DNA of 57,911 bases, taken from Bifidobacterium breve. GTDB lineage: Bacteria; Actinomycetota; Acidimicrobiia; Acidimicrobiales; Acidimicrobilacustridaceae. The translations under genes and the position numbers were made by a program. Location: assembly GCA_945862505.1 (NCBI GenBank), contig CAMAYJ010000007.1:1-57911 (forward strand), given 5' to 3'. Below, one piece after another: positions 1 through 57,911 of the stretch. The first letter of the stretch is position 1, and the number at the start of each line of letters is the position of its first letter. The notes beneath the pieces are model-generated. The model was given only the letters and a program-made list of their open reading frames with translations, made no database searches and was not told the DNA's origin.

Positions 1-144
1 TGCTCGAAGAACACCGCAACAACTTCAACCATTACCGACCCCACAGCGCCCTGGCATATCAAACACCCGTCGAGTTTGCGACCAAATGGCACACCGAAAA
101 CCGGGTGTTAACCTCATAACAGGTGGACCGACCAAAGGGGTCCA
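1..144 (+). mobile_element. 3' end of an IS3-family insertion sequence (transposase C-terminus and right end)
   Basis: Reading from base 3 to the TAA at 117-119, the frame encodes the last 38 residues of an integrase-core transposase. The segment YRPHSALAYQTPVEFA is the characteristic tail of IS3-family OrfB proteins, where a YNxxRPHxxLxxxTPxEF block follows the catalytic Glu. About 20 bases further on, the sequence ends in GGGGTCCA (137-144), the reverse complement of the TGGACCCC-type terminal repeat common in this family, so the element probably ends near 144. The rest of the element lies outside the window. Family assignment is strong; the exact end is inferred. Confidence 0.8.
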
Positions 145-439
145 GGACAGCTACATCACGTACATCCAGAGTTCCTCGTTCAATCCGTTCGTATCGTGGA
201 GCGGTACTCAAACCCAATGGCTTAACGAGGCATCTGATCCTCTTGATCACATCTTTGGAAGCTCTGGCGCTCGAGTCGGCTGGACAACTGTGAAACAGTT
301 GCCGTTCGGGGGATCATGGTCTGGTTCTCTCGGTGCAACTGGGTCGGTCAACAATTCAGGTTTCCTCTGGGCGTCTCAGGGAATAACGAATCCCTGCCTC
401 AACGGTTATCCCTGCTGGGACACATGGGCGAATAACTAG
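145..439 (+). pseudogene. 3' fragment of a hypothetical gene interrupted by the IS element
   Basis: An open frame continues out of the IS end and encodes about 97 residues rich in Ser, Gly and Trp, ending at the TAG at 437-439. An ATG at 86 exists but lies inside the transposase tail, so the natural start was probably lost when the IS inserted. Two Cys (CLNGYPCWDTW) near the end would suit an exported disulfide-containing protein, but no signal peptide remains. I do not recognise the family. The next gene starts 8 bases after the stop behind an AGGAG site, so the two were probably cotranscribed. Confidence 0.55.
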
Positions 440-447
440 GAGTTGGA

Positions 448-1050
448 ATGATCAATAAACCCGTCAAAATTCGAATACGGTTACTCGCTGGAACCGCCGT
501 TGTGGCGGCTGTTTCCGTTGGTGCACTCCTGGTGATATCTGGCGCCACCCTCCCGGCCACTGGAAGCACGGTCAATCCCAGTTTGAGTCTGGAGTACCGA
601 GGCGAGCCAAAAGAACGAGTCGACATAGGGCCAATTAGCGTCAGCCCAAGTGCCACTGCGATGCACTTCGATGGGACGATCGCCGCCGATCTGCTCGAGA
701 AGAGCAACGCGATGGCCATGATTCAGGGTGGATCTGAGAGTCCCGTCAACAGCGGCTACGTACTGATGGGACTCGTGTCGGATTGGGCGATGCAACCCAT
801 TCCGGCTGCCGAGCGACCGGCTGGAACTGAGAGTGTGACAGCTCCCCCGATTACCCCATTGAGAGATACGCCGGCACTTGTCGTGGTCTTTCCTCAAGTG
901 ATGTGGAATGGGCTCCACGGCGGCGGCGGTCCGTATGGAGCAACGCACGATTCCTCGACAGCGCGCTTCACTCAGACGTCGACCGTTGTGGTTGCTTTCG
1001 AGGCGGGCACCGGTGAGTTCCTGTTCATGAGGACCCTGCCAGACAAATGA
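448..1050 (+). CDS. hypothetical membrane-anchored or secreted protein
   Basis: A 200-residue protein with ATG preceded by AGGAG at good spacing. A basic start (KPVKIRIR) is followed by a hydrophobic stretch at residues 12-32, which acts as a signal peptide or anchor; the rest is predicted to be extracytoplasmic. A Gly-rich loop (HGGGGPYGATHD) lies near residue 155. I recognise no family. The C-terminus may be damaged: right after the stop, another frame (1052-1168) gives a coding-like stretch ending LENVPENCQITCDKFDPTEW, which would continue this protein if there were a frameshift near 1045. It sits directly downstream of the IS-disrupted gene, so its transcription may also be affected. Confidence 0.65.
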   Translation: MINKPVKIRIRLLAGTAVVAAVSVGALLVISGATLPATGSTVNPSLSLEYRGEPKERVDIGPISVSPSATAMHFDGTIAADLLEKSNAMAMIQGGSESPVNSGYVLMGLVSDWAMQPIPAAERPAGTESVTAPPITPLRDTPALVVVFPQVMWNGLHGGGGPYGATHDSSTARFTQTSTVVVAFEAGTGEFLFMRTLPDK

Positions 1051-1171
1051 GAATGACTCGCTTTTGCCGCTTCCAAGACCGCTGACTCGGCTCGCCGGAC
1101 TCGAAAACGTACCCGAAAACTGCCAGATCACCTGTGACAAATTTGATCCAACCGAATGGCACGCAGCGTGA

Positions 1172-1312
1172 ATCTACGTCGCGGTTGGTGTCACGAATAC
1201 TGGTCCCGTCTATGTGACGTTGGTCCTCTCGTTGACCGGTCCTGTGCCCGCGTCAACAACTACGACAACCTCAGTCACGTCAGACCCGGTTGTCCCTGCG
1301 TTTAACGGCTGA
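1172..1312 (+). pseudogene. Remnant of a secreted repeat protein C-terminus (paralog of the gene at 3370)
   Basis: After an in-frame TGA at 1169-1171, 46 codons run to the stop at 1310-1312. They match the end of the protein at 3370-4104: YVAVGVTNTG corresponds to CVAVGRTETG, and VLSLTGPVPAST to VLSLTGPVPPST. The tail then runs through a Thr-rich linker to DPVVPAFNG at the stop. There is no start codon or signal sequence, so this is a decayed copy. The DNA similarity to the 3370 gene continues past the stop into the repeat that follows, which shows that gene end and repeat were duplicated together. Confidence 0.7.
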
Positions 1313-1354
1313 ACCACCGACAAAATCGCCAAGGCGAAGCGGTTCGATAGGGCA

Positions 1355-1563
1355 GCGTTTCACTTTTGGCCGAAACGCGTTTCACCATCTATTTGTGTAA
1401 ACCCGTTGACCTGCGGAAACGGAATTACGCGCCATCCCCACGAGGGCGGGGATGGCGCGGAACGTGGCGCGAAACTCGGCGCAACGGCCCGGAAGCCATG
1501 GGGGAAGGGTAGTTCGGGCCTGTTGGGCGGTCGAAAGTTCAGTTAGACCGGAAGTGTCGTGCT
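1355..1563 (+). repeat. Long direct repeat, copy A
   Basis: First of six copies of one repeat, all in the same orientation. It begins GCGTTTCACTTTTGGCC, followed by the palindrome GAAACGCGTTTC. The middle holds a perfect 12-bp hairpin, CGCGCCATCCCC (1428-1439) and its reverse complement (1448-1459), with an 8-nt loop. The end matches copies C and D through GGTCGAAAGTTCAG and, with D, GTTAGA and a further CGGAAGT block. It starts 43 bases after the stop of the remnant gene. The remaining bases up to 1694 show nothing recognisable. Confidence 0.9.
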
Positions 1564-1694
1564 CGTTGATGGGCGGTGGGTCGTGGCTGGTTCAACGGTG
1601 ACCTCAATCTTCGGACGCAGCGCACTGCCGCCGCGGTAGGTGCGAAGGCCTGGTCGCACGGCGCAGTATCTGGTTCCAGACCTAGGGTGAGTAC

Positions 1695-2144
1695 GTGGGC
1701 ACTGCGGCGACGGCCAAGAACAGGGTTGGCCGGCGGCTGATGATGAGGGTCGTGGTGTGGCTCACCTTTGTCTGGCTCGCAGTGCTGGCCGGGTTCCTCG
1801 TTTGGTCGTATCAAGCACACAGAAACACGGAACGTCAGGCGCCCGAACTGGTGGCTGCAGTCGACGGCGCCCTTCGTTCAGCGGCGAGCCAGAACCCAGG
1901 ACTGTTGAACGCGATGGTTTCGACAAACCTGATTCAGTCGTTCGATGAGTCCGGAGCAACAGATGTGTTCTCGGTCGTACCCGTTGTCGAAGGCGCTGAG
2001 CCGTTCCGTTTCTCGGTGACGCCCGACGGTGCAGCGGTCATTGGCTACCGAGGTACGAGTCTCGCCAACGAGGTATGCGTTCGTGGCGTCCTGTCGCCGT
2101 CGGGAGCAGTGACGACCCAGCGCTGGAGTTGCAGCGACTGGTGA
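1695..2144 (+). CDS. hypothetical single-pass membrane protein
   Basis: A 149-residue protein starting at GTG, with a Met-Met at residues 16-17 as an alternative start. Positive residues (KNRVGRR) precede one hydrophobic helix at about residues 18-38. The remaining 110 residues lack further membrane segments and would lie outside the cell. Two Cys near the end (CVRG and WSCSDW) could form a disulfide. I recognise no family. It stands alone between repeat copies A and B, in the position of a single-gene cassette. Confidence 0.65.
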   Translation: MGTAATAKNRVGRRLMMRVVVWLTFVWLAVLAGFLVWSYQAHRNTERQAPELVAAVDGALRSAASQNPGLLNAMVSTNLIQSFDESGATDVFSVVPVVEGAEPFRFSVTPDGAAVIGYRGTSLANEVCVRGVLSPSGAVTTQRWSCSDW

Positions 2145-2222
2145 GAGCTCAGTGACATGCGATTGATGGCCGAAGTCCTTGGCGGTCAACTCGGCGGTGC
2201 ATCGGGCTGCCTTAACCGGACC

Positions 2223-2387
2223 GCGTTTCACTTTTGGCCGAAACGCGTTTCACCATCTATTTCCGTAAACCCGTTGACCTGCGGGTTTTGAATTACGCGC
2301 CATCCCCACGAGGGCGGGGATGGCGCGGAACGTGGCGCGAAACTCGGCACAACGGCCCGGAAGCCATGGGGGAAGGGTAGTTCGGGG
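2223..2387 (+). repeat. Long direct repeat, copy B
   Basis: Nearly identical to copy A over about 160 bases, including the GCGTTTC/GAAACGC arms and the 12-bp hairpin around CGCGCCATCCCC. It stops being similar after TTCGGGG, so it lacks the GGTCGAAAGTTCAG end seen in A, C and D. It starts 78 bases after the stop of the upstream gene and is followed by the end of the methyltransferase on the other strand. Confidence 0.9.
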
Positions 2388-2432
2388 ACCACGGCGCACA
2401 CCGCAACGGTCATGAGCGAGTCAAAATCGTCG

Positions 2433-3068
2433 TCACTTGACCGAACGTCCGACGAGCACCACGGCGCGACCGGAGAGGAACCATCGAGTCTCAGGCGGCT
2501 CGACCGACACGTCACGTGCAGACAGATCCGCACATAGTTGCTGGACCCACTCGTCGTCGGGCACCGCGTCCGGGATGGCCCAGGTGTGCAAGAGCACGAC
2601 GATTTCTCCGCCGGGAGCGAGGACTCGAACGCATTCATCGAGACCAATTGCCCGGTCGTTCCAGAGTTGAATGTTGTTGACGCTGACGACGGCGTCTTGT
2701 GAGTGGTCTGGGACCGGGAGCGACTCTGCCGCAGCCTGCTCGATCCTCGTGATGTGCTCGACTTGGGCTTTACGACACCGAGTGCGAGTCCGCCCAACCA
2801 TCAATGCCGACGGGTCGAGACCGATCACCATGCCATTCGGTGTGCGACGAGCACCTGCCACCACGCCGACGCCCGGTCCACAACCGATCATCACAACATT
2901 CGCGTCAGTCTTTGGATTCACTAACTCGACCGCTGCGATTTCCATGTCGGCGTTGCCACGCGCCATCACCGTCGCCATGATTCGACCGCGCCAGCCATCC
3001 CACGCAACGAGTCGGTTCACGAAGTCCACGAGAAAACGGTACGCCATCAACCCGACGCAGTTCTTCAT
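2433..3068 (-). CDS. class I SAM-dependent methyltransferase
   Basis: A 211-residue protein with the Rossmann-fold methyltransferase signature: motif I VVMIGCGPGVGV at about residues 58-69, the acidic end of strand 2 (GLDPSALMV), and a motif II/III region with SVNNIQLW and LAPGGEIVVLLH. The N-terminal 50 residues are helical and resemble ubiquinone/menaquinone-type or small-molecule methyltransferases; the substrate cannot be deduced. It is the only complete gene on the minus strand in the first 9 kb and lies between repeat copies B and C, which have opposite polarity to it. Confidence 0.85.
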   Translation of the reverse strand: MKNCVGLMAYRFLVDFVNRLVAWDGWRGRIMATVMARGNADMEIAAVELVNPKTDANVVMIGCGPGVGVVAGARRTPNGMVIGLDPSALMVGRTRTRCRKAQVEHITRIEQAAAESLPVPDHSQDAVVSVNNIQLWNDRAIGLDECVRVLAPGGEIVVLLHTWAIPDAVPDDEWVQQLCADLSARDVSVEPPETRWFLSGRAVVLVGRSVK

Positions 3069-3114
3069 CTCTAGAGGTCAGAGAGGGATAGGAGTTCATG
3101 GCGTACTTGCGAGC

Positions 3115-3304
3115 GCGTTTCACTTTTGGCCAAAACGCGTTTCACTACCTATTTCTGTAAACCTGTTGACCGGCGGGTTTTGAATTACGCGCCATCCCCA
3201 CGAGGGCGGGGATGGCGCGGAACGTGGCGCGAAACTCGGCGCAACGGCCCGGAAGCCATGGGGGAAGGGTAGTTCGGGGGTTCTAGGCCGGTCGAAAGTT
3301 CAGT
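3115..3304 (+). repeat. Long direct repeat, copy C
   Basis: Matches copies A and B through the hairpin core and continues like D through GGGGGTTCTAGGCCGGTCGAAAG to TTCAGT. It begins 46 bases beyond the start codon side of the methyltransferase and ends 65 bases before the next gene, so it occupies most of that gene's upstream region. Confidence 0.9.
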
Positions 3305-3369
3305 GGCGAGTATGTTTTTCAAGTCGACCGGCGAAGGGTCTCTCGACTATCTAGTCAAAGGGTTCTCTT

Positions 3370-4104
3370 ATGGTGCGAAGGTCAGTTCTCGCTATGTTCG
3401 CAGTCATGGCGATTGTGTTGGGTTGTGTTGTTGTGTCGACACCGGCCGGTGCGGTAGTTGACGCTGCGGTTGTTGTGCCGAGCCCCAATGTCAATAGCGA
3501 TGATGTGCTGTATTCGGTGTCGTGTGTGAGTTTGTCTGAGTGTGTCGCGGTTGGTCGCTCAAATACCGGTTCGGCGTATGAGACGTTGGTGATGGTGTGG
3601 GATGGCGTCGAGTGGTTGATTGTGTCGAGCCCGAATGCCGGGACCATCGACGATGCGCTGAGATCTGTGTCGTGTGTGAGTGTGTCCGAGTGTGTTGCGG
3701 TTGGTTACACGTACACCGGGAATCGTGTCTATGAGACGTTGGTTGAAGTGTGGGATGGCGCCGAGTGGTCGGTTGTGTCGAGCCCGAATGCCGGCACCAT
3801 CATCGATCAGCTGTTTTCGGTGTCGTGTGTGAGTGCGTCGGACTGTGTCGCGGTTGGTTCCACGGAAACCGGTTCGGCAACTGAGACGTTGGTGATGGTG
3901 TGGGATGGCATTGTGTGGTCGATTGTGTCGAGCCCGAATGCCGGCACCACCTTTGACAGGCTGTCTTCGGTGTCGTGTGTGTCGGACTGTGTCGCGGTTG
4001 GTCGCACGGAGACCGGGAACAGGGGGTTTGAGACGTTGGTGCTTTCGTTGACCGGGCCAGTGCCTCCGTCAACGGACCAGGTCGCTTCTACATTCACCGG
4101 CTGA
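3370..4104 (+). CDS. secreted repeat protein with about 50-residue tandem repeats and a C-terminal FTG tail
   Basis: A 244-residue protein with a signal peptide (residues 1-28, ending about PAGA). It is built of four tandem units of roughly 50 residues with the pattern VSSPNAGT, DxLxSVSCVSxxxCVAVG, ETLVMVWDG and EW. Units of this kind, with a paired Cys in SVSC...C, occur in many actinobacterial exported proteins and look like beta-propeller or beta-sheet repeats (family knowledge; fold inferred). The final unit runs into LSLTGPVPPST and ends STFTG. Codon use is strongly repetitive (GTGTCGTGTGTGAGT), consistent with expansion by slippage or recombination. A decayed paralog lies at 1172. Confidence 0.8.
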   Translation: MVRRSVLAMFAVMAIVLGCVVVSTPAGAVVDAAVVVPSPNVNSDDVLYSVSCVSLSECVAVGRSNTGSAYETLVMVWDGVEWLIVSSPNAGTIDDALRSVSCVSVSECVAVGYTYTGNRVYETLVEVWDGAEWSVVSSPNAGTIIDQLFSVSCVSASDCVAVGSTETGSATETLVMVWDGIVWSIVSSPNAGTTFDRLSSVSCVSDCVAVGRTETGNRGFETLVLSLTGPVPPSTDQVASTFTG

Positions 4105-4146
4105 AACTGCGGCACTATCGCCAGGTCCAAACGGCTCGATAGGACC

Positions 4147-4362
4147 GCGTTTCACTTTTGGCCGAAACGCGGTTCACCACCTGTTTCTGTAAACCCGCCG
4201 ACCTGCGGGTATTGAATTACGCGCCATCCCCACGGGGCGGGGTGTGAGTGGAACCTGGCGCGAAACTGGGCGCAACGGCCCGCAAGTCACTGGGGGAAGG
4301 CTCGTTCGGGGGTTCTGGGCCGGTCGAAAGTTCAGTTAGATCAAACGGAAGTTTCGAGTGCT
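4147..4362 (+). repeat. Long direct repeat, copy D
   Basis: A diverged copy, shared in type with E: after CCCCACGGGGCGGGG it reads TGTGAGTGGAACCTGG in place of the second hairpin arm, so the 12-bp stem is broken. It keeps the GCGTTTC/GAAACGC arms, the CGGTCGAAAGTTCAGTTAGA end and the CGGAAGT block seen in A. The 40 bases before it (through CTCGATAGG) also match the bases before copy A. Confidence 0.9.
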
Positions 4363-4376
4363 GTTTGGGCGCGCTG

Positions 4377-4413
4377 AAGCCACCCGGTCCGAGGTTTCGG
4401 GTGGCTTTTGGTT
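4377..4413 (+). terminator. Rho-independent terminator-like hairpin
   Basis: AAGCCACCCG (4377-4386) pairs perfectly with CGGGTGGCTT (4398-4407) across an 11-nt loop and is followed on the plus strand by TTTTGGTTT. It also lies directly downstream of the stop of the minus-strand transposase-like remnant, so it may belong to that element and work in both directions. Confidence 0.65.
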
Positions 4414-4868
4414 TAGGTCTTGTCGGGTGGGCGCCAGTTCCCGAAGAACTCATCGAGGGAGGCACCGGTGCGGATCGAATGAGCGATCAACGCTTTGATT
4501 GCTGTGATTGCCTGGCAGGCGTGCATGTTCAGTTGCTGACGCTGAAGTCCGACAGTTCGTGCACGACGGTTGACGAGATGTGATTTGAGATGGTGATGCA
4601 TCGACTCGGAGTCTTCGCGAAGGCCGAACAGTCGATGGAACTCGTCGGTGCCTGGGGGGATTGGGCGAAGTGCTCGGGTGCGACGGCGACCGGTGGTGAT
4701 CTCGTCTTCGGTTGAGTTGTGTCGGATTCGCCCGATAGCTCCGCGCAATCGTTTCGGAACCTCAGGTCGGTCGAGATCGATCTGGAGTCGTTTGCCTTCG
4801 AAGACCACGAAGATCGCCGGTTTCGCGAACGAGTTGAACGACAGTTGGACCTTGTGAGAGTTCCGCCG
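4413..4868 (-). pseudogene. Transposase-like gene, 5'-truncated (fragment 1 of 3)
   Basis: About 150 codons on the minus strand, from NSHKVQLSFNSFAKP to the stop. Diagnostic blocks are GRIRHNSTEDEI, RRRTRALRPIPPGTDEF, RLFGLREDSESMHHHLK and RARTVGLQRQQLN. The Glu in an REDSE block followed by HHHLK and R-rich helices recalls the last catalytic segment of DDE transposases, but I cannot name the family. The upstream part of the frame is antisense to the antitoxin gene and is not real, so the gene lost its 5' end where the antitoxin promoter begins. The same blocks recur at 7391-7665 and 10541-10640. Confidence 0.6.
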
Positions 4869-4907
4869 ATAATATAAAGTGTAACGGAATACCGGAACAT
4901 AAGGGGA
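4860..4907 (+). promoter_or_regulatory. Putative promoter/operator of the antitoxin-toxin pair
   Basis: An AT-rich GATAATATAAAG block, unusual for this region, can serve as a -10 element. It is flanked by the inverted arms GTTCCG (4860-4865) and CGGAAC (4893-4898), with another CGGAA at 4885. Such arms around the promoter would suit autoregulation by the HTH antitoxin. A GGGGAAA site precedes the GTG at 4914. This is inference from spacing only. Confidence 0.35.
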
Positions 4908-4913
4908 AATCAG

Positions 4914-5495
4914 GTGAGTGTTGCAGGGACATTGCTCAGGCAGGCCCGTTTGGCCGAAGGTGTTTCCTGTCGCGGTCTGGCACGCCGAGCCGAAACCGTT
5001 CCCTCTCGCATCTCTGAGATTGAGCGGGCGGTTCATGATCCGGGAGTGAGCACGCTCGACCACTCGTTAGGCGCGCTTGGCTGGCAGCTCACTGCGGTTC
5101 CTACTCGTTACCCCACGGCAGCCGCGGTGGCGTTGGCAATTCGCGATTCGGCGGTGCTAGGTATCCCCGCAAGTGAGACCGATTCCGCGTTCAGGGCGTT
5201 GCTTTCGCTCGCTGATGGCCTTTCCGCTTCCGATGCATCGAGCCGTGTTGTTCTCTGCTTCGCGACTCCTCCGCTGACAGGAGACGAACGCATCGATGCA
5301 GCTATCGCTGCGATAGTCGAGCACTTCCTCGAAGTTCGCGGGTTGCTTCCGGAGTGGCTGAAAGCAACCGAGCGTGTGCTTGACGAACCCTGGATTCCAG
5401 ACCCGTACGCGAGTGCCACTATCGCCGACGAAACGCCGCCAGCATTTCGGCGTAGGGGAGTATTTCTCGCACGTAGCGAACTCGGGAGTGTCTGA
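4914..5495 (+). CDS. XRE-type HTH protein, antitoxin-like
   Basis: A 193-residue protein from GTG. Residues 5-60 form a Cro/C1-type helix-turn-helix (LLRQARLAEGVSCRGLARRAETVPSRISEIERAVHDPGVSTL). The C-terminal half ends RRGVFLARSELGSV, a tail commonly seen in HTH partners of DUF6036-type nucleotidyltransferases. Its TGA overlaps the ATG of the next gene in TGATG, a typical toxin-antitoxin arrangement. It should bind its own promoter and neutralise the partner; both are inferred from family context. Confidence 0.8.
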   Translation: MSVAGTLLRQARLAEGVSCRGLARRAETVPSRISEIERAVHDPGVSTLDHSLGALGWQLTAVPTRYPTAAAVALAIRDSAVLGIPASETDSAFRALLSLADGLSASDASSRVVLCFATPPLTGDERIDAAIAAIVEHFLEVRGLLPEWLKATERVLDEPWIPDPYASATIADETPPAFRRRGVFLARSELGSV

Positions 5496-5920
5496 TGGAA
5501 GTCACGTTCGATCGGGAAACCACGACGACCGACGTTGACGCGCTCTACGGAGCAAACCCTGATGTTGAGACTGCGGCGCGAACAATCGCCTATCGAAATG
5601 GGTGGCCGGAAAATTGGTTGAACGACAACGTCAAGCAGTTCGCGTCCCACTTCGACACAGCCGATGATTGGATCACTCTCGATGTCCGGGACGGTGTTGC
5701 TATCCGGATTGCAGGTGCTCGGCTGTTACTTGCAATGAAGTTGTTTGCTGCGCGGGGCCGACGCGATTCTCAAGACATTGATCGCTTACTTGACGCCTGC
5801 GCCATAAAAGATGTCGATGACGTCATTGCCGTCTTCGATCGCTATTACCCAGAAGAGGTACTTTCCGAAAGAGCGCTTCGGCAACTCAATGAACGGTTCG
5901 GCGGTTCGGCAACTCTTTGA
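5495..5920 (+). CDS. nucleotidyltransferase-type toxin-like protein (DUF6036-like), N-terminally short
   Basis: A 141-residue protein translationally coupled to the HTH gene. It contains TTTDVDALY (the DxD of the nucleotidyltransferase fold), a WLNDNVKQF block, LLAMKLFAARGRRDSQDIDRLL and DRYYPEEVL, all typical of the AbiEii/DUF6036-like family. Family members usually begin some 25-45 residues earlier with a GGxA(L/M) motif that forms part of the active site. Here that segment is absent, and a stop codon at 5474-5476 blocks any upstream extension in this frame. It may be an inactivated toxin, or one that acts without the usual first motif. Confidence 0.7.
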   Translation: MEVTFDRETTTTDVDALYGANPDVETAARTIAYRNGWPENWLNDNVKQFASHFDTADDWITLDVRDGVAIRIAGARLLLAMKLFAARGRRDSQDIDRLLDACAIKDVDDVIAVFDRYYPEEVLSERALRQLNERFGGSATL

Positions 5921-6010
5921 TGCTGCGACCACTTTCAGGGGGTCAGGAGAAACTGTGCCTACCGTCTGAATCTGCAGTTGGCTCCGAGGCCTGCGCGACT
6001 CAATGGAGCC

Positions 6011-6182
6011 ACGTTTTACTTCTGACCGAAACGCGATCTACTACCTATTTCTGTAAACGCGTAGACCTGCGGGTTTGAAATTACGCGCACGTCCCACGAG
6101 GGCGGGGTGTGAGTGGAACGTGGGGCGAAACTCGGCGCAACGGCCCGCAAGTCACTGGGAGAAGGCTCGTTCGGGGGTTTCG
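6011..6182 (+). repeat. Long direct repeat, copy E
   Basis: The most diverged long copy (ACGTTTTACTTCTGACC at its start). It is of the D type, with GGCGGGGTGTGAGTGGAACGTGG and CCCGCAAGTCACTGGGAGAAGG, and its similarity ends at TTCGGGGGTTTC. It lies 90 bases after the toxin-like gene and 68 bases before the amidohydrolase. The rest of the 330-base gap between the two genes shows no coding signal. Confidence 0.85.
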
Positions 6183-6250
6183 GCATATCTGCATGAACCT
6201 TTGCGGGTGACGAACACACCCTCCTTCCGGGTGACGGGTAGGTTCCTCGC

Positions 6251-7357
6251 ATGAGCACAGTGCTTTCTTCAGTTCATGGCCGGATTCTTGATCTTGACAG
6301 CCACTTGCAGGTTCCGATTTCTCGATGGGGCGAGGTATTCGGCGACGCGACTGCCCGCTTCGGAACGCGTTTCGCCGGTATCCCGTTGTTTGACGCCACT
6401 GATGAACCCGATCTGACCGCCGACTCCGTGTGGAATACCAAAGGCGCTGCAGCTCCAGGAGCGTCCACCCCAGAAGGCCGTTTGGCTGCGATGGACGTGA
6501 TGGGGATCGACCGGCAACTCATCTTTCCGCAGGTGATTCTTGCAATGCCCGCGTGGTCTGACCATCCCAGTGCTGCGGCACTGCTACGCGAGTACAACGA
6601 CACGGTTTTGAGTTGGACCAAGACGGGTGAAGGGCGCCTTCGTCCAACTGCGTTGCTGAATCTCACCACAATCGATGGCGCGATCAAAGAAGTCGAGCGA
6701 GTGGCTGCGGGCGGTGCACGAGCGGTGTTCATTCAGGATGGGATCGCTCCGGGCGGCCGCTCCCCGGCAGCGGCTGAACTTGACCCTCTGTGGGCACTGC
6801 TCGCCGAAGCGGAACTTCCCGTCACTCTTCATATCGGTGGTCAGGAAGGCTTCTTCGCGAGCAATGCATGGTCTGATGCCGACCTGTTGAGGCCGGGTAC
6901 CTTCTCGACAGGCGAGCCGATCGGCCCGCACGCGCTCGCCACCATGCACCTCGCGGCTCAGAATTATCTGGCGACCATGATCTACGGAGGCGTGTTCGAC
7001 CGTCATCCAAGTTTGCGAGTTGGGGTCATCGAACTCGGTGCGATGTGGGTCGGGCCGTTCGTCGACCTTCTCGAGGATCGTCTCCAGTTGTCGCGTCGTC
7101 TGCGCGAGAGTCTGCAGAGAAGCCCACGAGAAGTGTTCATCGACCAGATCCGTGTGACACCGTTCTTCTGGGAACGTACGGCGCGACAGATTGAGCGCTA
7201 CGGCATGCCGGAGATCTACGCGTTCTCGACGGACTTCCCGCATCCCGAAGGCGGCACTGACCCGATCGGCAAAATGGCTGCTGACATCACGCCGCTCGGT
7301 AACGAAGCGCTCGAAGCGTTCTTCGTGCGCAACGCCGAGCTTCTCCTTCCCGCCTGA
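6251..7357 (+). CDS. amidohydrolase family 2 (ACMSD-like) metal-dependent hydrolase
   Basis: A 368-residue TIM-barrel protein of the length usual for amidohydrolase 2 enzymes. Recognisable elements are the N-terminal DLDSHLQV (the metal motif is DxHxH in most relatives; Gln replaces the second His here), LDPLWALLAEAELPVTLHIGG with the strand-5 His, IYGGVFDRHPSLRVGVIELGA, and the terminal FSTDFPHPEGG carrying the catalytic Asp. This group includes decarboxylases and hydrolases of aromatic or heterocyclic acids; the substrate is unknown. It ends the row of genes separated by repeats. Confidence 0.85.
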   Translation: MSTVLSSVHGRILDLDSHLQVPISRWGEVFGDATARFGTRFAGIPLFDATDEPDLTADSVWNTKGAAAPGASTPEGRLAAMDVMGIDRQLIFPQVILAMPAWSDHPSAAALLREYNDTVLSWTKTGEGRLRPTALLNLTTIDGAIKEVERVAAGGARAVFIQDGIAPGGRSPAAAELDPLWALLAEAELPVTLHIGGQEGFFASNAWSDADLLRPGTFSTGEPIGPHALATMHLAAQNYLATMIYGGVFDRHPSLRVGVIELGAMWVGPFVDLLEDRLQLSRRLRESLQRSPREVFIDQIRVTPFFWERTARQIERYGMPEIYAFSTDFPHPEGGTDPIGKMAADITPLGNEALEAFFVRNAELLLPA

Positions 7358-7390
7358 CCGACAGCCTGGCGATGACGCCCAACGCTTCGA

Positions 7391-7665
7391 GCGCCACCGT
7401 TTGGCAGCATCATCTTGAGATGGTGGTGCATCGATTCGGAATCTTCGCGCAGCCCGAACAGCCGGTTGAATGAGTCATCGGTTTCAGGGATGACGCGCAG
7501 CGCTCGGGCGCGCGGCGTCTTGTCGGGGATCTGCCAGGTGCCGTAGAACCGGTAGGTGTCGGTTCGGTTCGATTCGAACTGACGAGAAATATCCCTGAGC
7601 CGGGAACCGACGAGCCGAACCCGACGACCTATCACTGTCGGGTCAATTTCGGACCCGAGCCCCAA
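7391..7665 (-). pseudogene. Transposase-like gene fragment 2
   Basis: The minus strand encodes the same blocks as the fragment at 4413: RARALRVIPETDDSFNRLFG, then LREDSESMHHHLK, then GGARSVGRHRQA. The part before RARAL (RTDTYRFYGTWQIPDK) differs from fragment 1, so the copies diverged or recombined. There is no start codon that would give a full gene, and the frame runs on as antisense noise. It fills the 330-base gap between the amidohydrolase and the first YcnI-like gene. Confidence 0.55.
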
Positions 7666-7685
7666 CTTGCTCTCAGGAGAACCAA

Positions 7686-8444
7686 ATGCACCGTTCCCGC
7701 TCCTCTCGCCTCGTCCGAGTCGTCTTATTCGTTGCCGCTTCGGCTGTGACGCTTGTGACGCTTTCGACGGCAAGCAGCGCCCACGCCGGCTTCAAGGCAT
7801 ACTCCGCCTTCGGCTTCGCTCCGAATCTGGCCGGAGGATCGAACGCTGCCTCGGGCGATCAAGCGACACCGCCTTACGCGGCCGGAGCGACCGTGACGAT
7901 GTACATGCGCTCGGCGGTTGAGATCCCGGATGGTGAGAGCTGGGACCCAGCGCTCTACAGCAACGTGGATATGAAGATCATCGTGCCATCAGGTTGGACC
8001 AATCCGACTTGTGGCAGCGCCAATCTTCAGGTGAACGACGGCAGCACCAACAGCACCAACCAGCCGGGGGCGGCTGTCGCTGGGTGGCAGTGCGAGACCT
8101 ACGTCAGTGCCGGCCACACGGTGATCCACTTCTGGGGGCCTCCGGTTGCATCGGGAGGTCTCGCGTCCGACGCTGCCCAGTACTTTGTATTCTCCGTGAC
8201 TACCCCGTCACCAGCGGTCGAGACGACCTACGGGGTAGGTGGCACCGAGGGATTCACCGCAGATCAGCAGTACGCGAATGGTGAGATCTCGCACTGGTAC
8301 CCAAGCGTAGATTACGTCGGCACCTATCCCGCCGGTGCTGCTCCGACGACTCCGGCACGCGGACTCCTGCGAACCGTTGCCGCCGCCGAGCCGACCACGA
8401 CGACCACCCCTTCTGGCCCGGTCACCCCGGCATTCACAGGCTGA
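7686..8444 (+). CDS. secreted YcnI/DUF1775-like protein with C-terminal PAFTG tail
   Basis: A 252-residue protein with a signal peptide ending SSA before HAGFKAY, so the mature chain would start with His. YcnI-type copper proteins use an N-terminal His together with a downstream Trp. The second half of the domain is also recognisable: DMKIIVPSGWTNPTC, QYFVFSVTTPSP, and GEISHW in the place of the family GEVVRW. Extra loops make the domain longer than usual. The C-terminus is a Thr-rich linker (EPTTTTTPSG) followed by PVTPAFTG at the stop, a tail shared with three other loci in this window. The next gene begins one base after the stop. Confidence 0.7.
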   Translation: MHRSRSSRLVRVVLFVAASAVTLVTLSTASSAHAGFKAYSAFGFAPNLAGGSNAASGDQATPPYAAGATVTMYMRSAVEIPDGESWDPALYSNVDMKIIVPSGWTNPTCGSANLQVNDGSTNSTNQPGAAVAGWQCETYVSAGHTVIHFWGPPVASGGLASDAAQYFVFSVTTPSPAVETTYGVGGTEGFTADQQYANGEISHWYPSVDYVGTYPAGAAPTTPARGLLRTVAAAEPTTTTTPSGPVTPAFTG

Positions 8445-8445
8445 C

Positions 8446-9207
8446 ATGCGCATCCGATCCACTCTGGCGCGGTTTGCCGCGTGCACTGTGCTGGGGTGGA
8501 TCGCGCTCGGCGGTGTCTCCGCCGTCGCTTCTGCTCACGCGGAGTTCGAATCGACAAGCGTGACCGCAACGAGCACCACCCAGGTGGTGCTCGACGTTCC
8601 ACACGAGCGCGCACCGAACGTTTTCAACACTTCAGTGAGGATCAAGATCCCTAACGGATGGAGTGCACCGACATGCACTTCGCCCGCCGGTTGGACCTGC
8701 TCGAGTTCGTCCGGCGAGGTCGCGTTCTTCAAGAATGACCCCCGGTCCATCATCAATTCCTCAGAGGCGTTCCGATTCGCGTTGAGCGCGCCGGCATCGA
8801 CCGGCACCACGACCTTCCCTGTGGCGCAGATCTACGACACGGGTGAGAACGTCCTTTGGTCAAGTTCTGCGCAATTGCAGGTCACTCCCGCACAAACACC
8901 AACCACATCCGCCCCGCAACCTTCGCCATCGCCGACCACTCCGAATAGTCCGCCGACCACGACTGCGCAGTCGGAATCTTCGAACGCCGGGTCGGGGGCC
9001 GATGGTGGTTCGTCAGCATCGACCGCTTTGAGTCCCGACTCCTCGAACACGGTCACGCTCCAAGCTGACCAGACCGACGATTCGGCGGGCGCTCACTCCA
9101 CCTCAACCTCGGACGGTGCCCCGATCGCAGCGATCGTGGTGGCGGTAATCATCGTGATCATCGTCGGTGGAGTCGCTTTCGTTCTCGCGCGTCGTCGCGG
9201 CCGCTAG
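8446..9207 (+). CDS. membrane-anchored YcnI/DUF1775-like protein
   Basis: A 253-residue protein from the ATG right after the previous stop. The signal peptide ends ASA before HAEFESTSV, again leaving an N-terminal His. The domain shows the family pattern VVLDVPHERAPN, VRIKIPNGW, FRFALSAP, TTTFPVAQIYDTGENVLW. A 90-residue Ser/Thr/Pro-rich linker then leads to one transmembrane helix (IAAIVVAVIIVIIVGGVAFVL) and a basic tail, the usual layout of anchored actinobacterial members. Its stop shares the tetranucleotide CTAG (9204-9207) with the convergent anti-sigma gene. A role in copper capture or delivery at the cell surface follows from the family, not from direct evidence here. Confidence 0.75.
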   Translation: MRIRSTLARFAACTVLGWIALGGVSAVASAHAEFESTSVTATSTTQVVLDVPHERAPNVFNTSVRIKIPNGWSAPTCTSPAGWTCSSSSGEVAFFKNDPRSIINSSEAFRFALSAPASTGTTTFPVAQIYDTGENVLWSSSAQLQVTPAQTPTTSAPQPSPSPTTPNSPPTTTAQSESSNAGSGADGGSSASTALSPDSSNTVTLQADQTDDSAGAHSTSTSDGAPIAAIVVAVIIVIIVGGVAFVLARRRGR

Positions 9208-9809
9208 ACGGAGCGAATGGGGCCTGAGTCCCCGGACGCATCACGGAGTCCGTGGCGAGTGAGGGCCCAGACGGCGATCAGGCTGATGATCTCGGGGGTG
9301 TGTGAGAGTTCGCGCGACAACGACACTGCACCGTCGGCGACATCGATGACTGCGGTGATCACGACCGCGGCGGTCACCACGACCGAGATCGGCAGGACCG
9401 TACGCGCTCGCGCTGGACGCACAACCACGACACCGAGCGCGATGACATAGGCGAGCGAGAACGCGCCAAGGTGTCGAGCCTCGTGGCCATCGATCTCCGA
9501 GCCTCCCAGCAGATCGCCGAACGACGTAACGGCGATTACCACTGCGCATATCGCAAGCACGCCCCTTGGGAACGTCCAGGTCCACACACCATCGAGCATC
9601 CGCGCGCTTCGCACCACCGCAGGTGCCAGGTCATCCTGTGTTTCGGCTTCCCGCAGTTTGCTTCGACGCAGACCGTGGATGAACTCCCGCTGGGAGCGAC
9701 ACGATGGGCAGGTCGCGACATGGGCCTCCACTAGAGACGGATCGAGACCAGGATCCTCGCCATCGGCGAGGGCACTGATGGCCTCCTGAACCTGCGCGCA
9801 GTCAGTCAC
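9204..9809 (-). CDS. zf-HC2 anti-sigma factor with four membrane helices
   Basis: I chose the GTG at 9809, which gives 201 residues, because upstream codons overlap the sigma gene. Residues 4-37 carry the zinc-binding anti-sigma motif: Cys4, then HVATCPSC (His30, Cys34, Cys37). Four hydrophobic segments follow, at about residues 65-88, 98-120, 128-149 and 163-178. It should hold the divergent sigma factor at the membrane until a signal is sensed. The adjacency to the sigma gene and the YcnI-like genes supports a single regulatory unit. Confidence 0.8.
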   Translation of the reverse strand: MTDCAQVQEAISALADGEDPGLDPSLVEAHVATCPSCRSQREFIHGLRRSKLREAETQDDLAPAVVRSARMLDGVWTWTFPRGVLAICAVVIAVTSFGDLLGGSEIDGHEARHLGAFSLAYVIALGVVVVRPARARTVLPISVVVTAAVVITAVIDVADGAVSLSRELSHTPEIISLIAVWALTRHGLRDASGDSGPIRSV

Positions 9810-9870
9810 CGGATTCCCATCGACGTCGACTCTTGCATCGGACTCTCGCTCACTGGACCATGATAGGGAG

Positions 9871-10395
9871 ATGGAGTCGGATCCCCTACTGCACTTGTTG
9901 TTGGCGGCACGTGAGGGCAATGACGCCGCCCTCACTGAACTCGTGCGACGCACCCAGCCGACCCTTTGGGAGCTATGTCGCGCGTTGGGGCACCCGGAGG
10001 ACCCGGGCGATCTCGTGCAGGAGACCTATGAGCGGATGCTCCGGGCGATGCACACGTTCGAGGGCCGCTCACCCGTGCGCCCGTGGTTACTCACGATCGC
10101 ACGAAGGGTTTGCGCCGACTCGGTGCGACGCTCGATTCGCCGACGCCGTCTGTTCGACAAGGCAGTGAGCGCGTTCGACGCCGGCTTGGTGTCTGCAGCC
10201 GATCGCAGTTCGATGGATCTGCTGCACCATCTCGATCCCGATCGACGCGAGGCTTTTGTGATGACTCAACTCGTGGGCCTCTCATACGAAGAGGCGGCTC
10301 TCGTCCTTTCGTGCCCGATCGGAACCGTCAGATCGCGCACTTCGCGGGCCCGGGCCGACCTCAGGGCAGCGATCGCCGCCGCCGACACGGCTTGA
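9871..10395 (+). CDS. ECF-type RNA polymerase sigma factor, SigC-like
   Basis: A 174-residue protein with sigma region 2 (LWELCRALGHPEDPGDLVQETYERM, then FEGRSPVRPWLLTIARRVCADSVRR) and region 4 (LDPDRREAFVMTQLVGLSYEEAALVLSCPIGTVRSRTSRARADL), joined by a short linker. The wording of both regions is close to my memory of mycobacterial SigC, which has been linked to copper acquisition. The AGGGAG site before the ATG supports the start. It is transcribed divergently from its anti-sigma factor across 61 bases and stands next to two YcnI-like genes, so control of these genes is likely but not shown. Confidence 0.85.
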   Translation: MESDPLLHLLLAAREGNDAALTELVRRTQPTLWELCRALGHPEDPGDLVQETYERMLRAMHTFEGRSPVRPWLLTIARRVCADSVRRSIRRRRLFDKAVSAFDAGLVSAADRSSMDLLHHLDPDRREAFVMTQLVGLSYEEAALVLSCPIGTVRSRTSRARADLRAAIAAADTA

Positions 10396-10489
10396 GTTTC
10401 GCTTGGAAATGTTGACCCTGTGCTTCTATCGCTTTATTGGGTCTTCAACAGTTGGATGACATGAACCACCGATTGTGATGCTGGCCGCC

Positions 10490-10540
10490 GCGTTTCACTT
10501 TTGGCCGAAACGCGTTTCACCATCTATTTCTGTGAACGCG
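10490..10540 (+). repeat. Long direct repeat, truncated copy F
   Basis: Only the first 51 bases of the repeat remain: GCGTTTCACTTTTGGCC, the GAAACGCGTTTC palindrome and CACCATCTATTTCTGTGAACGCG. Similarity stops exactly where a fragment of the transposase-like gene begins. The 90 bases between the sigma gene and this copy contain no recognisable signal. Confidence 0.85.
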
Positions 10541-10640
10541 TCGGTGCCCGGAGCGATGGCGCGCAGCGCTCGAGTGCGTCGGCGTTCCTCAGCGATCTCG
10601 TCTTCGGTTGAGTTATGTCGGATTCGCCCGGTGGGTCGCT
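10541..10640 (-). pseudogene. Transposase-like gene fragment 3
   Basis: The minus strand reads GRIRHNSTEDEIAEERRRTR followed by ALRAIAPGTD, which matches fragment 1 (GRIRHNSTEDEITTGRRRTR, then ALRPIPPGTD) almost residue for residue. Only about 33 codons remain, bounded by truncated repeat F on one side and by the binding-protein gene on the other. Confidence 0.6.
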
Positions 10641-10663
10641 GCGCAGATCTCCGTTTTGCCGCG

Positions 10664-11866
10664 TCAGTTCGACGGTGTCAACGTGACCACGCCGCGCTCA
10701 ACGGTGGCGGTCTGCACGAACGAACCATCGGTGACGGTGAAGACGAACACGGGACCGCTCCGGATCTGGCCGTCGGCATCGAACGACAACTGCTTGGTGA
10801 TCCCTTCCACATCGGAATCGTCGAGGGCCTTCGCCATCTGGGCACGGGAACGCGCGCCGTTCACGATCGCGTCAAGCACCAGTCGAGTCGCATCGGCGTA
10901 TTCGGTGGCGTAGGCGGGAGGACTGGAGCCGGTGCGACGTTCGAAGGCGCGGCGGAAGTCGCGCGCGGCGCTGCTCGAACCGCCCCCGATGGTGCATGGA
11001 CATGTGACGATCGCGCCACGAGTGGCGTTCCCTGCGCGCGAGATGAACTCGGGCTGGAACACACCATCGCCGGCGACGAAGGATGCATTGATGCCGGCGT
11101 CGCGCAACTGTCGCACCAGTCGAGCGGCCGGATCGGTGACGCCACCGAAGTAGACAGCATCGGCGCCGAGTGATCGCACGGACTCGACGGCGGAGCGATA
11201 GTCGAGGCGGTCGGCCTCGATCTGCAGGCGCGGCGCAACGACCACGCCGCGGCTGTCGAGCGCGGTGGTGACCAGATCGGCGAGTCCCTTGCCGTACAGG
11301 CTGCCGTCATCGATGACGGCGACGGACTTCACCGCCAACTGATCGATCATGAAGGCGGCCGCTGCCGGTGCCTGTGTCGCGTCGTCGACGACGACGCGAT
11401 GGAAGAACCGCCATCCCTGCGTCCCGAGTGCCGAGTTCGTCGCCGAAGCGGTGATGACAGGAACGCCGGCGGCCTCGAGGATCGGCATGGCCGCTGCAGT
11501 CTCACCCGAGAACGCTGGTCCGACGACCGCGATGATCTGCGGGTCCTCGGCGATCGCTTGGGCGAGCGCCGCAGCACGCGTCGGATCAGCGCGGGTGTCG
11601 AACGAGACGAGACCCACGGGACACTTGGCGAGAGGCCCCGACTCCGACGCCACCGAAAGTGCCGTCTCGATCGCGCTGCGCTTCGACCGACCGTTCGCGC
11701 CGTCACTGCCGGTGATCGGGCCCATGAACGCGATCGCGCTCTGCGGACAACTGCTCGATGCATCGCTGCTGCCACAGGCCGGCGCCAGCAGCGCGACGAC
11801 ACCCGCGATCGCGACTGCTGCGAGCGACGATCGGACACGACGAGAGCGCGAACGTGATCGGTTCAT
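10664..11866 (-). CDS. lipoprotein of the branched-chain amino-acid binding protein fold (Peripla_BP_6)
   Basis: A 400-residue protein with a lipobox (VVALLAPAC, Cys at about 31). Typical type-I periplasmic binding blocks follow: SAIAFMGPITGSDGANG, VVGPAFSGETAAAMPILEAAGVPVIT, FFHRVVVDDATQAPAAAAF, AVIDDGSLYGKGLADL and VYFGGVTDPAARLVRQL. No ABC permease or ATPase gene is nearby. Instead its ATG overlaps by 4 nt the stop of a Cache-HAMP membrane protein, so it more likely serves as a ligand-sensing partner than as a transport component (inference). Confidence 0.85.
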   Translation of the reverse strand: MNRSRSRSRRVRSSLAAVAIAGVVALLAPACGSSDASSSCPQSAIAFMGPITGSDGANGRSKRSAIETALSVASESGPLAKCPVGLVSFDTRADPTRAAALAQAIAEDPQIIAVVGPAFSGETAAAMPILEAAGVPVITASATNSALGTQGWRFFHRVVVDDATQAPAAAAFMIDQLAVKSVAVIDDGSLYGKGLADLVTTALDSRGVVVAPRLQIEADRLDYRSAVESVRSLGADAVYFGGVTDPAARLVRQLRDAGINASFVAGDGVFQPEFISRAGNATRGAIVTCPCTIGGGSSSAARDFRRAFERRTGSSPPAYATEYADATRLVLDAIVNGARSRAQMAKALDDSDVEGITKQLSFDADGQIRSGPVFVFTVTDGSFVQTATVERGVVTLTPSN

Positions 11867-13143
11867 CCGTTGCCCTTCGCCCGGCGGCGCATCTCGGCCG
11901 CACGACCTTCGAGGTCTCGGAAGAAGTCGCTGTCGGTGACCTCCTCGACCTCCTTGCGACGACGCTCCTGATCGACCTCGACCTTCAACGACCGAACCTG
12001 CTCCTTCAACCTCCGTTCACGCACTGCGACCTGTTCGGCCATTCGTGCGAACACCCGTGCCAGGCGACCGATGTCGTCGTGTGACCTCCCGATCCGCTGC
12101 AACTCGTCGTCGTCGGGTGGAGCACCGTCCTCGACCGCTCGGGCGGCGCGTGTGAGCGCGCCGATCGGTCGCGACAAGCGACTGGCAACGAGGAGGGCTC
12201 CGATCACTGCGAGGATGCCGACGACGAGCAGAGCGATGGTGATGGTGTTCACGAGTCGATCGATCGGAGCCATGAACGCCCGACGGGGTTGCGTGACGAT
12301 CGCAGTCGCTGCGCCTTCGGTGGTCGCCCACGCTGCGACCTGATCACCGCGACCGGAGAGCGCGGTCCGAGCGACGCTTCCCTTCGGCTCCGACGAGATA
12401 TCGGTGGCCACTGTCGTCATTCCCAATTCATCGAGCGTGCGTCCCTGCAGGCGACCATCGCGTGCTGTGATGACGGTGCCAGCGTCGTCGACGAGGATCG
12501 CTTGGCCGCCCGGACCGAGCGGGGCCTGATTGAGGGCGAACAGGAGGTCGTCACCGCTCACCTGCAGCGCCGCGACTCCGACGACTGCGGCACCGGGTCG
12601 ACGAGCGGGAGCGGCGACCGTGACGAATGATCGACCACCAGTGGCGGTGAGCTCGCCGATCGCCGGCTTGCCGGCAACGGCCTGCACGAACCACGGTTCG
12701 GTTGTCACCGACGTACCCAGCTGGTCGGTCGGTCCGGCGACGATGGTTCCCTTCGAGTCGGCGACGAGCGTCGCGACGACATCGGGGGCGCCGCCGAGGG
12801 AAGGTGCGCTTCCACCATCGGCCAGGAACTCGACGACTGTGGGGTTGGTGCCCAACTGATCGGCACGCGCGGCGACACCGTTGAGGTACTCGTCGACTGC
12901 AGCAGCGCCCACGGTCGCTGCACCCTCGGCGGCGCCGAGCTCCGATGCCACCACTGCTTCTTGGCCAGTGCGCGTCGCCATGACGGAGACCAGCGCCATC
13001 GGCACGAGTGTGGCGAGCACGAGCGTGACGCCGAGTCTCGCTCCGAGGCTCCACCGTCGAGGATCGATGACTCGTCGGAGTGGGGAGCTGCGCGACGCTC
13101 CGACGAGCGGAGCCGTCTCGTCTAGAGGGGGAGCAGTGGTCAC
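11863..13143 (-). CDS. Cache-HAMP membrane sensor without an obvious output domain
   Basis: A 426-residue protein. Transmembrane helix 1 is at about residues 33-55 (LGVTLVLATLVPMALVSVMA). An extracellular dCache-like region of about 230 residues follows, with VVATLVADSKGTIVAG, EPWFVQAVAGKPAIGE and DDAGTVITARDGRL. Helix 2 lies at about 296-318, followed by a HAMP-like segment (SRLSRPIGALTRAARAVEDG). It ends in a charged coiled coil (RERRLKEQVRSLKVEVDQER) and VTDSDFFRDLEGRA. There is no kinase, cyclase or methyl-accepting domain, so the signal must pass to another protein, plausibly the divergently encoded ATPase pair. Confidence 0.85.
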   Translation of the reverse strand: MTTAPPLDETAPLVGASRSSPLRRVIDPRRWSLGARLGVTLVLATLVPMALVSVMATRTGQEAVVASELGAAEGAATVGAAAVDEYLNGVAARADQLGTNPTVVEFLADGGSAPSLGGAPDVVATLVADSKGTIVAGPTDQLGTSVTTEPWFVQAVAGKPAIGELTATGGRSFVTVAAPARRPGAAVVGVAALQVSGDDLLFALNQAPLGPGGQAILVDDAGTVITARDGRLQGRTLDELGMTTVATDISSEPKGSVARTALSGRGDQVAAWATTEGAATAIVTQPRRAFMAPIDRLVNTITIALLVVGILAVIGALLVASRLSRPIGALTRAARAVEDGAPPDDDELQRIGRSHDDIGRLARVFARMAEQVAVRERRLKEQVRSLKVEVDQERRRKEVEEVTDSDFFRDLEGRAAEMRRRAKGNG

Positions 13144-13215
13144 GGGTCTCCGGATCGGTAGTGCTCGCTGGGGCAGTGTCCGACGACACCAGTCGAATCA
13201 TGATAGGCAGACGGG

Positions 13216-13980
13216 ATGACGACTCTTGTGTCCATCCATTCCTTCCGTGGCGGTACCGGCAAGAGCAACACCTCTGCCAACCTCGCCGCCCAGCTCGCCC
13301 GCACCGGTGCGCGGGTTGCGGTGATCGACACCGATATCCAGTCACCCGGAATCCACGTCCTCTTCGGCTTCGACGAGGACGGCCTGGGTACCACCCTCAA
13401 CGACTACCTGCATGGCGCGGCGCCGATCGAGGCCGCCGCCCACGAGGTCACGGACCAGATCGGCGCTGCGACCGACGGTGCGGCGCTGTTCCTGGTGCCA
13501 TCGAGCATCAAGGCGTCCGAGATCGCCCGCATCCTGCGCGAGGGCTACGACGTCGGTCGACTCAACGATGGATTCCGGGAACTCGGAGAGGCGCTGAACC
13601 TCGACTACCTCCTCGTCGACACGCATCCCGGTCTGAACGAGGAGACGCTCCTGTCCATCACGGTGTCGGACATCCTGATCCTCCTCATGCGTCCCGACAA
13701 GCAGGACTTCCAGGGCACTGCCGTCACCGTCGACGTGGCCCGCCGTCTCGGTGTCCCCGAACTCCTGCTGCTAGTGAACAAGGTGCCGTCGTCGATCGAT
13801 CGCGACACGCTCGCTCGCGATGTGGCCGAGGCCTACCAGTCCGAGGTCGGCGGCGTGCTCCCGCTCAGCGAGGCGGTCGTCGAGAACTCATCGGGTGCGC
13901 TGTTCAGCATCACCAACCCCGACGAGGAGTGGTCGAAGACCCTCGTGGCACTCGCGGCGCGGATCGCCGAGCGGCCGTGA
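13216..13980 (+). CDS. MinD/ParA-family ATPase
   Basis: A 254-residue SIMIBI-class NTPase. The deviant Walker A is HSFRGGTGKSNTSAN (residues 8-22); where MinD and ParA carry the signature Lys (KGGxGK), this protein has Arg11. The A' motif is VAVIDTDIQSPG (35-46), and Walker B is YLLVDTHPGL (131-140). The LLMRPDKQDFQGTAVTVDVARRL block is also typical. There is no DNA-binding ParB partner or membrane-targeting helix in view. Its stop overlaps the GTG of the next gene (GTGA), so the two are translated together. It is divergent, across 72 bases, from the Cache-HAMP/lipoprotein pair. Confidence 0.85.
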   Translation: MTTLVSIHSFRGGTGKSNTSANLAAQLARTGARVAVIDTDIQSPGIHVLFGFDEDGLGTTLNDYLHGAAPIEAAAHEVTDQIGAATDGAALFLVPSSIKASEIARILREGYDVGRLNDGFRELGEALNLDYLLVDTHPGLNEETLLSITVSDILILLMRPDKQDFQGTAVTVDVARRLGVPELLLLVNKVPSSIDRDTLARDVAEAYQSEVGGVLPLSEAVVENSSGALFSITNPDEEWSKTLVALAARIAERP

Positions 13981-14522
13981 GCGACGACGGCCTGTTCAGC
14001 CGCGACGAGATCCTCGCTGGTGGAGCGTCAGCTGGCGATGTCCGCCGCGCCCGGTCGTTGGTGTACCTGATCGAGCAGGAATCGCAGCGGGCCTCCGACC
14101 TGCAGCGGGCGGTCACCGCGTCGGCGATGTTGGCCAACCAATCCGCGTTCATGTCGTTGGAGTCGATGCTCGACCCCGAGGCCCTGCGTGGCTCGCTCCC
14201 CGGCGAATCGGACGAAGCGTTCGTCGAATCGTTCCGAGCGGCCCGACGGTCGGCGAACAGTCCGCAGCTGAAACTCATCGAACGCCACACGCGTGACTGG
14301 ATCGTGCTCGTTCCACCTCGCGTCGATCTGCGCGCTCGAACCTTCGACCTCCTCTGTCAGCGGTACGAGATCAATCGCAAGAAGTGCAGTCGGATGTGTG
14401 CGGCGTTCGGCGTGGACGATCAGGCATTCGCCGAGACGTTCGCACGCGTTGCGCAACGTCCGCTCGACGAAGCCTGTCCGACCGGTGGCGGGGGGCTGTT
14501 CTCGCGCTTCCGCAAGAGCTGA
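13977..14522 (+). CDS. unrecognised 181-residue partner of the MinD/ParA-like ATPase
   Basis: It starts at the GTG overlapping the ATPase stop codon. The protein is soluble and mostly helical: LFSRDEILAGGASAGDVRRA, then a long amphipathic region to about residue 70, then ERHTRDWIVLVPPRVDLRAR and a Cys-containing helix (LLCQRYEINRKKCSRMCAAF). It ends in a Gly/Arg tail, GGGGLFSRFRKS. I know no domain that matches. The tight coupling suggests it binds the ATPase and could link it to the Cache-HAMP coiled coil; this is inference from arrangement. Confidence 0.75.
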   Translation: MSDDGLFSRDEILAGGASAGDVRRARSLVYLIEQESQRASDLQRAVTASAMLANQSAFMSLESMLDPEALRGSLPGESDEAFVESFRAARRSANSPQLKLIERHTRDWIVLVPPRVDLRARTFDLLCQRYEINRKKCSRMCAAFGVDDQAFAETFARVAQRPLDEACPTGGGGLFSRFRKS

Positions 14523-14541
14523 ATCCACCTAAACTCCCGCC

Positions 14542-14652
14542 ATGACCTGGAATGCCGACGTGGCCGAGATCGTCGCCAACGCCATCCAAAACGCGGACAA
14601 CGCTCTGGCCCAGCCGAACCGGATCGGTTGTCCGCCACCACCGAACAAGTGA
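14542..14652 (+). CDS. possible 36-residue peptide downstream of the ATPase operon
   Basis: ATG at 14542 opens a short frame (MTWNADVAEIVANAIQNADN, ending IGCPPPPNK) 19 bases after the previous stop. The start is amphipathic-helical, and the end carries a single Cys in a Pro-rich tail. The upstream bases (AAACTCCCGCC) do not give a convincing ribosome site, so it could be chance or a gene remnant. Its position right after the two-gene operon is what makes it worth recording. Confidence 0.35.
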   Translation: MTWNADVAEIVANAIQNADNALAQPNRIGCPPPPNK

Positions 14653-14750
14653 CGGCCCCGCCGAGGTTGCAACGCTGAAAGCGACTGCCAGTCGTGTCGC
14701 TCCCGGCGAATCCCGACCCTTGCCTGTCTTCAATTCAGTAGCCTTTGAAG

Positions 14751-15818
14751 ATGCGCAAAATTTCGATCGTTGCAGTCCTCGTTGTGGCCACATTCATCGC
14801 TGGATGCAGTTCCGACTCTGACGATCGAGGGGTCTCACGAGCGGTCGTCATCATGTCTGGCGGCGGTGCGGTGAGCCCCTTCACCACCCCCACACAGGCC
14901 TGCTCCAGCGATGACGGGTTCCTCGAGGCGGGCAACACCGACACCGCTCTACGTGTGTCACTACTCGCGGCGGGCAAGCAAGTTTACACCGCACCGGCGA
15001 TGGTGCCGTGGGGTCCAGTGTCCGATCCCGATCCGACGAGTTTCGGTCCTTTCAAGGACTGCCCCGTCGTTCTTCCGGAGTCGATGACGGTGATGTCGGC
15101 CGGTGATGTCGACGCAGCCGGCGAGAAACTCGCTCGCTTTGTCAACTATCTCCACGATACGTACGGGGTCACCGACGTCGACTTCGTCGGCCACTCCAAT
15201 GGCGGCTTGTTTAGTCGCGCGGCCACGCGGATCCTTAAGCAGACGAGCGCACCGATCACCGTGCGATCCATCTCCATGCTCGGGACCCCGAATGATGGCT
15301 CCGTTCCGGGCTCCTACACCTGGGGCGAATACGAGAAGGCTGACTGTCTGGGCGTTGTGTTCTGCGAGAAGTTCAACGAGAACTGGCTCGAGTATGCGGC
15401 GCAGGACGACCTCGGACTCAACCGCGAAAACACGTTCAAGTACCTCGACGGCGAACCCGGCTGGAACAAGGCGCAGGAGGGTTACCTCGACGGCATTCCG
15501 GTCACCTTGCTGGCGGGCGCTGCCTTCACTTCCGACGGCGGCAAGCCGACGATGTGGCCCTACGACGGCATCACCTCTCGATACAGCGCGTGGGCAGAGG
15601 GTGTTTCCGATGCGGTGATTCCGTGGCGTGCGTGCTGGGCGGGGCCGCTAACTCACAGCATCTTTGTCACCGATGCCTATAACCAGTTGTCGCAAGCCAA
15701 ACCTGCATGGGACTGGCAGACGGCGCTCACCTGGAACGCCGACGCGCTCGCTCGCGTCAACCGGGCCATTGACGAGTCAGATACCGCGCTGCAGCGACCG
15801 ACTCGTCAGGGCTGCTGA
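14751..15818 (+). CDS. lipase-like alpha/beta-hydrolase lipoprotein
   Basis: A 355-residue protein from the ATG at 14751 (a TTG two codons upstream is possible). Residues 1-19 form a lipoprotein signal with lipobox FIAGC (Cys19). The nucleophile elbow GHSNGG places Ser149 as the catalytic Ser. It is followed by a lipase-like SMLGTPNDGSVPG, and the C-terminal part has GVSDAVIPW, a likely site of the acid residue, and LTHSIFV with the catalytic His. Multiple Cys suggest disulfides. It would hydrolyse esters at the outer face of the membrane; the substrate is unknown. Confidence 0.8.
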   Translation: MRKISIVAVLVVATFIAGCSSDSDDRGVSRAVVIMSGGGAVSPFTTPTQACSSDDGFLEAGNTDTALRVSLLAAGKQVYTAPAMVPWGPVSDPDPTSFGPFKDCPVVLPESMTVMSAGDVDAAGEKLARFVNYLHDTYGVTDVDFVGHSNGGLFSRAATRILKQTSAPITVRSISMLGTPNDGSVPGSYTWGEYEKADCLGVVFCEKFNENWLEYAAQDDLGLNRENTFKYLDGEPGWNKAQEGYLDGIPVTLLAGAAFTSDGGKPTMWPYDGITSRYSAWAEGVSDAVIPWRACWAGPLTHSIFVTDAYNQLSQAKPAWDWQTALTWNADALARVNRAIDESDTALQRPTRQGC

Positions 15819-16020
15819 CTTCGCGGAAGCCATCCGGTTGGGAAGTCTTGTTTGTCTTCCCTTGCATAGAACTAGGTGACGTTCAACACCGCACGGTTCG
15901 ATGGTTTGCATGAACCAAACCAGCGCGAGAGGTCCTGGCTCAGGTCTCGACCGACTCTTCAGCACAACGTGTGTCAACCAGTCGACACATGTAGCTGTTG
16001 GGCTATCTGACAATGGTCCA

Positions 16021-16797
16021 GGACAGTCGCAGGTCAAGAAGGCAGCGATTATTTATGGTGACTTTGTCGCTCTTGTTGATTTGGCAAAAAAAGCTGTCAT
16101 TGCTTACGAACAGGTTGGTTGGAATTTTCTCGACTGCGAGCAGACATACAACATTTTGGGTGAGGCAAATTGGTTGCCGTTTGTGCAGCGGTTGAAAGAC
16201 TGTGGCGCTGAAATTGTATACTTCTCAGATTCTCCGGCTCCGCACTTCGAAAATCTTCTTGATGCAGCAAAGGCTCTTGACTACAACCCACTGTGGATGC
16301 AGGAGGCCAATTTCTACGACAGCGCATTTGCAAAGTGGAACACGAACGGCAACGCCGACAACGTCTATGTGCAGATGCCGTACTACCCGTTTGAACAAGC
16401 CGACAAGGTCCCGGCAACTGCAAAATATATTGAAATTGTGCAGGCAAACGGCGGTGCAACCAGTCTCTCTGGTGCACAGGCGACTGCGGCGTTTCTGCTT
16501 TGGGCGCAAGGTGTCAAAGAGTGTGAGTCGAACCTCACGAGCGATTGTGTGATTAGCGCGCTTCAGAAGATTACGAGTTACGACGCTGGCGGCTTGCAGT
16601 CACCGACGAACCCCGGTGGCAACAAGCCCGGGGATTGTTCGATGGTTGTAAAGCTTTCGGGCACTGAGTTTGAGCAGGTGTTGCCGACCACGATCGGAAC
16701 CCAAGCATGCAATCCGAAGTATCTCGTCAGCCTCACTGGTCCAGCAGTCGATCGAGCCAAGTTGGACGGCAACCGCATCTCAAAAGCGGCGGAGTAG
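16021..16797 (+). pseudogene. 5'-truncated periplasmic binding protein (Peripla_BP_6) remnant
   Basis: From about VKKAAIIYGDF the frame encodes the second lobe of a branched-chain amino-acid-type binding protein: FVQRLKDCGAEIVYFSDSP, LLDAAKALDYNPLWMQEANF, FEQADKVPATAKYIEIV, FLLWAQGVKECESNLTSDCV. The first lobe and signal peptide, some 150-180 residues, are missing; the open frame upstream to the ATG at 15901 shows no resemblance to the family. The bases are AT-richer than the neighbours (TTATTTATGGTGACTTTGTC), which suggests a different source. A weak hairpin (GGGAAG/CTTCCC, 15840-15861) lies upstream, after the lipase. Confidence 0.65.
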
Positions 16798-16849
16798 AAC
16801 TGAGAAGTTTTTCAACGGCGGCGGGCAAACCTCGGTAATCTCCTCACTC

Positions 16850-17599
16850 ATGGACTGGATCTCTGACCCCACCGCTTGGAGTGCGCTAGCAGCGCTACTC
16901 ACACTTGAGATCGTGCTCGGTGTCGACAATGTCGTCTTCATTTCGATTCTCGCTTCCAAGCTCCCCCCTGAGGAGCAGGACAAGGCCCGAAGGATCGGGC
17001 TTCTTGCTGCAGGCGGAATGCGAGTTCTCCTGCTGTTGGCGGTGGGCTGGGTGGTCACCCTCAAGACGGAATTGTTCACGATCGGGTCGGTGGGTTTCAG
17101 TGGCAAAGAGTTGATTTTGCTCGCGGGCGGCCTCTTCCTCATTTACAAGGCGACGAAAGAGATCCACCACAAACTCGAGGGAGACGAGGGCACAACTTCA
17201 GCAAAGGTCGCTCCCACGATCGTCGCTGTCATCGGCCAGGTGCTGCTGCTCGATATCGTGTTCTCGATCGACTCGGTCATCACGGCCGTTGGTATGACGA
17301 GTTATGTCGGGGTCATGATCATCGCGATCATGACGGCTGTTTTCGTGATGCTTCTGGCCTCGAAGGCCATCTATACATTCGTGAACGCCCATCCGTCGGT
17401 CAAGATGCTGGCGCTGGCCTTCCTGCTCCTGATCGGCACGACGCTGATTGCCGAGGGATTCGGACAGAAGATTCCCAAGGGCTACATCTACGCCGCTATG
17501 ACCTTCTCCGTATTCGTCGAGGTCCTCAATATCGGCACCCGGCGCAAGAAGAAGCACGTCGAGCCGCTGCACCTTCGCGAACCGGTCGTCAACGACTAG
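16850..17599 (+). CDS. TerC/YoaE-family integral membrane protein
   Basis: A 249-residue protein starting at MDWISDPTAW, the classic TerC-family beginning. Diagnostic intramembrane motifs are LEIVLGVDNVVFIS (residues 19-32) and LLDIVFSIDSVITAVGM (about 136-152), each with the conserved Asp pair thought to bind metal. There are seven hydrophobic segments and a charged tail (TRRKKKHVEP). Family members export manganese or take part in metal-stress and membrane-protein biogenesis functions. It stands alone, 190 bases before the rhodopsin gene. Confidence 0.9.
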   Translation: MDWISDPTAWSALAALLTLEIVLGVDNVVFISILASKLPPEEQDKARRIGLLAAGGMRVLLLLAVGWVVTLKTELFTIGSVGFSGKELILLAGGLFLIYKATKEIHHKLEGDEGTTSAKVAPTIVAVIGQVLLLDIVFSIDSVITAVGMTSYVGVMIIAIMTAVFVMLLASKAIYTFVNAHPSVKMLALAFLLLIGTTLIAEGFGQKIPKGYIYAAMTFSVFVEVLNIGTRRKKKHVEPLHLREPVVND

Positions 17600-17712
17600 G
17601 GCGTCCAATGGCTCTAGGCCAGTTCAGAGGGGGCCCGCTCGTCCCCAGATTTTGTTGGCTTGAATACGTGACAAACGCCACAAAAGGTCTAAATTTAGAG
17701 GGCCTGTAGGAA

Positions 17713-17744
17713 ACCGGATCAAGATGCATTGGTCTCGATCCGGT
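17713..17744 (+). promoter_or_regulatory. Perfect 8-bp inverted repeat in the rhodopsin leader
   Basis: ACCGGATC (17713-17720) and GATCCGGT (17737-17744) are exact reverse complements, separated by 16 bases, and end 40 bases before the rhodopsin start. No T-run follows, so it is not a standard terminator for the upstream TerC gene. It could be an operator or an RNA hairpin in the leader. Confidence 0.4.
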
Positions 17745-17784
17745 CAATCCTGAAGTCTTTAACCTCAAAGAAAGTATCGGTGCA

Positions 17785-18543
17785 ATGGAAGAAATCATGA
17801 CAACCGGTTCCAGCCTGATGAATACGGTGACGTTGACCGGCAACGAATATTTGCTGGTCTACAACGTCTTTTCGCTTGTGGTTGCGTCAATGTTCGCCGC
17901 CTTCGTTTATTTCCTTATGAACGCTTCACAGGTTGCGAAGCAGTACCGCAACGCAGTGGTCGTCTCCGCTGTCGTCGTCGGAATCGCCGGTTACCACTAC
18001 TTCCGCATCTTCTCCGGATGGTCCGATGGCCAGTTCAACGAGGGCTACCGCTACGCCGACTGGCTTCTGACCGTACCGTTGCTGCTCATCGAACTCTTGA
18101 TCGTTCTTGGTCTGAGTTCAGAGAAGCGCCGTCCGCTCACGATCCGTTTGGTAACTGCTGCCGTCTTGATGATCGGCCTCGGTTACCCGGGCGAGATTTC
18201 GACCAGCGATAGCACGAAGTGGATCTTCTGGGCGTTGGCGATGATCCCATTCATCTACATCCTCGCCATCCTTTACAAGGAGATCACTGCTGCGACAAAG
18301 CGCGAGTCTGCCGGAGTGGCGCAGGCCCTTCGTCTTGCTCTTGGCCTCTTGCTGTTGGCTTGGTTGGTCTACCCGATTGCCTACCTCTTCCCGATCATCT
18401 TCGGTGAGGACAGTTCGATGGCCGAAACGGTACGTCAGGTTGGATACTCGGTTGCTGATCTTCTGGCCAAGCCCGTCTACGGCCTCGCCATTCTTGCGGT
18501 CGCAAAACTGCGCACCCGTGAGGAAGCTCCTTCCGCAAACTGA
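17785..18543 (+). CDS. light-driven proton-pump rhodopsin (proteorhodopsin/xanthorhodopsin-like)
   Basis: A 252-residue seven-helix protein. Helix C reads GYRYADWLLTVPLLLIELLI: Asp92, Thr96 and Glu103 match the DTE residues of outward proton pumps (acceptor, Thr, donor), and Leu100 at the tuning site predicts green absorption. His71 (GYHYF) matches the helix-B His that pairs with the acceptor. Lys229 (ADLLAKPVYG) is the retinal Schiff-base residue. An internal ATG at 17797, preceded by GGAAG, is an alternative start. No retinal-forming dioxygenase or carotenoid genes lie in the window, so retinal must come from elsewhere. By position from memory, Trp149 occupies the site that is Gly in carotenoid-antenna rhodopsins. 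Confidence 0.93.
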   Translation: MEEIMTTGSSLMNTVTLTGNEYLLVYNVFSLVVASMFAAFVYFLMNASQVAKQYRNAVVVSAVVVGIAGYHYFRIFSGWSDGQFNEGYRYADWLLTVPLLLIELLIVLGLSSEKRRPLTIRLVTAAVLMIGLGYPGEISTSDSTKWIFWALAMIPFIYILAILYKEITAATKRESAGVAQALRLALGLLLLAWLVYPIAYLFPIIFGEDSSMAETVRQVGYSVADLLAKPVYGLAILAVAKLRTREEAPSAN

Positions 18544-18644
18544 TTCACAAATAGTCGTAACAATCCGCAGCGTCGTCACCCGGGGTACTCCCTCAGGTGG
18601 CGGCGCTGTGGCCGTTTTCCGCGGTTCGATCGACGCTGGCTTTG

Positions 18645-20378
18645 TCAGTGAACGGTGACAGTATCGGTGTCGCGACCTGAACGCAGCACGGCCCCGGGCC
18701 GAGCTCCGGTGGACGCCCCATCGGCAACGGTCACGACGCCTCCGACAAACACGCGCACGACGCCAACCGAATCAGCGTGCATGCGCGGTGAGCCGCCGGG
18801 AAGATCGTGCGCAATTGTCGGTGTGGCAGTGTCGATGGTGGCGGGATCAAACACCACCAGATCGGCAATCCATCCCTCTTGCACCTGGCCGCGGTCGCGC
18901 AGTCCTAGATGACGTGCGGGCACGTCAGTGAGCGCTTGCACGGCGCGCTCGAGGCTTAGCAACTTCCGTCCACGAAGTGAATCGGCAAGCAGGCGAGTGG
19001 GGTAGGAGCCACCACACATGCGGTCGAGGTGCGCACCAGCGTCGCTGCCGCCGAGGATGACGTCGGGGTCATCCCACAGTTCGCGCCGCATGTTCCAGTG
19101 AGCGTCGTCATCGTCGGGAGCACTTGGCCACAACACGGTGCGCAGGTCGTCGGCGATGACGATGTCGATGAGCGTGTCGAAGGGTTCGGCGTCACCGCGC
19201 TCGGCAGCGATATCGCGGACCTTGCGGCCGGCGAGTCCCTCATTGGCGGCGCTGAACGTGTCGCCAATGATGTAGTCAGCGAATCCGGCAAGGCGGCGGA
19301 ACATGCCAGCTTCCTCGCTATCGGCTCGGGCAACCATCGTCCGACGCGTTGCTTCGTCACGCAGCATCTCGATGCGTTCCGGAACTGGTGCGTTGAGAAT
19401 CGGCCCCCATCCGGGCATCAAATTGAGTGCGCAGTAATTTCCAAAACTCATGTTCATCGGAACGATCACCGGCATTGTGAGCGCCACAACACGCCCGCCG
19501 AGTTCGCGCGCCCGCTTCGACACCGCAAGATGGCGGTCAACACGACCGGGGTCGCGCGTATCAACAACAAGCAGGTTCCAGTTCAGCGGTCGGTTGGCCC
19601 GCACTGACATTGCCGGCAACAGTTCGAGTTCAGATTCGTCGAACCCGTCGCTTGCTCCTTCGAAGATTCCTTCGAGTGTGGTGCCGGGCCATTGACCGGT
19701 CTCTTCGCATAACGAGAGGATCTCTTCACGGTCGGCACCCTTCGCTGGCACCGGGTCGCCATTGCCGTCGCTGTGCGAGGACGAGCAGTCCATCGAAAGC
19801 CCGAGCGCGCCGGCTTCGATCGACGCACCAAGCGCGCGCCGCATGTCACCCAGTTCACTCGGGGTTGCTGCTCGGAAATTCGCTTCCGCTCCGAGCACGT
19901 AACGGCGCAGCGCACTGTGGCCGATCATGAAGCCAGCGTTGACTGCGATCGTTCCTTCGAGCGCGTCGAGATACTCACCAAAGGTTGTCCAAGACCACGG
20001 CACTCCTTGTTCCAGTGCATCGAGCGGCATGCCCTCGACCTTTGCCAGCATCCGTCGGATGTAGTCGGCATCTTGCGGGTGAACCGGGGCGATGCTGAAA
20101 CTGCAGTTACCACCGATCACTGAGGTAACGCCGTGAACATTCGATGGAGCGGCGAACGGATCCCAGAAAAGTTGCGCGTCGTAATGGGTGTGCATGTCGA
20201 CGAAGCCGGGGCTCACTACGAGGCCAGCGGCATCGAAGGTCTCGCGCGATTCCTCTTGCAACCCGCCCGGTTCGACGATCGCCACGATGCGGCCATCGCG
20301 AATGCCGATGTCAGCGGCGAATGCCGGCGCGCCCGTACCGTCCACCACAGTTGCACCGATGATTCGATGATCAAGCAC
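18645..20378 (-). CDS. N-acyl-D-amino-acid deacylase-like amidohydrolase (amidohydrolase 3)
   Basis: The protein starts at GTG 20378, behind AGAGGGGGAATC, and has about 577 residues. It shows the cyclic-amidase start HRIIGATVVDGTGAPAFAAD, the metal-binding VSPGFVDMHTHYDAQLFWDP, and GVTSVIGGNCSFSIAPV, which is typical of D-aminoacylases. ILGGSDAGAHLDRMCGGSYP and the C-terminal beta-sandwich segment GQVQEGWIADLVVFDPATI complete the pattern. It should cleave N-acyl groups from D-amino acids or hydrolyse related cyclic amides. Its promoter faces the dehydrogenase gene at 20541 across a short tandem repeat. Confidence 0.88.
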   Translation of the reverse strand: MLDHRIIGATVVDGTGAPAFAADIGIRDGRIVAIVEPGGLQEESRETFDAAGLVVSPGFVDMHTHYDAQLFWDPFAAPSNVHGVTSVIGGNCSFSIAPVHPQDADYIRRMLAKVEGMPLDALEQGVPWSWTTFGEYLDALEGTIAVNAGFMIGHSALRRYVLGAEANFRAATPSELGDMRRALGASIEAGALGLSMDCSSSHSDGNGDPVPAKGADREEILSLCEETGQWPGTTLEGIFEGASDGFDESELELLPAMSVRANRPLNWNLLVVDTRDPGRVDRHLAVSKRARELGGRVVALTMPVIVPMNMSFGNYCALNLMPGWGPILNAPVPERIEMLRDEATRRTMVARADSEEAGMFRRLAGFADYIIGDTFSAANEGLAGRKVRDIAAERGDAEPFDTLIDIVIADDLRTVLWPSAPDDDDAHWNMRRELWDDPDVILGGSDAGAHLDRMCGGSYPTRLLADSLRGRKLLSLERAVQALTDVPARHLGLRDRGQVQEGWIADLVVFDPATIDTATPTIAHDLPGGSPRMHADSVGVVRVFVGGVVTVADGASTGARPGAVLRSGRDTDTVTVH

Positions 20379-20433
20379 GATTCCCCCTCTTGGCCCGACT
20401 TGTTGCTTCCTCAATCTCATAAACTTAGGTCTT

Positions 20434-20473
20434 CTAGCGGGCTAGCGGGCTAGCGGGCTAGCGGGCTAGCGGG
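20434..20473. repeat. Five tandem copies of an 8-bp unit (CTAGCGGG)
   Basis: Five exact head-to-tail copies of CTAGCGGG lie between the divergent starts at 20378 and 20541. Each junction creates the palindrome GCTAGC, so the array offers four evenly spaced sites on one face of the helix about every 8 bases. CTAG is generally rare in bacteria. The copy number could vary by slippage and change the spacing of either promoter. Confidence 0.9.
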
Positions 20474-20540
20474 CCGATAGTCGTGGAGAGGGCCTAGGGC
20501 CATTTACGTGGTTGACTGACGTGAGCGACATAGGGGAATC

Positions 20541-21581
20541 ATGCAGGCTTGGCGCGTACATGGAACTGGCGAACCACACGAGGTGCTGCGCCTGGACGAA
20601 ATTGACGAACCCCGGATTGAAGATTTCGCGGGGATGAGTATGGGATTGCCAGGGTGGATACCCACTGGTCCCGGGCTTGAACCATTCACCGATTGGGTAG
20701 TTCTGCGTATGAGCCATGCTGCGCTCGCCCTGCCCGACGTGACAATGGCTCGAGGCGATTATCCCGTTCCGATTACGCGTCCGTACATCACGGGTCAGGA
20801 AGGCGTCGGTGAAGTCATCGGCGCCGCACCGGCGTGGCAACACATGATGGGTAAACGCGTTGCTGCAGTTGCCATTCAGCCGTGGGGTTCGCTGGCCTCG
20901 GTAACGGTAGGAATCTCAATGATTTTTGAAATTCCATCGGGAATGACCGATGAACAAGCTGCAGGGTTTCTCATCCCTGCGCACACTGCGTATCACGCAG
21001 CGATTCGGCGCGGAGAGGTGCGATCTGGCGAGACAGTTGTGGTGACAGGCGCGGCCGGGGGGCTGGGTTCGGCGATTGTTCAGCTATGCGTTGCGCAAGG
21101 TGCGCGCGTGATCGCGGTGGTGGGAAGCAGCGACAAAGTCACTTTCTGCGAATCGCTCGGCGCAGAAGCGGTCGACCATTCCGCCAATTCGTTTGTCGAC
21201 TCGGTACGAGAATTGACCGGTGGGGCTGGAGTCGACGTGGTCATCGATCCAGTTCAGGGCGAGATGGGCTTGGCGGCACAGTCGCTCCTTCGACCCAATG
21301 GCCGTCGTGTTTTGTGCGGCCATGCCGGTGGGCTCATTTCTCATGACCCACACTTTTACGTGTACAACCACACGCTGGTCGGGGCAACATTGGGAAGTTA
21401 CCCACGCGAAGAGATGCGTCGGATCAATGTCGAAACGCAAGAAGCCTTGGAGACATTGATTGCTGAGGGGCAGTATCGACCCACCGTTGAACGTGTTGTC
21501 GACTGGCTTGATGTGCCCGAAGCTTGCAAAGACCTTGCGGAACGTCGCACGCTCGGCCGTGTCGTGGTCCGTGTTCCCTGA
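20541..21581 (+). CDS. medium-chain (zinc-type/quinone oxidoreductase-like) dehydrogenase
   Basis: A 346-residue MDR-superfamily protein. The N-terminal GroES-like domain contains RPYITGQEGVGEVIGAAP. The Rossmann domain has VVVTGAAGGLGSAIVQLCVAQGARVIAVVGSSDK, the AxGGxG pattern of NADPH-quinone-reductase-like members, and GAGVDVVIDPVQGEMG. The Cys and His ligands of zinc alcohol dehydrogenases are not evident, which favours a zinc-free enoyl reductase or quinone reductase. The substrate is unknown. It is convergent with the alcohol dehydrogenase, 23 bases away. Confidence 0.87.
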   Translation: MQAWRVHGTGEPHEVLRLDEIDEPRIEDFAGMSMGLPGWIPTGPGLEPFTDWVVLRMSHAALALPDVTMARGDYPVPITRPYITGQEGVGEVIGAAPAWQHMMGKRVAAVAIQPWGSLASVTVGISMIFEIPSGMTDEQAAGFLIPAHTAYHAAIRRGEVRSGETVVVTGAAGGLGSAIVQLCVAQGARVIAVVGSSDKVTFCESLGAEAVDHSANSFVDSVRELTGGAGVDVVIDPVQGEMGLAAQSLLRPNGRRVLCGHAGGLISHDPHFYVYNHTLVGATLGSYPREEMRRINVETQEALETLIAEGQYRPTVERVVDWLDVPEACKDLAERRTLGRVVVRVP

Positions 21582-21604
21582 GACAGCAGAGAGCTACCGT
21601 TTAT

Positions 21605-22714
21605 TTACAGGGTGACAACGCCTCTGATATTTCGTCCTGCGGCAAGGTCATCGACAGCGGAATTGATGTCGTCGAGTTGATAACGGCGTGTGATCATCTC
21701 GTCGAGTTTCAATTTTCCGGCTCGATAGAGATCGATCTGGCGGAGAATATCCACCGGGGGACTACACATCCCGAACAGTGCACCGCGAATGGTTTTCTGC
21801 ATTCCACCAAGGGCCAGTAGGTGAATAGGAATTGCCGCTGGTTCGGAATTTGCAGCCATGCCCGTGACCACAACGGTTCCGCCTTTTGCGATCGCATCGA
21901 ACGCATTAGCGACATCGGTATTTGTCGGCTGACCCATGCAGAGAATTGCCGACTCGGCACCTTGTCCGTCACTAATAGAACGGACGAAGTCGGTGGCCTC
22001 GGCGATAGTGGAATAGGTGTGAGTGGCTCCGAGAGTTGTCGCCATTTCCCGTTTGAATTCCACGGGATCAACAACGATGACTGTTGCTGCGCCAGCGAGC
22101 GCAGCGCCTTGAACTGCACTCATGCCGACACCGCCCGCACCAAGGACAAGAACGTTGTCTCCCGGCCGAACCTCGGCAGCATTGATCGCGGAGCCGAGGC
22201 CCGTGCCGACTCCACAGCCCAACAGACAGACGGTCTCAAGAGGCACGTCGTTCGGGATCTTCACGAGGGAGTTTTCTGAAACAACCGCGTACTGCGAGAA
22301 CGTGGAGATCAAGAGAAACTGATGAAGGTCTTGTCCGTCGTAGTGCATGCGATAGGTGCCATCAGGCATTGGCCCGTTCTGCAGGTGTGCCCCCAAATTG
22401 CAGAGGTTGGTTCTGCCTTGCGCGCAATAGCGGCAACGCCCACAACTCGGAATGAATGAGGCTACGAAGTGATCGCCGGGAGCGAAGCCGACGACGCCAG
22501 GGCCAACCTGCTCGACAACTCCGGCGCCTTCGTGCCCCGCGCACATCGGGAGTGGACCGGCGTGGCTGCCATCGAGGTAATGAACATCGCTGTGGCACAG
22601 TCCGCTCGCAACATAGCGAACGAGAACCTCATGCGCTTTTGGTTCGTCGACCTCAACGTCGACGACCTCGTACCGACCTGGGCTTTCGAATAACACCGCA
22701 GCGCGTGACTTCAT
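21605..22714 (-). CDS. NDMA-dependent-type zinc alcohol dehydrogenase
   Basis: A 369-residue protein from the ATG behind GTGGGGGAAGC. Zinc ligands are seen in SGLCHSDVHYLDG and CAGHEGAGVVE (catalytic) and in SCGRCRYCAQGRTNLC (structural, four Cys). GTYRMHYDGQDLHQFLLISTFSQY and VCLLGCGVGTGLGSA are characteristic of the actinobacterial NDMA-dependent alcohol dehydrogenases, which keep a tightly bound nicotinamide cofactor and often work with mycofactocin. GAGGVGMSAVQGA is the cofactor motif. No mycofactocin genes are in view. Confidence 0.88.
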   Translation of the reverse strand: MKSRAAVLFESPGRYEVVDVEVDEPKAHEVLVRYVASGLCHSDVHYLDGSHAGPLPMCAGHEGAGVVEQVGPGVVGFAPGDHFVASFIPSCGRCRYCAQGRTNLCNLGAHLQNGPMPDGTYRMHYDGQDLHQFLLISTFSQYAVVSENSLVKIPNDVPLETVCLLGCGVGTGLGSAINAAEVRPGDNVLVLGAGGVGMSAVQGAALAGAATVIVVDPVEFKREMATTLGATHTYSTIAEATDFVRSISDGQGAESAILCMGQPTNTDVANAFDAIAKGGTVVVTGMAANSEPAAIPIHLLALGGMQKTIRGALFGMCSPPVDILRQIDLYRAGKLKLDEMITRRYQLDDINSAVDDLAAGRNIRGVVTL

Positions 22715-22896
22715 TGCTTCCCCCACTTCACGTTAGGAAAATCCCCACCATCAGCATAGAGAAGGTGAACATCTTGCGGCATTGAAGACGCTCGCTGGCT
22801 CCTGTTGCTGCACCGTTCAGGCCGTGGACCTGCGTCTGTGCCGGTGAATTCGGGACTAACGTTGAGAATTCTCTAACGGTGTGGAGAGGTTCGTTC

Positions 22897-24954
22897 ATGT
22901 CAGATTTTGTCGAAAAGCCAGTTCAGGAAGGCGCGGTGACCCGTCGCCAGGTCTTGAAAGGCGCAGGGGCAATTGGTGTCGCTGCCGCCGCTATGGCTGC
23001 TGGGGTATCGCCGTCTGGAGCAACCCCGACTGCGCCTACTTCTGTTTCGCCGGCGTTTGTTCCGCGTGGCCCGCTAACGACGCAACCAAATTTCCTCGTG
23101 ATCATCGTCGATGAGCAGCGATTCCCAGTTTCGTATGAATCGGCGTCGCTGGCCTCTTGGCGTGCGTCGAACCTTCCGGCTCAGAACCAACTCATGGCGA
23201 AGGGAATGCAATTCCGTAACCACCACATCATGGCGACAGCGTGTGCTCCTAGCCGAACGTCGTTTCTTACGGGACAGTACCCATCGCTGCATGGCGTGAC
23301 GCAAACGTCGGGCATTGCAAAGTCGGCTCTTGAACAAGATCTCTATTGGCTAGACCCGACAACCGTCCCCACGATGGGAAGTTGGTTCCGGGCGGGCGGC
23401 TACGACACCTATTGGAAAGGTAAGTGGCACGTTTCCGACGCCGATCTCTATAAGCCGGGAACACATCAGCCGTATCCCTCTTTCAACGCCGACGGATCTC
23501 GGAATCTGACTGCGGAGAACGTCTACCTCGAAGCGGACATGTTGGATCAATTCGGATTCACCGGATGGATCGGTCCCGAACCACATGGTTCCAACCCGAT
23601 GGATTCGGGTTCATCTGCTCCAGGCGGCGGCGGTCGCGACGACGGCTTTGCGGCGCAGAGTGTTGAATTGATGCAAGGTCTGCTGAATTCATCGAATCCG
23701 TGGTTGGCAGTTGCGTCATTTGTTGATCCGCACGACATTGTTCTTTGGGGTCAACTCGCGCTTCTCGCTGGTCAAGCGAATCCGTCGACCGCTCTGAACC
23801 TGCAAGGCCAACTTGATGGATCAAATGTGCCCACAGATCTATTTGATTCGGTTCCATGGGGGCAAACGTTTACTGATGACCTTTCGAAAAAGCCCGACGC
23901 ACAAGCGAGCTATCGCGAGACCTATCCGAAATCACTTCAGCCGACACTGACGAATTCTGATTATCAGCGTTTCTATTACCAGTTGCAAAAGAATATTGAC
24001 GCGCACATCAAGTCCGTGGTCGATGCACTCACCGCTAACAACACGACCTATCGCGAAACCATCATCATTTATCTCTCTGATCATGGAGAGCTTCTCGGAT
24101 CGCACGGTGGCCTTCATCAGAAGTGGCATGTTTCCTACGACGAGGTGCTGCGAGTTCCGTTTGTCATACATAACCCAGACATGTGCCCTTCAGGGGCATC
24201 GACAGACGTACTCACGAGTCATGCCGATCTGCTGCCGACGATGCTCGGACTCGCTGGTCTTGATCAGAGCACACTGATCTCAATACTTTCGACGACTCAT
24301 ACCCAGGCGCAACCACTGCCAGGACGCGATCTGTCGGGCTTTCTTTTGGGTCTTGAGGCCGAATCATCAATTGCAGATGATCCTCAGTACTTCATGACAG
24401 ATGACGAGCCGATGCGCGGAGCGCAGCAAGTCGGTTGGAACGGAACGATGTACGAAGCCGTGGCGCAGCCGTGCCATCTCGAGACGGTCATAGCGAATCT
24501 GCCGACGGGGTCATCGGGGCAGATGGAGCGGTGGAAATACACGCGCTATTTCGACAACCCCAATTTCTGGAGCTCGCCGAATAGTCGTGACGCGCAAACC
24601 ATCGTCGATGGAGTTACGCAACGGCCTGGGCCGAAGAGTGCGAACACAACGTTGAAGACGAATGCCGTTCCTGATCAGCTCGAGATATACAACACATCAG
24701 AAGATCCGTTAGAGCTTCGAAACATTGGGTCCGATCCAATTCTCATGGCGACGCCTCGGATTTCTGGGATCGTGCAACAGCTTCAGGCCTTACTTGCTCA
24801 GCAGCGGAGCGCAAAGCGCTTGCAGCCGGCAGGTTCTTCATCAGTTTCATCACCTTCGGGGATGTTCCGATTCGGCTCAGAGGCTGATTGGTCTCAGATC
24901 TCACAGAGAGGGTCGACTGACTCCGAAGAGGCAGTTCCGAAGTTCACGAGCTAA
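22897..24954 (+). CDS. Tat-exported sulfatase
   Basis: A 685-residue protein from the ATG behind GAGAGG (a GTG 18 bases upstream is less likely). Residues 15-22 TRRQVLKG and the following hydrophobic stretch form a Tat signal peptide. The sulfatase fold starts NFLVIIVDEQR. The active-site CAPSR (Cys116-Arg120), followed by TSFLTGQYPS, is the motif in which Cys is converted to formylglycine. YLSDHGELLGSHGG carries further metal ligands. It would act outside the membrane on sulfate esters, for example algal material (inference). A GAGAATTCTC palindrome (22864-22873) lies in its leader. Confidence 0.9.
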   Translation: MSDFVEKPVQEGAVTRRQVLKGAGAIGVAAAAMAAGVSPSGATPTAPTSVSPAFVPRGPLTTQPNFLVIIVDEQRFPVSYESASLASWRASNLPAQNQLMAKGMQFRNHHIMATACAPSRTSFLTGQYPSLHGVTQTSGIAKSALEQDLYWLDPTTVPTMGSWFRAGGYDTYWKGKWHVSDADLYKPGTHQPYPSFNADGSRNLTAENVYLEADMLDQFGFTGWIGPEPHGSNPMDSGSSAPGGGGRDDGFAAQSVELMQGLLNSSNPWLAVASFVDPHDIVLWGQLALLAGQANPSTALNLQGQLDGSNVPTDLFDSVPWGQTFTDDLSKKPDAQASYRETYPKSLQPTLTNSDYQRFYYQLQKNIDAHIKSVVDALTANNTTYRETIIIYLSDHGELLGSHGGLHQKWHVSYDEVLRVPFVIHNPDMCPSGASTDVLTSHADLLPTMLGLAGLDQSTLISILSTTHTQAQPLPGRDLSGFLLGLEAESSIADDPQYFMTDDEPMRGAQQVGWNGTMYEAVAQPCHLETVIANLPTGSSGQMERWKYTRYFDNPNFWSSPNSRDAQTIVDGVTQRPGPKSANTTLKTNAVPDQLEIYNTSEDPLELRNIGSDPILMATPRISGIVQQLQALLAQQRSAKRLQPAGSSSVSSPSGMFRFGSEADWSQISQRGSTDSEEAVPKFTS

Positions 24955-25037
24955 CGAACGTCTGCGCCGGTCGATCGAACGAGTACGTGTCTTCCCCAGC
25001 CCACGGATGCTGTGATTTACCAACAACTGCTATTGAT

Positions 25038-26003
25038 CTAGGCCGCATCAAAAACTGATCGCAAAGCTCCGACTGGTTTGTCTTCGGGGTAGACGGTTTT
25101 CAGTTCAGCGCTGAGAGCAACATCGTCGACTCGAGCGAGGTCGAATCGGATCTCGGAGCCACGTTGCACGAGATCATCGTTGAATCGGTCGGCAACGTCT
25201 TGCATCGTGAGAGTGTCTGACTTTTTTCGATCACGTTCAGCCGCTGTTTCGTAAACATCGGCTTTCCACAGCACGCTGAGTCGGTAAGTGTCGAGCGGGG
25301 CACGAAAGACGACTTCGCCGAGATCGGTGATGGCCCAATCGCCAGTCCCGTCGTTGACTGGTGCGAGCGTGGCAGTGGGAGTGAGCAGCGGTGATTGACC
25401 AGAGAAAGGTCCAATAGGGCCTACCTGATGGAACATTCCGTGGTTATCGCCGATCAACGCCGTATTCGCCATGTTGTCGGAGTGAACCTCGGGTGGATTG
25501 GCGGCACCGTTTGGCCAGTAGTACAACGCTCCGCCCTCGACATCGTTTCGCCACCAAATCGCGGTTGCTTGAAGAATCTCGAACTCGTTGAACAAACCTG
25601 ACCACAACATCGCCCGCAATAACCACATGGGTGTATTCGTTCGGTCACGACCGTGGAAGCGCGGGTTGTCAGTGTGTGCAGGACCGCCACCGTCGATTGC
25701 CACCATGAGATTCACATACACACTTATCGGTTCAACAATTTCGGCGCCGTAATAGTGTTTCGCCGCTTCGATGTAGTCCGGATGCTGAAGAAACAGATCA
25801 GAACCTTCGGCGGCAAAGTCATCGTGGACCCAGTCGTTCTGGAACCACATGGGCCGAGTCTTTTTCGTTGGGTCTGCGCCGGGGCTATACCAACCGCCAA
25901 GTGGTGTGTACGGAGCCTGTGATTCAAGAAGGCGAACGACTCCGTCAAGATCGGTAATCACATCGTGCATCAGCACCGGTGGCTTTGAATAGCGGATTGT
26001 CAT
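25038..26003 (-). CDS. hypothetical protein with an HxD...H pattern
   Basis: A 321-residue soluble protein. AHTDNPRFHG (from about residue 109) together with MFHQVGPIGPFSG about 80 residues later resembles the HxD...H iron ligands of 2-oxoglutarate-type oxygenases, and the region between could form a jelly-roll. The match is by pattern only, and I would not assign the family firmly. It lies 114 bases downstream of a bicupin on the same strand, so the two may be co-expressed. The end is rich in Asp/Glu/Lys and lacks any export signal. Confidence 0.8.
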   Translation of the reverse strand: MTIRYSKPPVLMHDVITDLDGVVRLLESQAPYTPLGGWYSPGADPTKKTRPMWFQNDWVHDDFAAEGSDLFLQHPDYIEAAKHYYGAEIVEPISVYVNLMVAIDGGGPAHTDNPRFHGRDRTNTPMWLLRAMLWSGLFNEFEILQATAIWWRNDVEGGALYYWPNGAANPPEVHSDNMANTALIGDNHGMFHQVGPIGPFSGQSPLLTPTATLAPVNDGTGDWAITDLGEVVFRAPLDTYRLSVLWKADVYETAAERDRKKSDTLTMQDVADRFNDDLVQRGSEIRFDLARVDDVALSAELKTVYPEDKPVGALRSVFDAA

Positions 26004-26117
26004 GTGCCCCCCCGGGTGAAACCTTTCGTTGTGAAACTAATGCCCAATGCTTTTGAGAGTGGTTTAGAACTCGATGACGTCGGTCGGCCCCGAATGGTTT
26101 ATTCGTGCCTAGCCACC

Positions 26118-27119
26118 TTACGGGGCCCAGTAGCCGCGGCGGTCGGTAAACCATTCGCCGAGATCAATGGGCGGGTCAGGCAATGGCGTGACGCCCCGCT
26201 CAGCAATCAGATTGTCGAAGAGTTCGGGCTGGTCTCCCCAACTGCGGAAGTCGCCATCGGTGAGTTCAAGAAACAACGTGCCTTCGTCGCCAGCAATAAT
26301 CGGACCAAAGGCTGCGCCGAAGGGAAGTTCTATATGGGTGCCGGCGGGGCACCAGCGATCGCCAAACCACGCGCCGCCTTCAATCACGTACACAAGGTGC
26401 AAGCCGAAGTGTCCGTGACGACGCACGATCATTCCTGGCGAGTATTCGATGTACGCGCTCATGAAATCGGGCTGCAGGATCGGCCACTTTTCACGCACGA
26501 CAGAAAGTGAGCCATCAGCATTTTGCTGATGCTTCACGTCGGTCCATTCATAGTCACTCACGTGTGTCATCACCGACTGCAGTCCTTCGACCTTGGGTGA
26601 AGGACGTTCACCACCCCAATCGCCGCGTGGATCAACAAACCAATCGCCAATCTCGAGCGGGGGATCGGGGAGCGGTGTGATTCCTCGTTTCGCGATTTCA
26701 TTGGCGTAAAGCTCGGACTGATCGCCCCAGCCGCCGAACTCGCCGAAACTCAGTTCCCAGCACGTGAGCCCGTCAGGCCCAGCGATGATCGGACCGAATG
26801 CTGAGCCAAGCGGAACATGGATATGTGATCCGGGTTCGCAGGGTGTGGTTCCGATCCAACCACTGCCGCCGAGCACGAACACGACGTGGTTACTGCGATG
26901 TCCATGGCGCCGTACGACCATTCCCGGTTCATAGTGAACATGCGCCGAAAGAAAGCCGGGTCGGATGATCGGCCACTTCTCACGAACGACAGAAACGGAA
27001 CCGTCGGCATTCTGCTGGCGCTGCACCTCGGTCCAGTCGATGTCATTGATATGCCAGAAGACTGCTCCGCTGTGCGGAAGACCTGGCGATAATCCGCTGG
27101 ATGTTGGCGTGGTATCCAT
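26118..27119 (-). CDS. bicupin formed by tandem duplication
   Basis: A 333-residue protein of two closely similar halves. Each half begins with WTEVQRQQNADGSVSVVREK or WTDVKHQQNADGSLSVVREK. Each continues with a metal-cupin motif (PGMVVRRHGHRSNHVVFVLGG and PGMIVRRHGHFGLHLVYVIE), then SAFGPIIAG or AAFGPIIAG, and ends with RGITPLPDPPL or RGVTPLPDPPI. The HxH...H pattern can bind Fe, Mn or Zn, so it may be a dioxygenase or isomerase-type cupin. The strong similarity shows a recent duplication within the gene. A relative of one unit is cut by the right end of the window at 57549. Confidence 0.85.
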   Translation of the reverse strand: MDTTPTSSGLSPGLPHSGAVFWHINDIDWTEVQRQQNADGSVSVVREKWPIIRPGFLSAHVHYEPGMVVRRHGHRSNHVVFVLGGSGWIGTTPCEPGSHIHVPLGSAFGPIIAGPDGLTCWELSFGEFGGWGDQSELYANEIAKRGITPLPDPPLEIGDWFVDPRGDWGGERPSPKVEGLQSVMTHVSDYEWTDVKHQQNADGSLSVVREKWPILQPDFMSAYIEYSPGMIVRRHGHFGLHLVYVIEGGAWFGDRWCPAGTHIELPFGAAFGPIIAGDEGTLFLELTDGDFRSWGDQPELFDNLIAERGVTPLPDPPIDLGEWFTDRRGYWAP

Positions 27120-27188
27120 ATTTCTCCGAAAGTTTGTCAGCGAAGGATACCCGGGCCCAATATTGGAAGGGCTGATGTACCGTCTTGT

Positions 27189-28199
27189 ATGCGTCTTGAT
27201 GAACTTTCGCGTTCTTCTCGTCTATTCCTTGGCGTTCTAGCTGCTGGCCTCGGTCTCGGCGCTACGGCCACGCAGGTTGCTCAAGTCTCGGCTGAACCGG
27301 CGACCGGCGATAGTTCCGATTCCCACAGTCCTGCTTCACTGCCAGCACCTGGAACCTATGAGTCGTGCTCAGGGCTGTTTGGACTCTACAAACTGAACTC
27401 TGACCTGGTGTCGTTCGACATCGTGCAAGGAGCGAACCCAGTTGCAACTCTTCCCACAATGGGCACTGACATCGTTCCCATCGTGACGCTGAGTGATGGA
27501 ACCACCTCGGTCTCGTGCGAAGCGGTTTCGGGTTGGGCCGATGAGGCGGGTTTTTCTGCCTATCTGTTGCACGATTGGATAGTGGGAACGTCGATGACGT
27601 ACCCAGGAGTTGGCTACTTTCTGGTCCCTGCAATCGATGTCATTGAGTTCAACGTCAACGGTGGTTCGTTCCTTCCAACGACACGATCAGTCGAGTACCT
27701 CACAAATCTGGGCTTGGATGAAACGTTGTCGGTGAATCCGGGCGAACTAGTTGCACTCGCGTCGAGCTATCACCCGTATTACGGAACCATGCCGACGAAT
27801 TCGAGTGGGTTATCCGATCCCTTCTTCACACGCGTGTCTGCGGCGATACTTAATTCCCTTATCGGGAGCCAAGCGCAGGTCGATTACCTCAACCAACACC
27901 TTTCCCTCCTCTTGAATAGCCAACCCACAACATGCAGTGATCAAGATCCCACGCTGGTTGCGCTTGTTGTGACGATGCAGTCGCTCTCGACAGGATTCAA
28001 TCCAATGTCTGTTGCCACGGAGTGCTCCAACCTGAGTGAGGGGACCCTGGCGATAGGAAGGATTCAACTTTTCAATGCTGAAGTTTCTGACACAAAAATC
28101 ACTTTGGTGGTTTCAGGTCCGGCTCCGCCTACGACCACGACGTCAATGACATCAACGACGGTCGTATCCGATCCCGTCATTCCCGCATTCACCGGTTGA
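27189..28199 (+). CDS. secreted protein with C-terminal PAFTG tail
   Basis: A 336-residue protein with a signal peptide (residues 1-35, VSAEP). The body carries several paired Cys (ESCSGLFG, TSVSCEAVSGW, QPTTCSDQD, ATECSNLS), consistent with an oxidised extracellular protein; no family is recognised. The end reads VVSGPAPPTTTTSMTSTTVV followed by SDPVIPAFTG at the stop. This is the same kind of tail as in the remnant at 1172 (SVTSDPVVPAFNG) and the YcnI-like protein at 7686. The following gene starts 3 bases later. Confidence 0.75.
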   Translation: MRLDELSRSSRLFLGVLAAGLGLGATATQVAQVSAEPATGDSSDSHSPASLPAPGTYESCSGLFGLYKLNSDLVSFDIVQGANPVATLPTMGTDIVPIVTLSDGTTSVSCEAVSGWADEAGFSAYLLHDWIVGTSMTYPGVGYFLVPAIDVIEFNVNGGSFLPTTRSVEYLTNLGLDETLSVNPGELVALASSYHPYYGTMPTNSSGLSDPFFTRVSAAILNSLIGSQAQVDYLNQHLSLLLNSQPTTCSDQDPTLVALVVTMQSLSTGFNPMSVATECSNLSEGTLAIGRIQLFNAEVSDTKITLVVSGPAPPTTTTSMTSTTVVSDPVIPAFTG

Positions 28200-28202
28200 T
28201 CG

Positions 28203-28871
28203 TTGCTTGCCGATCCATTCCCCGAGATTGAACTCCCACCATCGGGAACGGCATCGGTTCACATTCGGGAATCATCGCTACTCGGCGGTCGCTGGAGCGT
28301 TCGTTGCGTGTTGACCAACGACCATCCCGATGGCTGCCTGCTTGACGATCCGATCGAAACAGACAATGCGTTTGTGCTGTGGCGAGTCGGCATTGATGAC
28401 GAAGGTCGTGGCGTCATCCGACTTAATCGAGATGCGCTGCTGGGTTCACCTCCGCTCTGGTACGTGATGGTGCCCGAATCAGATTTGGAACGCCCGGCGA
28501 TGGTGCTTGTGGGTTTCGCTACAGATCACCTTCCTGTTGGAACGGTGATCACTGACCCGATGTTTTTTTCGATGCCTATTTCCAACACGGAGCAGGCTGG
28601 CGCAATCCGCTGGTGGTACGAGGACGGAGTCATCGATCAAGTCTTCGTACAACCGGATTTCCGTCGGCGGGGTGTCGCGACCGAGCTCATCTATGCCGTT
28701 GGTGCGTGGCAGGCGCTGCATGGGCATCCGGTGAATATCCGAAGTGACCACCGTCGTACTGAACTAGGACAGCATTTCGAAGCTGGAACCCAATTCCCCT
28801 CTCGCTTTATGGCGATCACTGAAGTATCGCCGCCAATGGATGTTCCGGAGATCAGACCCAATGAAGGCTGA
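28203..28871 (+). CDS. GNAT-like N-acetyltransferase
   Basis: A 222-residue protein from a TTG start 3 bases after the previous stop. The acetyl-CoA-binding stretch is IDQVFVQPDFRRRGVATELI (about residues 144-163), the V-x-x-x-x-R-x-x-G-x-A pattern of GNAT enzymes, followed by a helix and HPVNIRSDHRRTELGQHFEA. The N-terminal half is longer than in simple GNAT domains and has no recognised motif. The acceptor substrate is unknown. It is probably cotranscribed with the secreted-protein gene. Confidence 0.7.
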   Translation: MLADPFPEIELPPSGTASVHIRESSLLGGRWSVRCVLTNDHPDGCLLDDPIETDNAFVLWRVGIDDEGRGVIRLNRDALLGSPPLWYVMVPESDLERPAMVLVGFATDHLPVGTVITDPMFFSMPISNTEQAGAIRWWYEDGVIDQVFVQPDFRRRGVATELIYAVGAWQALHGHPVNIRSDHRRTELGQHFEAGTQFPSRFMAITEVSPPMDVPEIRPNEG

Positions 28872-28882
28872 GCGGCCTCGGC

Positions 28883-30007
28883 TTAGTTGCGGCGCAGACC
28901 GCCATACAGAATTCGCTGCACGAACAAGCTGAACAGAAGCGGTTCTGCCAGTTTGCGCGGAATACGGAAACGCTTGCCATTGGGCTGCACAACCGTGAGT
29001 CCATCGTCTTGCATCCCGAGGATTGATCCCCATCGATACTCCGTGGCCTTGTAGGGCTTGAGTTTGGTGGAGCGATTGCGAATGAGTTCCTTCACGTTGG
29101 TGACAACAATTCGGAATCCCCAGTTGCGAGCGGAACTGCGAAGGGGGTCGCTTGCGGCGACATCGCCGACCGCGAACACGTTTGGATGCTCAGGCATTCG
29201 GAGGTTCTTATCGACGAGCACGAAGCCTTCGTCGTCAAGAACTGAAGCGGGAAGGAACGCGCTGTGCGGCGTTACGCCACCGAGAGCCCACAACGTGACA
29301 TCGGCGCTAAACGGCTCCTGGCCGGTTGACCATGTAACGGCGTCGTGGGTGAGTTGGTCACCACGAAAGCCATTGGGAACAACGGCCCGATGATCTGGGT
29401 GAACAGTGACGCCGTCAGTCGCGAGTTGGCGGGCCATCCAGCGACGCACGCTGGGGTGATAGTCAGGCAGGGGCTCTTCGCCACTATGAAACAGGTGCAC
29501 CTTTGAACGCCCGGCGCGAGCGAGATTGTCGGCAACGCTGACTCCAGTTGCTCCACCACCGACGACAGCGATTGTTCCAGCACCGTTGAGTTCGGCGTTG
29601 ATTGCTGAGAGTTCCGTATCGATTGCGGCGAGGTCTTCGACGCGATCATGGCGCCAAAATCCGTTTGACACACCTGTTGCGACGACGAAGTAGTCGTAGG
29701 TGATCTCGCGTGTCGAACCCGAGGCGAGTTCAACAGAAACGTTTGATGTATCGAAGTCAACTGTTGTGATTCGACCATGCACGACATCGACAGAATCGAG
29801 TTTACGAAAACGTCGATAGGGGATGAGGTACGTGCGTCGCCACCGAGGAAGATCAATAAGGCGCGTGCCCAGTTCCTGACCGCTCACTAATGCAGGTCGC
29901 GTCGATATCCCGACAACGTTGCAAGTCCGCGCTAATCGTGTGGCGATTAGCGCTCCGGTGTCGCCAAGACCGGCAACGATGACAGTTGGTTTTTTTGATG
30001 CCGCCAT
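28883..30007 (-). CDS. FAD-dependent pyridine-nucleotide oxidoreductase (NDH-2/AIF-like)
   Basis: A 374-residue protein beginning MAASKKPTVIVAGLGDTGA; the first dinucleotide motif is VAGLGDTG. A second Rossmann motif is VVGGGATGVSVADNLARAG (about residues 147-165), and the FAD-site sequence is NVFAVGDVAASDPL. The layout fits single-subunit quinone-type dehydrogenases, here short and without membrane helices. The first motif is GxGxxG-like with Asp at position 4, unusual but seen in some members. The gene is separated by 13 bases from the crotonase gene upstream on the same strand. Confidence 0.82.
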   Translation of the reverse strand: MAASKKPTVIVAGLGDTGALIATRLARTCNVVGISTRPALVSGQELGTRLIDLPRWRRTYLIPYRRFRKLDSVDVVHGRITTVDFDTSNVSVELASGSTREITYDYFVVATGVSNGFWRHDRVEDLAAIDTELSAINAELNGAGTIAVVGGGATGVSVADNLARAGRSKVHLFHSGEEPLPDYHPSVRRWMARQLATDGVTVHPDHRAVVPNGFRGDQLTHDAVTWSTGQEPFSADVTLWALGGVTPHSAFLPASVLDDEGFVLVDKNLRMPEHPNVFAVGDVAASDPLRSSARNWGFRIVVTNVKELIRNRSTKLKPYKATEYRWGSILGMQDDGLTVVQPNGKRFRIPRKLAEPLLFSLFVQRILYGGLRRN

Positions 30008-30020
30008 TGAAATCAGCCGA

Positions 30021-30824
30021 TCATTCGCCGGTGAAGACCGGGTCGCGCTTTTCGAGGAAGGCACGAGGGCCTTCGCCAGCATCTTTCGATTGCATGACCT
30101 TGCCGCCGTGTTTCATCTCGATGCTGAACGCGTCGGCTTCGGGCATGGCTTCGGTTTCGCGCAACGTTGCAAGAATGCCCTTGACTGCGAGTGGGCCATT
30201 GCGGGCGATGCGTTGAGCGATTTCTCGTGCCTTGTTGAGTGCTTGGCCGTCGGGGACAACATGATTCACGAGCCCGAGTTCATGCGCGCGCTGGGCAGTG
30301 AGGTCTTCGCCAGTAAGGAGCATTTCTGCCGCTACCGCGTAACCGATTTGGCGGCGGAGGCGCACAGCAGAGCCAGCCATGGGGAATAGGCCGCGCTGGA
30401 CTTCAGTGACGCCGAAGACTGCGCTTTCACCAGCAACGCGGATATCGGTGCCCTGAAGAATCTCTGTTCCACCAGCGCGGGCGTAACCTTCCGCGGCGAG
30501 GATCACGGGCTTGGTGGGGCGGTAAGTCTTGAGCCAGCCACCAAGAATGACCTCGGGCTGATCCTTAAAGCGCTGGAGCCACTCGTTGTCGACAATGCCT
30601 TCGCGGAGTCGGCCGATTTCGGCGAGGTCCATACCGGCACAAAAGGTGTCGCCTTTCCCGGTGAGGATGGCGACGCGAAGCGAGTCGTCGGTATCGAGGC
30701 GTACCCATGCGTCGTAAAGCCGGCAAAGCACTTCGGCATTCGCGGCGTTCTTCTTCTCGGGGCGGTTGATCGTGACAACCAGGACCGGGCCCTCAGCCTC
30801 GGTAAGAACAAGCGGTTCAGACAT
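30021..30824 (-). CDS. enoyl-CoA hydratase/isomerase (crotonase family)
   Basis: A 267-residue protein of usual crotonase length. VTINRPEKKNAANAEVL, AILTGKGDTFCAGMDLAEIG (oxyanion hole) and KPVILAAEGYARAGGTEILQGTDIRVAGESA are the family blocks. GVTEVQRGLFPMAGSAVRLRRQIG follows, with Glu in the catalytic position. It likely hydrates or isomerises an acyl-CoA in fatty-acid or xenobiotic breakdown. It sits at the promoter-distal end of a long minus-strand gene row that runs from 38538 down to 28883. Confidence 0.88.
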   Translation of the reverse strand: MSEPLVLTEAEGPVLVVTINRPEKKNAANAEVLCRLYDAWVRLDTDDSLRVAILTGKGDTFCAGMDLAEIGRLREGIVDNEWLQRFKDQPEVILGGWLKTYRPTKPVILAAEGYARAGGTEILQGTDIRVAGESAVFGVTEVQRGLFPMAGSAVRLRRQIGYAVAAEMLLTGEDLTAQRAHELGLVNHVVPDGQALNKAREIAQRIARNGPLAVKGILATLRETEAMPEADAFSIEMKHGGKVMQSKDAGEGPRAFLEKRDPVFTGE

Positions 30825-30902
30825 TTTGGGAACTCCCCCTGAGCGGACTGACCCCTGAGGTTTACTACGTCGCGTGTCGCTACGTGAAGGTGACAGAACT
30901 AC

Positions 30903-32786
30903 CTAGAACTGGATGAGCCTGCCGAATTCCAGAACTCGATCGGCGGGTAAGCCAAAATAATGCTGAGGATCGGCGGCATTACGCAGCATGATCGTGAATA
31001 CCTCTGTGGGAATTCGTTTGATCGGATTCGATTCGACTGTCTCGACATCCATCGAATGGAAGATGAAGGTGCAGGTGTCGGGATCGACCTCAGGGTGCAC
31101 GAGGCTGACTCGTCTGACGACATCAAGAATGTCTGGCCGTTCCATGTAGCCATAGGAAGCGGTGACATCAATTACCGCTCCAGAAATAGTTTCCACGCGC
31201 TTGGCGTCATCGACGTACGGCGTATCAGCCGTCACGAGGTGCAAGACGACAGTCACGTCGTTAACAGCATGAACAAGCGCTATCCGTTGAACGAGAGCGA
31301 TGGGTATTCCCTCTTCGACTGTTGGGTAGATGGCGACACCCGGGGTCCGGACGACATGTTGTGCATTGAGGTACGCAGGTAGGTCCTGTGCGCTTGTTTT
31401 TAGCGAATCCAGGCGACTGGCGAGACGCTTCCGGCCCCACTGCCAAGTACTGAGCATGGCCACGATGATGACGGCGATCACAAGCGGGAACCATCCGCCA
31501 TGCATGAACTTCGTGAGGTTTGAGAGAAAAAACGCACCGTCAATAACGAGAGAAACTGCTGCGGCCGGGATCACTATCCAAAGCGAAACTCCCCACTTGT
31601 TGCGGGCGAGGATCGCAACCAGCACACCGGTAATGACGAATGTTCCGGTCACAGCAATGCCGTATGCGGATGCGAGGCGCGACGAATCTTGGAATCCAAT
31701 GATGAGACCAAGGACGGCGACCATCAGCATCCAATTCACGGCGGGCACGTAGACCTGTCCGCCTTCGTTGGCCGAGGTATGGCGAACAGTCATCCGTGGA
31801 AGGTAACCGAGGCGAATTGCTTGCTGAGTCATCGAGAATGCACCGGAAACAACTGCTTGTGAGGCAATGACGGTCGCCGCCGTCGCCAAAATCACCATAG
31901 GTATCTGAAGTGCGTGGGGGACTAAGAGAAAGAACGAGTTTGTGACCGCAGAAGGATCGCGAAGCACGAGTGCACCTTGCCCGAGGTAATTGAGATAGAG
32001 GGCCGGAGCAACGATTGCGAACCACGAGAGTCGAATTGATGAACGCCCGAACTGTCCCATGTCTGCATACAGCGCTTCAGCGCCGGTGACGCATAAGACG
32101 ATTGCACCCAGCGCGAGAAATGCGAGCCCCGGTTCGCCGCTAAAAAACGTGAAGGCATAATAGGGATTAATGGAACGCATCACGCCCGGTGTTTTTGTGA
32201 TGCTGGCGAGTCCGAGGATCGCGATCGATAAAAACCACACGATCATGATCGGGCCAAACACCCGACCAACGCGGCCAGTCCCAAATCGCTGAACCGCGAA
32301 AAAAAGAAAAAGAATGACTAACGCGATTGGTATGACGAGTCTGTTCAGGCTGGGAGCAGCAACGCCGATTCCCTCGACTGCAGACAGCACCGATATCGCT
32401 GGTGTGATGAGGCCGTCTCCGTAAAACAAAGCAGCTCCAGTAAGACCGAGCAACATCAAGCCGGCACTTGCCCTGTGTCGCTTGACGGCGTTTGAAGCCA
32501 AGCTGGCGAGGACCATGATTCCGCCTTCGCCCTGATTGTCGGCCCTCATAACAATGACGACATATTTCACCGACACCACAAGGGTGAGCGTCCAAAAAAC
32601 CATTGAGAGGGCGCCAAGTACGCGTGCCTCGACTACAGGAATCGTGTGTGCGCCGGAGAAGATTTGGGTGAAGGCATAAAGCGGGCTAGTCCCGATATCG
32701 CCAAAGACAACGCCGATCGCCCCAACAGTGAGCAGGCCGAGCCCTCGGCGCGATCGCCGGTTCCCCTCACTGCTGATTTCTCCCAC
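30903..32786 (-). CDS. kup: Kup-type potassium uptake permease
   Basis: A 627-residue protein with the family's usual length and start (TVGAIGVVFGDIGTSPLYAF). Further signature blocks are RADNQGEGGIMVLASLA, GAALFYGDGLITPAISVLSAVEG, VIASQAVVSGAFSMTQQAIRLGYLPRM and VYVPAVNWMLMVAVLGLIIGF. About twelve membrane segments are followed by a cytoplasmic C-terminal domain of about 170 residues. It should import K+ with H+. It overlaps no neighbour but lies 44 bases after a fatty-acid desaturase gene on the same strand. Confidence 0.95.
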   Translation of the reverse strand: MGEISSEGNRRSRRGLGLLTVGAIGVVFGDIGTSPLYAFTQIFSGAHTIPVVEARVLGALSMVFWTLTLVVSVKYVVIVMRADNQGEGGIMVLASLASNAVKRHRASAGLMLLGLTGAALFYGDGLITPAISVLSAVEGIGVAAPSLNRLVIPIALVILFLFFAVQRFGTGRVGRVFGPIMIVWFLSIAILGLASITKTPGVMRSINPYYAFTFFSGEPGLAFLALGAIVLCVTGAEALYADMGQFGRSSIRLSWFAIVAPALYLNYLGQGALVLRDPSAVTNSFFLLVPHALQIPMVILATAATVIASQAVVSGAFSMTQQAIRLGYLPRMTVRHTSANEGGQVYVPAVNWMLMVAVLGLIIGFQDSSRLASAYGIAVTGTFVITGVLVAILARNKWGVSLWIVIPAAAVSLVIDGAFFLSNLTKFMHGGWFPLVIAVIIVAMLSTWQWGRKRLASRLDSLKTSAQDLPAYLNAQHVVRTPGVAIYPTVEEGIPIALVQRIALVHAVNDVTVVLHLVTADTPYVDDAKRVETISGAVIDVTASYGYMERPDILDVVRRVSLVHPEVDPDTCTFIFHSMDVETVESNPIKRIPTEVFTIMLRNAADPQHYFGLPADRVLEFGRLIQF

Positions 32787-32830
32787 GTTGGGAGCCTAGT
32801 GATGGGTCCGCGCGCGTACGTCGTGGATCT

Positions 32831-33754
32831 TCACCATGTGATCGGGCCGGTCGCGTCAAGAGCCCGGCCTTCGCTGCGAACACCCTTGGCAACCATGTCA
32901 TCGGCGATATCGCTCCACAAACGACGAAGTCGGTAATGGGGCACGCGTGGGAAAAGATGGTGAACGGCATGATGGTCGTGGCCGCGAATGAGAAAACGTG
33001 ATCCGGCGAATACTGCGACGCGAGTATCGACGTAGCGCCCAACCTTGGTGGCGGGATGATGCGGGAACCACGCGAAAACGGTGAGCAACCACAGGCCCTG
33101 CAGCCGCGATGGAATGAACCAGAGCAGCAGGGCGGCCCACCCGTAGCCGGTGAGAGACGCGGCGACGAGCACAAGTGTGGAAAAGAACCAGAAACGAAGT
33201 TGGATGAGTCCAGTCTTCTTATTGCCCGCATCGCCGGCCATGGATCGAAGCACCGAATGTGGAACGAGGCGGCGGGCCGCAGGTACGAATGCGAACAATG
33301 GGAGGAATGTCAGCATGAGAACTTGTGCATACCAACTTCTGAGCACGGTCCACATCGGTCCGGCGGTGTGAAAGTCCGGATCGCGTTGCGGGTCGTTTGT
33401 GTGTGCATGATGCCGCATATGTGATGGCCGGTGTGCCTTGTACGAAAACCCAAGAGGTATCGCACAAAGCATTCCGATGAGGTCTTCTACCCATTTCCCT
33501 TTTGAAGTTTGACCCCAAATGTTTCCGTGGGTTGCTTCGTGCATCGGCATATAGAACGTCGAGGCAATGACGGTATTGAGGATCAATCCCACCCAAAGCG
33601 GAATGGTGCCGTTGATGCCAAGAACAATGACGGCGATCCAAGCCGCAGAGAAAAACAGGAACGTCAGAATGATCCTCGGTTCAACAGCACCCCAATAGGG
33701 GGCCGCCTTTACGCGTTCATCGCGGAGTGCGATACGCCGTTCGTTGTCGGTCAT
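32831..33754 (-). CDS. membrane fatty-acid desaturase
   Basis: The ATG at 33754 (MTDNERRIALRD) avoids overlap with the upstream gene and gives 307 residues. Three His boxes are present: HEATHGN, HRPSHMRHHAHTND and HHAVHHLFPRVPHY, the di-iron ligands of acyl-lipid desaturases and related hydroxylases. Hydrophobic pairs lie at about residues 22-60 and 165-215. It may introduce double bonds or hydroxyl groups in lipids or carotenoids; the sequence does not decide. It shares a strand and short gaps with kup and the two paralogs upstream. Confidence 0.88.
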   Translation of the reverse strand: MTDNERRIALRDERVKAAPYWGAVEPRIILTFLFFSAAWIAVIVLGINGTIPLWVGLILNTVIASTFYMPMHEATHGNIWGQTSKGKWVEDLIGMLCAIPLGFSYKAHRPSHMRHHAHTNDPQRDPDFHTAGPMWTVLRSWYAQVLMLTFLPLFAFVPAARRLVPHSVLRSMAGDAGNKKTGLIQLRFWFFSTLVLVAASLTGYGWAALLLWFIPSRLQGLWLLTVFAWFPHHPATKVGRYVDTRVAVFAGSRFLIRGHDHHAVHHLFPRVPHYRLRRLWSDIADDMVAKGVRSEGRALDATGPITW

Positions 33755-33771
33755 CAGTGTTCCAAAGACTT

Positions 33772-34407
33772 TCAGTAGGGAAGTGTGTAGGAATTCTCGA
33801 ATTCGTCCTGAAGAACCGTTGCGATCGTTGCGGTGGTGTCGACGATGAGTTCCTCTTCGAGCACTCGTGTGCGATATGACCAACCATCGGGAAGCTCAAG
33901 GCGTTCGCCAAGAGTCAAAAGAGATTCCGGGCTCATCGTGGGGTCGACGCCGGTGCACAACGCCTGCATCACGTAGGCGTGGCCCTCAGGGTTAATGAGT
34001 TCATGAACGGTCTGGCCCTCGTCCCAAAAGAAGATCACACCGCGGTTGACCTTGGTTTCGTTGTAAGGACCAAGTTTGGGAATCTCACCGAGATCAACAG
34101 TGGCGATCCGACGCATGGTGATTCCGTTGAAATCGCGAAGTACGGGTTCGGCGACGGCGACCTTTTGGCCGAACGCGTCCAATGTCCAGTAGCGCGGCCC
34201 GTTGAGCTTCACTCCGATAGCGCCCATGTCGGCGGCGATTTCCGTTGCATCGAGCGTTTCCCAGAGTTCTTGTGGGCAGTCGTTGATCAACTGAGTGCCA
34301 AATACTTCGGCCTCGAATCGTCCGTCGCGAGCGAAGACGCCTAGGACTTCTCCGTAGCGAACGTTGCGCATATCGGGAACAAGACGTTCTGGATTGTCAC
34401 TCGTCAT
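33772..34407 (-). CDS. hypothetical cytoplasmic protein, paralog of the adjacent lipoprotein
   Basis: A 211-residue protein with no signal peptide. It shares with its upstream neighbour the pattern MRNVRYGEVL, LINDCPQELWETLDATEIAA, VKLNGPRYWTLD and EFENSYTLPY, so the two arose by duplication. I know no function for the family. The conserved Cys in NDCP and the LNGPR(Y/H)W motif are the most likely functional sites. The 7-base gap to the lipoprotein gene indicates cotranscription. Confidence 0.8.
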   Translation of the reverse strand: MTSDNPERLVPDMRNVRYGEVLGVFARDGRFEAEVFGTQLINDCPQELWETLDATEIAADMGAIGVKLNGPRYWTLDAFGQKVAVAEPVLRDFNGITMRRIATVDLGEIPKLGPYNETKVNRGVIFFWDEGQTVHELINPEGHAYVMQALCTGVDPTMSPESLLTLGERLELPDGWSYRTRVLEEELIVDTTATIATVLQDEFENSYTLPY

Positions 34408-34414
34408 TGCCTGC

Positions 34415-35158
34415 TCAGTTCTCTGGAGTCGTGGGGATCATTGAATAGCTATTTCCGAGATCGTCTTGCATCACCTGTGCGGGGTTCTTCACGGTCACAA
34501 GTTGGAAATCATCGGTGAGAGTTCGAGAACTGAATGTCCAACCAGCGGGGAGTGTGAGTTTCGAACTCAACGTGGGAAGCGTTTCGAGGGTAAGGCTTGG
34601 GTCTTTCTGCTGACTGAACGATTGCATGATGTAGCGCGCTCCATCGGGACCCGTCAGTTCAAAGATCTCGGTCCCAGCAAGCCAGGTGAAAATCACCGAG
34701 CGGCTCACCGGATAGACCGAATACGGCTTCGATTGGTCGAGAAGTGACCCGATCGACACCGTCGCCTGTTTATACATTTCGATGCCGCCAAAGTCGGCCT
34801 TCTGGAATGAAGACTCGCCAACCTTCTCGACATGGTTGATCATCCAATGTCGAGGACCGTTCAACATCGCCACCGCTGCCCCATATTGAGCCGCAATCGC
34901 TTTCGGGTCGAGTGCTGTCCATTTGTCAGCAGGACACAGGTTCAACGGGTACGTGTTGTAGACGGTGGCAACGGGCTGACCAGTGGCGAGGGAAACGAGG
35001 AGCACCTCGCAGTAGCGCGTATCGCGCATGTCGTCTTGTTGCGGCGCTACGGATTGCGTTGGTCCTGTTGTGGAAGTGGAACTTGTGCTGCACGCGCTGA
35101 CCAAAAGAAAACCTGCAAGGACAATCGATCCTAGGAGAGTCCGGCTCGAACGGTTCAT
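34415..35158 (-). CDS. hypothetical lipoprotein, paralog of the adjacent cytoplasmic protein
   Basis: A 247-residue protein with a lipoprotein signal (FLLVSAC, Cys at about 23) and a Ser/Thr-rich spacer. The conserved body reads MRDTRYCEVLLVS, YPLNLCPADKWTALDPKAIAA, AMLNGPRHWMIN and DDLGNSYSMIP, matching the protein at 33772. One copy outside and one inside the membrane is an unusual arrangement for a duplicated pair. Its ATG overlaps the stop of the dehalogenase gene by 4 nt (ATGA). Confidence 0.82.
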   Translation of the reverse strand: MNRSSRTLLGSIVLAGFLLVSACSTSSTSTTGPTQSVAPQQDDMRDTRYCEVLLVSLATGQPVATVYNTYPLNLCPADKWTALDPKAIAAQYGAAVAMLNGPRHWMINHVEKVGESSFQKADFGGIEMYKQATVSIGSLLDQSKPYSVYPVSRSVIFTWLAGTEIFELTGPDGARYIMQSFSQQKDPSLTLETLPTLSSKLTLPAGWTFSSRTLTDDFQLVTVKNPAQVMQDDLGNSYSMIPTTPEN

Positions 35159-36072
35159 GAGTTGGTGGCCTGTTTAGTGAATTGGTCGACGATGTCAACG
35201 AGTTGATCGGAAGCGTCTTCCTGGATGAAGTGGTTTGCGCCGTCAATCACGATGTGGTGCTGATTGGTTGTCCCCGGAATCTCTCGCTGCATGCGTACAT
35301 GAGCGCCTGCTTTGTAGGCAATCTGATCTTCTGAACCGAAAACTGTGAGGAACGGTTTGGTCCATGTAGCGAGGTAGGTCCACGCGTCGCGGCACATTGG
35401 AACGCCGGGGTTGTCGGGTTTCACGGGGATCAGAAACGGAAATGCCAACGGAGACGCTTGGTAAGAACCATCAGGGAACGGAGCGTTGTACGCAGCGAGT
35501 TCCCCGGCGGAAAGTTTCCGCGTGGTGCCACCCTGGATCAACGCGCTGATCGGAAGAGCATCGACACTGGCAACGAAAGCGAGCCATTGGTCGACGGCGG
35601 GCCCAGCGCCTTCACCGGTCGGCAGACCCGTATTCGATGCAATCACCCGCGCGAAGCGATCGCCGTGAAATGGCAACAAGTTGAGACCGGTGATGCCGCC
35701 CCAATCCTGGCAATACATAGTGATGTTGGAGAGACCTTCGGCTTCAAGCCATTGACTCATCCAGTCGACGTGGTTGGCCAATGAGTAATCCGATTTGTCT
35801 GTTGGTTTGTCGGAGCGACCCATTCCCATGAGGTCTAGAGCGATAACTCTGTGACCGCGTGCAGTCAGACCCTGAATCATTGAACGGTGCAAGTATGACC
35901 ATGAAGGATTTCCGTGAAGCAGAAGAACGGGCGCAGCATCTCGAGGTCCTTCGTCGACGAAGTGAAACCTCAGACTCGTACCGTCGGCAGTTGTAATCGA
36001 CCGGTAATGCGGCTCAAAACTGTACCGCTCGAGATGTTCGAAGCATTCATCTGGTGTGCGGAGAAATTCCAT
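35155..36072 (-). CDS. haloalkane dehalogenase-like alpha/beta hydrolase
   Basis: A 305-residue protein. HGNPSWSYLHR (Asn55 as part of the oxyanion/halide site), CQDWGG with Asp123 as nucleophile and Trp124 as halide ligand, FGSEDQI (Asp249, acid) and GANHFIQED (His281) make the complete haloalkane dehalogenase set. Most other alpha/beta hydrolases have Ser in place of Asp123. It likely cleaves carbon-halogen bonds hydrolytically, although some relatives act on other substrates. It is coupled to the lipoprotein gene and 15 bases from the gene upstream. Confidence 0.85.
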   Translation of the reverse strand: MEFLRTPDECFEHLERYSFEPHYRSITTADGTSLRFHFVDEGPRDAAPVLLLHGNPSWSYLHRSMIQGLTARGHRVIALDLMGMGRSDKPTDKSDYSLANHVDWMSQWLEAEGLSNITMYCQDWGGITGLNLLPFHGDRFARVIASNTGLPTGEGAGPAVDQWLAFVASVDALPISALIQGGTTRKLSAGELAAYNAPFPDGSYQASPLAFPFLIPVKPDNPGVPMCRDAWTYLATWTKPFLTVFGSEDQIAYKAGAHVRMQREIPGTTNQHHIVIDGANHFIQEDASDQLVDIVDQFTKQATNS

Positions 36073-36087
36073 GGGTCGAGGAATCGC

Positions 36088-36780
36088 TTAGGCAGTAACG
36101 ACGGTGTCGACGAGTTTGTCGATGAAGCTGCGCAGCACGAGAATCTGAGCGTCTTCAGCGTTCTCTGCAGCGCTTAGGAGTGAGGTCATGGTCGTATCAT
36201 CGGTGACTCGCACGAACCGGGCTCGGTCGTAACGGCGTTCATCGCCAATGATGACGCCTTCGACGTCGAAGAGCGCAACCTGGGTTGCGCCGTCGACGGA
36301 AGCAAAGGCATCGTCCGTCCCTTTATCAATCAAGAGAACAAGATCACCATCAGTTGAGGCTGCTTCATCGTGAGTAGTAGGTAGACACGCAAGGATGATG
36401 GTGAAGTCCATGCCTGCTTTCTTGTGGACATGAGCTTCTTTGAAGTCTTTGCGTTCTTGCATGGCAAAGAAGGATGCGCGAGTTGGGTACCGAATGATTC
36501 CGACTCGATCCCACTTGGGTGTACCGAGCGGTTGGTCTTTGACGTCACCCAAATACGCAACAGCGGCACCTACTGCCGCGAGCGGGCCGATGGGTGAATA
36601 CGCGTCGTCGGCGGCTTTGCCGGAAACTGCTTCTCGTCCGTCGTCGTAGTTGGCGACTTCGACGTACTTCATGAGGTTGAGCGCCCAGAAGCAGCCGTCA
36701 TCTTCCGGCTTCATGTTGAGCCAACTGCCAACGAGTTCGATGTTGATCGTTCCGTAGGGGTGATCGATTTGCTCTGCCAT
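36088..36780 (-). CDS. hypothetical protein with a DUF1330/dimeric barrel-like domain
   Basis: A 230-residue protein. Residues 30-140 (FWALNLMKYVEVANYDDGRE, GIIRYPTRASFFAMQERKDF and HVHKKAGMDFTIILACLP) resemble the ferredoxin-like DUF1330/antibiotic-monooxygenase fold, including the xxYPSRxxFxxM-type segment. The remaining 90 residues have no recognised motif. No enzyme activity can be assigned. It belongs to the same gene row as the dehalogenase and the TetR regulator. Confidence 0.75.
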   Translation of the reverse strand: MAEQIDHPYGTINIELVGSWLNMKPEDDGCFWALNLMKYVEVANYDDGREAVSGKAADDAYSPIGPLAAVGAAVAYLGDVKDQPLGTPKWDRVGIIRYPTRASFFAMQERKDFKEAHVHKKAGMDFTIILACLPTTHDEAASTDGDLVLLIDKGTDDAFASVDGATQVALFDVEGVIIGDERRYDRARFVRVTDDTTMTSLLSAAENAEDAQILVLRSFIDKLVDTVVTA

Positions 36781-36826
36781 TGTTCGTCCTATCTGGGCGT
36801 GAAGTGGTCGTATGGATGGAAGTGGT

Positions 36827-37453
36827 TTATGAGTCGATATGGAGCAGCGCGCGTAGTGAAATGAGGAGAAGCTCTCGTGTTTCGCTCATGGAAAGAGTGA
36901 GATCAACTTGGTAGCGGTCGAGTGAATCAAGTTGCGTAAGCACGTCGATTGCGTTGATGGCTGCGTTTCGTTGAGGAAGGCTCATTGCCCTGAACTCGTG
37001 ATCGAAGCTCAGTTCCACTTGTTCCCGAAGGATCGATTTCCGAAAATCGATCTGCTCGCGGATGACGGGGTCGCTTGATGACTTAATCGCCATCGCTCGT
37101 GCGGTTGCTCCGATTGCTTCGTGAACCTTCAGGCGGGAGTCAACAAAGCGGGTGAGTCGAACTTCCAGTTCGCCTTTTCCGATGTCGGCAATGTGAAAGA
37201 GCGGAAGGATCTTGAGTTGCTTATGAGCGATGATTGCTCGGACAAGTTGGTCGCGGTCTTCAAAGTACCTATACACCGAACGGGCGGAAACACCAGCTCG
37301 GAGCGCGATCTGCTCAGGCGTTGGCTCAAGGTTTTCTTCCTCGAACAATTCAAGTGCTGCTTCGAGCACGGCTGTTCTTCCGCGGTAGCGACGAGCGGTA
37401 CGCCCATCGGTTGATGGTGAATTCGTTGTGTTGGGGAGAAGTGGAGTGTTCAT
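36827..37453 (-). CDS. TetR-family transcriptional regulator
   Basis: A 208-residue protein. Residues 22-68 hold the TetR DNA-binding domain: RTAVLEAALELFEEENLEPTP, then EQIALRAGVSARSVYRYFEDRDQLV, with the SVYRYF recognition helix. The C-terminal ligand domain is not assignable. Its ATG overlaps the stop of the DUF2855 gene (ATGA), and a perfect 10-bp-arm inverted repeat lies in front of that operon, so the regulator probably controls its own transcription and the divergent gene at 38635. Confidence 0.88.
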   Translation of the reverse strand: MNTPLLPNTTNSPSTDGRTARRYRGRTAVLEAALELFEEENLEPTPEQIALRAGVSARSVYRYFEDRDQLVRAIIAHKQLKILPLFHIADIGKGELEVRLTRFVDSRLKVHEAIGATARAMAIKSSSDPVIREQIDFRKSILREQVELSFDHEFRAMSLPQRNAAINAIDVLTQLDSLDRYQVDLTLSMSETRELLLISLRALLHIDS

Positions 37454-38538
37454 TTGTTCGTCCCAGGGTGGATTGAGCAGATAAATCCCTGTTTTGGATC
37501 AGGCCGTCCGCTGATCAAGGTTTCGTAGACGGCGAGAACCTCGTCGTTCCCGGCAGCTTGAGAGAATTCAATCCAGGAGTTACACCATTCGGAGTAGTTG
37601 CTCCAAGCGGTTCCAATACGACGATCGAGTTTGTCTCGTCCCCATTCTTTTGTTCGCTTGGAAATTTGTGTCGGAGCGAAAAGGAATTCAGGGCGAGGGG
37701 CGGCAAGTTCGCTGGTGTCGGTTGCAACGTGATCCCAGTTGGTATTTCCAACAACCATCGAATGGTTAAGGACGCCATCAAGATGAGCATGGACCGCTCG
37801 GAGTAGATCTTGGTTCCCAGCGATGTCGACGTACGCCGATGAGACCTTCGCTATTTCATTGACGTCTTCATAGACAACAACTTCTGAAAACACTTCGAGG
37901 GATTCGACGAATTCCCGGTTTCCAGTGGAAGTGAGGCCGACTGTCTTTATCCCTCGTTGTTTTGCGAGGTAGGCGACGCCGATGGCGGTTTTGCTCGATG
38001 CACTCGAAACCACGACTTGCGAAGCACCGAAGTCTTCGTTGTCTGTCAGAAAATCGTCGATGACAAAACTCGTGAAGAAAAGTGGGTAGAGCACCATTTG
38101 CTGTGCTTCACGGTCGGCGCGGTATGTCGGGTCGGTGGATGTCTTTTGATAACGGTTGTAGGCACCAGCAAGCCCAACTCGATGTGGAGCGATATCGCTG
38201 AGACCGCGATCATCGATTTTTCCTGGAGTGATGATCGTTTCCTCACCCATTGGGAGAAAACCAAACAGACGCTCGCCGATTGCCACGTCGTCGCACTTGC
38301 TTTCAACGATTTCGGCAAATCCCCAAGTCGGGATTCGGCCCCATTCGGAAGGGGAATCGGAGGCGGGAAAGACATCCCAGTAGCGCAGCATGTCGCCAAA
38401 GACGCCGTAGGTGATGTTGTTCGTTGTCAGTGCGAAGTGGTCGATTCGCAAACGGCACTGACCCGATTCGAGAGGAGTGGCTTCATCAGCGGCAATTCGA
38501 GTGCTGGCCAGATCCTTGCGGTTGGTCTCGATCGTCAT
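37450..38538 (-). CDS. DUF2855-family protein
   Basis: A 362-residue protein from MTIETNRKDLA. DHFALTTNNITYGVFGDMLRYWDVFP, WGRIPTWGFAEIVES and FGFLPMGEETIITPG are hallmarks of DUF2855, a family with a distant MDR-like layout and no established activity. QVVVSSASSKTAIGVAYLAKQRGIKTVGLTS is a Rossmann-like segment lacking the usual Gly-rich loop. It heads the minus-strand operon with the TetR gene, and its promoter region carries the putative operator. Confidence 0.85.
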   Translation of the reverse strand: MTIETNRKDLASTRIAADEATPLESGQCRLRIDHFALTTNNITYGVFGDMLRYWDVFPASDSPSEWGRIPTWGFAEIVESKCDDVAIGERLFGFLPMGEETIITPGKIDDRGLSDIAPHRVGLAGAYNRYQKTSTDPTYRADREAQQMVLYPLFFTSFVIDDFLTDNEDFGASQVVVSSASSKTAIGVAYLAKQRGIKTVGLTSTGNREFVESLEVFSEVVVYEDVNEIAKVSSAYVDIAGNQDLLRAVHAHLDGVLNHSMVVGNTNWDHVATDTSELAAPRPEFLFAPTQISKRTKEWGRDKLDRRIGTAWSNYSEWCNSWIEFSQAAGNDEVLAVYETLISGRPDPKQGFICSIHPGTNK

Positions 38539-38587
38539 GCACGTCACCTTCGGGAGAGTTCGCCCTGTTTCTTACTGACTAGATTGG

Positions 38588-38612
38588 ATTCTGTCAATCG
38601 TCTTGACAGAAT
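38588..38612. promoter_or_regulatory. Putative TetR operator
   Basis: ATTCTGTCAA (38588-38597) and TTGACAGAAT (38603-38612) form a perfect inverted repeat with 10-bp arms and a 5-base spacer. It lies between the divergent starts at 38538 and 38635. Size and symmetry are those of a TetR-family operator, and a TetR gene is the second gene of the adjacent operon. The right arm contains TTGACA, which could also be a -35 element. Confidence 0.65.
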
Positions 38613-38634
38613 GAGGGGCCAGTACGATCGTTCC

Positions 38635-39315
38635 ATGCAGCCAGCTCCTTTTGACCCCGCTGATTCAGCGAACCCCGTGATCGTCGATGGGGAGGTCACT
38701 TGGTCGTTCGATGCCAACTTCCTCAACTCGAATTGGACCTGCATCTGGGGTCGGGGCTGCCTTGGGATCCACGATGAACCAACCGAGGAACTCCAGCAGG
38801 GCTGTTGTTCGGTGGGTGCCGAGCTTGACGGGGAAGACGAATCACGAATGATCAGCGCGTTCGCTGCGATGATCGACCCCTCGCTGTTTCAGTTCTCTGC
38901 CGAAGCTGAAGCCGGGGGGATCTTCGCGAACGAGAAGGCGACGAACACCCGGGTCGTTGACGGGGCATGCATCTTCCTCAATCGCCCCGGGTTTGCTGGC
39001 GGCGCCGGTTGCGCCCTGCATCTCGCAGCGATCGACGCAGATGAATCCCCGACTGAATGGAAGCCGACTGTTTGTTGGCAGTTGCCGGTCAAGGTCGATT
39101 GGGTGCAGACATCACCTACGACTGAGACGGCAACGTTGCGCCGTTGGTCTCGAGCCGATTGGGGCGTCGAAGGCGAAACCATGGCCTGGTGCTGCACCGA
39201 AGGGGATCGGGCCTATGTCGGCGATCGCCCTGTGGTCGAGTCACTTTCGGAGGAACTGAGCGAGTTGCTGGGCAACGAAGTTTTCGTTGAATTGCGCAAA
39301 CGTCTGACATCTTGA
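38635..39315 (+). CDS. hypothetical Cys-rich protein, YkgJ/zinc-iron-chelator-like
   Basis: A 226-residue protein. I prefer the ATG at 38635 because the ATG at 38611 lies in the operator; the open frame further upstream is antisense to DUF2855. Conserved Cys occur in WTCIWGRGCLG, QQGCCSVGAEL, CIFLNRPG, GGAGCALH, TVCWQLPV and WCCTEG. A CC motif followed by GxGCALH and CWQLP resembles the spacing of YkgJ-type metal-binding proteins. Metal binding is likely; the role is unknown. It may share TetR control with the DUF2855 operon. Confidence 0.75.
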   Translation: MQPAPFDPADSANPVIVDGEVTWSFDANFLNSNWTCIWGRGCLGIHDEPTEELQQGCCSVGAELDGEDESRMISAFAAMIDPSLFQFSAEAEAGGIFANEKATNTRVVDGACIFLNRPGFAGGAGCALHLAAIDADESPTEWKPTVCWQLPVKVDWVQTSPTTETATLRRWSRADWGVEGETMAWCCTEGDRAYVGDRPVVESLSEELSELLGNEVFVELRKRLTS

Positions 39316-39352
39316 ACCGCGCTCGTCACGAGTGTGGTGATTGAATGCGGCC

Positions 39353-40714
39353 ATGACATCTGCGGCTGACAAACTTCGAATCTCATACGACAAGGGCCTG
39401 ACCCGGCCGTTGGCGTGGCGCAAACATCAACTTGAGCAAATGGTGAAGATGCTCGAAGAGAATGAGGCAGCGTTCCTCGGCGCGCTCGCAACCGATCTCG
39501 GTAAGCCACCAGTCGAAGGATTCATCACTGATATCGCATTTGTGACCGGCGAAGTGAAGTCGATGATCAAGAAACTTAAAAAGTGGAACAAATCTGAACG
39601 GGTGCGGACACCACTTGTGACAATGCCAGCGCGATCGCGACTGATTCCAGAACCTTTAGGCGTCGTCTTGGTAATCGCGCCGTGGAACTATCCGATTCAA
39701 CTTCTACTTGTTCCGGCTGCGGGTGCAATCGCAGCAGGAAATGCAGTTGTGATGAAACCATCCGAAGTTTCGGAAGCGACGTCCGCGTTGCTTGGTGAAT
39801 TGGTCCCGAAGTACCTGGATCCTTCGGCTATAGCAATTGTTGAAGGTGGCGTTCCTGAAACAACTGATCTGCTCGAACAGCGTTTCGATCACATCTTCTA
39901 TACCGGCAACGGAACCGTCGGGCGGGTCGTGATGGCTGCTGCAGTAAAGAACCTCACGCCGGTCACGCTTGAACTTGGTGGAAAGAGCCCTGTCATCGTC
40001 GACTCTTCGGCCAATCTCAAAGTTTCGGCCCATCGCATTGCCTGGGGTAAGTGGCTGAATGCAGGACAAACCTGCGTTGCTCCCGACTACGTCTTGGTAG
40101 ACGAAAAAGTTCGTGATGCATTTGTTGACGAACTTGGTAAGGCAATCGGCGAGTTTTATGGAGAGAACCCCCAATCCAGCGAAAGCTACGCGCGCATTGT
40201 TTCGCCTCGCCATTTCGAGCGGCTGGTAGCGCTTCTTCGCGGAGCAACTCTTGCGGTTGGAGGCGTTACCGATGAGGCGACTCGTTACATTGCGCCAACA
40301 GTTCTTGTCGACGTCGACATGGAATCACCGGTCATGAATGAAGAGATTTTCGGTCCGATCCTGCCGGTGATCAGCGTTGCCTCAACCGATGACGCGATTT
40401 CGTATGTCAACGCGCATGCGCACCCACTCGCGCTCTATGTCTTCGCTGAGAATAAAAGGGTCGTACGCGAAGTTCTTTCACGCACGACCGCTGGTGGCGT
40501 AACGGTCAACGGCACGATCTTGCATCTGACCAATCCGCATCTTCCGTTTGGTGGAATTGGCGAAAGCGGAATGGGTGGATATCACGGCAGGGCTGGAGTG
40601 CGACTTTTTCAGCACATGAAGCCTGTACTTACGCGTGGAACGAAACTTGATCCATCGCTCACCTATCCGCCTTACACAGCACGTAAAGAGAAGATCTTCC
40701 GCAAGGTCCTGTGA
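39353..40714 (+). CDS. NAD(P)-dependent aldehyde dehydrogenase
   Basis: A 453-residue protein of the short class-3-like type. The cofactor and active-site blocks are LVIAPWNYPIQLLLVPAAGA, VTLELGGKSPVIV (general-base Glu) and NAGQTCVAPDYVLV (nucleophile Cys). EEIFGPILPVISV and the C-terminal LPFGGIGESGMGGYHG complete the family pattern. I chose ATG 39353 over the TTG at 39341. The short length and hydrophobic end resemble fatty-aldehyde dehydrogenases, suggesting long-chain or terpenoid aldehydes as substrates. Confidence 0.93.
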   Translation: MTSAADKLRISYDKGLTRPLAWRKHQLEQMVKMLEENEAAFLGALATDLGKPPVEGFITDIAFVTGEVKSMIKKLKKWNKSERVRTPLVTMPARSRLIPEPLGVVLVIAPWNYPIQLLLVPAAGAIAAGNAVVMKPSEVSEATSALLGELVPKYLDPSAIAIVEGGVPETTDLLEQRFDHIFYTGNGTVGRVVMAAAVKNLTPVTLELGGKSPVIVDSSANLKVSAHRIAWGKWLNAGQTCVAPDYVLVDEKVRDAFVDELGKAIGEFYGENPQSSESYARIVSPRHFERLVALLRGATLAVGGVTDEATRYIAPTVLVDVDMESPVMNEEIFGPILPVISVASTDDAISYVNAHAHPLALYVFAENKRVVREVLSRTTAGGVTVNGTILHLTNPHLPFGGIGESGMGGYHGRAGVRLFQHMKPVLTRGTKLDPSLTYPPYTARKEKIFRKVL

Positions 40715-40772
40715 CCGGGCGAAATAGATTCTCTAGAGTTCAAGATTCGCGAACTCGAAAAGTGGGCCATCC

Positions 40773-41633
40773 GTGACTGACTGGAACGCCATAGCGACAC
40801 GCAATTCACGATCGGTGCAAACCACCATTGGTTGGATCTTCTGGGATCCGAGAGCGATCCGACGCTTCGAGGCACTTGGCCTCCCTGGTCCGATTGGCTA
40901 CATCGCTGCTCGCTGCGCACCGCTGGCTGCTGCCGGCCCTGAGGCGGTGACTGCTGCGTTCGGTTCGATCAGTCCGAGCGCGATTGCGTTCACTTTTGAT
41001 CTGGTTGCTGCGTCAACTGATTTTGAATCGGTCTGGAACGCGCGCAATGACGCTGTTGTTGAAGGACTCCGAGAATTCGCTCCTGCGATTGTTCCGGCAC
41101 TGGAACAGATAGGTCTGTCGCTCTGGGCCGTCGTGGAACAACTTCCAACCGTTGGGCGAGTTTTCTATGCCTCGCATCTTCGGATGGAACGAGCGAATGA
41201 TCCTTTGCTGTCGGGTTGGCAAGCGGTGAACTGCCTACGGGAATGGCGCGGCGACACGCATTGGGCGATCGTGGCATCGGCAGGGTTGACCGGTATCGAG
41301 GCATCGATCCTGCATAACGCGTGGTTGGGTTACGAAGACAACTGGTTGCCAACGTCGCGAGGAAGTGGTCCCGACGAGATCAGAGTCGGGTGGGAACTCC
41401 TCGCTGATCGTGGACTCGTCCAAAACGGAGCCGTCACCTCTGAAGGAATAGCGCTTCGCCAGCACATCGAAGACGAGACCGATCGCCAGACGACGCTTCC
41501 GTGGCGGCTGCTTGGCGAGGAACAGTCGCGTGAGTTTGCGGAAAGTCTTGAACCGCCGTGTGAATTGCTCTTGGGTCGGGTTGATGAAACCGCAGGGCCC
41601 AATTATCAGCCAGCGTCTCGTCTTCGAGATTGA
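40773..41633 (+). CDS. SCO6745-family protein
   Basis: A 286-residue protein from GTG. The segments RFEALGLPGPIGYIAARCAPLAAAGPEAVTAAF, REWRGDTHWAIVASAGLTGIEASILHNAWLG and VGWELLADRGLVQNGAVTSEGIALRQHIEDETDR match the actinobacterial SCO6745 family. The last third resembles a winged helix. The function is not established. A second, shorter relative is encoded at 56136. Confidence 0.8.
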   Translation: MTDWNAIATRNSRSVQTTIGWIFWDPRAIRRFEALGLPGPIGYIAARCAPLAAAGPEAVTAAFGSISPSAIAFTFDLVAASTDFESVWNARNDAVVEGLREFAPAIVPALEQIGLSLWAVVEQLPTVGRVFYASHLRMERANDPLLSGWQAVNCLREWRGDTHWAIVASAGLTGIEASILHNAWLGYEDNWLPTSRGSGPDEIRVGWELLADRGLVQNGAVTSEGIALRQHIEDETDRQTTLPWRLLGEEQSREFAESLEPPCELLLGRVDETAGPNYQPASRLRD

Positions 41634-41758
41634 TGAGAAATCGAGTCAGCGTCAGGCGTGGCGCGGGCTAACTGCCGTTCGAGGATTTCTCAGCACCGTA
41701 GGAGCGGCAGGAACTACCCTAACAAACGGGTTTGTTTCTCCATGGGGGAGGTTGTGCC

Positions 41759-42295
41759 ATGACCATCGTGACGCTCGATCCAACGACAGGTTTTGGAAGC
41801 GGCGAGGAATTCCCTCTCGCTTTACGTCCGGAAACACTGAAGGGGCAGGTCCTCGGGGTAGTCGCGAATGGTCTCGGCGATTCCGAGGCGATGTTCGATG
41901 CGATCGCTGCTGCATTAACTGAAACGGACGGCCTCGCTGGAGTTTGCAAAGTCGTGAAGCACTCTGTTGCCGTTCCTCCGCAGCCCGAGCAGTGGGCGGA
42001 ACTTCTTGCCAATGCCACCGTCGCAGTAACAGGGTTTGGTGGTTGCGGAAGCTGCAGTACGCGGAGCATGCGTGATGCTCTTGATCTTGAGGCTGCAGGA
42101 ATACCTGCAGTTTGTGTCGTGCATTCGGCGCTCGAACCCGCCGTGCGCGCGATGGCACGTCTGGTCGGTGCCGACGATTATCCCGTAATCGTTATCGACT
42201 ACCCACACAATCCGACTGCGGTGTGGACGAAAGAAGAGTCAGCGATGCTGGCGGCGCAGGTCCTTGATGCAGTTCGTCTGCGGCTCACTCGATGA
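41759..42295 (+). CDS. UGSC-family (Cys-type) protein
   Basis: A 178-residue protein behind a strong GGGGGAGG site. VAVTGFGGCGSCSTRSMRDA (residues 88-107) contains CGSC at 96-99, the place of the U-G-S-C motif for which the family is named, with Cys in place of selenocysteine. The adjacent Rossmann-like segments are PETLKGQVLGVVANGLGDSEAMF and GIPAVCVVHSALEP. Members are presumed redox or thiol enzymes, but the reaction is unknown. Its stop overlaps the next ATG in ATGA, so the two are coupled. Confidence 0.8.
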   Translation: MTIVTLDPTTGFGSGEEFPLALRPETLKGQVLGVVANGLGDSEAMFDAIAAALTETDGLAGVCKVVKHSVAVPPQPEQWAELLANATVAVTGFGGCGSCSTRSMRDALDLEAAGIPAVCVVHSALEPAVRAMARLVGADDYPVIVIDYPHNPTAVWTKEESAMLAAQVLDAVRLRLTR

Positions 42296-43278
42296 GTTTC
42301 GTCTCTGACACGCATTCTTTTGATTCCTTCGAAGAGGCTCTCGAGGGTCAGTTCGAGTTGGGAGTGACCGACGGACTTCCCGTGGTTCCGCCAACTCCAG
42401 AACGAGTTGCCGAGATGCTTGCAGCCGGTGGAGTTTCTGGTGAAACGATTCTTGGTGAAGTGCCGACACGAGATGTCTTCGTGACCGCCGAGAAGGTTGC
42501 GATCAATGCCGTGATGGCCGGCTGTCTTCCTGAGTATTTCCCCGTTGTCTTGGCGGCAGTGCGTGCTTTCCTCCAGCCCAAAGCGAATGCCCACTCAACG
42601 ACAGCGACACTGGCGGGAGCGGCACACGCTGTCATCGTGAATGGTCCGATTCGTCACGACATTGGCGTGCACGGTGGTCAAGCATGTTTCGGCCCTGGTT
42701 TTCGTCCGAACGCCACGATCGGTCGGGCGCTTCGACTCGTGATCCGTAACGTCTGTCGAACGGTCCCCGGAGTCCTTGACCGCGCCAGTTTCAGTTGGCC
42801 CCTTCGCTATTCGTTCTGCTTTGCAGAGGACGAAGAAGCAACTTCATGGACGCCGCTTCACGTAAAACTTGGTTATGAACGTGAACAGAGCGTTGTGACG
42901 ATTCAGTCGATCATGCGCCTGTTCCAAGTCACCGAGTTCGCCCCCGAGTCTGAAGAAATTCTCACAACCGCGTATGAGATCGCCCGCCATATGGGTCTGC
43001 AGCGTGACGAATGGGCGGGCGACGGGCGAAGTGTCGTACTCGTTATCGGTCCGGAGCACTATCGCCGTCTCGTTGCCGATGGTTGGACGAAAGAATCAAT
43101 CGCTGACTGGATGTACCCGCGTCTTGTGGCCGATACAGCGGGCAAGTTTGATCAGAAGGTCACACTTGCGAGCCCCGACAACATATGGATCGTGACTGCT
43201 GGTGGACCAGGAATCGCACAATCGTGGTGGTTCATACCGCATCTTGCCACACCAACCCACGAGCTCATTCTTCGTTAG
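42292..43278 (+). CDS. conserved hypothetical partner of the UGSC protein
   Basis: A 328-residue soluble protein. GVTDGLPVVPPTPERVAEML, EKVAINAVMAGCLPEYFPVV, AHSTTATLAGAAHAVIVNGP and NATIGRALRLVIRNVCRTVPG are strongly patterned blocks that I associate with genes next to UGSC proteins, though I know no assigned activity. Cys residues in AGCLPEY, GQACFGPG and RNVCRTVPG might be catalytic or bind metal. Translational coupling to the UGSC gene argues for a two-subunit enzyme. Confidence 0.8.
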   Translation: MSFVSDTHSFDSFEEALEGQFELGVTDGLPVVPPTPERVAEMLAAGGVSGETILGEVPTRDVFVTAEKVAINAVMAGCLPEYFPVVLAAVRAFLQPKANAHSTTATLAGAAHAVIVNGPIRHDIGVHGGQACFGPGFRPNATIGRALRLVIRNVCRTVPGVLDRASFSWPLRYSFCFAEDEEATSWTPLHVKLGYEREQSVVTIQSIMRLFQVTEFAPESEEILTTAYEIARHMGLQRDEWAGDGRSVVLVIGPEHYRRLVADGWTKESIADWMYPRLVADTAGKFDQKVTLASPDNIWIVTAGGPGIAQSWWFIPHLATPTHELILR

Positions 43279-43293
43279 TTACCTCGGTGCGAA

Positions 43294-43566
43294 TCAGTGC
43301 TCGCTCAGTGAAGGATCGTCTCGTCGAGGATCGTCGACTTCAACTTCGACCCGCGACGAGTAGCTGCGGTTGATGGCATCGGTGAGCATGTCGGCCAGCA
43401 GGTCGGGCGGGATGATGCACTCAGGGCAATTTGAACCCGAGATGTCTACGGCGACGCGCACGCGGGCATTCGCTTCATCGAACTCAACCAAGTGAAGTTC
43501 AGCGCCGTCGGCTCGGAGAAGGATTCCTGCTTCGAAGACTGCGTCAGTGATTGATTCAGTGGACAT
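43294..43566 (-). CDS. small NifU-like/CxxC protein
   Basis: A 90-residue protein from the ATG behind GAGGAAT. AELHLVEFDEANARVRVAVD followed by SGSNCPECIIPPDLLADML resembles the NifU C-terminal fold, in which a CxxC carries an Fe-S cluster; here it is CPEC. It is convergent with the UGSC partner gene, 15 bases from its end, so its link to that pair is by location only. It may be a thiol or cluster carrier. Confidence 0.65.
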   Translation of the reverse strand: MSTESITDAVFEAGILLRADGAELHLVEFDEANARVRVAVDISGSNCPECIIPPDLLADMLTDAINRSYSSRVEVEVDDPRRDDPSLSEH

Positions 43567-43582
43567 GGAATATTCCTCGGTT

Positions 43583-45238
43583 TCAGTCGTCGATGCGAGT
43601 CTTGTTTCGGGCCCGGCGCACTCTTCGAATGATCCACCATACGAAGACAACGAGCAGGGCGATAACGGTTAGGAGGAGCACATTGATGAGTGCTACTCCC
43701 CAAATGATTAAACGTTTTGTTTGGGTCGGGTCAAGATTCCGCTGGATATCGGTTGCTGAGGAAATGCGGAGATTGGTGATTTGCCCCTTCGCAGACGCCG
43801 ACGCGGGTGCCCCATTGGTTGTTCCCTCGGCCACAAGGGACAGCGTGTGCTCGCCGGAATTGATGTCGTAAAGAATGAGAAAACTTCCGTCGGCGCCAGT
43901 TCCCTCTGCGGGAGGTGAAAGAACTGACCGTTCACGACCATCGATGAAGAGGTGGAACGTATCGGTGGGTGCGCCTGAAATGACCTGGTCAAATGTGAGC
44001 CACAACGAGTCTTTGTCGGTTGTAAAGGTGAAATTCGAAACGGCATTCGGAACTGTCTCCACCTGCAGGCCGGAAGGGGGATCGTCGATTGCTGTCGAAA
44101 GGTAACTAACCGAAGCGTTGCTGTCCGGAGGCGGTGCAGAGCCCTGTGCGACGAGCACGAGTTCCTGCGTATCGGCTGATGAAGTCTGGTTCCACGTTGT
44201 GGCCAGTGTTGTGACGTTGCCGCCAACGAGTGGCGACCACCACAATCCAACGCCCGAGGATTTATTCGCCGCGGAATCGGCGTACCAACCAATTGGGTAT
44301 TGATGTTTGTCGACGCCGGCATCAGATGATGGCGGCAGTAAGTGAACGTCGACAACTTGGCCAAGCCCGGGGAACCCGGCATATGCCTCGCCAACAAGCG
44401 AAATGTAGTTATCGACAAAGGTTTGGTTAGAGCCACGTCCGATATCAAGGCGAGTGAGTTTGTAACGGAGGTCGTTCTTCGCGCCACCAATTCGAGCGAG
44501 TTCGACCTCGGGAGAGTCAAAGAGGGTGAGTTGTCGGGGTGGCGAAGCGAGCGCGAGCGCAGCCGTCGTCGCAACGTTGGCACCGAAGCTGTGACCGATG
44601 AGATGAACTGCACCGCCGTTACCTAAGAAACTTGAAGCGAGCGACTGGTCGAGAGCAGTCGCCAATCGGTGACCGTTAATTTCGGTAGCGCGTTCGGGGG
44701 CGTAGGCGGCAAGTGCGCTCGTGTCCGTAGAGCTTTGGTCGACCCAGCTGTACATGAGAATGGTGGAGGAAGGATCGGCGGCTTGCAGCGATGCCGCAAG
44801 ATTCGCGAACAACGTGATGGATGGTTGGCCGGTTTTCGGATCGGCCATTGCGGGATTCCACATCGTTACGAGGTCAGTTGAGGTCGCTTGTGCTGCTTCG
44901 TAGGTGCTCAATAAGCCAGCTGCCCACCCGTGTGTCATCACGACAACGTTTCCAGCCGTAATTGATTGAGAGGTAACGGGCGTGAACGTGGTCCCGTTCC
45001 ATTTCCCGAGACGCTGCATGAGGGGGTAGGGGCTCACGTTCGTCTGCTCAGCGACCGGGACGCCGTTGGGTGCTGGAAACATCGACAACGGGGGTGGGAC
45101 AGAAGCATTAAGAACCGAACAGCCACTCAGGGCCAGGGCCAACAAGAGGGTGAGGCCAGCGGCAACGATTGCGAAAGGGTGGTGGAGACGAGGAGTCACG
45201 GCGGCGGTGCGAAAAGGCGTCGCAGATGAGGGCGTCAT
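43583..45238 (-). CDS. alpha/beta-hydrolase lipoprotein with a C-terminal membrane helix
   Basis: A 551-residue protein from MTPSSATPFRT; upstream codons would overlap the divergent MFS gene. The lipobox is LALALSGC (Cys at about 40). A lipase/PE-PPE-like hydrolase domain shows VVVMTHGWAAGLLSTYEA, MYSWVDQSS and the elbow LIGHSFGANV. A beta-rich region of some 150 residues follows, then a helix (LIIWGVALINVLLLTVIALL) and a basic end. Dual anchoring at both ends is unusual for a hydrolase. Its substrate is unknown. Confidence 0.78.
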   Translation of the reverse strand: MTPSSATPFRTAAVTPRLHHPFAIVAAGLTLLLALALSGCSVLNASVPPPLSMFPAPNGVPVAEQTNVSPYPLMQRLGKWNGTTFTPVTSQSITAGNVVVMTHGWAAGLLSTYEAAQATSTDLVTMWNPAMADPKTGQPSITLFANLAASLQAADPSSTILMYSWVDQSSTDTSALAAYAPERATEINGHRLATALDQSLASSFLGNGGAVHLIGHSFGANVATTAALALASPPRQLTLFDSPEVELARIGGAKNDLRYKLTRLDIGRGSNQTFVDNYISLVGEAYAGFPGLGQVVDVHLLPPSSDAGVDKHQYPIGWYADSAANKSSGVGLWWSPLVGGNVTTLATTWNQTSSADTQELVLVAQGSAPPPDSNASVSYLSTAIDDPPSGLQVETVPNAVSNFTFTTDKDSLWLTFDQVISGAPTDTFHLFIDGRERSVLSPPAEGTGADGSFLILYDINSGEHTLSLVAEGTTNGAPASASAKGQITNLRISSATDIQRNLDPTQTKRLIIWGVALINVLLLTVIALLVVFVWWIIRRVRRARNKTRIDD

Positions 45239-45397
45239 GGTCACAGTGCTTCCAAGGCTACCGTCTTCTGGGGTGCGTAGTCGTGGTGCAAGAGTTTCGA
45301 AAACCGCAGTGGTCATGGAGCTCGGCGCTAACTGTTTAGGCACGCACACACGCTCTGATGGTGCAACACCAAACGTAGGAAACGGACCGCGAAACAA

Positions 45398-46981
45398 ATG
45401 CCGAGTCGATGGACACCTGAGCGAGTTCACCAACGGCGTTGGTTCACCCTCGTTGCTATATGTATTGCTGTAACGATCACCTCGATCGATAACACGATCA
45501 TGAACGTTGGCCTTCCCTCGATTGTCCGAGGTGTCGGAGCGTCGCAGGCTCAGTTGCAATGGCTCATTGATTCCTACACGATCGTTTTTGCGTGTTTGCT
45601 ACTCACAATGGGTGCGATTGGAGACAAATGGGGTCGTCACCACACGATGATGATTGGCCTCGTGGTTTTTGGTGGTTTCTCTGCAGCCGCTAGCCAAGCC
45701 GACAGCGCGGATTCGCTCATCATTTGTCGCGGCCTTATGGGTATCGGGGGAGCATTAATACTCCCGGCCACCTTGGCCATTCTCACGAACACCTTCGAAG
45801 GCAAAGAACGATCAAAAGCAATTGGGATCTGGGCGGCAGTCGCAGGAATCGGAGTGGCAGCAGGTCCGTTGTTCGGTGGTTTTTTGCTTGATCACTTCTG
45901 GTGGGGATCAATCTTCCTTATCAATGTTCCGATCTGCAGCATTGCTGTTGTGATGGGTTGGTTCCTTATTCCGCCGTCGAAGAGTGCTGAGGTGGGACAT
46001 CGTTTAGACCCGATGGGGGCCATTCTTTCCATCGTTGCGCTAGTCGGATTGCTCTACGGCATCATCGAAATCCCCGAAAAGGGATGGTCGAGTCCGGAAG
46101 TTCTCTTCGCCGTGGGTTCAGGGGTCGTGTTTCTTGCGCTCTTCACATGGTGGGAAATGCGTAGCGATCATCCGATGCTTGACCTGAACTTCTTCCGAAA
46201 TCCGCGGTTCAGTGCCGCCAGTATGACGATCACGATTAATTACTTTGTGATGTTTGGCTCCACGTTTCTCATCGTGCAGTACTTCCAGTTCATTCTCGGG
46301 TATTCACCACTTAAGGCGGGAGTGATGACCGCGCCGGTTGCGGTTGGGCTGATGGTGATGAGCCCGCAAAGTCACAAACTGGTTGCACGTTGGGGAACAA
46401 CGAGGGTGGTCATTGTTGGGCTCGTCGTATGTGCTGGAGTGATGGTGTGTTATGGAATTGAGTCGATTATTTCCTCCGACATCGGCGGGATAGTCGTCCG
46501 AGCCATCTTTGGGGCGGGTCTGGCACTTGCTGCAACACCTGCAACGGAATCGATTATGGGGGCGTTGCCACGTGATCGAGCTGGCGTTGGTTCTGCAGTC
46601 AACGACACAACGCGCCAGATCGGCGGTGCACTCGGCGTCGCAGTGATCGGAAGTTTGTTCGCATGGCGCTATCACGCGTCGCTTTCAGATCTTTCAGGGC
46701 TCCCAACCGACGCCGCCGACGCCGCGCAGAACTCCATCGGCAAGGCCATCCAAGTCGCAGAGACCTTGCCGTCAGATCAGGCGGCAGCACTGCTTGAGAA
46801 TGCAAAGCAGGCATACGTCTCGGGCATGAGGGTCGGAGTTTGGACCTGCGCAGTGATTCTCATTGGGGCGGCTGTTCTGACCGCGAAGTTCCTCCCTTCC
46901 ACCCCCGGATCCCCCGATGGCGATGAGGAACTTCGTGATGCTGAGGTCGAAGCGGTTTCGCTTGATGACGGCATTCTCTAA
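45398..46981 (+). CDS. MFS drug/proton antiporter, DHA2 (EmrB/QacA) family
   Basis: A 527-residue protein with 14 predicted membrane segments. The DHA2 hallmarks are SIDNTIMNVGLPSIVRG in helix 1, LQWLIDSYTIVFACLLLTMG, GDKWGRHHTMMIGL (motif A) and AAVAGIGVAAGPLFGGFLLD (motif C of antiporters). GLALAATPATESIMGALPRDRAGVGSAVNDTTRQIGGALGVAVIG marks the last third. It probably exports toxic or amphipathic compounds with proton exchange. It is divergent from the hydrolase lipoprotein gene. Confidence 0.92.
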   Translation: MPSRWTPERVHQRRWFTLVAICIAVTITSIDNTIMNVGLPSIVRGVGASQAQLQWLIDSYTIVFACLLLTMGAIGDKWGRHHTMMIGLVVFGGFSAAASQADSADSLIICRGLMGIGGALILPATLAILTNTFEGKERSKAIGIWAAVAGIGVAAGPLFGGFLLDHFWWGSIFLINVPICSIAVVMGWFLIPPSKSAEVGHRLDPMGAILSIVALVGLLYGIIEIPEKGWSSPEVLFAVGSGVVFLALFTWWEMRSDHPMLDLNFFRNPRFSAASMTITINYFVMFGSTFLIVQYFQFILGYSPLKAGVMTAPVAVGLMVMSPQSHKLVARWGTTRVVIVGLVVCAGVMVCYGIESIISSDIGGIVVRAIFGAGLALAATPATESIMGALPRDRAGVGSAVNDTTRQIGGALGVAVIGSLFAWRYHASLSDLSGLPTDAADAAQNSIGKAIQVAETLPSDQAAALLENAKQAYVSGMRVGVWTCAVILIGAAVLTAKFLPSTPGSPDGDEELRDAEVEAVSLDDGIL

Positions 46982-47037
46982 TTCCCAACACTGCTAGCCG
47001 GGGCTATCGTTCGGCCACCAAAACTCAAGGGGAAATC

Positions 47038-47334
47038 ATGGCAAAGCGCGTAATGATTGCAACGATGAAGGCCAACCCTGGCCAACGTGACGAACTGCTC
47101 GCTCAGTTCACCGACATGTTTGCTGTCGCAAATGCTGAAGCAGGAACCGAGGTCTACACCCTTGTCTCGGGCGATGACCCCGACACGATCTACATGATCG
47201 AGCAGTACGCCGATCAAGCAGCGATGGACTCCCACATGGGTAGCGAATCGCTTGCCGCTTTGTATCCAAAGATCGGACTGTTCATGGCCGATGGCGGAGC
47301 AGTCATGGGTTCAGTCCATCAGGAACTTGGCTAA
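47038..47334 (+). CDS. antibiotic biosynthesis monooxygenase (ABM) domain protein
   Basis: A 98-residue protein with the small ferredoxin-like ABM fold: MIATMKANPGQRDELLAQF, YTLVSGDDPDTIYMIEQYADQAAMDSHMGSE. ABM proteins are quinol or haem monooxygenases or simple dimeric barrels; no special residue settles which. An AAGGGGAAATC site precedes the ATG. It stands between the MFS gene and a convergent operon. Confidence 0.82.
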   Translation: MAKRVMIATMKANPGQRDELLAQFTDMFAVANAEAGTEVYTLVSGDDPDTIYMIEQYADQAAMDSHMGSESLAALYPKIGLFMADGGAVMGSVHQELG

Positions 47335-47354
47335 CCCGTAGATCTCTGGCTTGG

Positions 47355-47783
47355 TCAGTCAGGGTCGACGAGGCTGCTGAGATCAGGCGGGACGTCGATT
47401 GCGAGTTGTTGCAGCCAATCAAGCGGAATGACTTCTAGAGTTTTCTCGTTTGTCGATGCCAGTACGACCGGAGCAGCGCAGCCATCTTTGAAGGCGATCG
47501 CCCAATTGCGCGCCGTGACACACCAGCGATCGCCGGGTACGAGCCCGGGGAATCGATACTGGGGCATTGGCGTAATGAGATCGTTTCCGATGGAACGCTG
47601 ATGCTCGAGAAACTCTGGCGTCATCACTGCACAAATCGTGTGAAGGCCGACATCTTCTGGGCCAGTTGTGCAGCAGCCGTCTCGGAGGAATCCAGTCATG
47701 GGGTCGGTTCCGCAAGATTCAAGTACTCCGCCGAGAACGTTTCGTTCATTTCCGTTTGAATCGCTTCCGTCGGGATAGATCAC
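47355..47783 (-). CDS. DUF2237-family protein
   Basis: A 142-residue protein from the GTG that overlaps the upstream thioesterase stop (GTGA). RNVLGGVLESCGTDPMTGFL, then RDGCCTTGPEDVGLHTICAV, then FPGLVPGDRWCVTARNW are the conserved DUF2237 blocks with four conserved Cys. The family is widespread in aquatic bacteria and eukaryotes, but its function is unknown. It is the last gene of a three-gene SDR-thioesterase-DUF2237 operon with 4-nt overlaps throughout. Confidence 0.88.
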   Translation of the reverse strand: MIYPDGSDSNGNERNVLGGVLESCGTDPMTGFLRDGCCTTGPEDVGLHTICAVMTPEFLEHQRSIGNDLITPMPQYRFPGLVPGDRWCVTARNWAIAFKDGCAAPVVLASTNEKTLEVIPLDWLQQLAIDVPPDLSSLVDPD

Positions 47784-48442
47784 GGCTTCTCCGGTTTCCA
47801 GCCCTCGGTCATGATGAAAATGCCTTCGGCGCGGGCGGTGACTTCGCCGTTGATGGAAATCGTTCCCGCTGTGAAAACTTTCCGGCCTTCGATTCGATCG
47901 ACCCAACTTTCAAGTTCGAGTTCGTGCTCGATCCATGTTGGTCGCTCGTACCTGATGGACAAGGTTCCGGTAAACCCGCCCAGCCCATTACAAACGTTGG
48001 TTCCGCCGAGAAGTTCGTCGAAGAGAAGGGCAATAATTCCTCCGTGCACCATTCCTGGGGGACCGTTGTATTGCGCATCGAGAAAGGCGCGCCCGGTTGT
48101 CCGGCCGTCAGCGAAATTGAACTCGACATCACCGGACAGCGGATTCAGCGGACCAATGATCGGACTCCAAGGGAAGAAAACGCGAGGTTCCTTCGCTTCG
48201 TTGCCAATCGGCCCACCTTCACCGAGGCGCCCCTGCATCGGCGTCGCGTCGACTCGGTGAGGGGTGAGGAGTGCGGTGGCTTCGTTGATGAGTGCCGCTG
48301 CTCGTTCGAGGGATTTAGTTGGGGCATCAGCGCGTCGGAGGGCGGTGATCAGCGAGCGTGTTGAGTCAGCCACAGTTTCTGTTGCTGACTCATCGGCGAC
48401 GGTCCAACCCGCTGAAAACGGAGCGGGTTCAGTGTTGGTCAT
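47780..48442 (-). CDS. hotdog-fold acyl-CoA thioesterase (PaaI-like)
   Basis: A 220-residue protein. The hotdog core is at residues 100-215: GPPGMVHGGIIALLFDELLG (the HGG helix of 4HBT/PaaI enzymes), GTLSIRYERPTWIEHELELE and TISINGEVTARAEGIFI. A helical N-terminal 90 residues with RVFFPWSPIIGPLNP is typical of actinobacterial members. It would release CoA from acyl-CoA. It is coupled by 4-nt overlaps to both the SDR and DUF2237 genes. Confidence 0.85.
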   Translation of the reverse strand: MTNTEPAPFSAGWTVADESATETVADSTRSLITALRRADAPTKSLERAAALINEATALLTPHRVDATPMQGRLGEGGPIGNEAKEPRVFFPWSPIIGPLNPLSGDVEFNFADGRTTGRAFLDAQYNGPPGMVHGGIIALLFDELLGGTNVCNGLGGFTGTLSIRYERPTWIEHELELESWVDRIEGRKVFTAGTISINGEVTARAEGIFIMTEGWKPEKP

Positions 48443-49239
48443 GCGTTGTAGCCAAATCCTTCTGTGGTTGCGCTTGAGCCAGGAAGTCCTGGTTCAAGCC
48501 GGCCGGTCAGCCAACCACCATCGACCACAAGTTCGGTGCCGGTGATGTAACTCGCATCAGCGCTCGCCAGGAATGCAACAGCTGCGGCAATTTCATTCGG
48601 GTAACCAATGCGCTGAATCGCCTGCTGCTGATAGGGCATTGTTTCCAGAATCGGATCACTGATGGGGTTACCCATGATCGTGTTGACGCCACCGGGGTGC
48701 ACGGAGTTCACACGGATACCGAATCGGCCCCATTCCATCGCAGCGGTCTTCGTCATGCCACGAATAGCGAACTTCGAAGCGGTGTAGGAGATCAGGCCGT
48801 TCTTCGAGGCGATGCCATCGATGGACGAAATGTTCACGATCGAACCGCCGCCGGATTCCTTCAAAAGCGGCATTGCCGTTTTCATTCCGAGGAAACAGCC
48901 AACCTGGTTGACATTGATAACTGCCATGTATGCCTCGAGGCTTGTGTCCTCGATTGCTGATGGCCAGATGATGGCAGCGTTATTCACGAGTGCGTCGAGA
49001 CGACCACCGAAGTCTTTTGTGGCGGCGATTGCTGCTTGCCATTCCGCTTCGTTACTGACATCGAGATGCAGATAGCGAGCATTCGATCCGATGTCAGCAG
49101 CGACGGCCTCGCCTTCGGTGTCGAGCACATCAGCGAGGATGACCTTTGCGCCTTCGGCGGCAAACAGACGAGCTTCAGCCTCGCCTTGCCCGCGGGCAGC
49201 ACCAGTAACGATGACGACCTTCCCTTCAAAACGACTCAT
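48439..49239 (-). CDS. short-chain dehydrogenase/reductase
   Basis: A 266-residue classical SDR. TGAARGQGEAEARLFAAEG (residues 12-30) is the nucleotide loop. NNAA (86-89) is followed by Ser138/139 (NISS) and the Tyr152-x-x-x-Lys156 pair in SYTASKFAIRG. ADVLD after strand 2 suggests NAD(H). GGVNTIMGNPI and the C-terminal substrate loop resemble hydroxysteroid or cyclic-alcohol dehydrogenases. It is the first gene of the three-gene operon; the intergenic stretch to the divergent lipoprotein shows no clear operator. Confidence 0.92.
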   Translation of the reverse strand: MSRFEGKVVIVTGAARGQGEAEARLFAAEGAKVILADVLDTEGEAVAADIGSNARYLHLDVSNEAEWQAAIAATKDFGGRLDALVNNAAIIWPSAIEDTSLEAYMAVINVNQVGCFLGMKTAMPLLKESGGGSIVNISSIDGIASKNGLISYTASKFAIRGMTKTAAMEWGRFGIRVNSVHPGGVNTIMGNPISDPILETMPYQQQAIQRIGYPNEIAAAVAFLASADASYITGTELVVDGGWLTGRLEPGLPGSSATTEGFGYNA

Positions 49240-49390
49240 GACATACCCCTGGTTCCGGTGCTCATCGGTAGTGAGCGACTCGGGGAGTGTACGAAATTGT
49301 GAGGGTCAAGGGGCCATCGAACCCTCAGGTCGGTTTGAGGCTGTGAGGTCTGCTCTAGATTGGAGGCTGAAACCGTTTCTGAGGAGATCC

Positions 49391-49951
49391 GTGAACATTC
49401 GTCGCACTCTCATTGCCTCTGCTGCCGTTGTGGCGCTCTTAGTCCCCGTTGCTGCTTGTTCGAGCGACTCGTCGTCGAGCGATTCGACTTCGACCACCGT
49501 GAGCAGCGGCGAACAGATCACCGATCCAGCGTGCCCATTTACCGGCACCGTGGGTACCAGTTCGGGTGGCAAGTCAGGCGCCTCGTCGGCACTTGGCTCA
49601 ATCGTGAACTCGAAGCAGGGTTGTGTTGACAACATTCAATTGAAGATGGGTTCGACGGTTGGCGCTTGGACAGCGGCGTACGCAACCGGTCCGGTACTTG
49701 ATGCCAGCGGCGCAACGGTGGCGACCCAAGGCTCAGCAGCGTTAGTGATCACACTTCAGCAAGGAACCTGGAGCGGTTCGCCGGCGGCGCCCACAACAGT
49801 GCTACCCGTTCAACTCGATTACGTGAAGTCGATCAATGTCGTGAATGGTCCCAACGGAACATTGCTTGTTGTCTTTGGTCTTTCGACGAAGAAGCCGTAT
49901 CAGGCCAGCGATTCGCAAACTCCTGCGTACATTTCGCTTGGTATCGGCTGA
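49391..49951 (+). CDS. AMIN-like lipoprotein
   Basis: A 186-residue protein from GTG behind GAGGAGAT. The lipobox is VPVAAC (Cys at about 22), followed by a Ser/Thr-rich spacer. The beta-rich domain (QLKMGSTVGAWTAAYATGPV, AALVITLQQGTW, LPVQLDYVKSINVV, LLVVFGLSTKKPYQA) fits the actinobacterial AMIN-like family, thought to be associated with the cell envelope. The function is unknown. It is convergent with the TSUP gene. Confidence 0.72.
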   Translation: MNIRRTLIASAAVVALLVPVAACSSDSSSSDSTSTTVSSGEQITDPACPFTGTVGTSSGGKSGASSALGSIVNSKQGCVDNIQLKMGSTVGAWTAAYATGPVLDASGATVATQGSAALVITLQQGTWSGSPAAPTTVLPVQLDYVKSINVVNGPNGTLLVVFGLSTKKPYQASDSQTPAYISLGIG

Positions 49952-49974
49952 TCCACAGTTTCGCCACAGACGTT

Positions 49975-50757
49975 TCAGCGAACGGTGATTGCGAGTATCG
50001 CCGCGCACACGATTCCGTAGATTCCAACCGCTCGACGTAACAGCGTTGGGTGAAGTCGTCGGCCATAGTGAGAACCCAGCCATCCTCCGGCGAGGGTGAG
50101 GGGAGCCATCATCGCGACGACCCCCCATTGCACTGGTCCCCAAATCGCGAAGATCACTACCGCGACAATGTTGATGGAAAACTGCAGCACGCTTTTGAGT
50201 GCATTGAGACGCTGAAGATGCTCAGTCATCGTGATGCCGAGCATCGCTAACAAGATGACGCCGAGAACACCGCCGAAATAGCCGCCATAAATGGCGGCAA
50301 TAAAAACACCAATGACCGATGCGATGTTGTGTTCGGAGACGATGGATTCGCCGGTTTCGGGGTGAAGTCGGGCAAGTCGCTGCTGAATCGCCGGTTGTGT
50401 GATGAGAAGTAGTGACGCGCCGAGCACTAGGAACGGAACGAGAATTCGAAAGACATTGCTCGACGTTGTCAGCAGGATGACTGCGCCTAACAGTGCTCCT
50501 GCAAAGGCCGCAGGCAAGAGCATGCGCACATTTGCGCGCTGACCTTCAAGTTCTTTGCGGTACCCGGCGATCCCGCCGAGATAGCCAGGAACAAGTCCAA
50601 CCGTATTCGTCACATTCGCAGTGATGGGCGGGAAGCCAAGGGCGAGAAGAGTGGGAAAGGTGATGAGCGAACCCCCTCCGGCAACTGCGTTGATGCCGCC
50701 AGCGAGCAGAGCGGCGATGGCGAGGAGAACGATGCCGCCAGCGCTCAGGTGATCCAT
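49975..50757 (-). CDS. TSUP (TauE/SafE) family membrane transporter
   Basis: A 260-residue protein from the ATG at 50757; the longer open frame upstream is antisense to the crotonase gene. GGINAVAGGGSLITFPTLLALGFPPITANVTNTVGLVPGYLGG is the N-terminal TSUP repeat (GGGSL and NxTNxVGL), and IYGGYFGGVLGVILLAMLGI is the second. There are eight predicted helices. Relatives export sulfite, sulfoacetate or other organic anions. The genes beside it suggest no substrate. Confidence 0.9.
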   Translation of the reverse strand: MDHLSAGGIVLLAIAALLAGGINAVAGGGSLITFPTLLALGFPPITANVTNTVGLVPGYLGGIAGYRKELEGQRANVRMLLPAAFAGALLGAVILLTTSSNVFRILVPFLVLGASLLLITQPAIQQRLARLHPETGESIVSEHNIASVIGVFIAAIYGGYFGGVLGVILLAMLGITMTEHLQRLNALKSVLQFSINIVAVVIFAIWGPVQWGVVAMMAPLTLAGGWLGSHYGRRLHPTLLRRAVGIYGIVCAAILAITVR

Positions 50758-50832
50758 AGGCGACGATCGTAGGTGGCGCGTGAGTGTGAACGATGTGGTG
50801 GACTTAGATTTCCAAGTTCGTGGGGGAGCAGC

Positions 50833-51639
50833 ATGGCAATCGTCGAAACAACAATGGCTGGCGACGGTGTCGCTCGGGTGACACTGAACGATCCCGATCG
50901 TTACAACGCGCTCACCCCAGCGCTTATCGATGGACTTGCTGACGCTTTTGCGGCAATCCGCCGAGATCGTGACGTGCGTGTCGTGATCCTGGACGGAAAT
51001 GGCCGTGGTTTCTGCGCTGGTGCCGACATGAGCGGAACCGGTGGCGTGCCCGATCGTTCGCGCGGTCGTGGGCCGGTCGGATTTGTCCATGAGATGCAAG
51101 AACATCTCATGGAGGTCGTGTTGGCAATCCATGAAACTCCACAGCCGGTTGTTGCTGCACTTCACGGTGCTGTTGTGGGTGGAGGGTTGGCATTGGCGCT
51201 TACGTGCGACCTTCGTGTCGCCTCGGCCGACGCGTTCTTTGCGTCACATTTCATTCGCGTGGGTTTGTCATCCTGCGATCTCGGCACGAGTTACTGGTTA
51301 CCGCGAATTTGTGGGCCAACGATCGCCGCTGAGCTCATGCTCACCGGGCGTCGGTTCAGCGCAGATGAAGCTCTTAGCTATGGCGTATTGAATCGCGTGA
51401 CCAGTAGCGAGTCATTGCTGCCGACGGCGCTTGAACTTGCCGCGATGGTTGCCGACAACTCTGAATACGGGGTACGCATGACCAAGGTCGGCATGTGGGC
51501 CAATCTTGATGCGTCAAGCCTTCGTGCAGCGATGGAACTCGAGAATCGCACGCAGGTTCTCGGCACCTTCACTGGCAACATGACCGAAGCGGGCGAAGCG
51601 TTCCGGGAAAAGCGGGCGCCTGAGTGGAAACCGATGTGA
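50833..51639 (+). CDS. enoyl-CoA hydratase/isomerase (crotonase family)
   Basis: A 268-residue protein from the ATG behind GGGGGAGC. VILDGNGRGFCAGADMSGTG forms the oxyanion hole, and VAALHGAVVGGGLALALTCDLRVAS is the second hallmark. The catalytic region reads IRVGLSSCDLGTSYWLPRICG, with Ser/Cys/Asp instead of the common Glu, so it may not be a standard hydratase. It overlaps no neighbour, and the hydrolase follows after one base, so the two are an operon. Confidence 0.88.
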   Translation: MAIVETTMAGDGVARVTLNDPDRYNALTPALIDGLADAFAAIRRDRDVRVVILDGNGRGFCAGADMSGTGGVPDRSRGRGPVGFVHEMQEHLMEVVLAIHETPQPVVAALHGAVVGGGLALALTCDLRVASADAFFASHFIRVGLSSCDLGTSYWLPRICGPTIAAELMLTGRRFSADEALSYGVLNRVTSSESLLPTALELAAMVADNSEYGVRMTKVGMWANLDASSLRAAMELENRTQVLGTFTGNMTEAGEAFREKRAPEWKPM

Positions 51640-51640
51640 C

Positions 51641-52435
51641 ATGCCTACCGAACACTTGAACGGTATTGATCTGTATTGGGAACAAGCAGGCGAGGGGCCT
51701 CGATTGCTGATGTTCAACGGCTCGGGTTCGACAATTGAGCGAATGCGGCCACTGTTCAACGTTCTCGCTACTCAGTTCGATGTTGTGCTGCACGATCAAC
51801 GCGGACTTGGGCGAACCGAAATCCCCGAAGGTCCATATTCCATGGCCGAGTATGCGGCCGACGCGGTTGCCCTTGTTGATTTTCTTGGCTGGGACACGTT
51901 CAACGTCATCGGAATCAGTTTCGGCGGAATGGTTGCGCAAGAGTTTGCGGTCACCGTTCCCGAACGAGTCGAGCGGTTGGCATTGCTTTGCACGTCGCCT
52001 GGTGGAGTAGGCGGCTCGTCGTATCCGCTTCATGAACTCCGTTTGATGGAAGAAGCGGAACGAGCAGGAATTTCAATGACGATTATGGATACGCGGTTCA
52101 CTCCCGAGTGGCTCGCTGCCCACCCAGCAGATCAGCTATTCGTCGATGGCATCAGCGGTCAGTACGGAGCGAAACCAGGTTCAGAGGCGGAACGCGGTGA
52201 GATCGAACAACTGAATGCACGAAGCACTCATGACGTGTGGGATCGACTTGGGCAAATCACAGCCCCGACGTTTATCGGCGCCGGGCGCTACGACGGCATC
52301 GCTCCGCTTTCGAATAGCGAAGCGATGGCCGAACAGATTCCAAATGCTGAACTTCATGTCTACGAGGGTGGGCATGGGTTCTTCGCCCAAGACGCGACTG
52401 CGTTTCTAGACGTCTTCAAGTTCTTGGCTGGTTGA
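51641..52435 (+). CDS. alpha/beta hydrolase
   Basis: A 264-residue protein. The nucleophile elbow is GISFGGMVAQE (Ser at about 93). VVLHDQRGLGRTE is the strand-4 turn, GRYDGIAPL carries the acid, and EGGHGFFAQD the catalytic His. The layout resembles 3-oxoadipate enol-lactonase or ring-cleavage hydrolases. The cotranscribed crotonase points to a catabolic pathway ending in CoA esters. Confidence 0.88.
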   Translation: MPTEHLNGIDLYWEQAGEGPRLLMFNGSGSTIERMRPLFNVLATQFDVVLHDQRGLGRTEIPEGPYSMAEYAADAVALVDFLGWDTFNVIGISFGGMVAQEFAVTVPERVERLALLCTSPGGVGGSSYPLHELRLMEEAERAGISMTIMDTRFTPEWLAAHPADQLFVDGISGQYGAKPGSEAERGEIEQLNARSTHDVWDRLGQITAPTFIGAGRYDGIAPLSNSEAMAEQIPNAELHVYEGGHGFFAQDATAFLDVFKFLAG

Positions 52436-52445
52436 CCATTAGCGG

Positions 52446-52826
52446 TCAACCCATTTGCGACATGAACTGATTCAGGTCGAAGTACTCGCGCCATTTTGCG
52501 ATCTTGTCACCCTCAAATTCAAAAATACCGAGGACGGGTAGTTCAATCTCGCCGCCGTCTTCCTTTTCGAAAATGTCGACGCGTTCGGTCACGACCATCG
52601 GACCGTTGGAAAGAATGTTGTCGATGCGAAAGATCTTGACCTTGAGGCCGGCAGTAAAGCCTTCGATCATCATGCGGATGGCCTCGTGTCCAACCATCGG
52701 ATCGACGGGGATGTTGTGGTACACGCCATCGGCAGTGAAGTACTCGACCACCTTGTCGTGGTCGCCGTCGGCCCAGGCATCACAGAAGTCGCGGACCAGC
52801 TGCTCGTACTTCGCTCCGTTGCTCAT
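52446..52826 (-). CDS. limonene-1,2-epoxide hydrolase-like protein (NTF2 fold)
   Basis: A 126-residue protein. Tyr36 and Asn38 in YHNIP, Arg82 and Asp84 in ERVD, and Asp117 in KWREYFD match the catalytic Tyr-x-Asn, Arg-x-Asp and Asp set of limonene epoxide hydrolases. It should open epoxides in one step. It is divergent from the P450 gene across 118 bases, so one enzyme could make an epoxide that the other hydrolyses (inference). Confidence 0.85.
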   Translation of the reverse strand: MSNGAKYEQLVRDFCDAWADGDHDKVVEYFTADGVYHNIPVDPMVGHEAIRMMIEGFTAGLKVKIFRIDNILSNGPMVVTERVDIFEKEDGGEIELPVLGIFEFEGDKIAKWREYFDLNQFMSQMG

Positions 52827-52944
52827 GGAACTCCTTTGTCGTCGTGGGAAGAGTCGGTCATCTGCCGCTCAGAGAGGTCATCCTGACACTTTGAGCGGGG
52901 CATGTCTTCTGATCATTGGGTACCGTGTATCAGGGGGAAAACCT

Positions 52945-54135
52945 ATGACTGAGAATGACGCAGTTGGCTCGGTAATCGATATTGCTATTGATCCGCTTCC
53001 GGGGCCTCAACTGCACGACACCTTGAGAGCGTTGAGGGTCGAACATGGCAATGTCGCTCCAGCAACTTTTTATGGAATGCCGACCTTTGTGATTTTGAGT
53101 TGGGACACGCTGCGTGAGTTCTTCGCTTCCAACGAAGAGTTTCCCGGCGGTGAGGTTTATAAATATCAACTCGAGAAAACCGTTGGTCGAACATTCATCT
53201 CGATGGATGGCACCGATCACGACATCTATAGGCGCCTGGTTACGCCAGCGTTTCGTTCACGTGCCGCAGTCCGATTCGTCGATGAAGAACTCACCCCGCT
53301 AGCGCATGAATTGATTGATGGTCTTGTTGGAAAGGGTGAGGCTGACCTCATAGGTGACTTCGCCAACCGACTTCCGTTCTGGGCGATCAGCAGAAAACTT
53401 GGATTACCTGAAGGGTTCGAAGATAGACAGCGCGAGTGGGCGCTGGCCATCCTCTCAGAACCGAGTAATCCGGAAGCGGCCCGCAGGGCGGCCGATGAAC
53501 TTTCTGAAGTGATCGCGCCTGTAGTTGCTGCACGCCGCGAGCGTCCTGGATCCGATGTCATCTCTCAACTCGTCACTGGTGAGTTCCAAGGGGTGACATT
53601 GACCGACGAGGAAGTGCATTCCCATGTCCGGTTGCTGTTCGCTGTCGGGGCAACAACGACTTCTGATGCGTTGAGCAATTTGTTGTGGACCTTGCTTCAT
53701 CGACCAGCGCTGTTGGAGCGAATCAGTAACGAACGAGAACTTCTTCCGTCGGTCGTGCGCGAACTGCTGCGTTGGGAACCTCCGGTACCTCTTTTGCCTC
53801 GTATGGCATTGCGAGACGGAACCATCGGCGGAGTGCACATCCCCGCGGGGTCAATGATCCTCGCCGGAGTTGCGTCGGCGAATCGCGATCCTTCGCGTTT
53901 TGATCGGCCCGATGAGTTCGATATCGATCGACCCGATGCCGATATTCTCACTTTCGGCTTTGGAGTCAAGTTTTGTCCGGGCACCCATATGGCAAAACAG
54001 CAGTTACTCGCTGCGCTCGAGGTCATCTTGGATCGTCTGCCTGGTTTGAAACTTGCCAGCGACGACCTGGGGGCGGTTCCATCGGGGTGCAATCTGCGGT
54101 CGGTGTCCTCGCTTCGATGCGAATGGGAGCATTGA
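52945..54135 (+). CDS. cytochrome P450
   Basis: A 396-residue soluble bacterial P450 from the ATG behind GGGGGAAAACC; the open frame further upstream overlaps the epoxide hydrolase in antisense and is not coding. The I-helix is LLFAVGATTTSDALS (231-244), the K-helix ExxR is at 273-276, and the haem loop is FGFGVKFCPG with Cys344. It needs a ferredoxin partner, none of which is nearby. It likely hydroxylates or epoxidises a hydrophobic substrate such as a terpene or sterol. Confidence 0.95.
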   Translation: MTENDAVGSVIDIAIDPLPGPQLHDTLRALRVEHGNVAPATFYGMPTFVILSWDTLREFFASNEEFPGGEVYKYQLEKTVGRTFISMDGTDHDIYRRLVTPAFRSRAAVRFVDEELTPLAHELIDGLVGKGEADLIGDFANRLPFWAISRKLGLPEGFEDRQREWALAILSEPSNPEAARRAADELSEVIAPVVAARRERPGSDVISQLVTGEFQGVTLTDEEVHSHVRLLFAVGATTTSDALSNLLWTLLHRPALLERISNERELLPSVVRELLRWEPPVPLLPRMALRDGTIGGVHIPAGSMILAGVASANRDPSRFDRPDEFDIDRPDADILTFGFGVKFCPGTHMAKQQLLAALEVILDRLPGLKLASDDLGAVPSGCNLRSVSSLRCEWEH

Positions 54136-54203
54136 CTCCCATTTCGCCGAATGCGTGAACCGGGCCTACCGTGTGAACAGAGTTCAACGAGAGGGAATTC
54201 GCA

Positions 54204-55505
54204 ATGGCCGATTTCAGCATCGATCCAAAATTCCAAGAACAACTTGATTGGATTCGTGAGTTCGTAAAGGCCGAGGTGGAACCCCTCGATCTGGCCTTCG
54301 CCGGCGAAGAGATGGTCTACAACAAGGCCAGTGCGTTCTACGAAGAAGCCATTCGTCCACTTCAGCAGATCGTGAAAGACCGCGGGCTGTGGTCGTGTCA
54401 CCTCACTCCTGAATACGGAGGCCAGGGCTATGGGCAGGTCCAACTTGCGTATATGAATGAAATTCTCGGTCGTTCGCAGTTCGGACCAACGGTGTTCGGA
54501 AGTCAGGCTCCCGATTCGGGCAATGCTGAAATCATCGCTCACTACGGAACCCCTGAGCAGAAGGCGAAGTATCTCGAGCCGCTTCTCGATGGTCGCATTT
54601 CTTCGTGTTATTCGATGACTGAACCTCAGGGTGGTGCTGATCCCGGGGTCTTTAAGTGCAGCGCTGTGCGAGATGGCGATGAATGGGTCATCGATGGCGA
54701 GAAGTGGTTCGCATCGTCGCTTCGTTACGCCACGTTCTTGATTGTCATGGTCATTACCGACCCCGATGTTGTGGTGCATAAAGGCGCATCGATGTTTCTC
54801 GTGCCGGCCGACTCGCCGGGGATCGAAGTTGTTCGCAATGTTGGCGTCGGTCAAGAAGCAGAAGGTCACGGCGGACATGCTTACGTTCGCTACAACAGCG
54901 TTCGTGTTCCAGCCGAGAATCTCCTAGGCGGCGAGGGACAAGCATTTACGATCGCTCAGACCCGCCTTGGTGGCGGGCGTTTGCATCACGCCATGCGCAC
55001 GGTTGGCGCTGTGTCTCGATGCCTCGACATGTTGTGCGAACGAGCACTTAGCCGCACAACGCAAGGTGAACTCTGGGCCCGAAAACAAGCGACCCAGGAA
55101 AAGATCGCCGATTCCTTCATCGAACTTCTTCAGTTCAAACTTCAGGTGCTGCATGCAGCGTGGGTCGTCGACCAAAAGGGCGGGCACGCTGCGCGCAAGG
55201 AAATTGCGGCCGTGAAGGTAGCAACACCAAAGGTCTACCGAGAAGCGGTGTTACGCACCATGCAATTACACGGAGCACTCGGTGTTTCAAACGAAATGCC
55301 GCTGGCGAACATGCTTATGGCTTCGGTCACGATGGGGATCGCCGACGGACCGACCGAGGTGCACAAGTTCACGGTTGCTCGCGAAGTCTTGAAGGACTAT
55401 TCGCCGGCCGAGGGTGACTGGCCGAGCGAGCATCTTCCCGAACGACGTGCGGCCGCCCGCGCTGAGTTCGCCGACCTTCTTGAACGTTCAGTTTCCGATC
55501 ATTGA
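54204..55505 (+). CDS. acyl-CoA dehydrogenase
   Basis: A 433-residue protein, somewhat longer than classical acyl-CoA dehydrogenases. The FAD and substrate blocks are CYSMTEPQGGADPGVFKCSA, DEWVIDGEKWFASSLRYA, TRLGGGRLHHAMRTVG and MQLHGALGVSNEMPLANML. The form resembles actinobacterial FadE-like enzymes for branched or sterol side-chain acyl-CoAs. It lies 68 bases after the P450 on the same strand and may follow it in a pathway. Confidence 0.92.
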   Translation: MADFSIDPKFQEQLDWIREFVKAEVEPLDLAFAGEEMVYNKASAFYEEAIRPLQQIVKDRGLWSCHLTPEYGGQGYGQVQLAYMNEILGRSQFGPTVFGSQAPDSGNAEIIAHYGTPEQKAKYLEPLLDGRISSCYSMTEPQGGADPGVFKCSAVRDGDEWVIDGEKWFASSLRYATFLIVMVITDPDVVVHKGASMFLVPADSPGIEVVRNVGVGQEAEGHGGHAYVRYNSVRVPAENLLGGEGQAFTIAQTRLGGGRLHHAMRTVGAVSRCLDMLCERALSRTTQGELWARKQATQEKIADSFIELLQFKLQVLHAAWVVDQKGGHAARKEIAAVKVATPKVYREAVLRTMQLHGALGVSNEMPLANMLMASVTMGIADGPTEVHKFTVAREVLKDYSPAEGDWPSEHLPERRAAARAEFADLLERSVSDH

Positions 55506-55514
55506 TCGGGAGGT

Positions 55515-56000
55515 TCAGTAACCGCCGCCAAGTTTGCGGTGGTCCCAAGAAATGGTGCGCTCAACATTGAGCTTCACAACTACGCGCTTGTGCAGCATCA
55601 TCTCGACCGCATCTTTCATCTCTTCGGTGTACGGCGCCATATAGCGATCGAACACGCTGATGCCCAGTTCAAACATGCGCTCTGGGTCGTCGATGATCTC
55701 GGCCTTGCCGATGAGCGTCACACCGCGAAGGGTTTCGTAGGTCTCGCCGTCTTCAACCAGCATGGTGAGGTTCGGGTTACGGCGAAGGTTCATAACCTTC
55801 TGAGCCTTGGCCTTGGACTCGATGCCGATGCAGCCTTCAAGGAAGCCGTACCACATCGCAATTGAGTGGATGCTTCCGTCGGGGTTGATGGTCGACATGG
55901 TCATCGAGCGGCGACCAGAGAGGAATTCGTCGATTTCTTCCTGGCTCATCACGATCTTGTTTCGCTGCTTGACGCCACGCTGCGGTTCTTCGTCGGCCAT
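55515..56000 (-). CDS. pyridoxamine 5'-phosphate oxidase-like (PPOX-class) flavin/F420 protein
   Basis: A 161-residue split-barrel protein from the ATG at 56000. EIDEFLSGRRSMTMSTINPDGS, GFLEGCIGIESKAKAQKVMNLRRNPNLTMLVE and LRGVTLIGKAEIID are the PPOX family pattern. Many actinobacterial members use F420 instead of FMN; the sequence alone does not decide. It is convergent with the acyl-CoA dehydrogenase gene, 9 bases apart. Confidence 0.85.
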   Translation of the reverse strand: MADEEPQRGVKQRNKIVMSQEEIDEFLSGRRSMTMSTINPDGSIHSIAMWYGFLEGCIGIESKAKAQKVMNLRRNPNLTMLVEDGETYETLRGVTLIGKAEIIDDPERMFELGISVFDRYMAPYTEEMKDAVEMMLHKRVVVKLNVERTISWDHRKLGGGY

Positions 56001-56135
56001 GGTTCCCCCTCGTTGTACGGACCGGAGAACGGTAACACCGGCCCAGACCGGGATGACCATTTCCTCACGAGGGCGTAGGGTTCGCAGGTCTGAAGGGCAT
56101 GCGCGCCCACAGAAACTTCAGGAGGGGAAGGACAC

Positions 56136-56885
56136 ATGACTCACGTTGAAACCGCCAAAGCGATCGCCAGGCCGATCGGCGAAATGGGCGGAGCGTTCAT
56201 GATGGACGGCGCCACCTACGCTCGTGGCGCCGAACTCGGATTCTCGGGCATCGATTTTTATGTGCTTGGTCGCGGCGGAGTTCTCGGTGACACCACTCCC
56301 GACGTTGTTTCCTCGGCGTTCTTCTTTTGGAATCCTGAGCAGGTGCGGACGCAATGGGAACTTGCACGCAAAGTGATGGACCCCGCCAAGGCCGCGGGTG
56401 AATGGGCGCACCTCTGTCACGCCTATGGCGACACGCATCTTCCTGATCTCGACTCGCTCGATCGTTTTTCAGAACTCGCGGCAAAGGCGTCTGACGCCGC
56501 ATCTCCTGCCGGCGCGGCACTGTTCGCCGGTTGGCGGTCGCTGCCCGTTCCAGGTGCCGACCGACCGAAGGCGCGAGCGCAGCACTACCTCAACGCGTTG
56601 CGCGAACTACGTGGTGGTCTTCACGGCGGTGCGGTTCTCGCTATGGGAATCTCACCAGCCGAAGCCGTTGTGGTGCATTCGCCGGGAATGGCTCCGGTCT
56701 TTGGGTGGGACGCGGCAGCAATTCCGGTCGACGACTCGTCGAAGAGCGAATGGAGAGTTGCCGAAGCCGGCACCGATCTCGCGATGGCTCGTGTGTTACA
56801 TGCATTGTCGACTGACGAATGCGCCGAATTCGAAGCACTCGTTCTTGCTCTACACGAGGCCGTTCTGGCCGCCAAGGAAGGTTGA
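56136..56885 (+). CDS. SCO6745-like helical protein
   Basis: A 249-residue protein behind GGAGGGGAAGG. ARGAELGFSGIDFYVLGRGGVLGDTTPDVVSSAFFFWNP, RTQWELARKVMDPAKAAGEW and LRGGLHGGAVLAMGISPAEAVVVHSPGMAPVFGW follow the order of blocks in SCO6745-type proteins, of which a fuller copy lies at 40773. The winged-helix-like end is shortened. No reaction is known. The nitroreductase begins 5 bases after its stop. Confidence 0.75.
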   Translation: MTHVETAKAIARPIGEMGGAFMMDGATYARGAELGFSGIDFYVLGRGGVLGDTTPDVVSSAFFFWNPEQVRTQWELARKVMDPAKAAGEWAHLCHAYGDTHLPDLDSLDRFSELAAKASDAASPAGAALFAGWRSLPVPGADRPKARAQHYLNALRELRGGLHGGAVLAMGISPAEAVVVHSPGMAPVFGWDAAAIPVDDSSKSEWRVAEAGTDLAMARVLHALSTDECAEFEALVLALHEAVLAAKEG

Positions 56886-56890
56886 TTCAT

Positions 56891-57544
56891 ATGGACATTC
56901 GTGAAGCGCTTTACACGACTCGAGCAATGCGTCGGGTCAAGCCCGATCCCATCCCGATGGATGTGCAGGCTCGCATCATGGACGCTGCTGTTCGCGCCCC
57001 GAGCGGCGGCAACACGCAGAACTGGCGTTTTCTTCTTGTCGACGATCCCAACGTGAAGGCAAAGCTCGGTCCGATTTATCGCCAAGCGATGTCGGTGCTG
57101 TGGGGCTCGTATTACAAGGATCGTCTCGACGCTGCGCACGCCGCACCAGAACTTGAAGAGTCGAAGTCGATGCTTCGCGTGCAGAAGTCAGCACAGTGGT
57201 TGGCTGACAATTTCGAAGGCGTGCCGCTCTACCTCTTTGGCTTCGCGCAGCATGACCCAAGCGGTTCGTCGGTCTACCCCGCACTTTGGAACGCGCAGCT
57301 TGCTGCTCGCGCCGAAGGCGTTGGCACGTCGCTTACACAGGTGCTCGTATTTCACAATGACGAGGTGCTCGACATCCTCGGCGTTCCGAAGGACGAAGGC
57401 TGGAACATGCTGGGCTGTGTGTCGCTCGGTTATCCCACGGGCAAGTGGGGCGTCGCGACGCGCCAGCCGGCGCACGATGTGTCGTTCCGTAATCAGTGGG
57501 GCGACGACGTCGGCTTCCGCGATGACGAACCGCTCTGGCCGTAG
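56891..57544 (+). CDS. nitroreductase-family flavoprotein
   Basis: A 217-residue protein from the ATG at 56891. TTRAMRRVKPDPIP carries the FMN-phosphate Arg residues. APSGGNTQNWRFLLVDD is the family's APSxxNxQxW block, and GVGTSLTQVLVFHNDEVLDILGVPKDEGWNMLGCVSLGYP the C-terminal part. It may reduce nitro groups, quinones or enones, or dehalogenate iodotyrosine-like compounds. It is coupled to the preceding SCO6745-like gene. Confidence 0.9.
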   Translation: MDIREALYTTRAMRRVKPDPIPMDVQARIMDAAVRAPSGGNTQNWRFLLVDDPNVKAKLGPIYRQAMSVLWGSYYKDRLDAAHAAPELEESKSMLRVQKSAQWLADNFEGVPLYLFGFAQHDPSGSSVYPALWNAQLAARAEGVGTSLTQVLVFHNDEVLDILGVPKDEGWNMLGCVSLGYPTGKWGVATRQPAHDVSFRNQWGDDVGFRDDEPLWP

Positions 57545-57548
57545 TGGT

Positions 57549-57911
57549 TCAGTCGCCTTCGGCGGCGGGTGCCCAATGGGCGCGAAGGTCAGATAACCAC
57601 TCAGGGAAGTCGAGCGGCGGGTCGGGCAACGGCGTTACGCCGTGTTCTTCCAGTGCTGCTTCGTAGACCTCGGGTTGATCTCCCCATGAACGGGGGTCAC
57701 CCATCATGACCTCGTACAACTTCGCACCGTCATCGCCGGCGCGGATGGGGCCGAACGCCGCGCCAAACGGAAGCTCAACATGAGTTCCCTTTGGGCACCA
57801 GCGATCGCCAAACCACAGTCCGCCGTCGATGATGAAAACGATGTGCGGTGAGTAGTGGCCGTGGCGACGAACCATCATCCCCGGGTCATATTCGGCATAG
57901 AGCGAGAGATA
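57549..57911 (-). CDS. cupin-domain protein, partial (runs off the window)
   Basis: The frame runs from the right edge (SLYAEYDPGMMVRRHGHYSP) to the stop at 57549, with no start in the window. VRRHGHYSPHIVFIIDGGLWFGDRWCPKG, LPFGAAFGPIRAG and HGVTPLPDPPLDFPEWLSDL match the second half of the bicupin at 26118 almost block for block. HxH and the later His are the likely metal ligands. Whether this one is also a tandem bicupin cannot be seen. Confidence 0.85.
   Translation of the reverse strand, partial: YLSLYAEYDPGMMVRRHGHYSPHIVFIIDGGLWFGDRWCPKGTHVELPFGAAFGPIRAGDDGAKLYEVMMGDPRSWGDQPEVYEAALEEHGVTPLPDPPLDFPEWLSDLRAHWAPAAEGD

Follow-up and report, generated by a model that had tools for sequence, protein, structure and literature searches.

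The closest described counterparts of the tail reported here are the LPXTG and LAXTG signals of class A and class E sortases, and we know of no sortase substrate that does without a helix for holding it at the membrane. PGF-CTERM and PEP-CTERM signals, paired with archaeosortase and exosortase, include a membrane helix and basic residues; GlyGly-CTERM and MYXO-CTERM both have a helix, and their partners, rhombosortase and myxosortase, are intramembrane proteases. The type IX signal, paired with a PorU-like sortase, is a folded domain of about 70–100 residues in diderm Bacteroidota. As far as the available text of the sources goes, class E sortase signals are LAXTG (PMC5148588), and GlyGly-CTERM and MYXO-CTERM are C-terminal sorting tags on many proteins per genome (PMC3237569, PMC11980579). 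In freshwater Microthrix-like bacteria, many unrelated exported proteins carry a C-terminal tail, usually Pro-x-Phe-Thr-Gly. Judged from sequence, it appears to be a surface-sorting signal of a kind not yet described, one that has no membrane segment and is placed where related bacteria have a sortase anchor. We use the working name FTG-CTERM for it, [VAIL]-x-P-x-F-T-G-COOH.

The window, the whole stretch of 57,911 nucleotides that was analysed, carries the features below on its + strand. An earlier note had listed four tails ending at stop codons, namely SDPVVPAFNG (1312), DQVASTFTG (4104), SGPVTPAFTG (8444) and SDPVIPAFTG (28199). All four are present, and the list was incomplete: a fifth, the variant EEAVPKFTS, ends a sulfatase-like protein with a Tat signal (22897–24954; best sulfatase model at E 1.6e-27, under its equivalog cut-off, and TAT_signal_seq above cut-off). 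The first tail, TTTTTSVTSDPVVPAFNG, is intact on what remains of a repeat-type gene for a secreted protein, a 46-codon open frame at 1172–1312. The gene at 3370–4104 encodes a 244-residue secreted protein with SVSCVSxSxCVAVG repeats and the variant tail QVASTFTG, for which a Pfam scan gave no confident family. These two are probably relatives, since 25 residues of the remnant match the end of the 3370–4104 protein at 72% identity (E 0.13 when searched against all loci collected). The secreted 252-residue protein at 7686–8444 (L003; tail TTTTTPSGPVTPAFTG) had no Pfam match of its own; its YcnI/DUF1775-like body was recognized by BLASTP to the neighbouring protein at 8446–9207 (E 2e-5, 26% identity over 115 residues), which matches DUF1775 (PF07987, E 8e-9) and ends in a conventional C-terminal membrane helix and RRRGR. 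The two form a DUF1775 pair with homologous bodies and different anchors. A 336-residue secreted protein of an unnamed family, without a match in a Pfam scan, is encoded at 27189–28199 (tail TTTTSMTSTTVVSDPVIPAFTG); its tail proper, PVIPAFTG plus stop (28173–28199), has the typical form by the columns of 145 strict tails. Its four relatives (29–38% identity) all have a P-x-F-T-G end, having been found via that pattern or adjoining such a match. A GNAT-like gene lies directly 3' (28203–28871; PF00583, E 3.6e-5), and the same pair is seen again at G000:C6 (L064); this gene probably goes with the protein family and not with the tail system. The three intact proteins among the four originally listed are complete and have signal-peptide scores of 3.37, 2.89 and 2.67 on a crude hydropathy predictor, as had been claimed, and the window tails are free of a C-terminal membrane helix. 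Because the membrane segment is absent, the tail is not an LPxTG signal, which also agrees with the earlier reading.

P-x-F-T-G followed by a stop codon occurs in all 37 genomes of the window's family, with 350 matches of the strict pattern versus 3 of a reversed-pattern control, which bears out the proposed enrichment over chance; the highest count per genome is 29 (G018). The window's own genome has 9 strict matches versus 0 reversed, and 17 versus 13 with a looser pattern, a difference that by itself proves nothing. The suggestion that the tag belongs to a single lineage did not hold: three further families of the class also have it in quantity, and single instances come from two families beyond the class. 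Position −7, free in the search pattern, is V, I, L or A in 131 of 145 strict tails (V in 78) against a background of 0.30. P-x-F-T-G itself is found in 145 of 152 tails, a pattern-selected figure, and the end at the stop codon is likewise built into the pattern; Gly is last, and no K/R cluster follows the motif. Where tail-poor genomes give isolated matches, these are for the most part chance hits in short spurious frames. "Tail-poor" was defined by the strict DNA pattern, and the division is fuzzy, since tail-poor G038 has an ATFTG end and G141, with 0 matches by pattern, an LKFTG end. Gene calls are heuristic, lineage labels were assigned by hand, and f1, f6 and the like are anonymous family labels.

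Signal peptides, scored with a hand-written crude hydropathy predictor, are enriched among carriers, a comparison set beforehand as a refuting test: in f1, 49 of 68 carriers score positive versus 99 of 472 other genes; in f6, f52 and f20 together the counts are 17 of 23 versus 54 of 332. Tat-like carriers include the window's sulfatase, a PhoD protein (L100) and a collagen-like protein (L058, with a twin-Arg segment by eye); in seven carriers with a ubiquitin domain, no signal peptide could be recognised. The bodies, which range over SurE, neocarzinostatin-like, DUF4397, S8 peptidase, PhoD, sulfatase, collagen-like, choice_anch_I and choice_anch_Q proteins, sort into about 60 groups when the proteins of 152 tails are clustered at E 1e-4. 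The claim of unrelated bodies thus stands, with the probable exception of the remnant and the 3370–4104 protein. Thr-rich linkers precede three of the four tails first listed, as noted, but are not general: Ser+Thr over 40 residues averages 25% in f1 and 5–20% in f6, f52, f78 and f100.

These figures leave little room for two of the rival explanations. That the tails arise by chance or composition bias might be argued from the spurious short frames in tail-poor genomes and from the loose pattern in the window's own genome; the strict counts, the conserved columns outside the pattern and the signal-peptide enrichment together refute it, and its probability is negligible. Common descent of one C-terminal domain, which the earlier note had named as a possible undoing of its own idea, draws on tandem paralogues among the carriers (for example L047, L050 and L051) as well as on the probable kinship within the window, but is refuted by unrelated bodies that have only about eight terminal residues in common, and is very improbable.

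Two body families carry the tail in some genomes and a conventional anchor in others. choice_anch_I has an ATPAFTG end in G000; of 14 loci over cut-off, five show LPxTG plus a helix, all of them in f7, four have neither anchor and three more are unread. choice_anch_Q has the FTG end in 8 of 17 readable loci, LPxTG plus a helix in two (both f7) and neither in six; 13 further loci are without the motif. The DUF1775 pair of the window is another anchor swap of this kind. Among the three roles that had been offered, surface attachment is favoured because these two body families bear LPxTG and a membrane helix in f7. In two f52 genomes (G086 and G101), IAFTG is followed by a helix and Arg residues (RR). 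Motif-plus-helix ends also occur in tail-rich genomes as LANTG, LGNTG, LGRTG (G257) and LARTG (G041), and as LAATG (G143), LARTG (G038) and LALTG (G204) in tail-poor ones, so LAxTG plus a helix is not a marker of the tail system. LPxTG-helix proteins stand alongside tails in f1 with 37 distinct ends. The x position is aromatic (LP[YF]TG) in 20 of these 37 versus 1 of 29 ends elsewhere, a bias to be read as no more than a hint, since phylogeny links these ends and f6 and f20, with one end each, show Arg. In G116 and G132, no LPxTG-like helix anchor was found in the 8 loci examined of 13 LPXTG_anchor matches.

The tail thus resembles LPXTG and LAXTG signals in being a short motif near the C-terminus that ends in Thr-Gly, in the flexible linker before it, in the exported, unrelated bodies with N-terminal export signals (the ubiquitin-domain carriers excepted), in occupying the position of those signals on shared body families, in the intermediate IAFTG-plus-helix form, and in the presence of a sortase scoring as class E. 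It differs in lacking the membrane helix and basic end, in that the motif is the last five residues, and in having Pro for the first-position Leu and Phe before Thr-Gly, so that only Thr-Gly matches. With type IX cargo it has in common post-Sec action, many unrelated bodies and no C-terminal membrane helix, but it measures about 8 residues and occurs in Actinomycetota, in a lineage we take to be monoderm. A Thr-rich stalk followed by a P-x-F-like core recalls PGF-CTERM; the helix and basic residues of PGF-CTERM and PEP-CTERM are missing, and exosortase PF09721 exceeded its cut-off in only one of 42 genomes. As with GlyGly-CTERM and MYXO-CTERM, many proteins of one genome are tagged, while MYXO-CTERM, in the available text of its source, is tripartite with further sequence beyond its motif.

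A search for the reader covered 42 genomes in two panels of 21, one selected as tail-rich and the other as tail-poor. Sortase PF04203 is present in every one, and none of the enzymes examined co-varied with the tail. The sortase that the earlier note proposed looking for does co-occur and fits the class E model, yet it is not discriminating: all 21 tail-poor genomes have sortases too, so that co-occurrence is no proof of a link. Four of the five sortases scanned exceed the class E cut-off, the C34 sortase of G000 by a narrow margin (160.7 bits versus 160); the fifth, from G257, stays below at 153.7. G116, G132 and G101, with 15, 8 and 5 strict tails respectively, each encode a single sortase. 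A TLMAC catalytic-site variant of the class E sortase occurs in 19 of 25 f1 genomes versus 1 of 55 others (G047, itself with a plausible tail). It fails as a tail marker, since TLTAC is found in tail-rich G041 and G257 and commonly in tail-poor genomes, and f52 has TLTTC; such variants track phylogeny, not tails. A sortase tree did not group the tail-positive rows and was set aside because its "TC" filter had removed most f1 rows. PF09721, the exosortase and archaeosortase family, is over cut-off in tail-poor G143 alone, so exosortase is not the partner; sub-threshold matches (E up to 0.1) occur in 12 more genomes. No conserved gene was found beside tail genes: recurrent neighbours look metabolic and are not tied to them, and one recurrent membrane protein, fatty-acid-hydroxylase-like by eye on its sequence, is unlinked to tails. 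At E up to 10, none of the sorting-signal models in Pfam and NCBIfam matched any of eight 35-residue ends, in a search whose HMMER filters discard most weak matches; the only matches were choice_anch_Q (a body domain, residues 1–20 of one end), TIGR04212 (0.14) and PRIMA1 (5.9).

The earlier note's overall interpretation is supported. It is very likely that the tail is a C-terminal protein-sorting signal in general, and it probably acts after export, for anchoring. Our full explanation, to which we give a probability of roughly 0.6, is that FTG-CTERM is a sorting signal read externally for envelope attachment, with a class E sortase as its likeliest reader. Carriers would leave by Sec or Tat, as their signal peptides support; the tail would be read at the external face of the membrane, and the protein joined to the cell envelope through a flexible Thr- or Pro/Ala-rich stalk. 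The anchor swaps suggest that the tail would serve here as LPxTG plus a membrane helix serves in f7. A housekeeping class E sortase would cut between Thr and Gly, free a single terminal glycine and pass the threonine to the wall. That this enzyme is in fact the reader is doubtful, and it is rather unlikely that Acidimicrobiia, and with them two or more other Actinomycetota families, have a helix-free signal on fully exported proteins whose free C-terminus is read by a class E sortase with release of one glycine.

A possibility of some weight is that other machinery reads the tail, either a transpeptidase of a new kind or a receptor binding the C-terminal FTG non-covalently, with the tail then acting much as the C-terminal domain of type IX cargo does. 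The failure of sortases to separate tail-rich from tail-poor genomes, substrates without a membrane segment and the coexistence of tail and LPxTG proteins in the same genomes all favour it, and the exact C-terminal placement suggests recognition of a free carboxylate; against this, neither the neighbouring genes nor the exosortase search yielded a candidate, although searches of that reach could easily miss a partner. A tag with no part in anchoring, serving retention or quality control, processing by a PDZ-type protease or glycosylation of the Thr-rich end, is quite unlikely. A free C-terminal tetrapeptide is a possible PDZ ligand and Thr-rich stalks precede many f1 tails, but f6, f52, f78 and f100 keep the tail on linkers that are not Thr-rich, and the swaps in two choice-of-anchor families point to attachment.

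Which proteins make up the surface proteome of a lineage is set by its C-terminal sorting tags. With the FTG-CTERM tail, probable surface proteins of Microthrix-like bacteria and other Acidimicrobiia can be listed, including hydrolases and many uncharacterized proteins. If a class E sortase does read the tail, sortase sorting would extend to soluble substrates that are not membrane-held, which would overturn the view that a sortase substrate's own tail must hold it in the membrane; if it does not, there would be a new attachment machinery yet to find.

All four C-terminal tails described in the earlier note are present in the window, ending at the stops at 1312, 4104, 8444 and 28199, and a fifth, AVPKFTS, closes the Tat-type sulfatase of 22897-24954 at position 24954. 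Of the four tail loci claimed, that at 1172-1312 has an intact tail on what is itself a remnant, probably related to the repeat protein of 3370-4104 as judged from 72% identity over 25 residues. A GNAT-like gene (28203-28871) follows the tail protein of 27189-28199, and another (L064, 10118-10783) lies between tail proteins of the same family. The window also encodes a bacteriorhodopsin-like protein at 17785-18543 (PF01036, E 6e-42).

In the 2.32 Mb genome to which the window belongs as contig C7 (G000, 115 contigs), the strict pattern P-x-F-T-G-stop gave nine matches and its reversed control none. The loose pattern P-x-F-x-[GS]-stop proves nothing by itself because it gave 17 matches versus 13 for the reversed control; reading of the frames was used to tell true carriers from chance matches. 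Beyond the window, the carriers include a choice-of-anchor I protein, a YVTN-like and a glycine-rich protein (both assigned by eye), two ubiquitin-domain proteins, one of them partial, a pair of proteins related to that of 27189-28199, and the unclassified L017, of which only the protein end was read. One strict match, VAPAFTG at G000:C8:55481-55498 (L006, L065), has only eight open codons upstream at a contig end and is probably a broken or frameshifted tail gene, perhaps a remnant.

Among 61 genomes scanned, each of the 37 that belong to the window's family (f1) contained 1-29 strict matches, 350 in total versus three reversed; at least one of these, the luciferase-like frame L040 that is the sole match of G032, looks like chance. 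Across the 296 genomes of the class, counts above two beyond f1 were found in family f52 (G086, 5; G101, 5; G116, 15; G132, 8) and family f20 (G257, 6), with a raw pattern count of three in G317 (f24); G041 (f6) had 13 and G037 (f2) three, the single one read being spurious. Most of the frames read in f6, f52 and f20 encode secreted proteins that share this end. Most of the isolated matches read in the rest of the class were short spurious frames, and plausible lone tails occurred in G047 (f12, without a scored signal peptide), G059 (f24) and G157 (f3). Beyond the class but within the phylum, none of 336 genomes exceeded three strict matches. Of 15 places fetched there, six appear genuine and belong to families f78 and f100 (three in G573 and one each in G402, G523 and G412); four look spurious, two have no matching frame and the three of G470 (f103) are ambiguous. 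The genome_contigs collection (84,980 species), scanned for one tail spelling with one stop codon (VAPAFTG-stop), yielded 28 stretches, 20 of them in MAGs whose titles give Microthrix, Acidimicrobiia or similar names, unclassified Actinomycetota/Actinobacteria, or Bifidobacterium breve (four). The other eight held no secreted-looking carrier bar a 40-residue frame in L294, taken for a chance match. The four records titled Bifidobacterium breve (L291, L292, L306 and L307) are probably mislabelled lake MAGs; three of the four carriers resemble proteins of Microthrix-like genomes.

Enrichment of the motif among signal-peptide proteins, a check proposed in the earlier note, was evident with a crude predictor after exclusion of carriers truncated at a contig edge. 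In f1, 49 of 68 carriers with closed 5' ends scored versus 99 of 472 non-carriers (P 1.6e-16); in f6, f52 and f20 together, 17 of 23 did so versus 54 of 332 (P 9e-9). The 19 unscored f1 carriers include seven ubiquitin-domain proteins, one luciferase-like frame and several with a near-threshold, Tat-like or mis-started N-terminus. The Tat-like carriers are the sulfatase, PhoD (L100) and a collagen-like protein (L058). Because both Sec and Tat proteins carry the tail, we argue that it acts after translocation. The bodies are indeed unrelated, as had been claimed, falling into about 60 clusters at E 1e-4 (a number inflated by fragments); the families that could be named are choice_anch_I, choice_anch_Q, SurE, neocarzinostatin-like, S8 peptidase, DUF4397, PhoD, sulfatase, collagen and ubiquitin.

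The ubiquitin-domain carriers (L130 on G000:C34, 306-974 and 1-282; L025, L029, L055 and L060) lack a recognisable signal peptide and consist of an N-terminal PF00240 domain (E down to 8e-31), a second domain and the P-x-F-T-G tail. Some are in tandem, and in G000 and G014 they lie directly 3' of a methyltransferase-like gene. The papers listed for ubiquitin together with Acidimicrobiia look unrelated. In G018, the carrier of L031 394-1362 has at its N-terminus a domain weakly resembling PqqD (E 0.02), further on a SRRQVLQRLALGAAA segment in its interior, and then PKFTG preceded by a Thr-rich stretch; it looks like a membrane or Tat protein whose tail lies outside.

We gathered 152 distinct ends, 145 of them strict. 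The conserved P, F, T and G columns prove nothing since strict matches were picked for these letters. Position -7, free of this selection, is V/I/L/A in 131 of the 145 strict tails (background 0.30) and V in 78; P occupies -8 in 61, and A the half-selected -4 in 66. P-x-F-T-G occurs five times away from the C-terminal end within the same 145 proteins. Variants missing a strict letter are PKFAG, PAFAG, PAYTG, VIRFTG, VLKFTG, AATFTG and ASTFTG.

Some body families carry the tail in certain genomes and LPxTG plus a membrane helix in others. Of 14 choice_anch_I loci over the cut-off (11 read, the longest frame of the other three being on the wrong strand), five have the LPxTG and helix end, all in family f7, and four have no visible anchor; that of G000 ends in ATPAFTG and that of G275 in GVAYTG after a fairly hydrophobic stretch. 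Among 30 choice_anch_Q loci, 17 yielded a frame containing the end-of-domain motif and 13 yielded none; the 17 end in FTG (eight: seven in f52, one in G038), EPTFIG (one), LPxTG plus helix (two, both f7) or neither anchor (six, four of which look like false motif matches). Within the window, a DUF1775 protein with a helix and RRR adjoins a tail-bearing homologue (7686-8444, E 2e-5). The f78 protein encoded by L377 shows LPETG with PAQPVVTDPDFTG shortly after it but lacks a helix, an arrangement that looks like a relic of an anchor swap. Sixteen secreted proteins were listed in ten stretches of G042; five bear LPxTG and a helix, and the tail is on none of them. Tyr or Phe stands at x in 20 of 37 LPxTG signals of f1 (examples of such ends are L209, L211, L220 and L261) versus one of 29 in other genomes.

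As to a co-occurring sortase, which the earlier note had suggested seeking, PF04203 was present in all 42 genomes of a panel of 21 tail-rich and 21 tail-poor ones, and no tail-specific partner gene was identified. The G000 sortase on contig C34 passes the class E model narrowly (160.7, cut-off 160), those of G116, G041 and G042 also pass, and that of G257 falls below (153.7); the expected His, Cys and Arg residues are present, along with a GHRTTY motif. According to PMC5148588, class E sortases recognise LAXTG and rely on a conserved tyrosine of the beta3/beta4 loop. A single sortase match was obtained in each of G019 (where it has an in-frame stop), G023, G027, G116, G132 and G101, which have 8, 2, 8, 15, 8 and 5 strict tail matches, respectively. 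LPXTG_anchor matches are weak (best E 0.22 in G116, 0.09 in G132, 0.05 in G101, 0.035 in G086), and among the loci examined for these four genomes only an IAFTG, helix and RR protein (G086, G101) looks like a sortase signal. Helix signals include LANTG, LGNTG, LGRTG and LARTG in tail-rich G257 and G041. LAxTG signals also occur in tail-poor genomes (LAATG, G143; LARTG, G038; LALTG, G204), which slightly lowers the odds of a sortase as tail reader; as G038 and G141 illustrate, absence of the tail by the strict pattern is not proof of absence. The motifs are compatible with a single class E sortase that would read both tail and helix forms, and this enzyme is the leading named candidate for the tail reader, a tentative and rather doubtful one.

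The literature searched, with subscription papers and preprints outside it, yielded no mention of PAFTG; an earlier description elsewhere is possible. It also yielded nothing on a Microthrix sortase, C-terminal surface-protein sorting in Acidimicrobiia or a sortase signal lacking a hydrophobic segment; nothing relevant was found there on choice-of-anchor proteins with a C-terminal sorting signal. We consider it likely, at about 80%, that the tail is a real C-terminal sorting signal spanning the lineage and dispensing with a membrane segment. By definition it lies outside the LPXTG signals, and it is probably an anchoring signal.

Follow-up and report, generated by a model that had tools for sequence, protein, structure and literature searches.

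A candidate sensor-to-ATPase signalling module combining a Cache-HAMP protein, its conserved C-terminal tail and an RGGTGK-type MinD/ParA-superfamily ATPase

Introduction

Sensors that end at a HAMP domain, with no recognisable output, usually stay unexplained; a survey of Cache proteins assigned known output domains to essentially all families (PMC4822843). Such a sensor is encoded in the DNA analysed here (the window, a stretch of 57,911 nucleotides on contig CAMAYJ010000007.1), which comes from a 2.3-Mb assembly that is 99.55% complete; the named relatives of this assembly are metagenome-assembled genomes of the Acidimicrobiia/Acidimicrobiales. Its gene lies in a cassette with the genes for a lipoprotein, a MinD/ParA-superfamily ATPase and a 181-residue partner protein. 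To what does this sensor pass its signal, and what is the ATPase for? The reading proposed below, to which we give a probability of about 0.55, is that the cassette works as a signalling module leading from sensor to ATPase, in which a ligand would act through the Cache-HAMP protein and its C-terminal tail on the ATPase and then on the partner.

The four-gene cassette

Two gene pairs, each with a 4-nt overlap, face away from each other across a 72-base intergenic region (13144-13215). The lipoprotein (10664-11866) and the dCache_1-HAMP membrane sensor (11863-13143) are encoded on the minus strand, the ATPase (13216-13980) and the partner (13977-14522) on the plus strand. The gene calls, coordinates and divergent arrangement given in the original prediction, which was made from the sequence of the window, all hold. 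It placed the four genes correctly but extended the system to 14652, taking in a doubtful 36-codon open reading frame on the plus strand (14542-14652). The closest relative lacks such a frame, which is therefore left out of the system; it was also considered as a precursor peptide and set aside, as it is not conserved.

The original prediction had staked itself on the four genes occurring together in other genomes, and they do. All four are kept, in the same divergent layout, in three sister genomes (loci L003/L010, L011 and L012), and in a fourth genome (G013) the halves of the cassette are found on two contigs, one with the ATPase and partner (L002) and the other with the Cache-HAMP protein and lipoprotein (L046). 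The linkage thus exceeds chance. An additional conserved gene, on the Cache strand, separates the two halves in the L003/L011/L012 group; by eye it is acetolactate decarboxylase-like. An ECF sigma factor gene (9871-10392) was seen next to the cassette in the window only.

The conserved sensor tail

The Cache-HAMP protein matches dCache_1 (5.7e-12) and HAMP (8.7e-7), and these are its sole domains in Pfam and NCBIfam; no HisKA/HATPase or MCP signalling domain follows the HAMP domain. Its AlphaFold2 (AF2) model has a mean pLDDT of 81. The description of this protein as lacking any output domain stands as far as database domains are concerned, but the region after HAMP is a conserved, unannotated tail of 68 codons (11875-12078, minus strand; residues 356-423), over which there is no Pfam domain. 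As foreseen, the protein ends in a coiled coil, of about 68 residues. The tail runs from the end of HAMP through a coiled coil and a kink to a terminal helix starting at an invariant DFF (406-408); the AF2 model predicts a long helix (357-403), a kink and a second helix from the DFF (406-424), with a local pLDDT of 58-81.

When the Cache/HAMP proteins are aligned (n=11), 10 of the 14 invariant columns fall in the tail region, between residues 375 and 419 (R375, E376, L379, V383, R395, V399, D406, F407, F408 and R419). The relatives in that alignment have very different sensor regions, with 20-28% identity, and the C-terminus is the conserved part. The tail consensus, from alignment A3, is about LKVEIDxxRRxxxVAEITxSDFFxxLxxKA. 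The same tail terminates proteins with quite other input domains: REC (L036-L038, L041), HisKA-REC (L034), GAF (L023), PAS (L043), CHASE2 (L050) and a coil-only protein (L025). The tail sensor of L021 carries, by eye, an N-terminal Nif11-like leader sequence. The missing output of the Cache-HAMP protein looks like this short conserved tail, which is proposed to be a docking or activating element for the ATPase.

The RGGTGK-type ATPase

The ATPase has a MinD/ParA-type P-loop and scores above the gathering thresholds of the superfamily models AAA_31 (9e-16), ParA (3.5e-15) and CbiA. The catalytic lysine, Walker A' and Walker B are intact; K16, D38, D40 and D135 are invariant among 14 sequences, with D38 and D40 in a D38-T39-D40 motif. 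All ATPases with the motif (26/26) read HS[FYH]RGGTGKS[NS], with arginine in place of the ParA/MinD signature lysine. BcsQ (RGGVGTT) and McdA (SGGQGKT) also depart from the signature (PMC9178275). The family ranges over Actinomycetota, Cyanobacteriota, Deinococcota and Rhizobium. In a phylogenetic tree it is set off by long branches from the window genome's own ParA/Mrp proteins, and the Acidimicrobiia ATPases form a clade with support of 0.997. The canonical ParA-type proteins of the window genome are encoded elsewhere, away from the cassette.

The best PDB sequence match is an archaeal MinD (1hyq, 4e-23), and the protein falls short of the MinD model cut-offs (TIGR01968, 44.7 bits against 212.9; TIGR01969, 83.3 against 201.75). 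No ParB- or MinE-like protein accompanies it, as the original prediction had stated, and the partner shows no similarity to ParB. It is classed here within the ParA/MinD superfamily, as a divergent protein that is neither MinD nor ParA.

Co-occurrence of tail and ATPase

Whole-genome scans show that tail and ATPase are distributed almost identically. In the order sample the tail was found in 6 of 397 genomes and the ATPase in exactly those 6. In the phylum sample each was found in 9 of 396 genomes, 8 of them shared, a nominal hypergeometric P of about 6e-15 that ignores relatedness. The family sample has the ATPase in 9 of 37 genomes; the tail is present in all 9 of these and in none of four ATPase-negative genomes. 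Plasmid records, on which the cyanobacterial side of the survey rests, were searched with an actinobacterial tail query: 7 of 72,556 match, all from Nostoc, Pseudanabaena, Kovacikia or Deinococcus, and 6 of the 7 carry the ATPase at 50% identity or more (P about 1e-24, nominal in the same sense).

Alignment A3 was built partly from neighbours of the ATPase, so some of the tail-positive genomes are positive by construction, and the positives are not fully independent evidence. That construction does not touch the absence of the tail from the remaining genomes, the result from the plasmid records, or two individual genomes, G276 and G114. G276, a 93%-complete metagenome-assembled genome, has the tail without the ATPase. 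In G114, a complete genome, a single ATPase match goes with four tail proteins, as would be expected if the ATPase were a shared receiver. In most loci the tail and ATPase genes are near neighbours. Further exceptions are the plasmid record NZ_AP017564, which has the tail and is not among the close ATPase relatives, and two SpoIIE-type loci (L027, L039) in which the ATPase is present and no tail was seen.

The partner and its fused forms

The 181-residue partner had been said to belong to no known family, and searches of Pfam, NCBIfam, PADLOC and PHROG returned no match; its predicted fold matches nothing in the PDB or a viral library at E<=0.001. Weak sequence matches to protein A constructs and mitofusin were discarded as chance matches between helical proteins. 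The partner is a new family with an all-helical domain. AF2, run on an input alignment from which one plasmid-record row was left out, predicts mostly confident helices at 17-56 and 96-166. The N-terminal motif DDGLFSRDEILAG is conserved, with D4 and R9 invariant; it is predicted to be disordered and is modelled with low confidence. A conserved, disordered N-terminus of this kind resembles a docking motif; ParB, for example, stimulates ParA via an N-terminal arginine finger (PMC9178275).

The partner stands alone in seven loci (the window, L002, L003, L011, L012, L013 and L032). Elsewhere the same domain occupies the first ~150 residues of proteins with multiple membrane spans, encoded beside the ATPase (L020, L034, L036, L037, L038), and L035 has one partner domain as a separate frame and one fused. 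The fused version in L036 is amino-acid-permease-like (Trp/Tyr permease, 6e-11; Aa_trans, 2e-7). Several loci with both ATPase and tail (L021, L022, L028-L031) have no partner, which is therefore not obligatory.

Models for the signalling mechanism

The observed gene linkage, family identities, tail/ATPase co-occurrence and domain sharing led to a model whose direction of signalling, physical contacts and nucleotide dependence we infer from the sequences. The lipoprotein, the dCache domain, or both would bind an extracellular ligand. The signal would run via HAMP into the coiled-coil tail with its D-F-F-capped end helix, and the tail would dock on the RGGTGK-type ATPase and set its nucleotide state (ATP dimer or ADP monomer). 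Given the near-exact co-occurrence, the ATPase would be the common receiver for all tail-bearing sensors. In one of its states the ATPase would bind an effector: in the window the helical partner, in other genomes permease-like proteins that begin with the partner domain, or linked effectors such as an HATPase-GNAT protein. The tail goes with the ATPase at about 1:1 while the partner, HATPase-GNAT and exporters vary, so the simplest wiring would lead from tail to ATPase to a variable effector. Because the partner is elsewhere the cytosolic domain of permease-like proteins, the most likely output of the stand-alone form would be gating or recruiting a membrane protein. The ligand-controlled ATPase switch of the original prediction is, on this genomic evidence, still the best reading. 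Its second half, that the switch positions something at the membrane, is possible but unsupported: there is no ParB/MinE-like protein and no evidence of positioning, and the effectors vary between genomes.

A positioning system is an unlikely alternative. The ATPase would then spread or polarise the sensor, or an array of sensor and partner, across the membrane or nucleoid in the manner of PpfA with TlpT and ParC with ParP, and the tail or the partner would be an adaptor stimulating ATP hydrolysis. The ParA/MinD fold with its intact catalytic lysine and Walker A', the published chemoreceptor precedents and a sensor without a classical output enzyme would all be accommodated. However, the genes linked to the ATPase encode a variety of regulators and exporters rather than a single cargo, soluble REC, GAF and PAS proteins bear the same tail, and no C-terminal membrane-targeting extension is evident on the ATPase in the alignment.

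The genomic contexts of the relatives suggest a further role, in partner switching. The ATPase lies inside or beside icfG-like operons, with the gene content AGE-STAS-GlgX-STAS-HATPase-SpoIIE, in Streptomyces (L027), Deinococcus (L022), Nostoc (L024/L050) and G440 (L039), and the icfG operon of Synechocystis is a partner switch for carbon signalling (PMC12329169). Of 11 ATPase-positive genomes, 8 encode an HATPase-GNAT protein, against none of four ATPase-negative ones. On this reading the ATPase might govern a sigma factor by way of a SpoIIAB-like kinase/STAS/SpoIIE circuit, and the window cassette would be a reduced form that acts on switch proteins not linked to it. Against this, HATPase-GNAT is missing from the 99.55%-complete window genome, which also removes it as an obligatory output; the cassette has no STAS, SpoIIE or HATPase gene as a neighbour; and the ECF sigma gene was seen next to it in the window only. 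This role appears less probable still than positioning.

Relatives lie in other contexts too. NHLP/Nif11 RiPP clusters hold the ATPase and tail sensors in G004 (L013) and in Nostoc (L020 and L021), and a further such cluster in Pseudanabaena (L023) holds the ATPase and a GAF-tail protein; the two founding papers searched make no mention of the association. Nif11-like leaders and a TfuA-methyltransferase-like protein were noted by eye in L013. Of 11 genomes, only G004 has an NHLM exporter (TIGR03796) above the cut-off; a RiPP cluster was accordingly rejected as an explanation for the window, whose genome has none scoring that high. Pseudanabaena ABRG5-3 has the tail only, near VgrG, PAAR and baseplate genes, and Rhizobium L025 adjoins, by eye, injection-system-like genes. 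A related protein in L013, L022, L032 and L033 is MFS/nucleotide-transporter-like, a name given by resemblance only. A defence system was considered and dropped, PADLOC giving weak P-loop matches only.

For the signalling module the lipoprotein is presumed to present the ligand to the sensor. It has a Peripla_BP_6/ANF-receptor ligand-binding fold (Peripla_BP_6, 2e-42), that of the substrate-binding component of a branched-chain amino acid ABC transporter. Its 4-nt coupling to the Cache-HAMP gene is kept in L003, L011 (11128-12438/12435-13601), L012, L033 and L046. The fold type is only a hint at the ligand. As first noted, a transport-type fold occurs here without transporter genes: genes for an ABC permease and ATPase are missing from the window cassette and from the immediate flanks of the lipoprotein gene in L003, L011, L012 and L046. 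A role in transport only, in which the lipoprotein would serve a branched-chain amino acid ABC transporter encoded elsewhere and the Cache-HAMP/ATPase pair would be an unrelated neighbour, would agree with the lipoprotein fold and with the lack of permease genes, but is made very improbable by the conserved coupling.

Significance

No description of the sensor-tail/ATPase module was found in the databases and open-access literature searched; the candidate new system of the original prediction is a coherent and, within those sources, undescribed unit. It may be, though we put this at somewhat below an even chance, a distinct class of signal transduction: Cache, PAS, GAF, CHASE2 and REC sensors would have one small C-terminal tail in common as their output, and this would drive a MinD/ParA-type ATPase switch dedicated to it, much as chemoreceptors share CheA, with interchangeable effectors (the helical partner, permease-like proteins, HATPase-GNAT, peptide export). 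The module is best placed as a variant within the ParA/MinD ATPase systems, and would be a distinct signalling class if the tail proves to be a direct input to the ATPase. In that event genes annotated uninformatively as "HAMP domain" or "MinD/ParA family" would acquire a function, the roles of ParA/MinD ATPases would extend beyond positioning into signalling, and there would be a possible signal route into some of the clusters for peptide export and for carbon partner switching.

Comparison with known systems

The closest parallels are PpfA-TlpT of the cytoplasmic chemoreceptor cluster of Rhodobacter and ParC-ParP of Vibrio, which pair a ParA/MinD-type ATPase with a receptor or with the adaptor of one. 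As a precedent for contact between receptor and ATPase, the chemoreceptor TlpT binds the ParA-like PpfA through its N-terminus and probably stimulates it (PMC5706961, PMC10924463). The window system differs from both in lacking an MCP signalling domain, CheA and CheW. Its tail is C-terminal and common to many sensor types, and its effector domain recurs on permease-like proteins. The signature lysine of PpfA (KGGVGKT; PMC9178275, Table 1) is an arginine in the window ATPase.

With MinD/MinE, ParA/ParB, FlhG/FleN and MipZ the ATPase shares the P-loop fold, Walker A' and B and the catalytic lysine. It stands apart from them by scores far below the MinD/ParA model cut-offs, the arginine signature in 26/26 sequences, a clade separate from the window genome's ParA/Mrp proteins and the lack of MinE or ParB. 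Relatives of the ATPase occur in icfG-like operons (STAS, HATPase, SpoIIE, GlgX, AGE epimerase) of Streptomyces, Deinococcus and Nostoc, comparable to Synechocystis slr1856-slr1861, whereas no STAS, HATPase kinase, SpoIIE, GlgX or AGE gene flanks the window cassette. NHLP/Nif11 RiPP clusters likewise hold the same ATPase and tail sensors, and differ from the window genome in the NHLM exporter, which it lacks above the cut-off.

Related genes in other genomic settings

The two halves of the cassette, the lipoprotein/Cache-HAMP pair and the ATPase/partner pair, are separated in three sister-genus loci (L003, L011 and L012) by a gene that by resemblance is acetolactate decarboxylase-like (L003 6117-7259, minus strand) and is 57-83% identical among them. 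A second, degenerate paralogue of the ATPase with the motif HSFMRGTGKS, possibly a pseudo-ATPase, adjoins the tail sensor in Deinococcus (L022 17389-18156). On the Pseudanabaena ABRG5-3 plasmid (L049), a contractile injection system (VgrG, PAAR, gp25 and baseplate) is directly followed by a Cache-tail protein (10825-12201), with nif-associated genes close by.

The RiPP cluster of the Acidimicrobiia relative G004 (L013 8068-15261) encodes a HlyD-like protein, an NHLM exporter and five Nif11-like leader peptides of the LTEDQLASIAGG type, as well as a fusion of a TfuA-like protein with a methyltransferase-like segment. In the NHLP clusters of the cyanobacteria Nostoc (L020 and L021) and Pseudanabaena (L023), a DUF7005 protein (15863-17065, 1.1e-174; 15810-17015; and 11916-13139, respectively) always adjoins a double cyclic-nucleotide-binding protein.

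Genes flanking the cassette in the window

Just past the lipoprotein gene lies an ECF sigma factor gene (9871-10392, plus strand), the start of which is overlapped by a zf-HC2 anti-sigma-like gene (9207-9953) on the opposite strand. On the other side, a second Peripla_BP_6 ORF (15901-16794, plus strand) matches its profile only from position 132 onward and looks as though it has lost its 5' portion. A TerC-family membrane protein gene (16718-17596) adjoins a microbial rhodopsin gene (17785-18540, plus strand; Bac_rhodopsin, 5.6e-42).

The partner gene is followed by a 36-codon ORF, MTWNADVAEIVANAIQNADNALAQPNRIGCPPPPNK (14542-14652, plus strand), of which no counterpart was found in the sister ATPase/partner locus L002. 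TAAACT lies 6 bases upstream of its ATG, the same arrangement as in leaderless actinobacterial genes.
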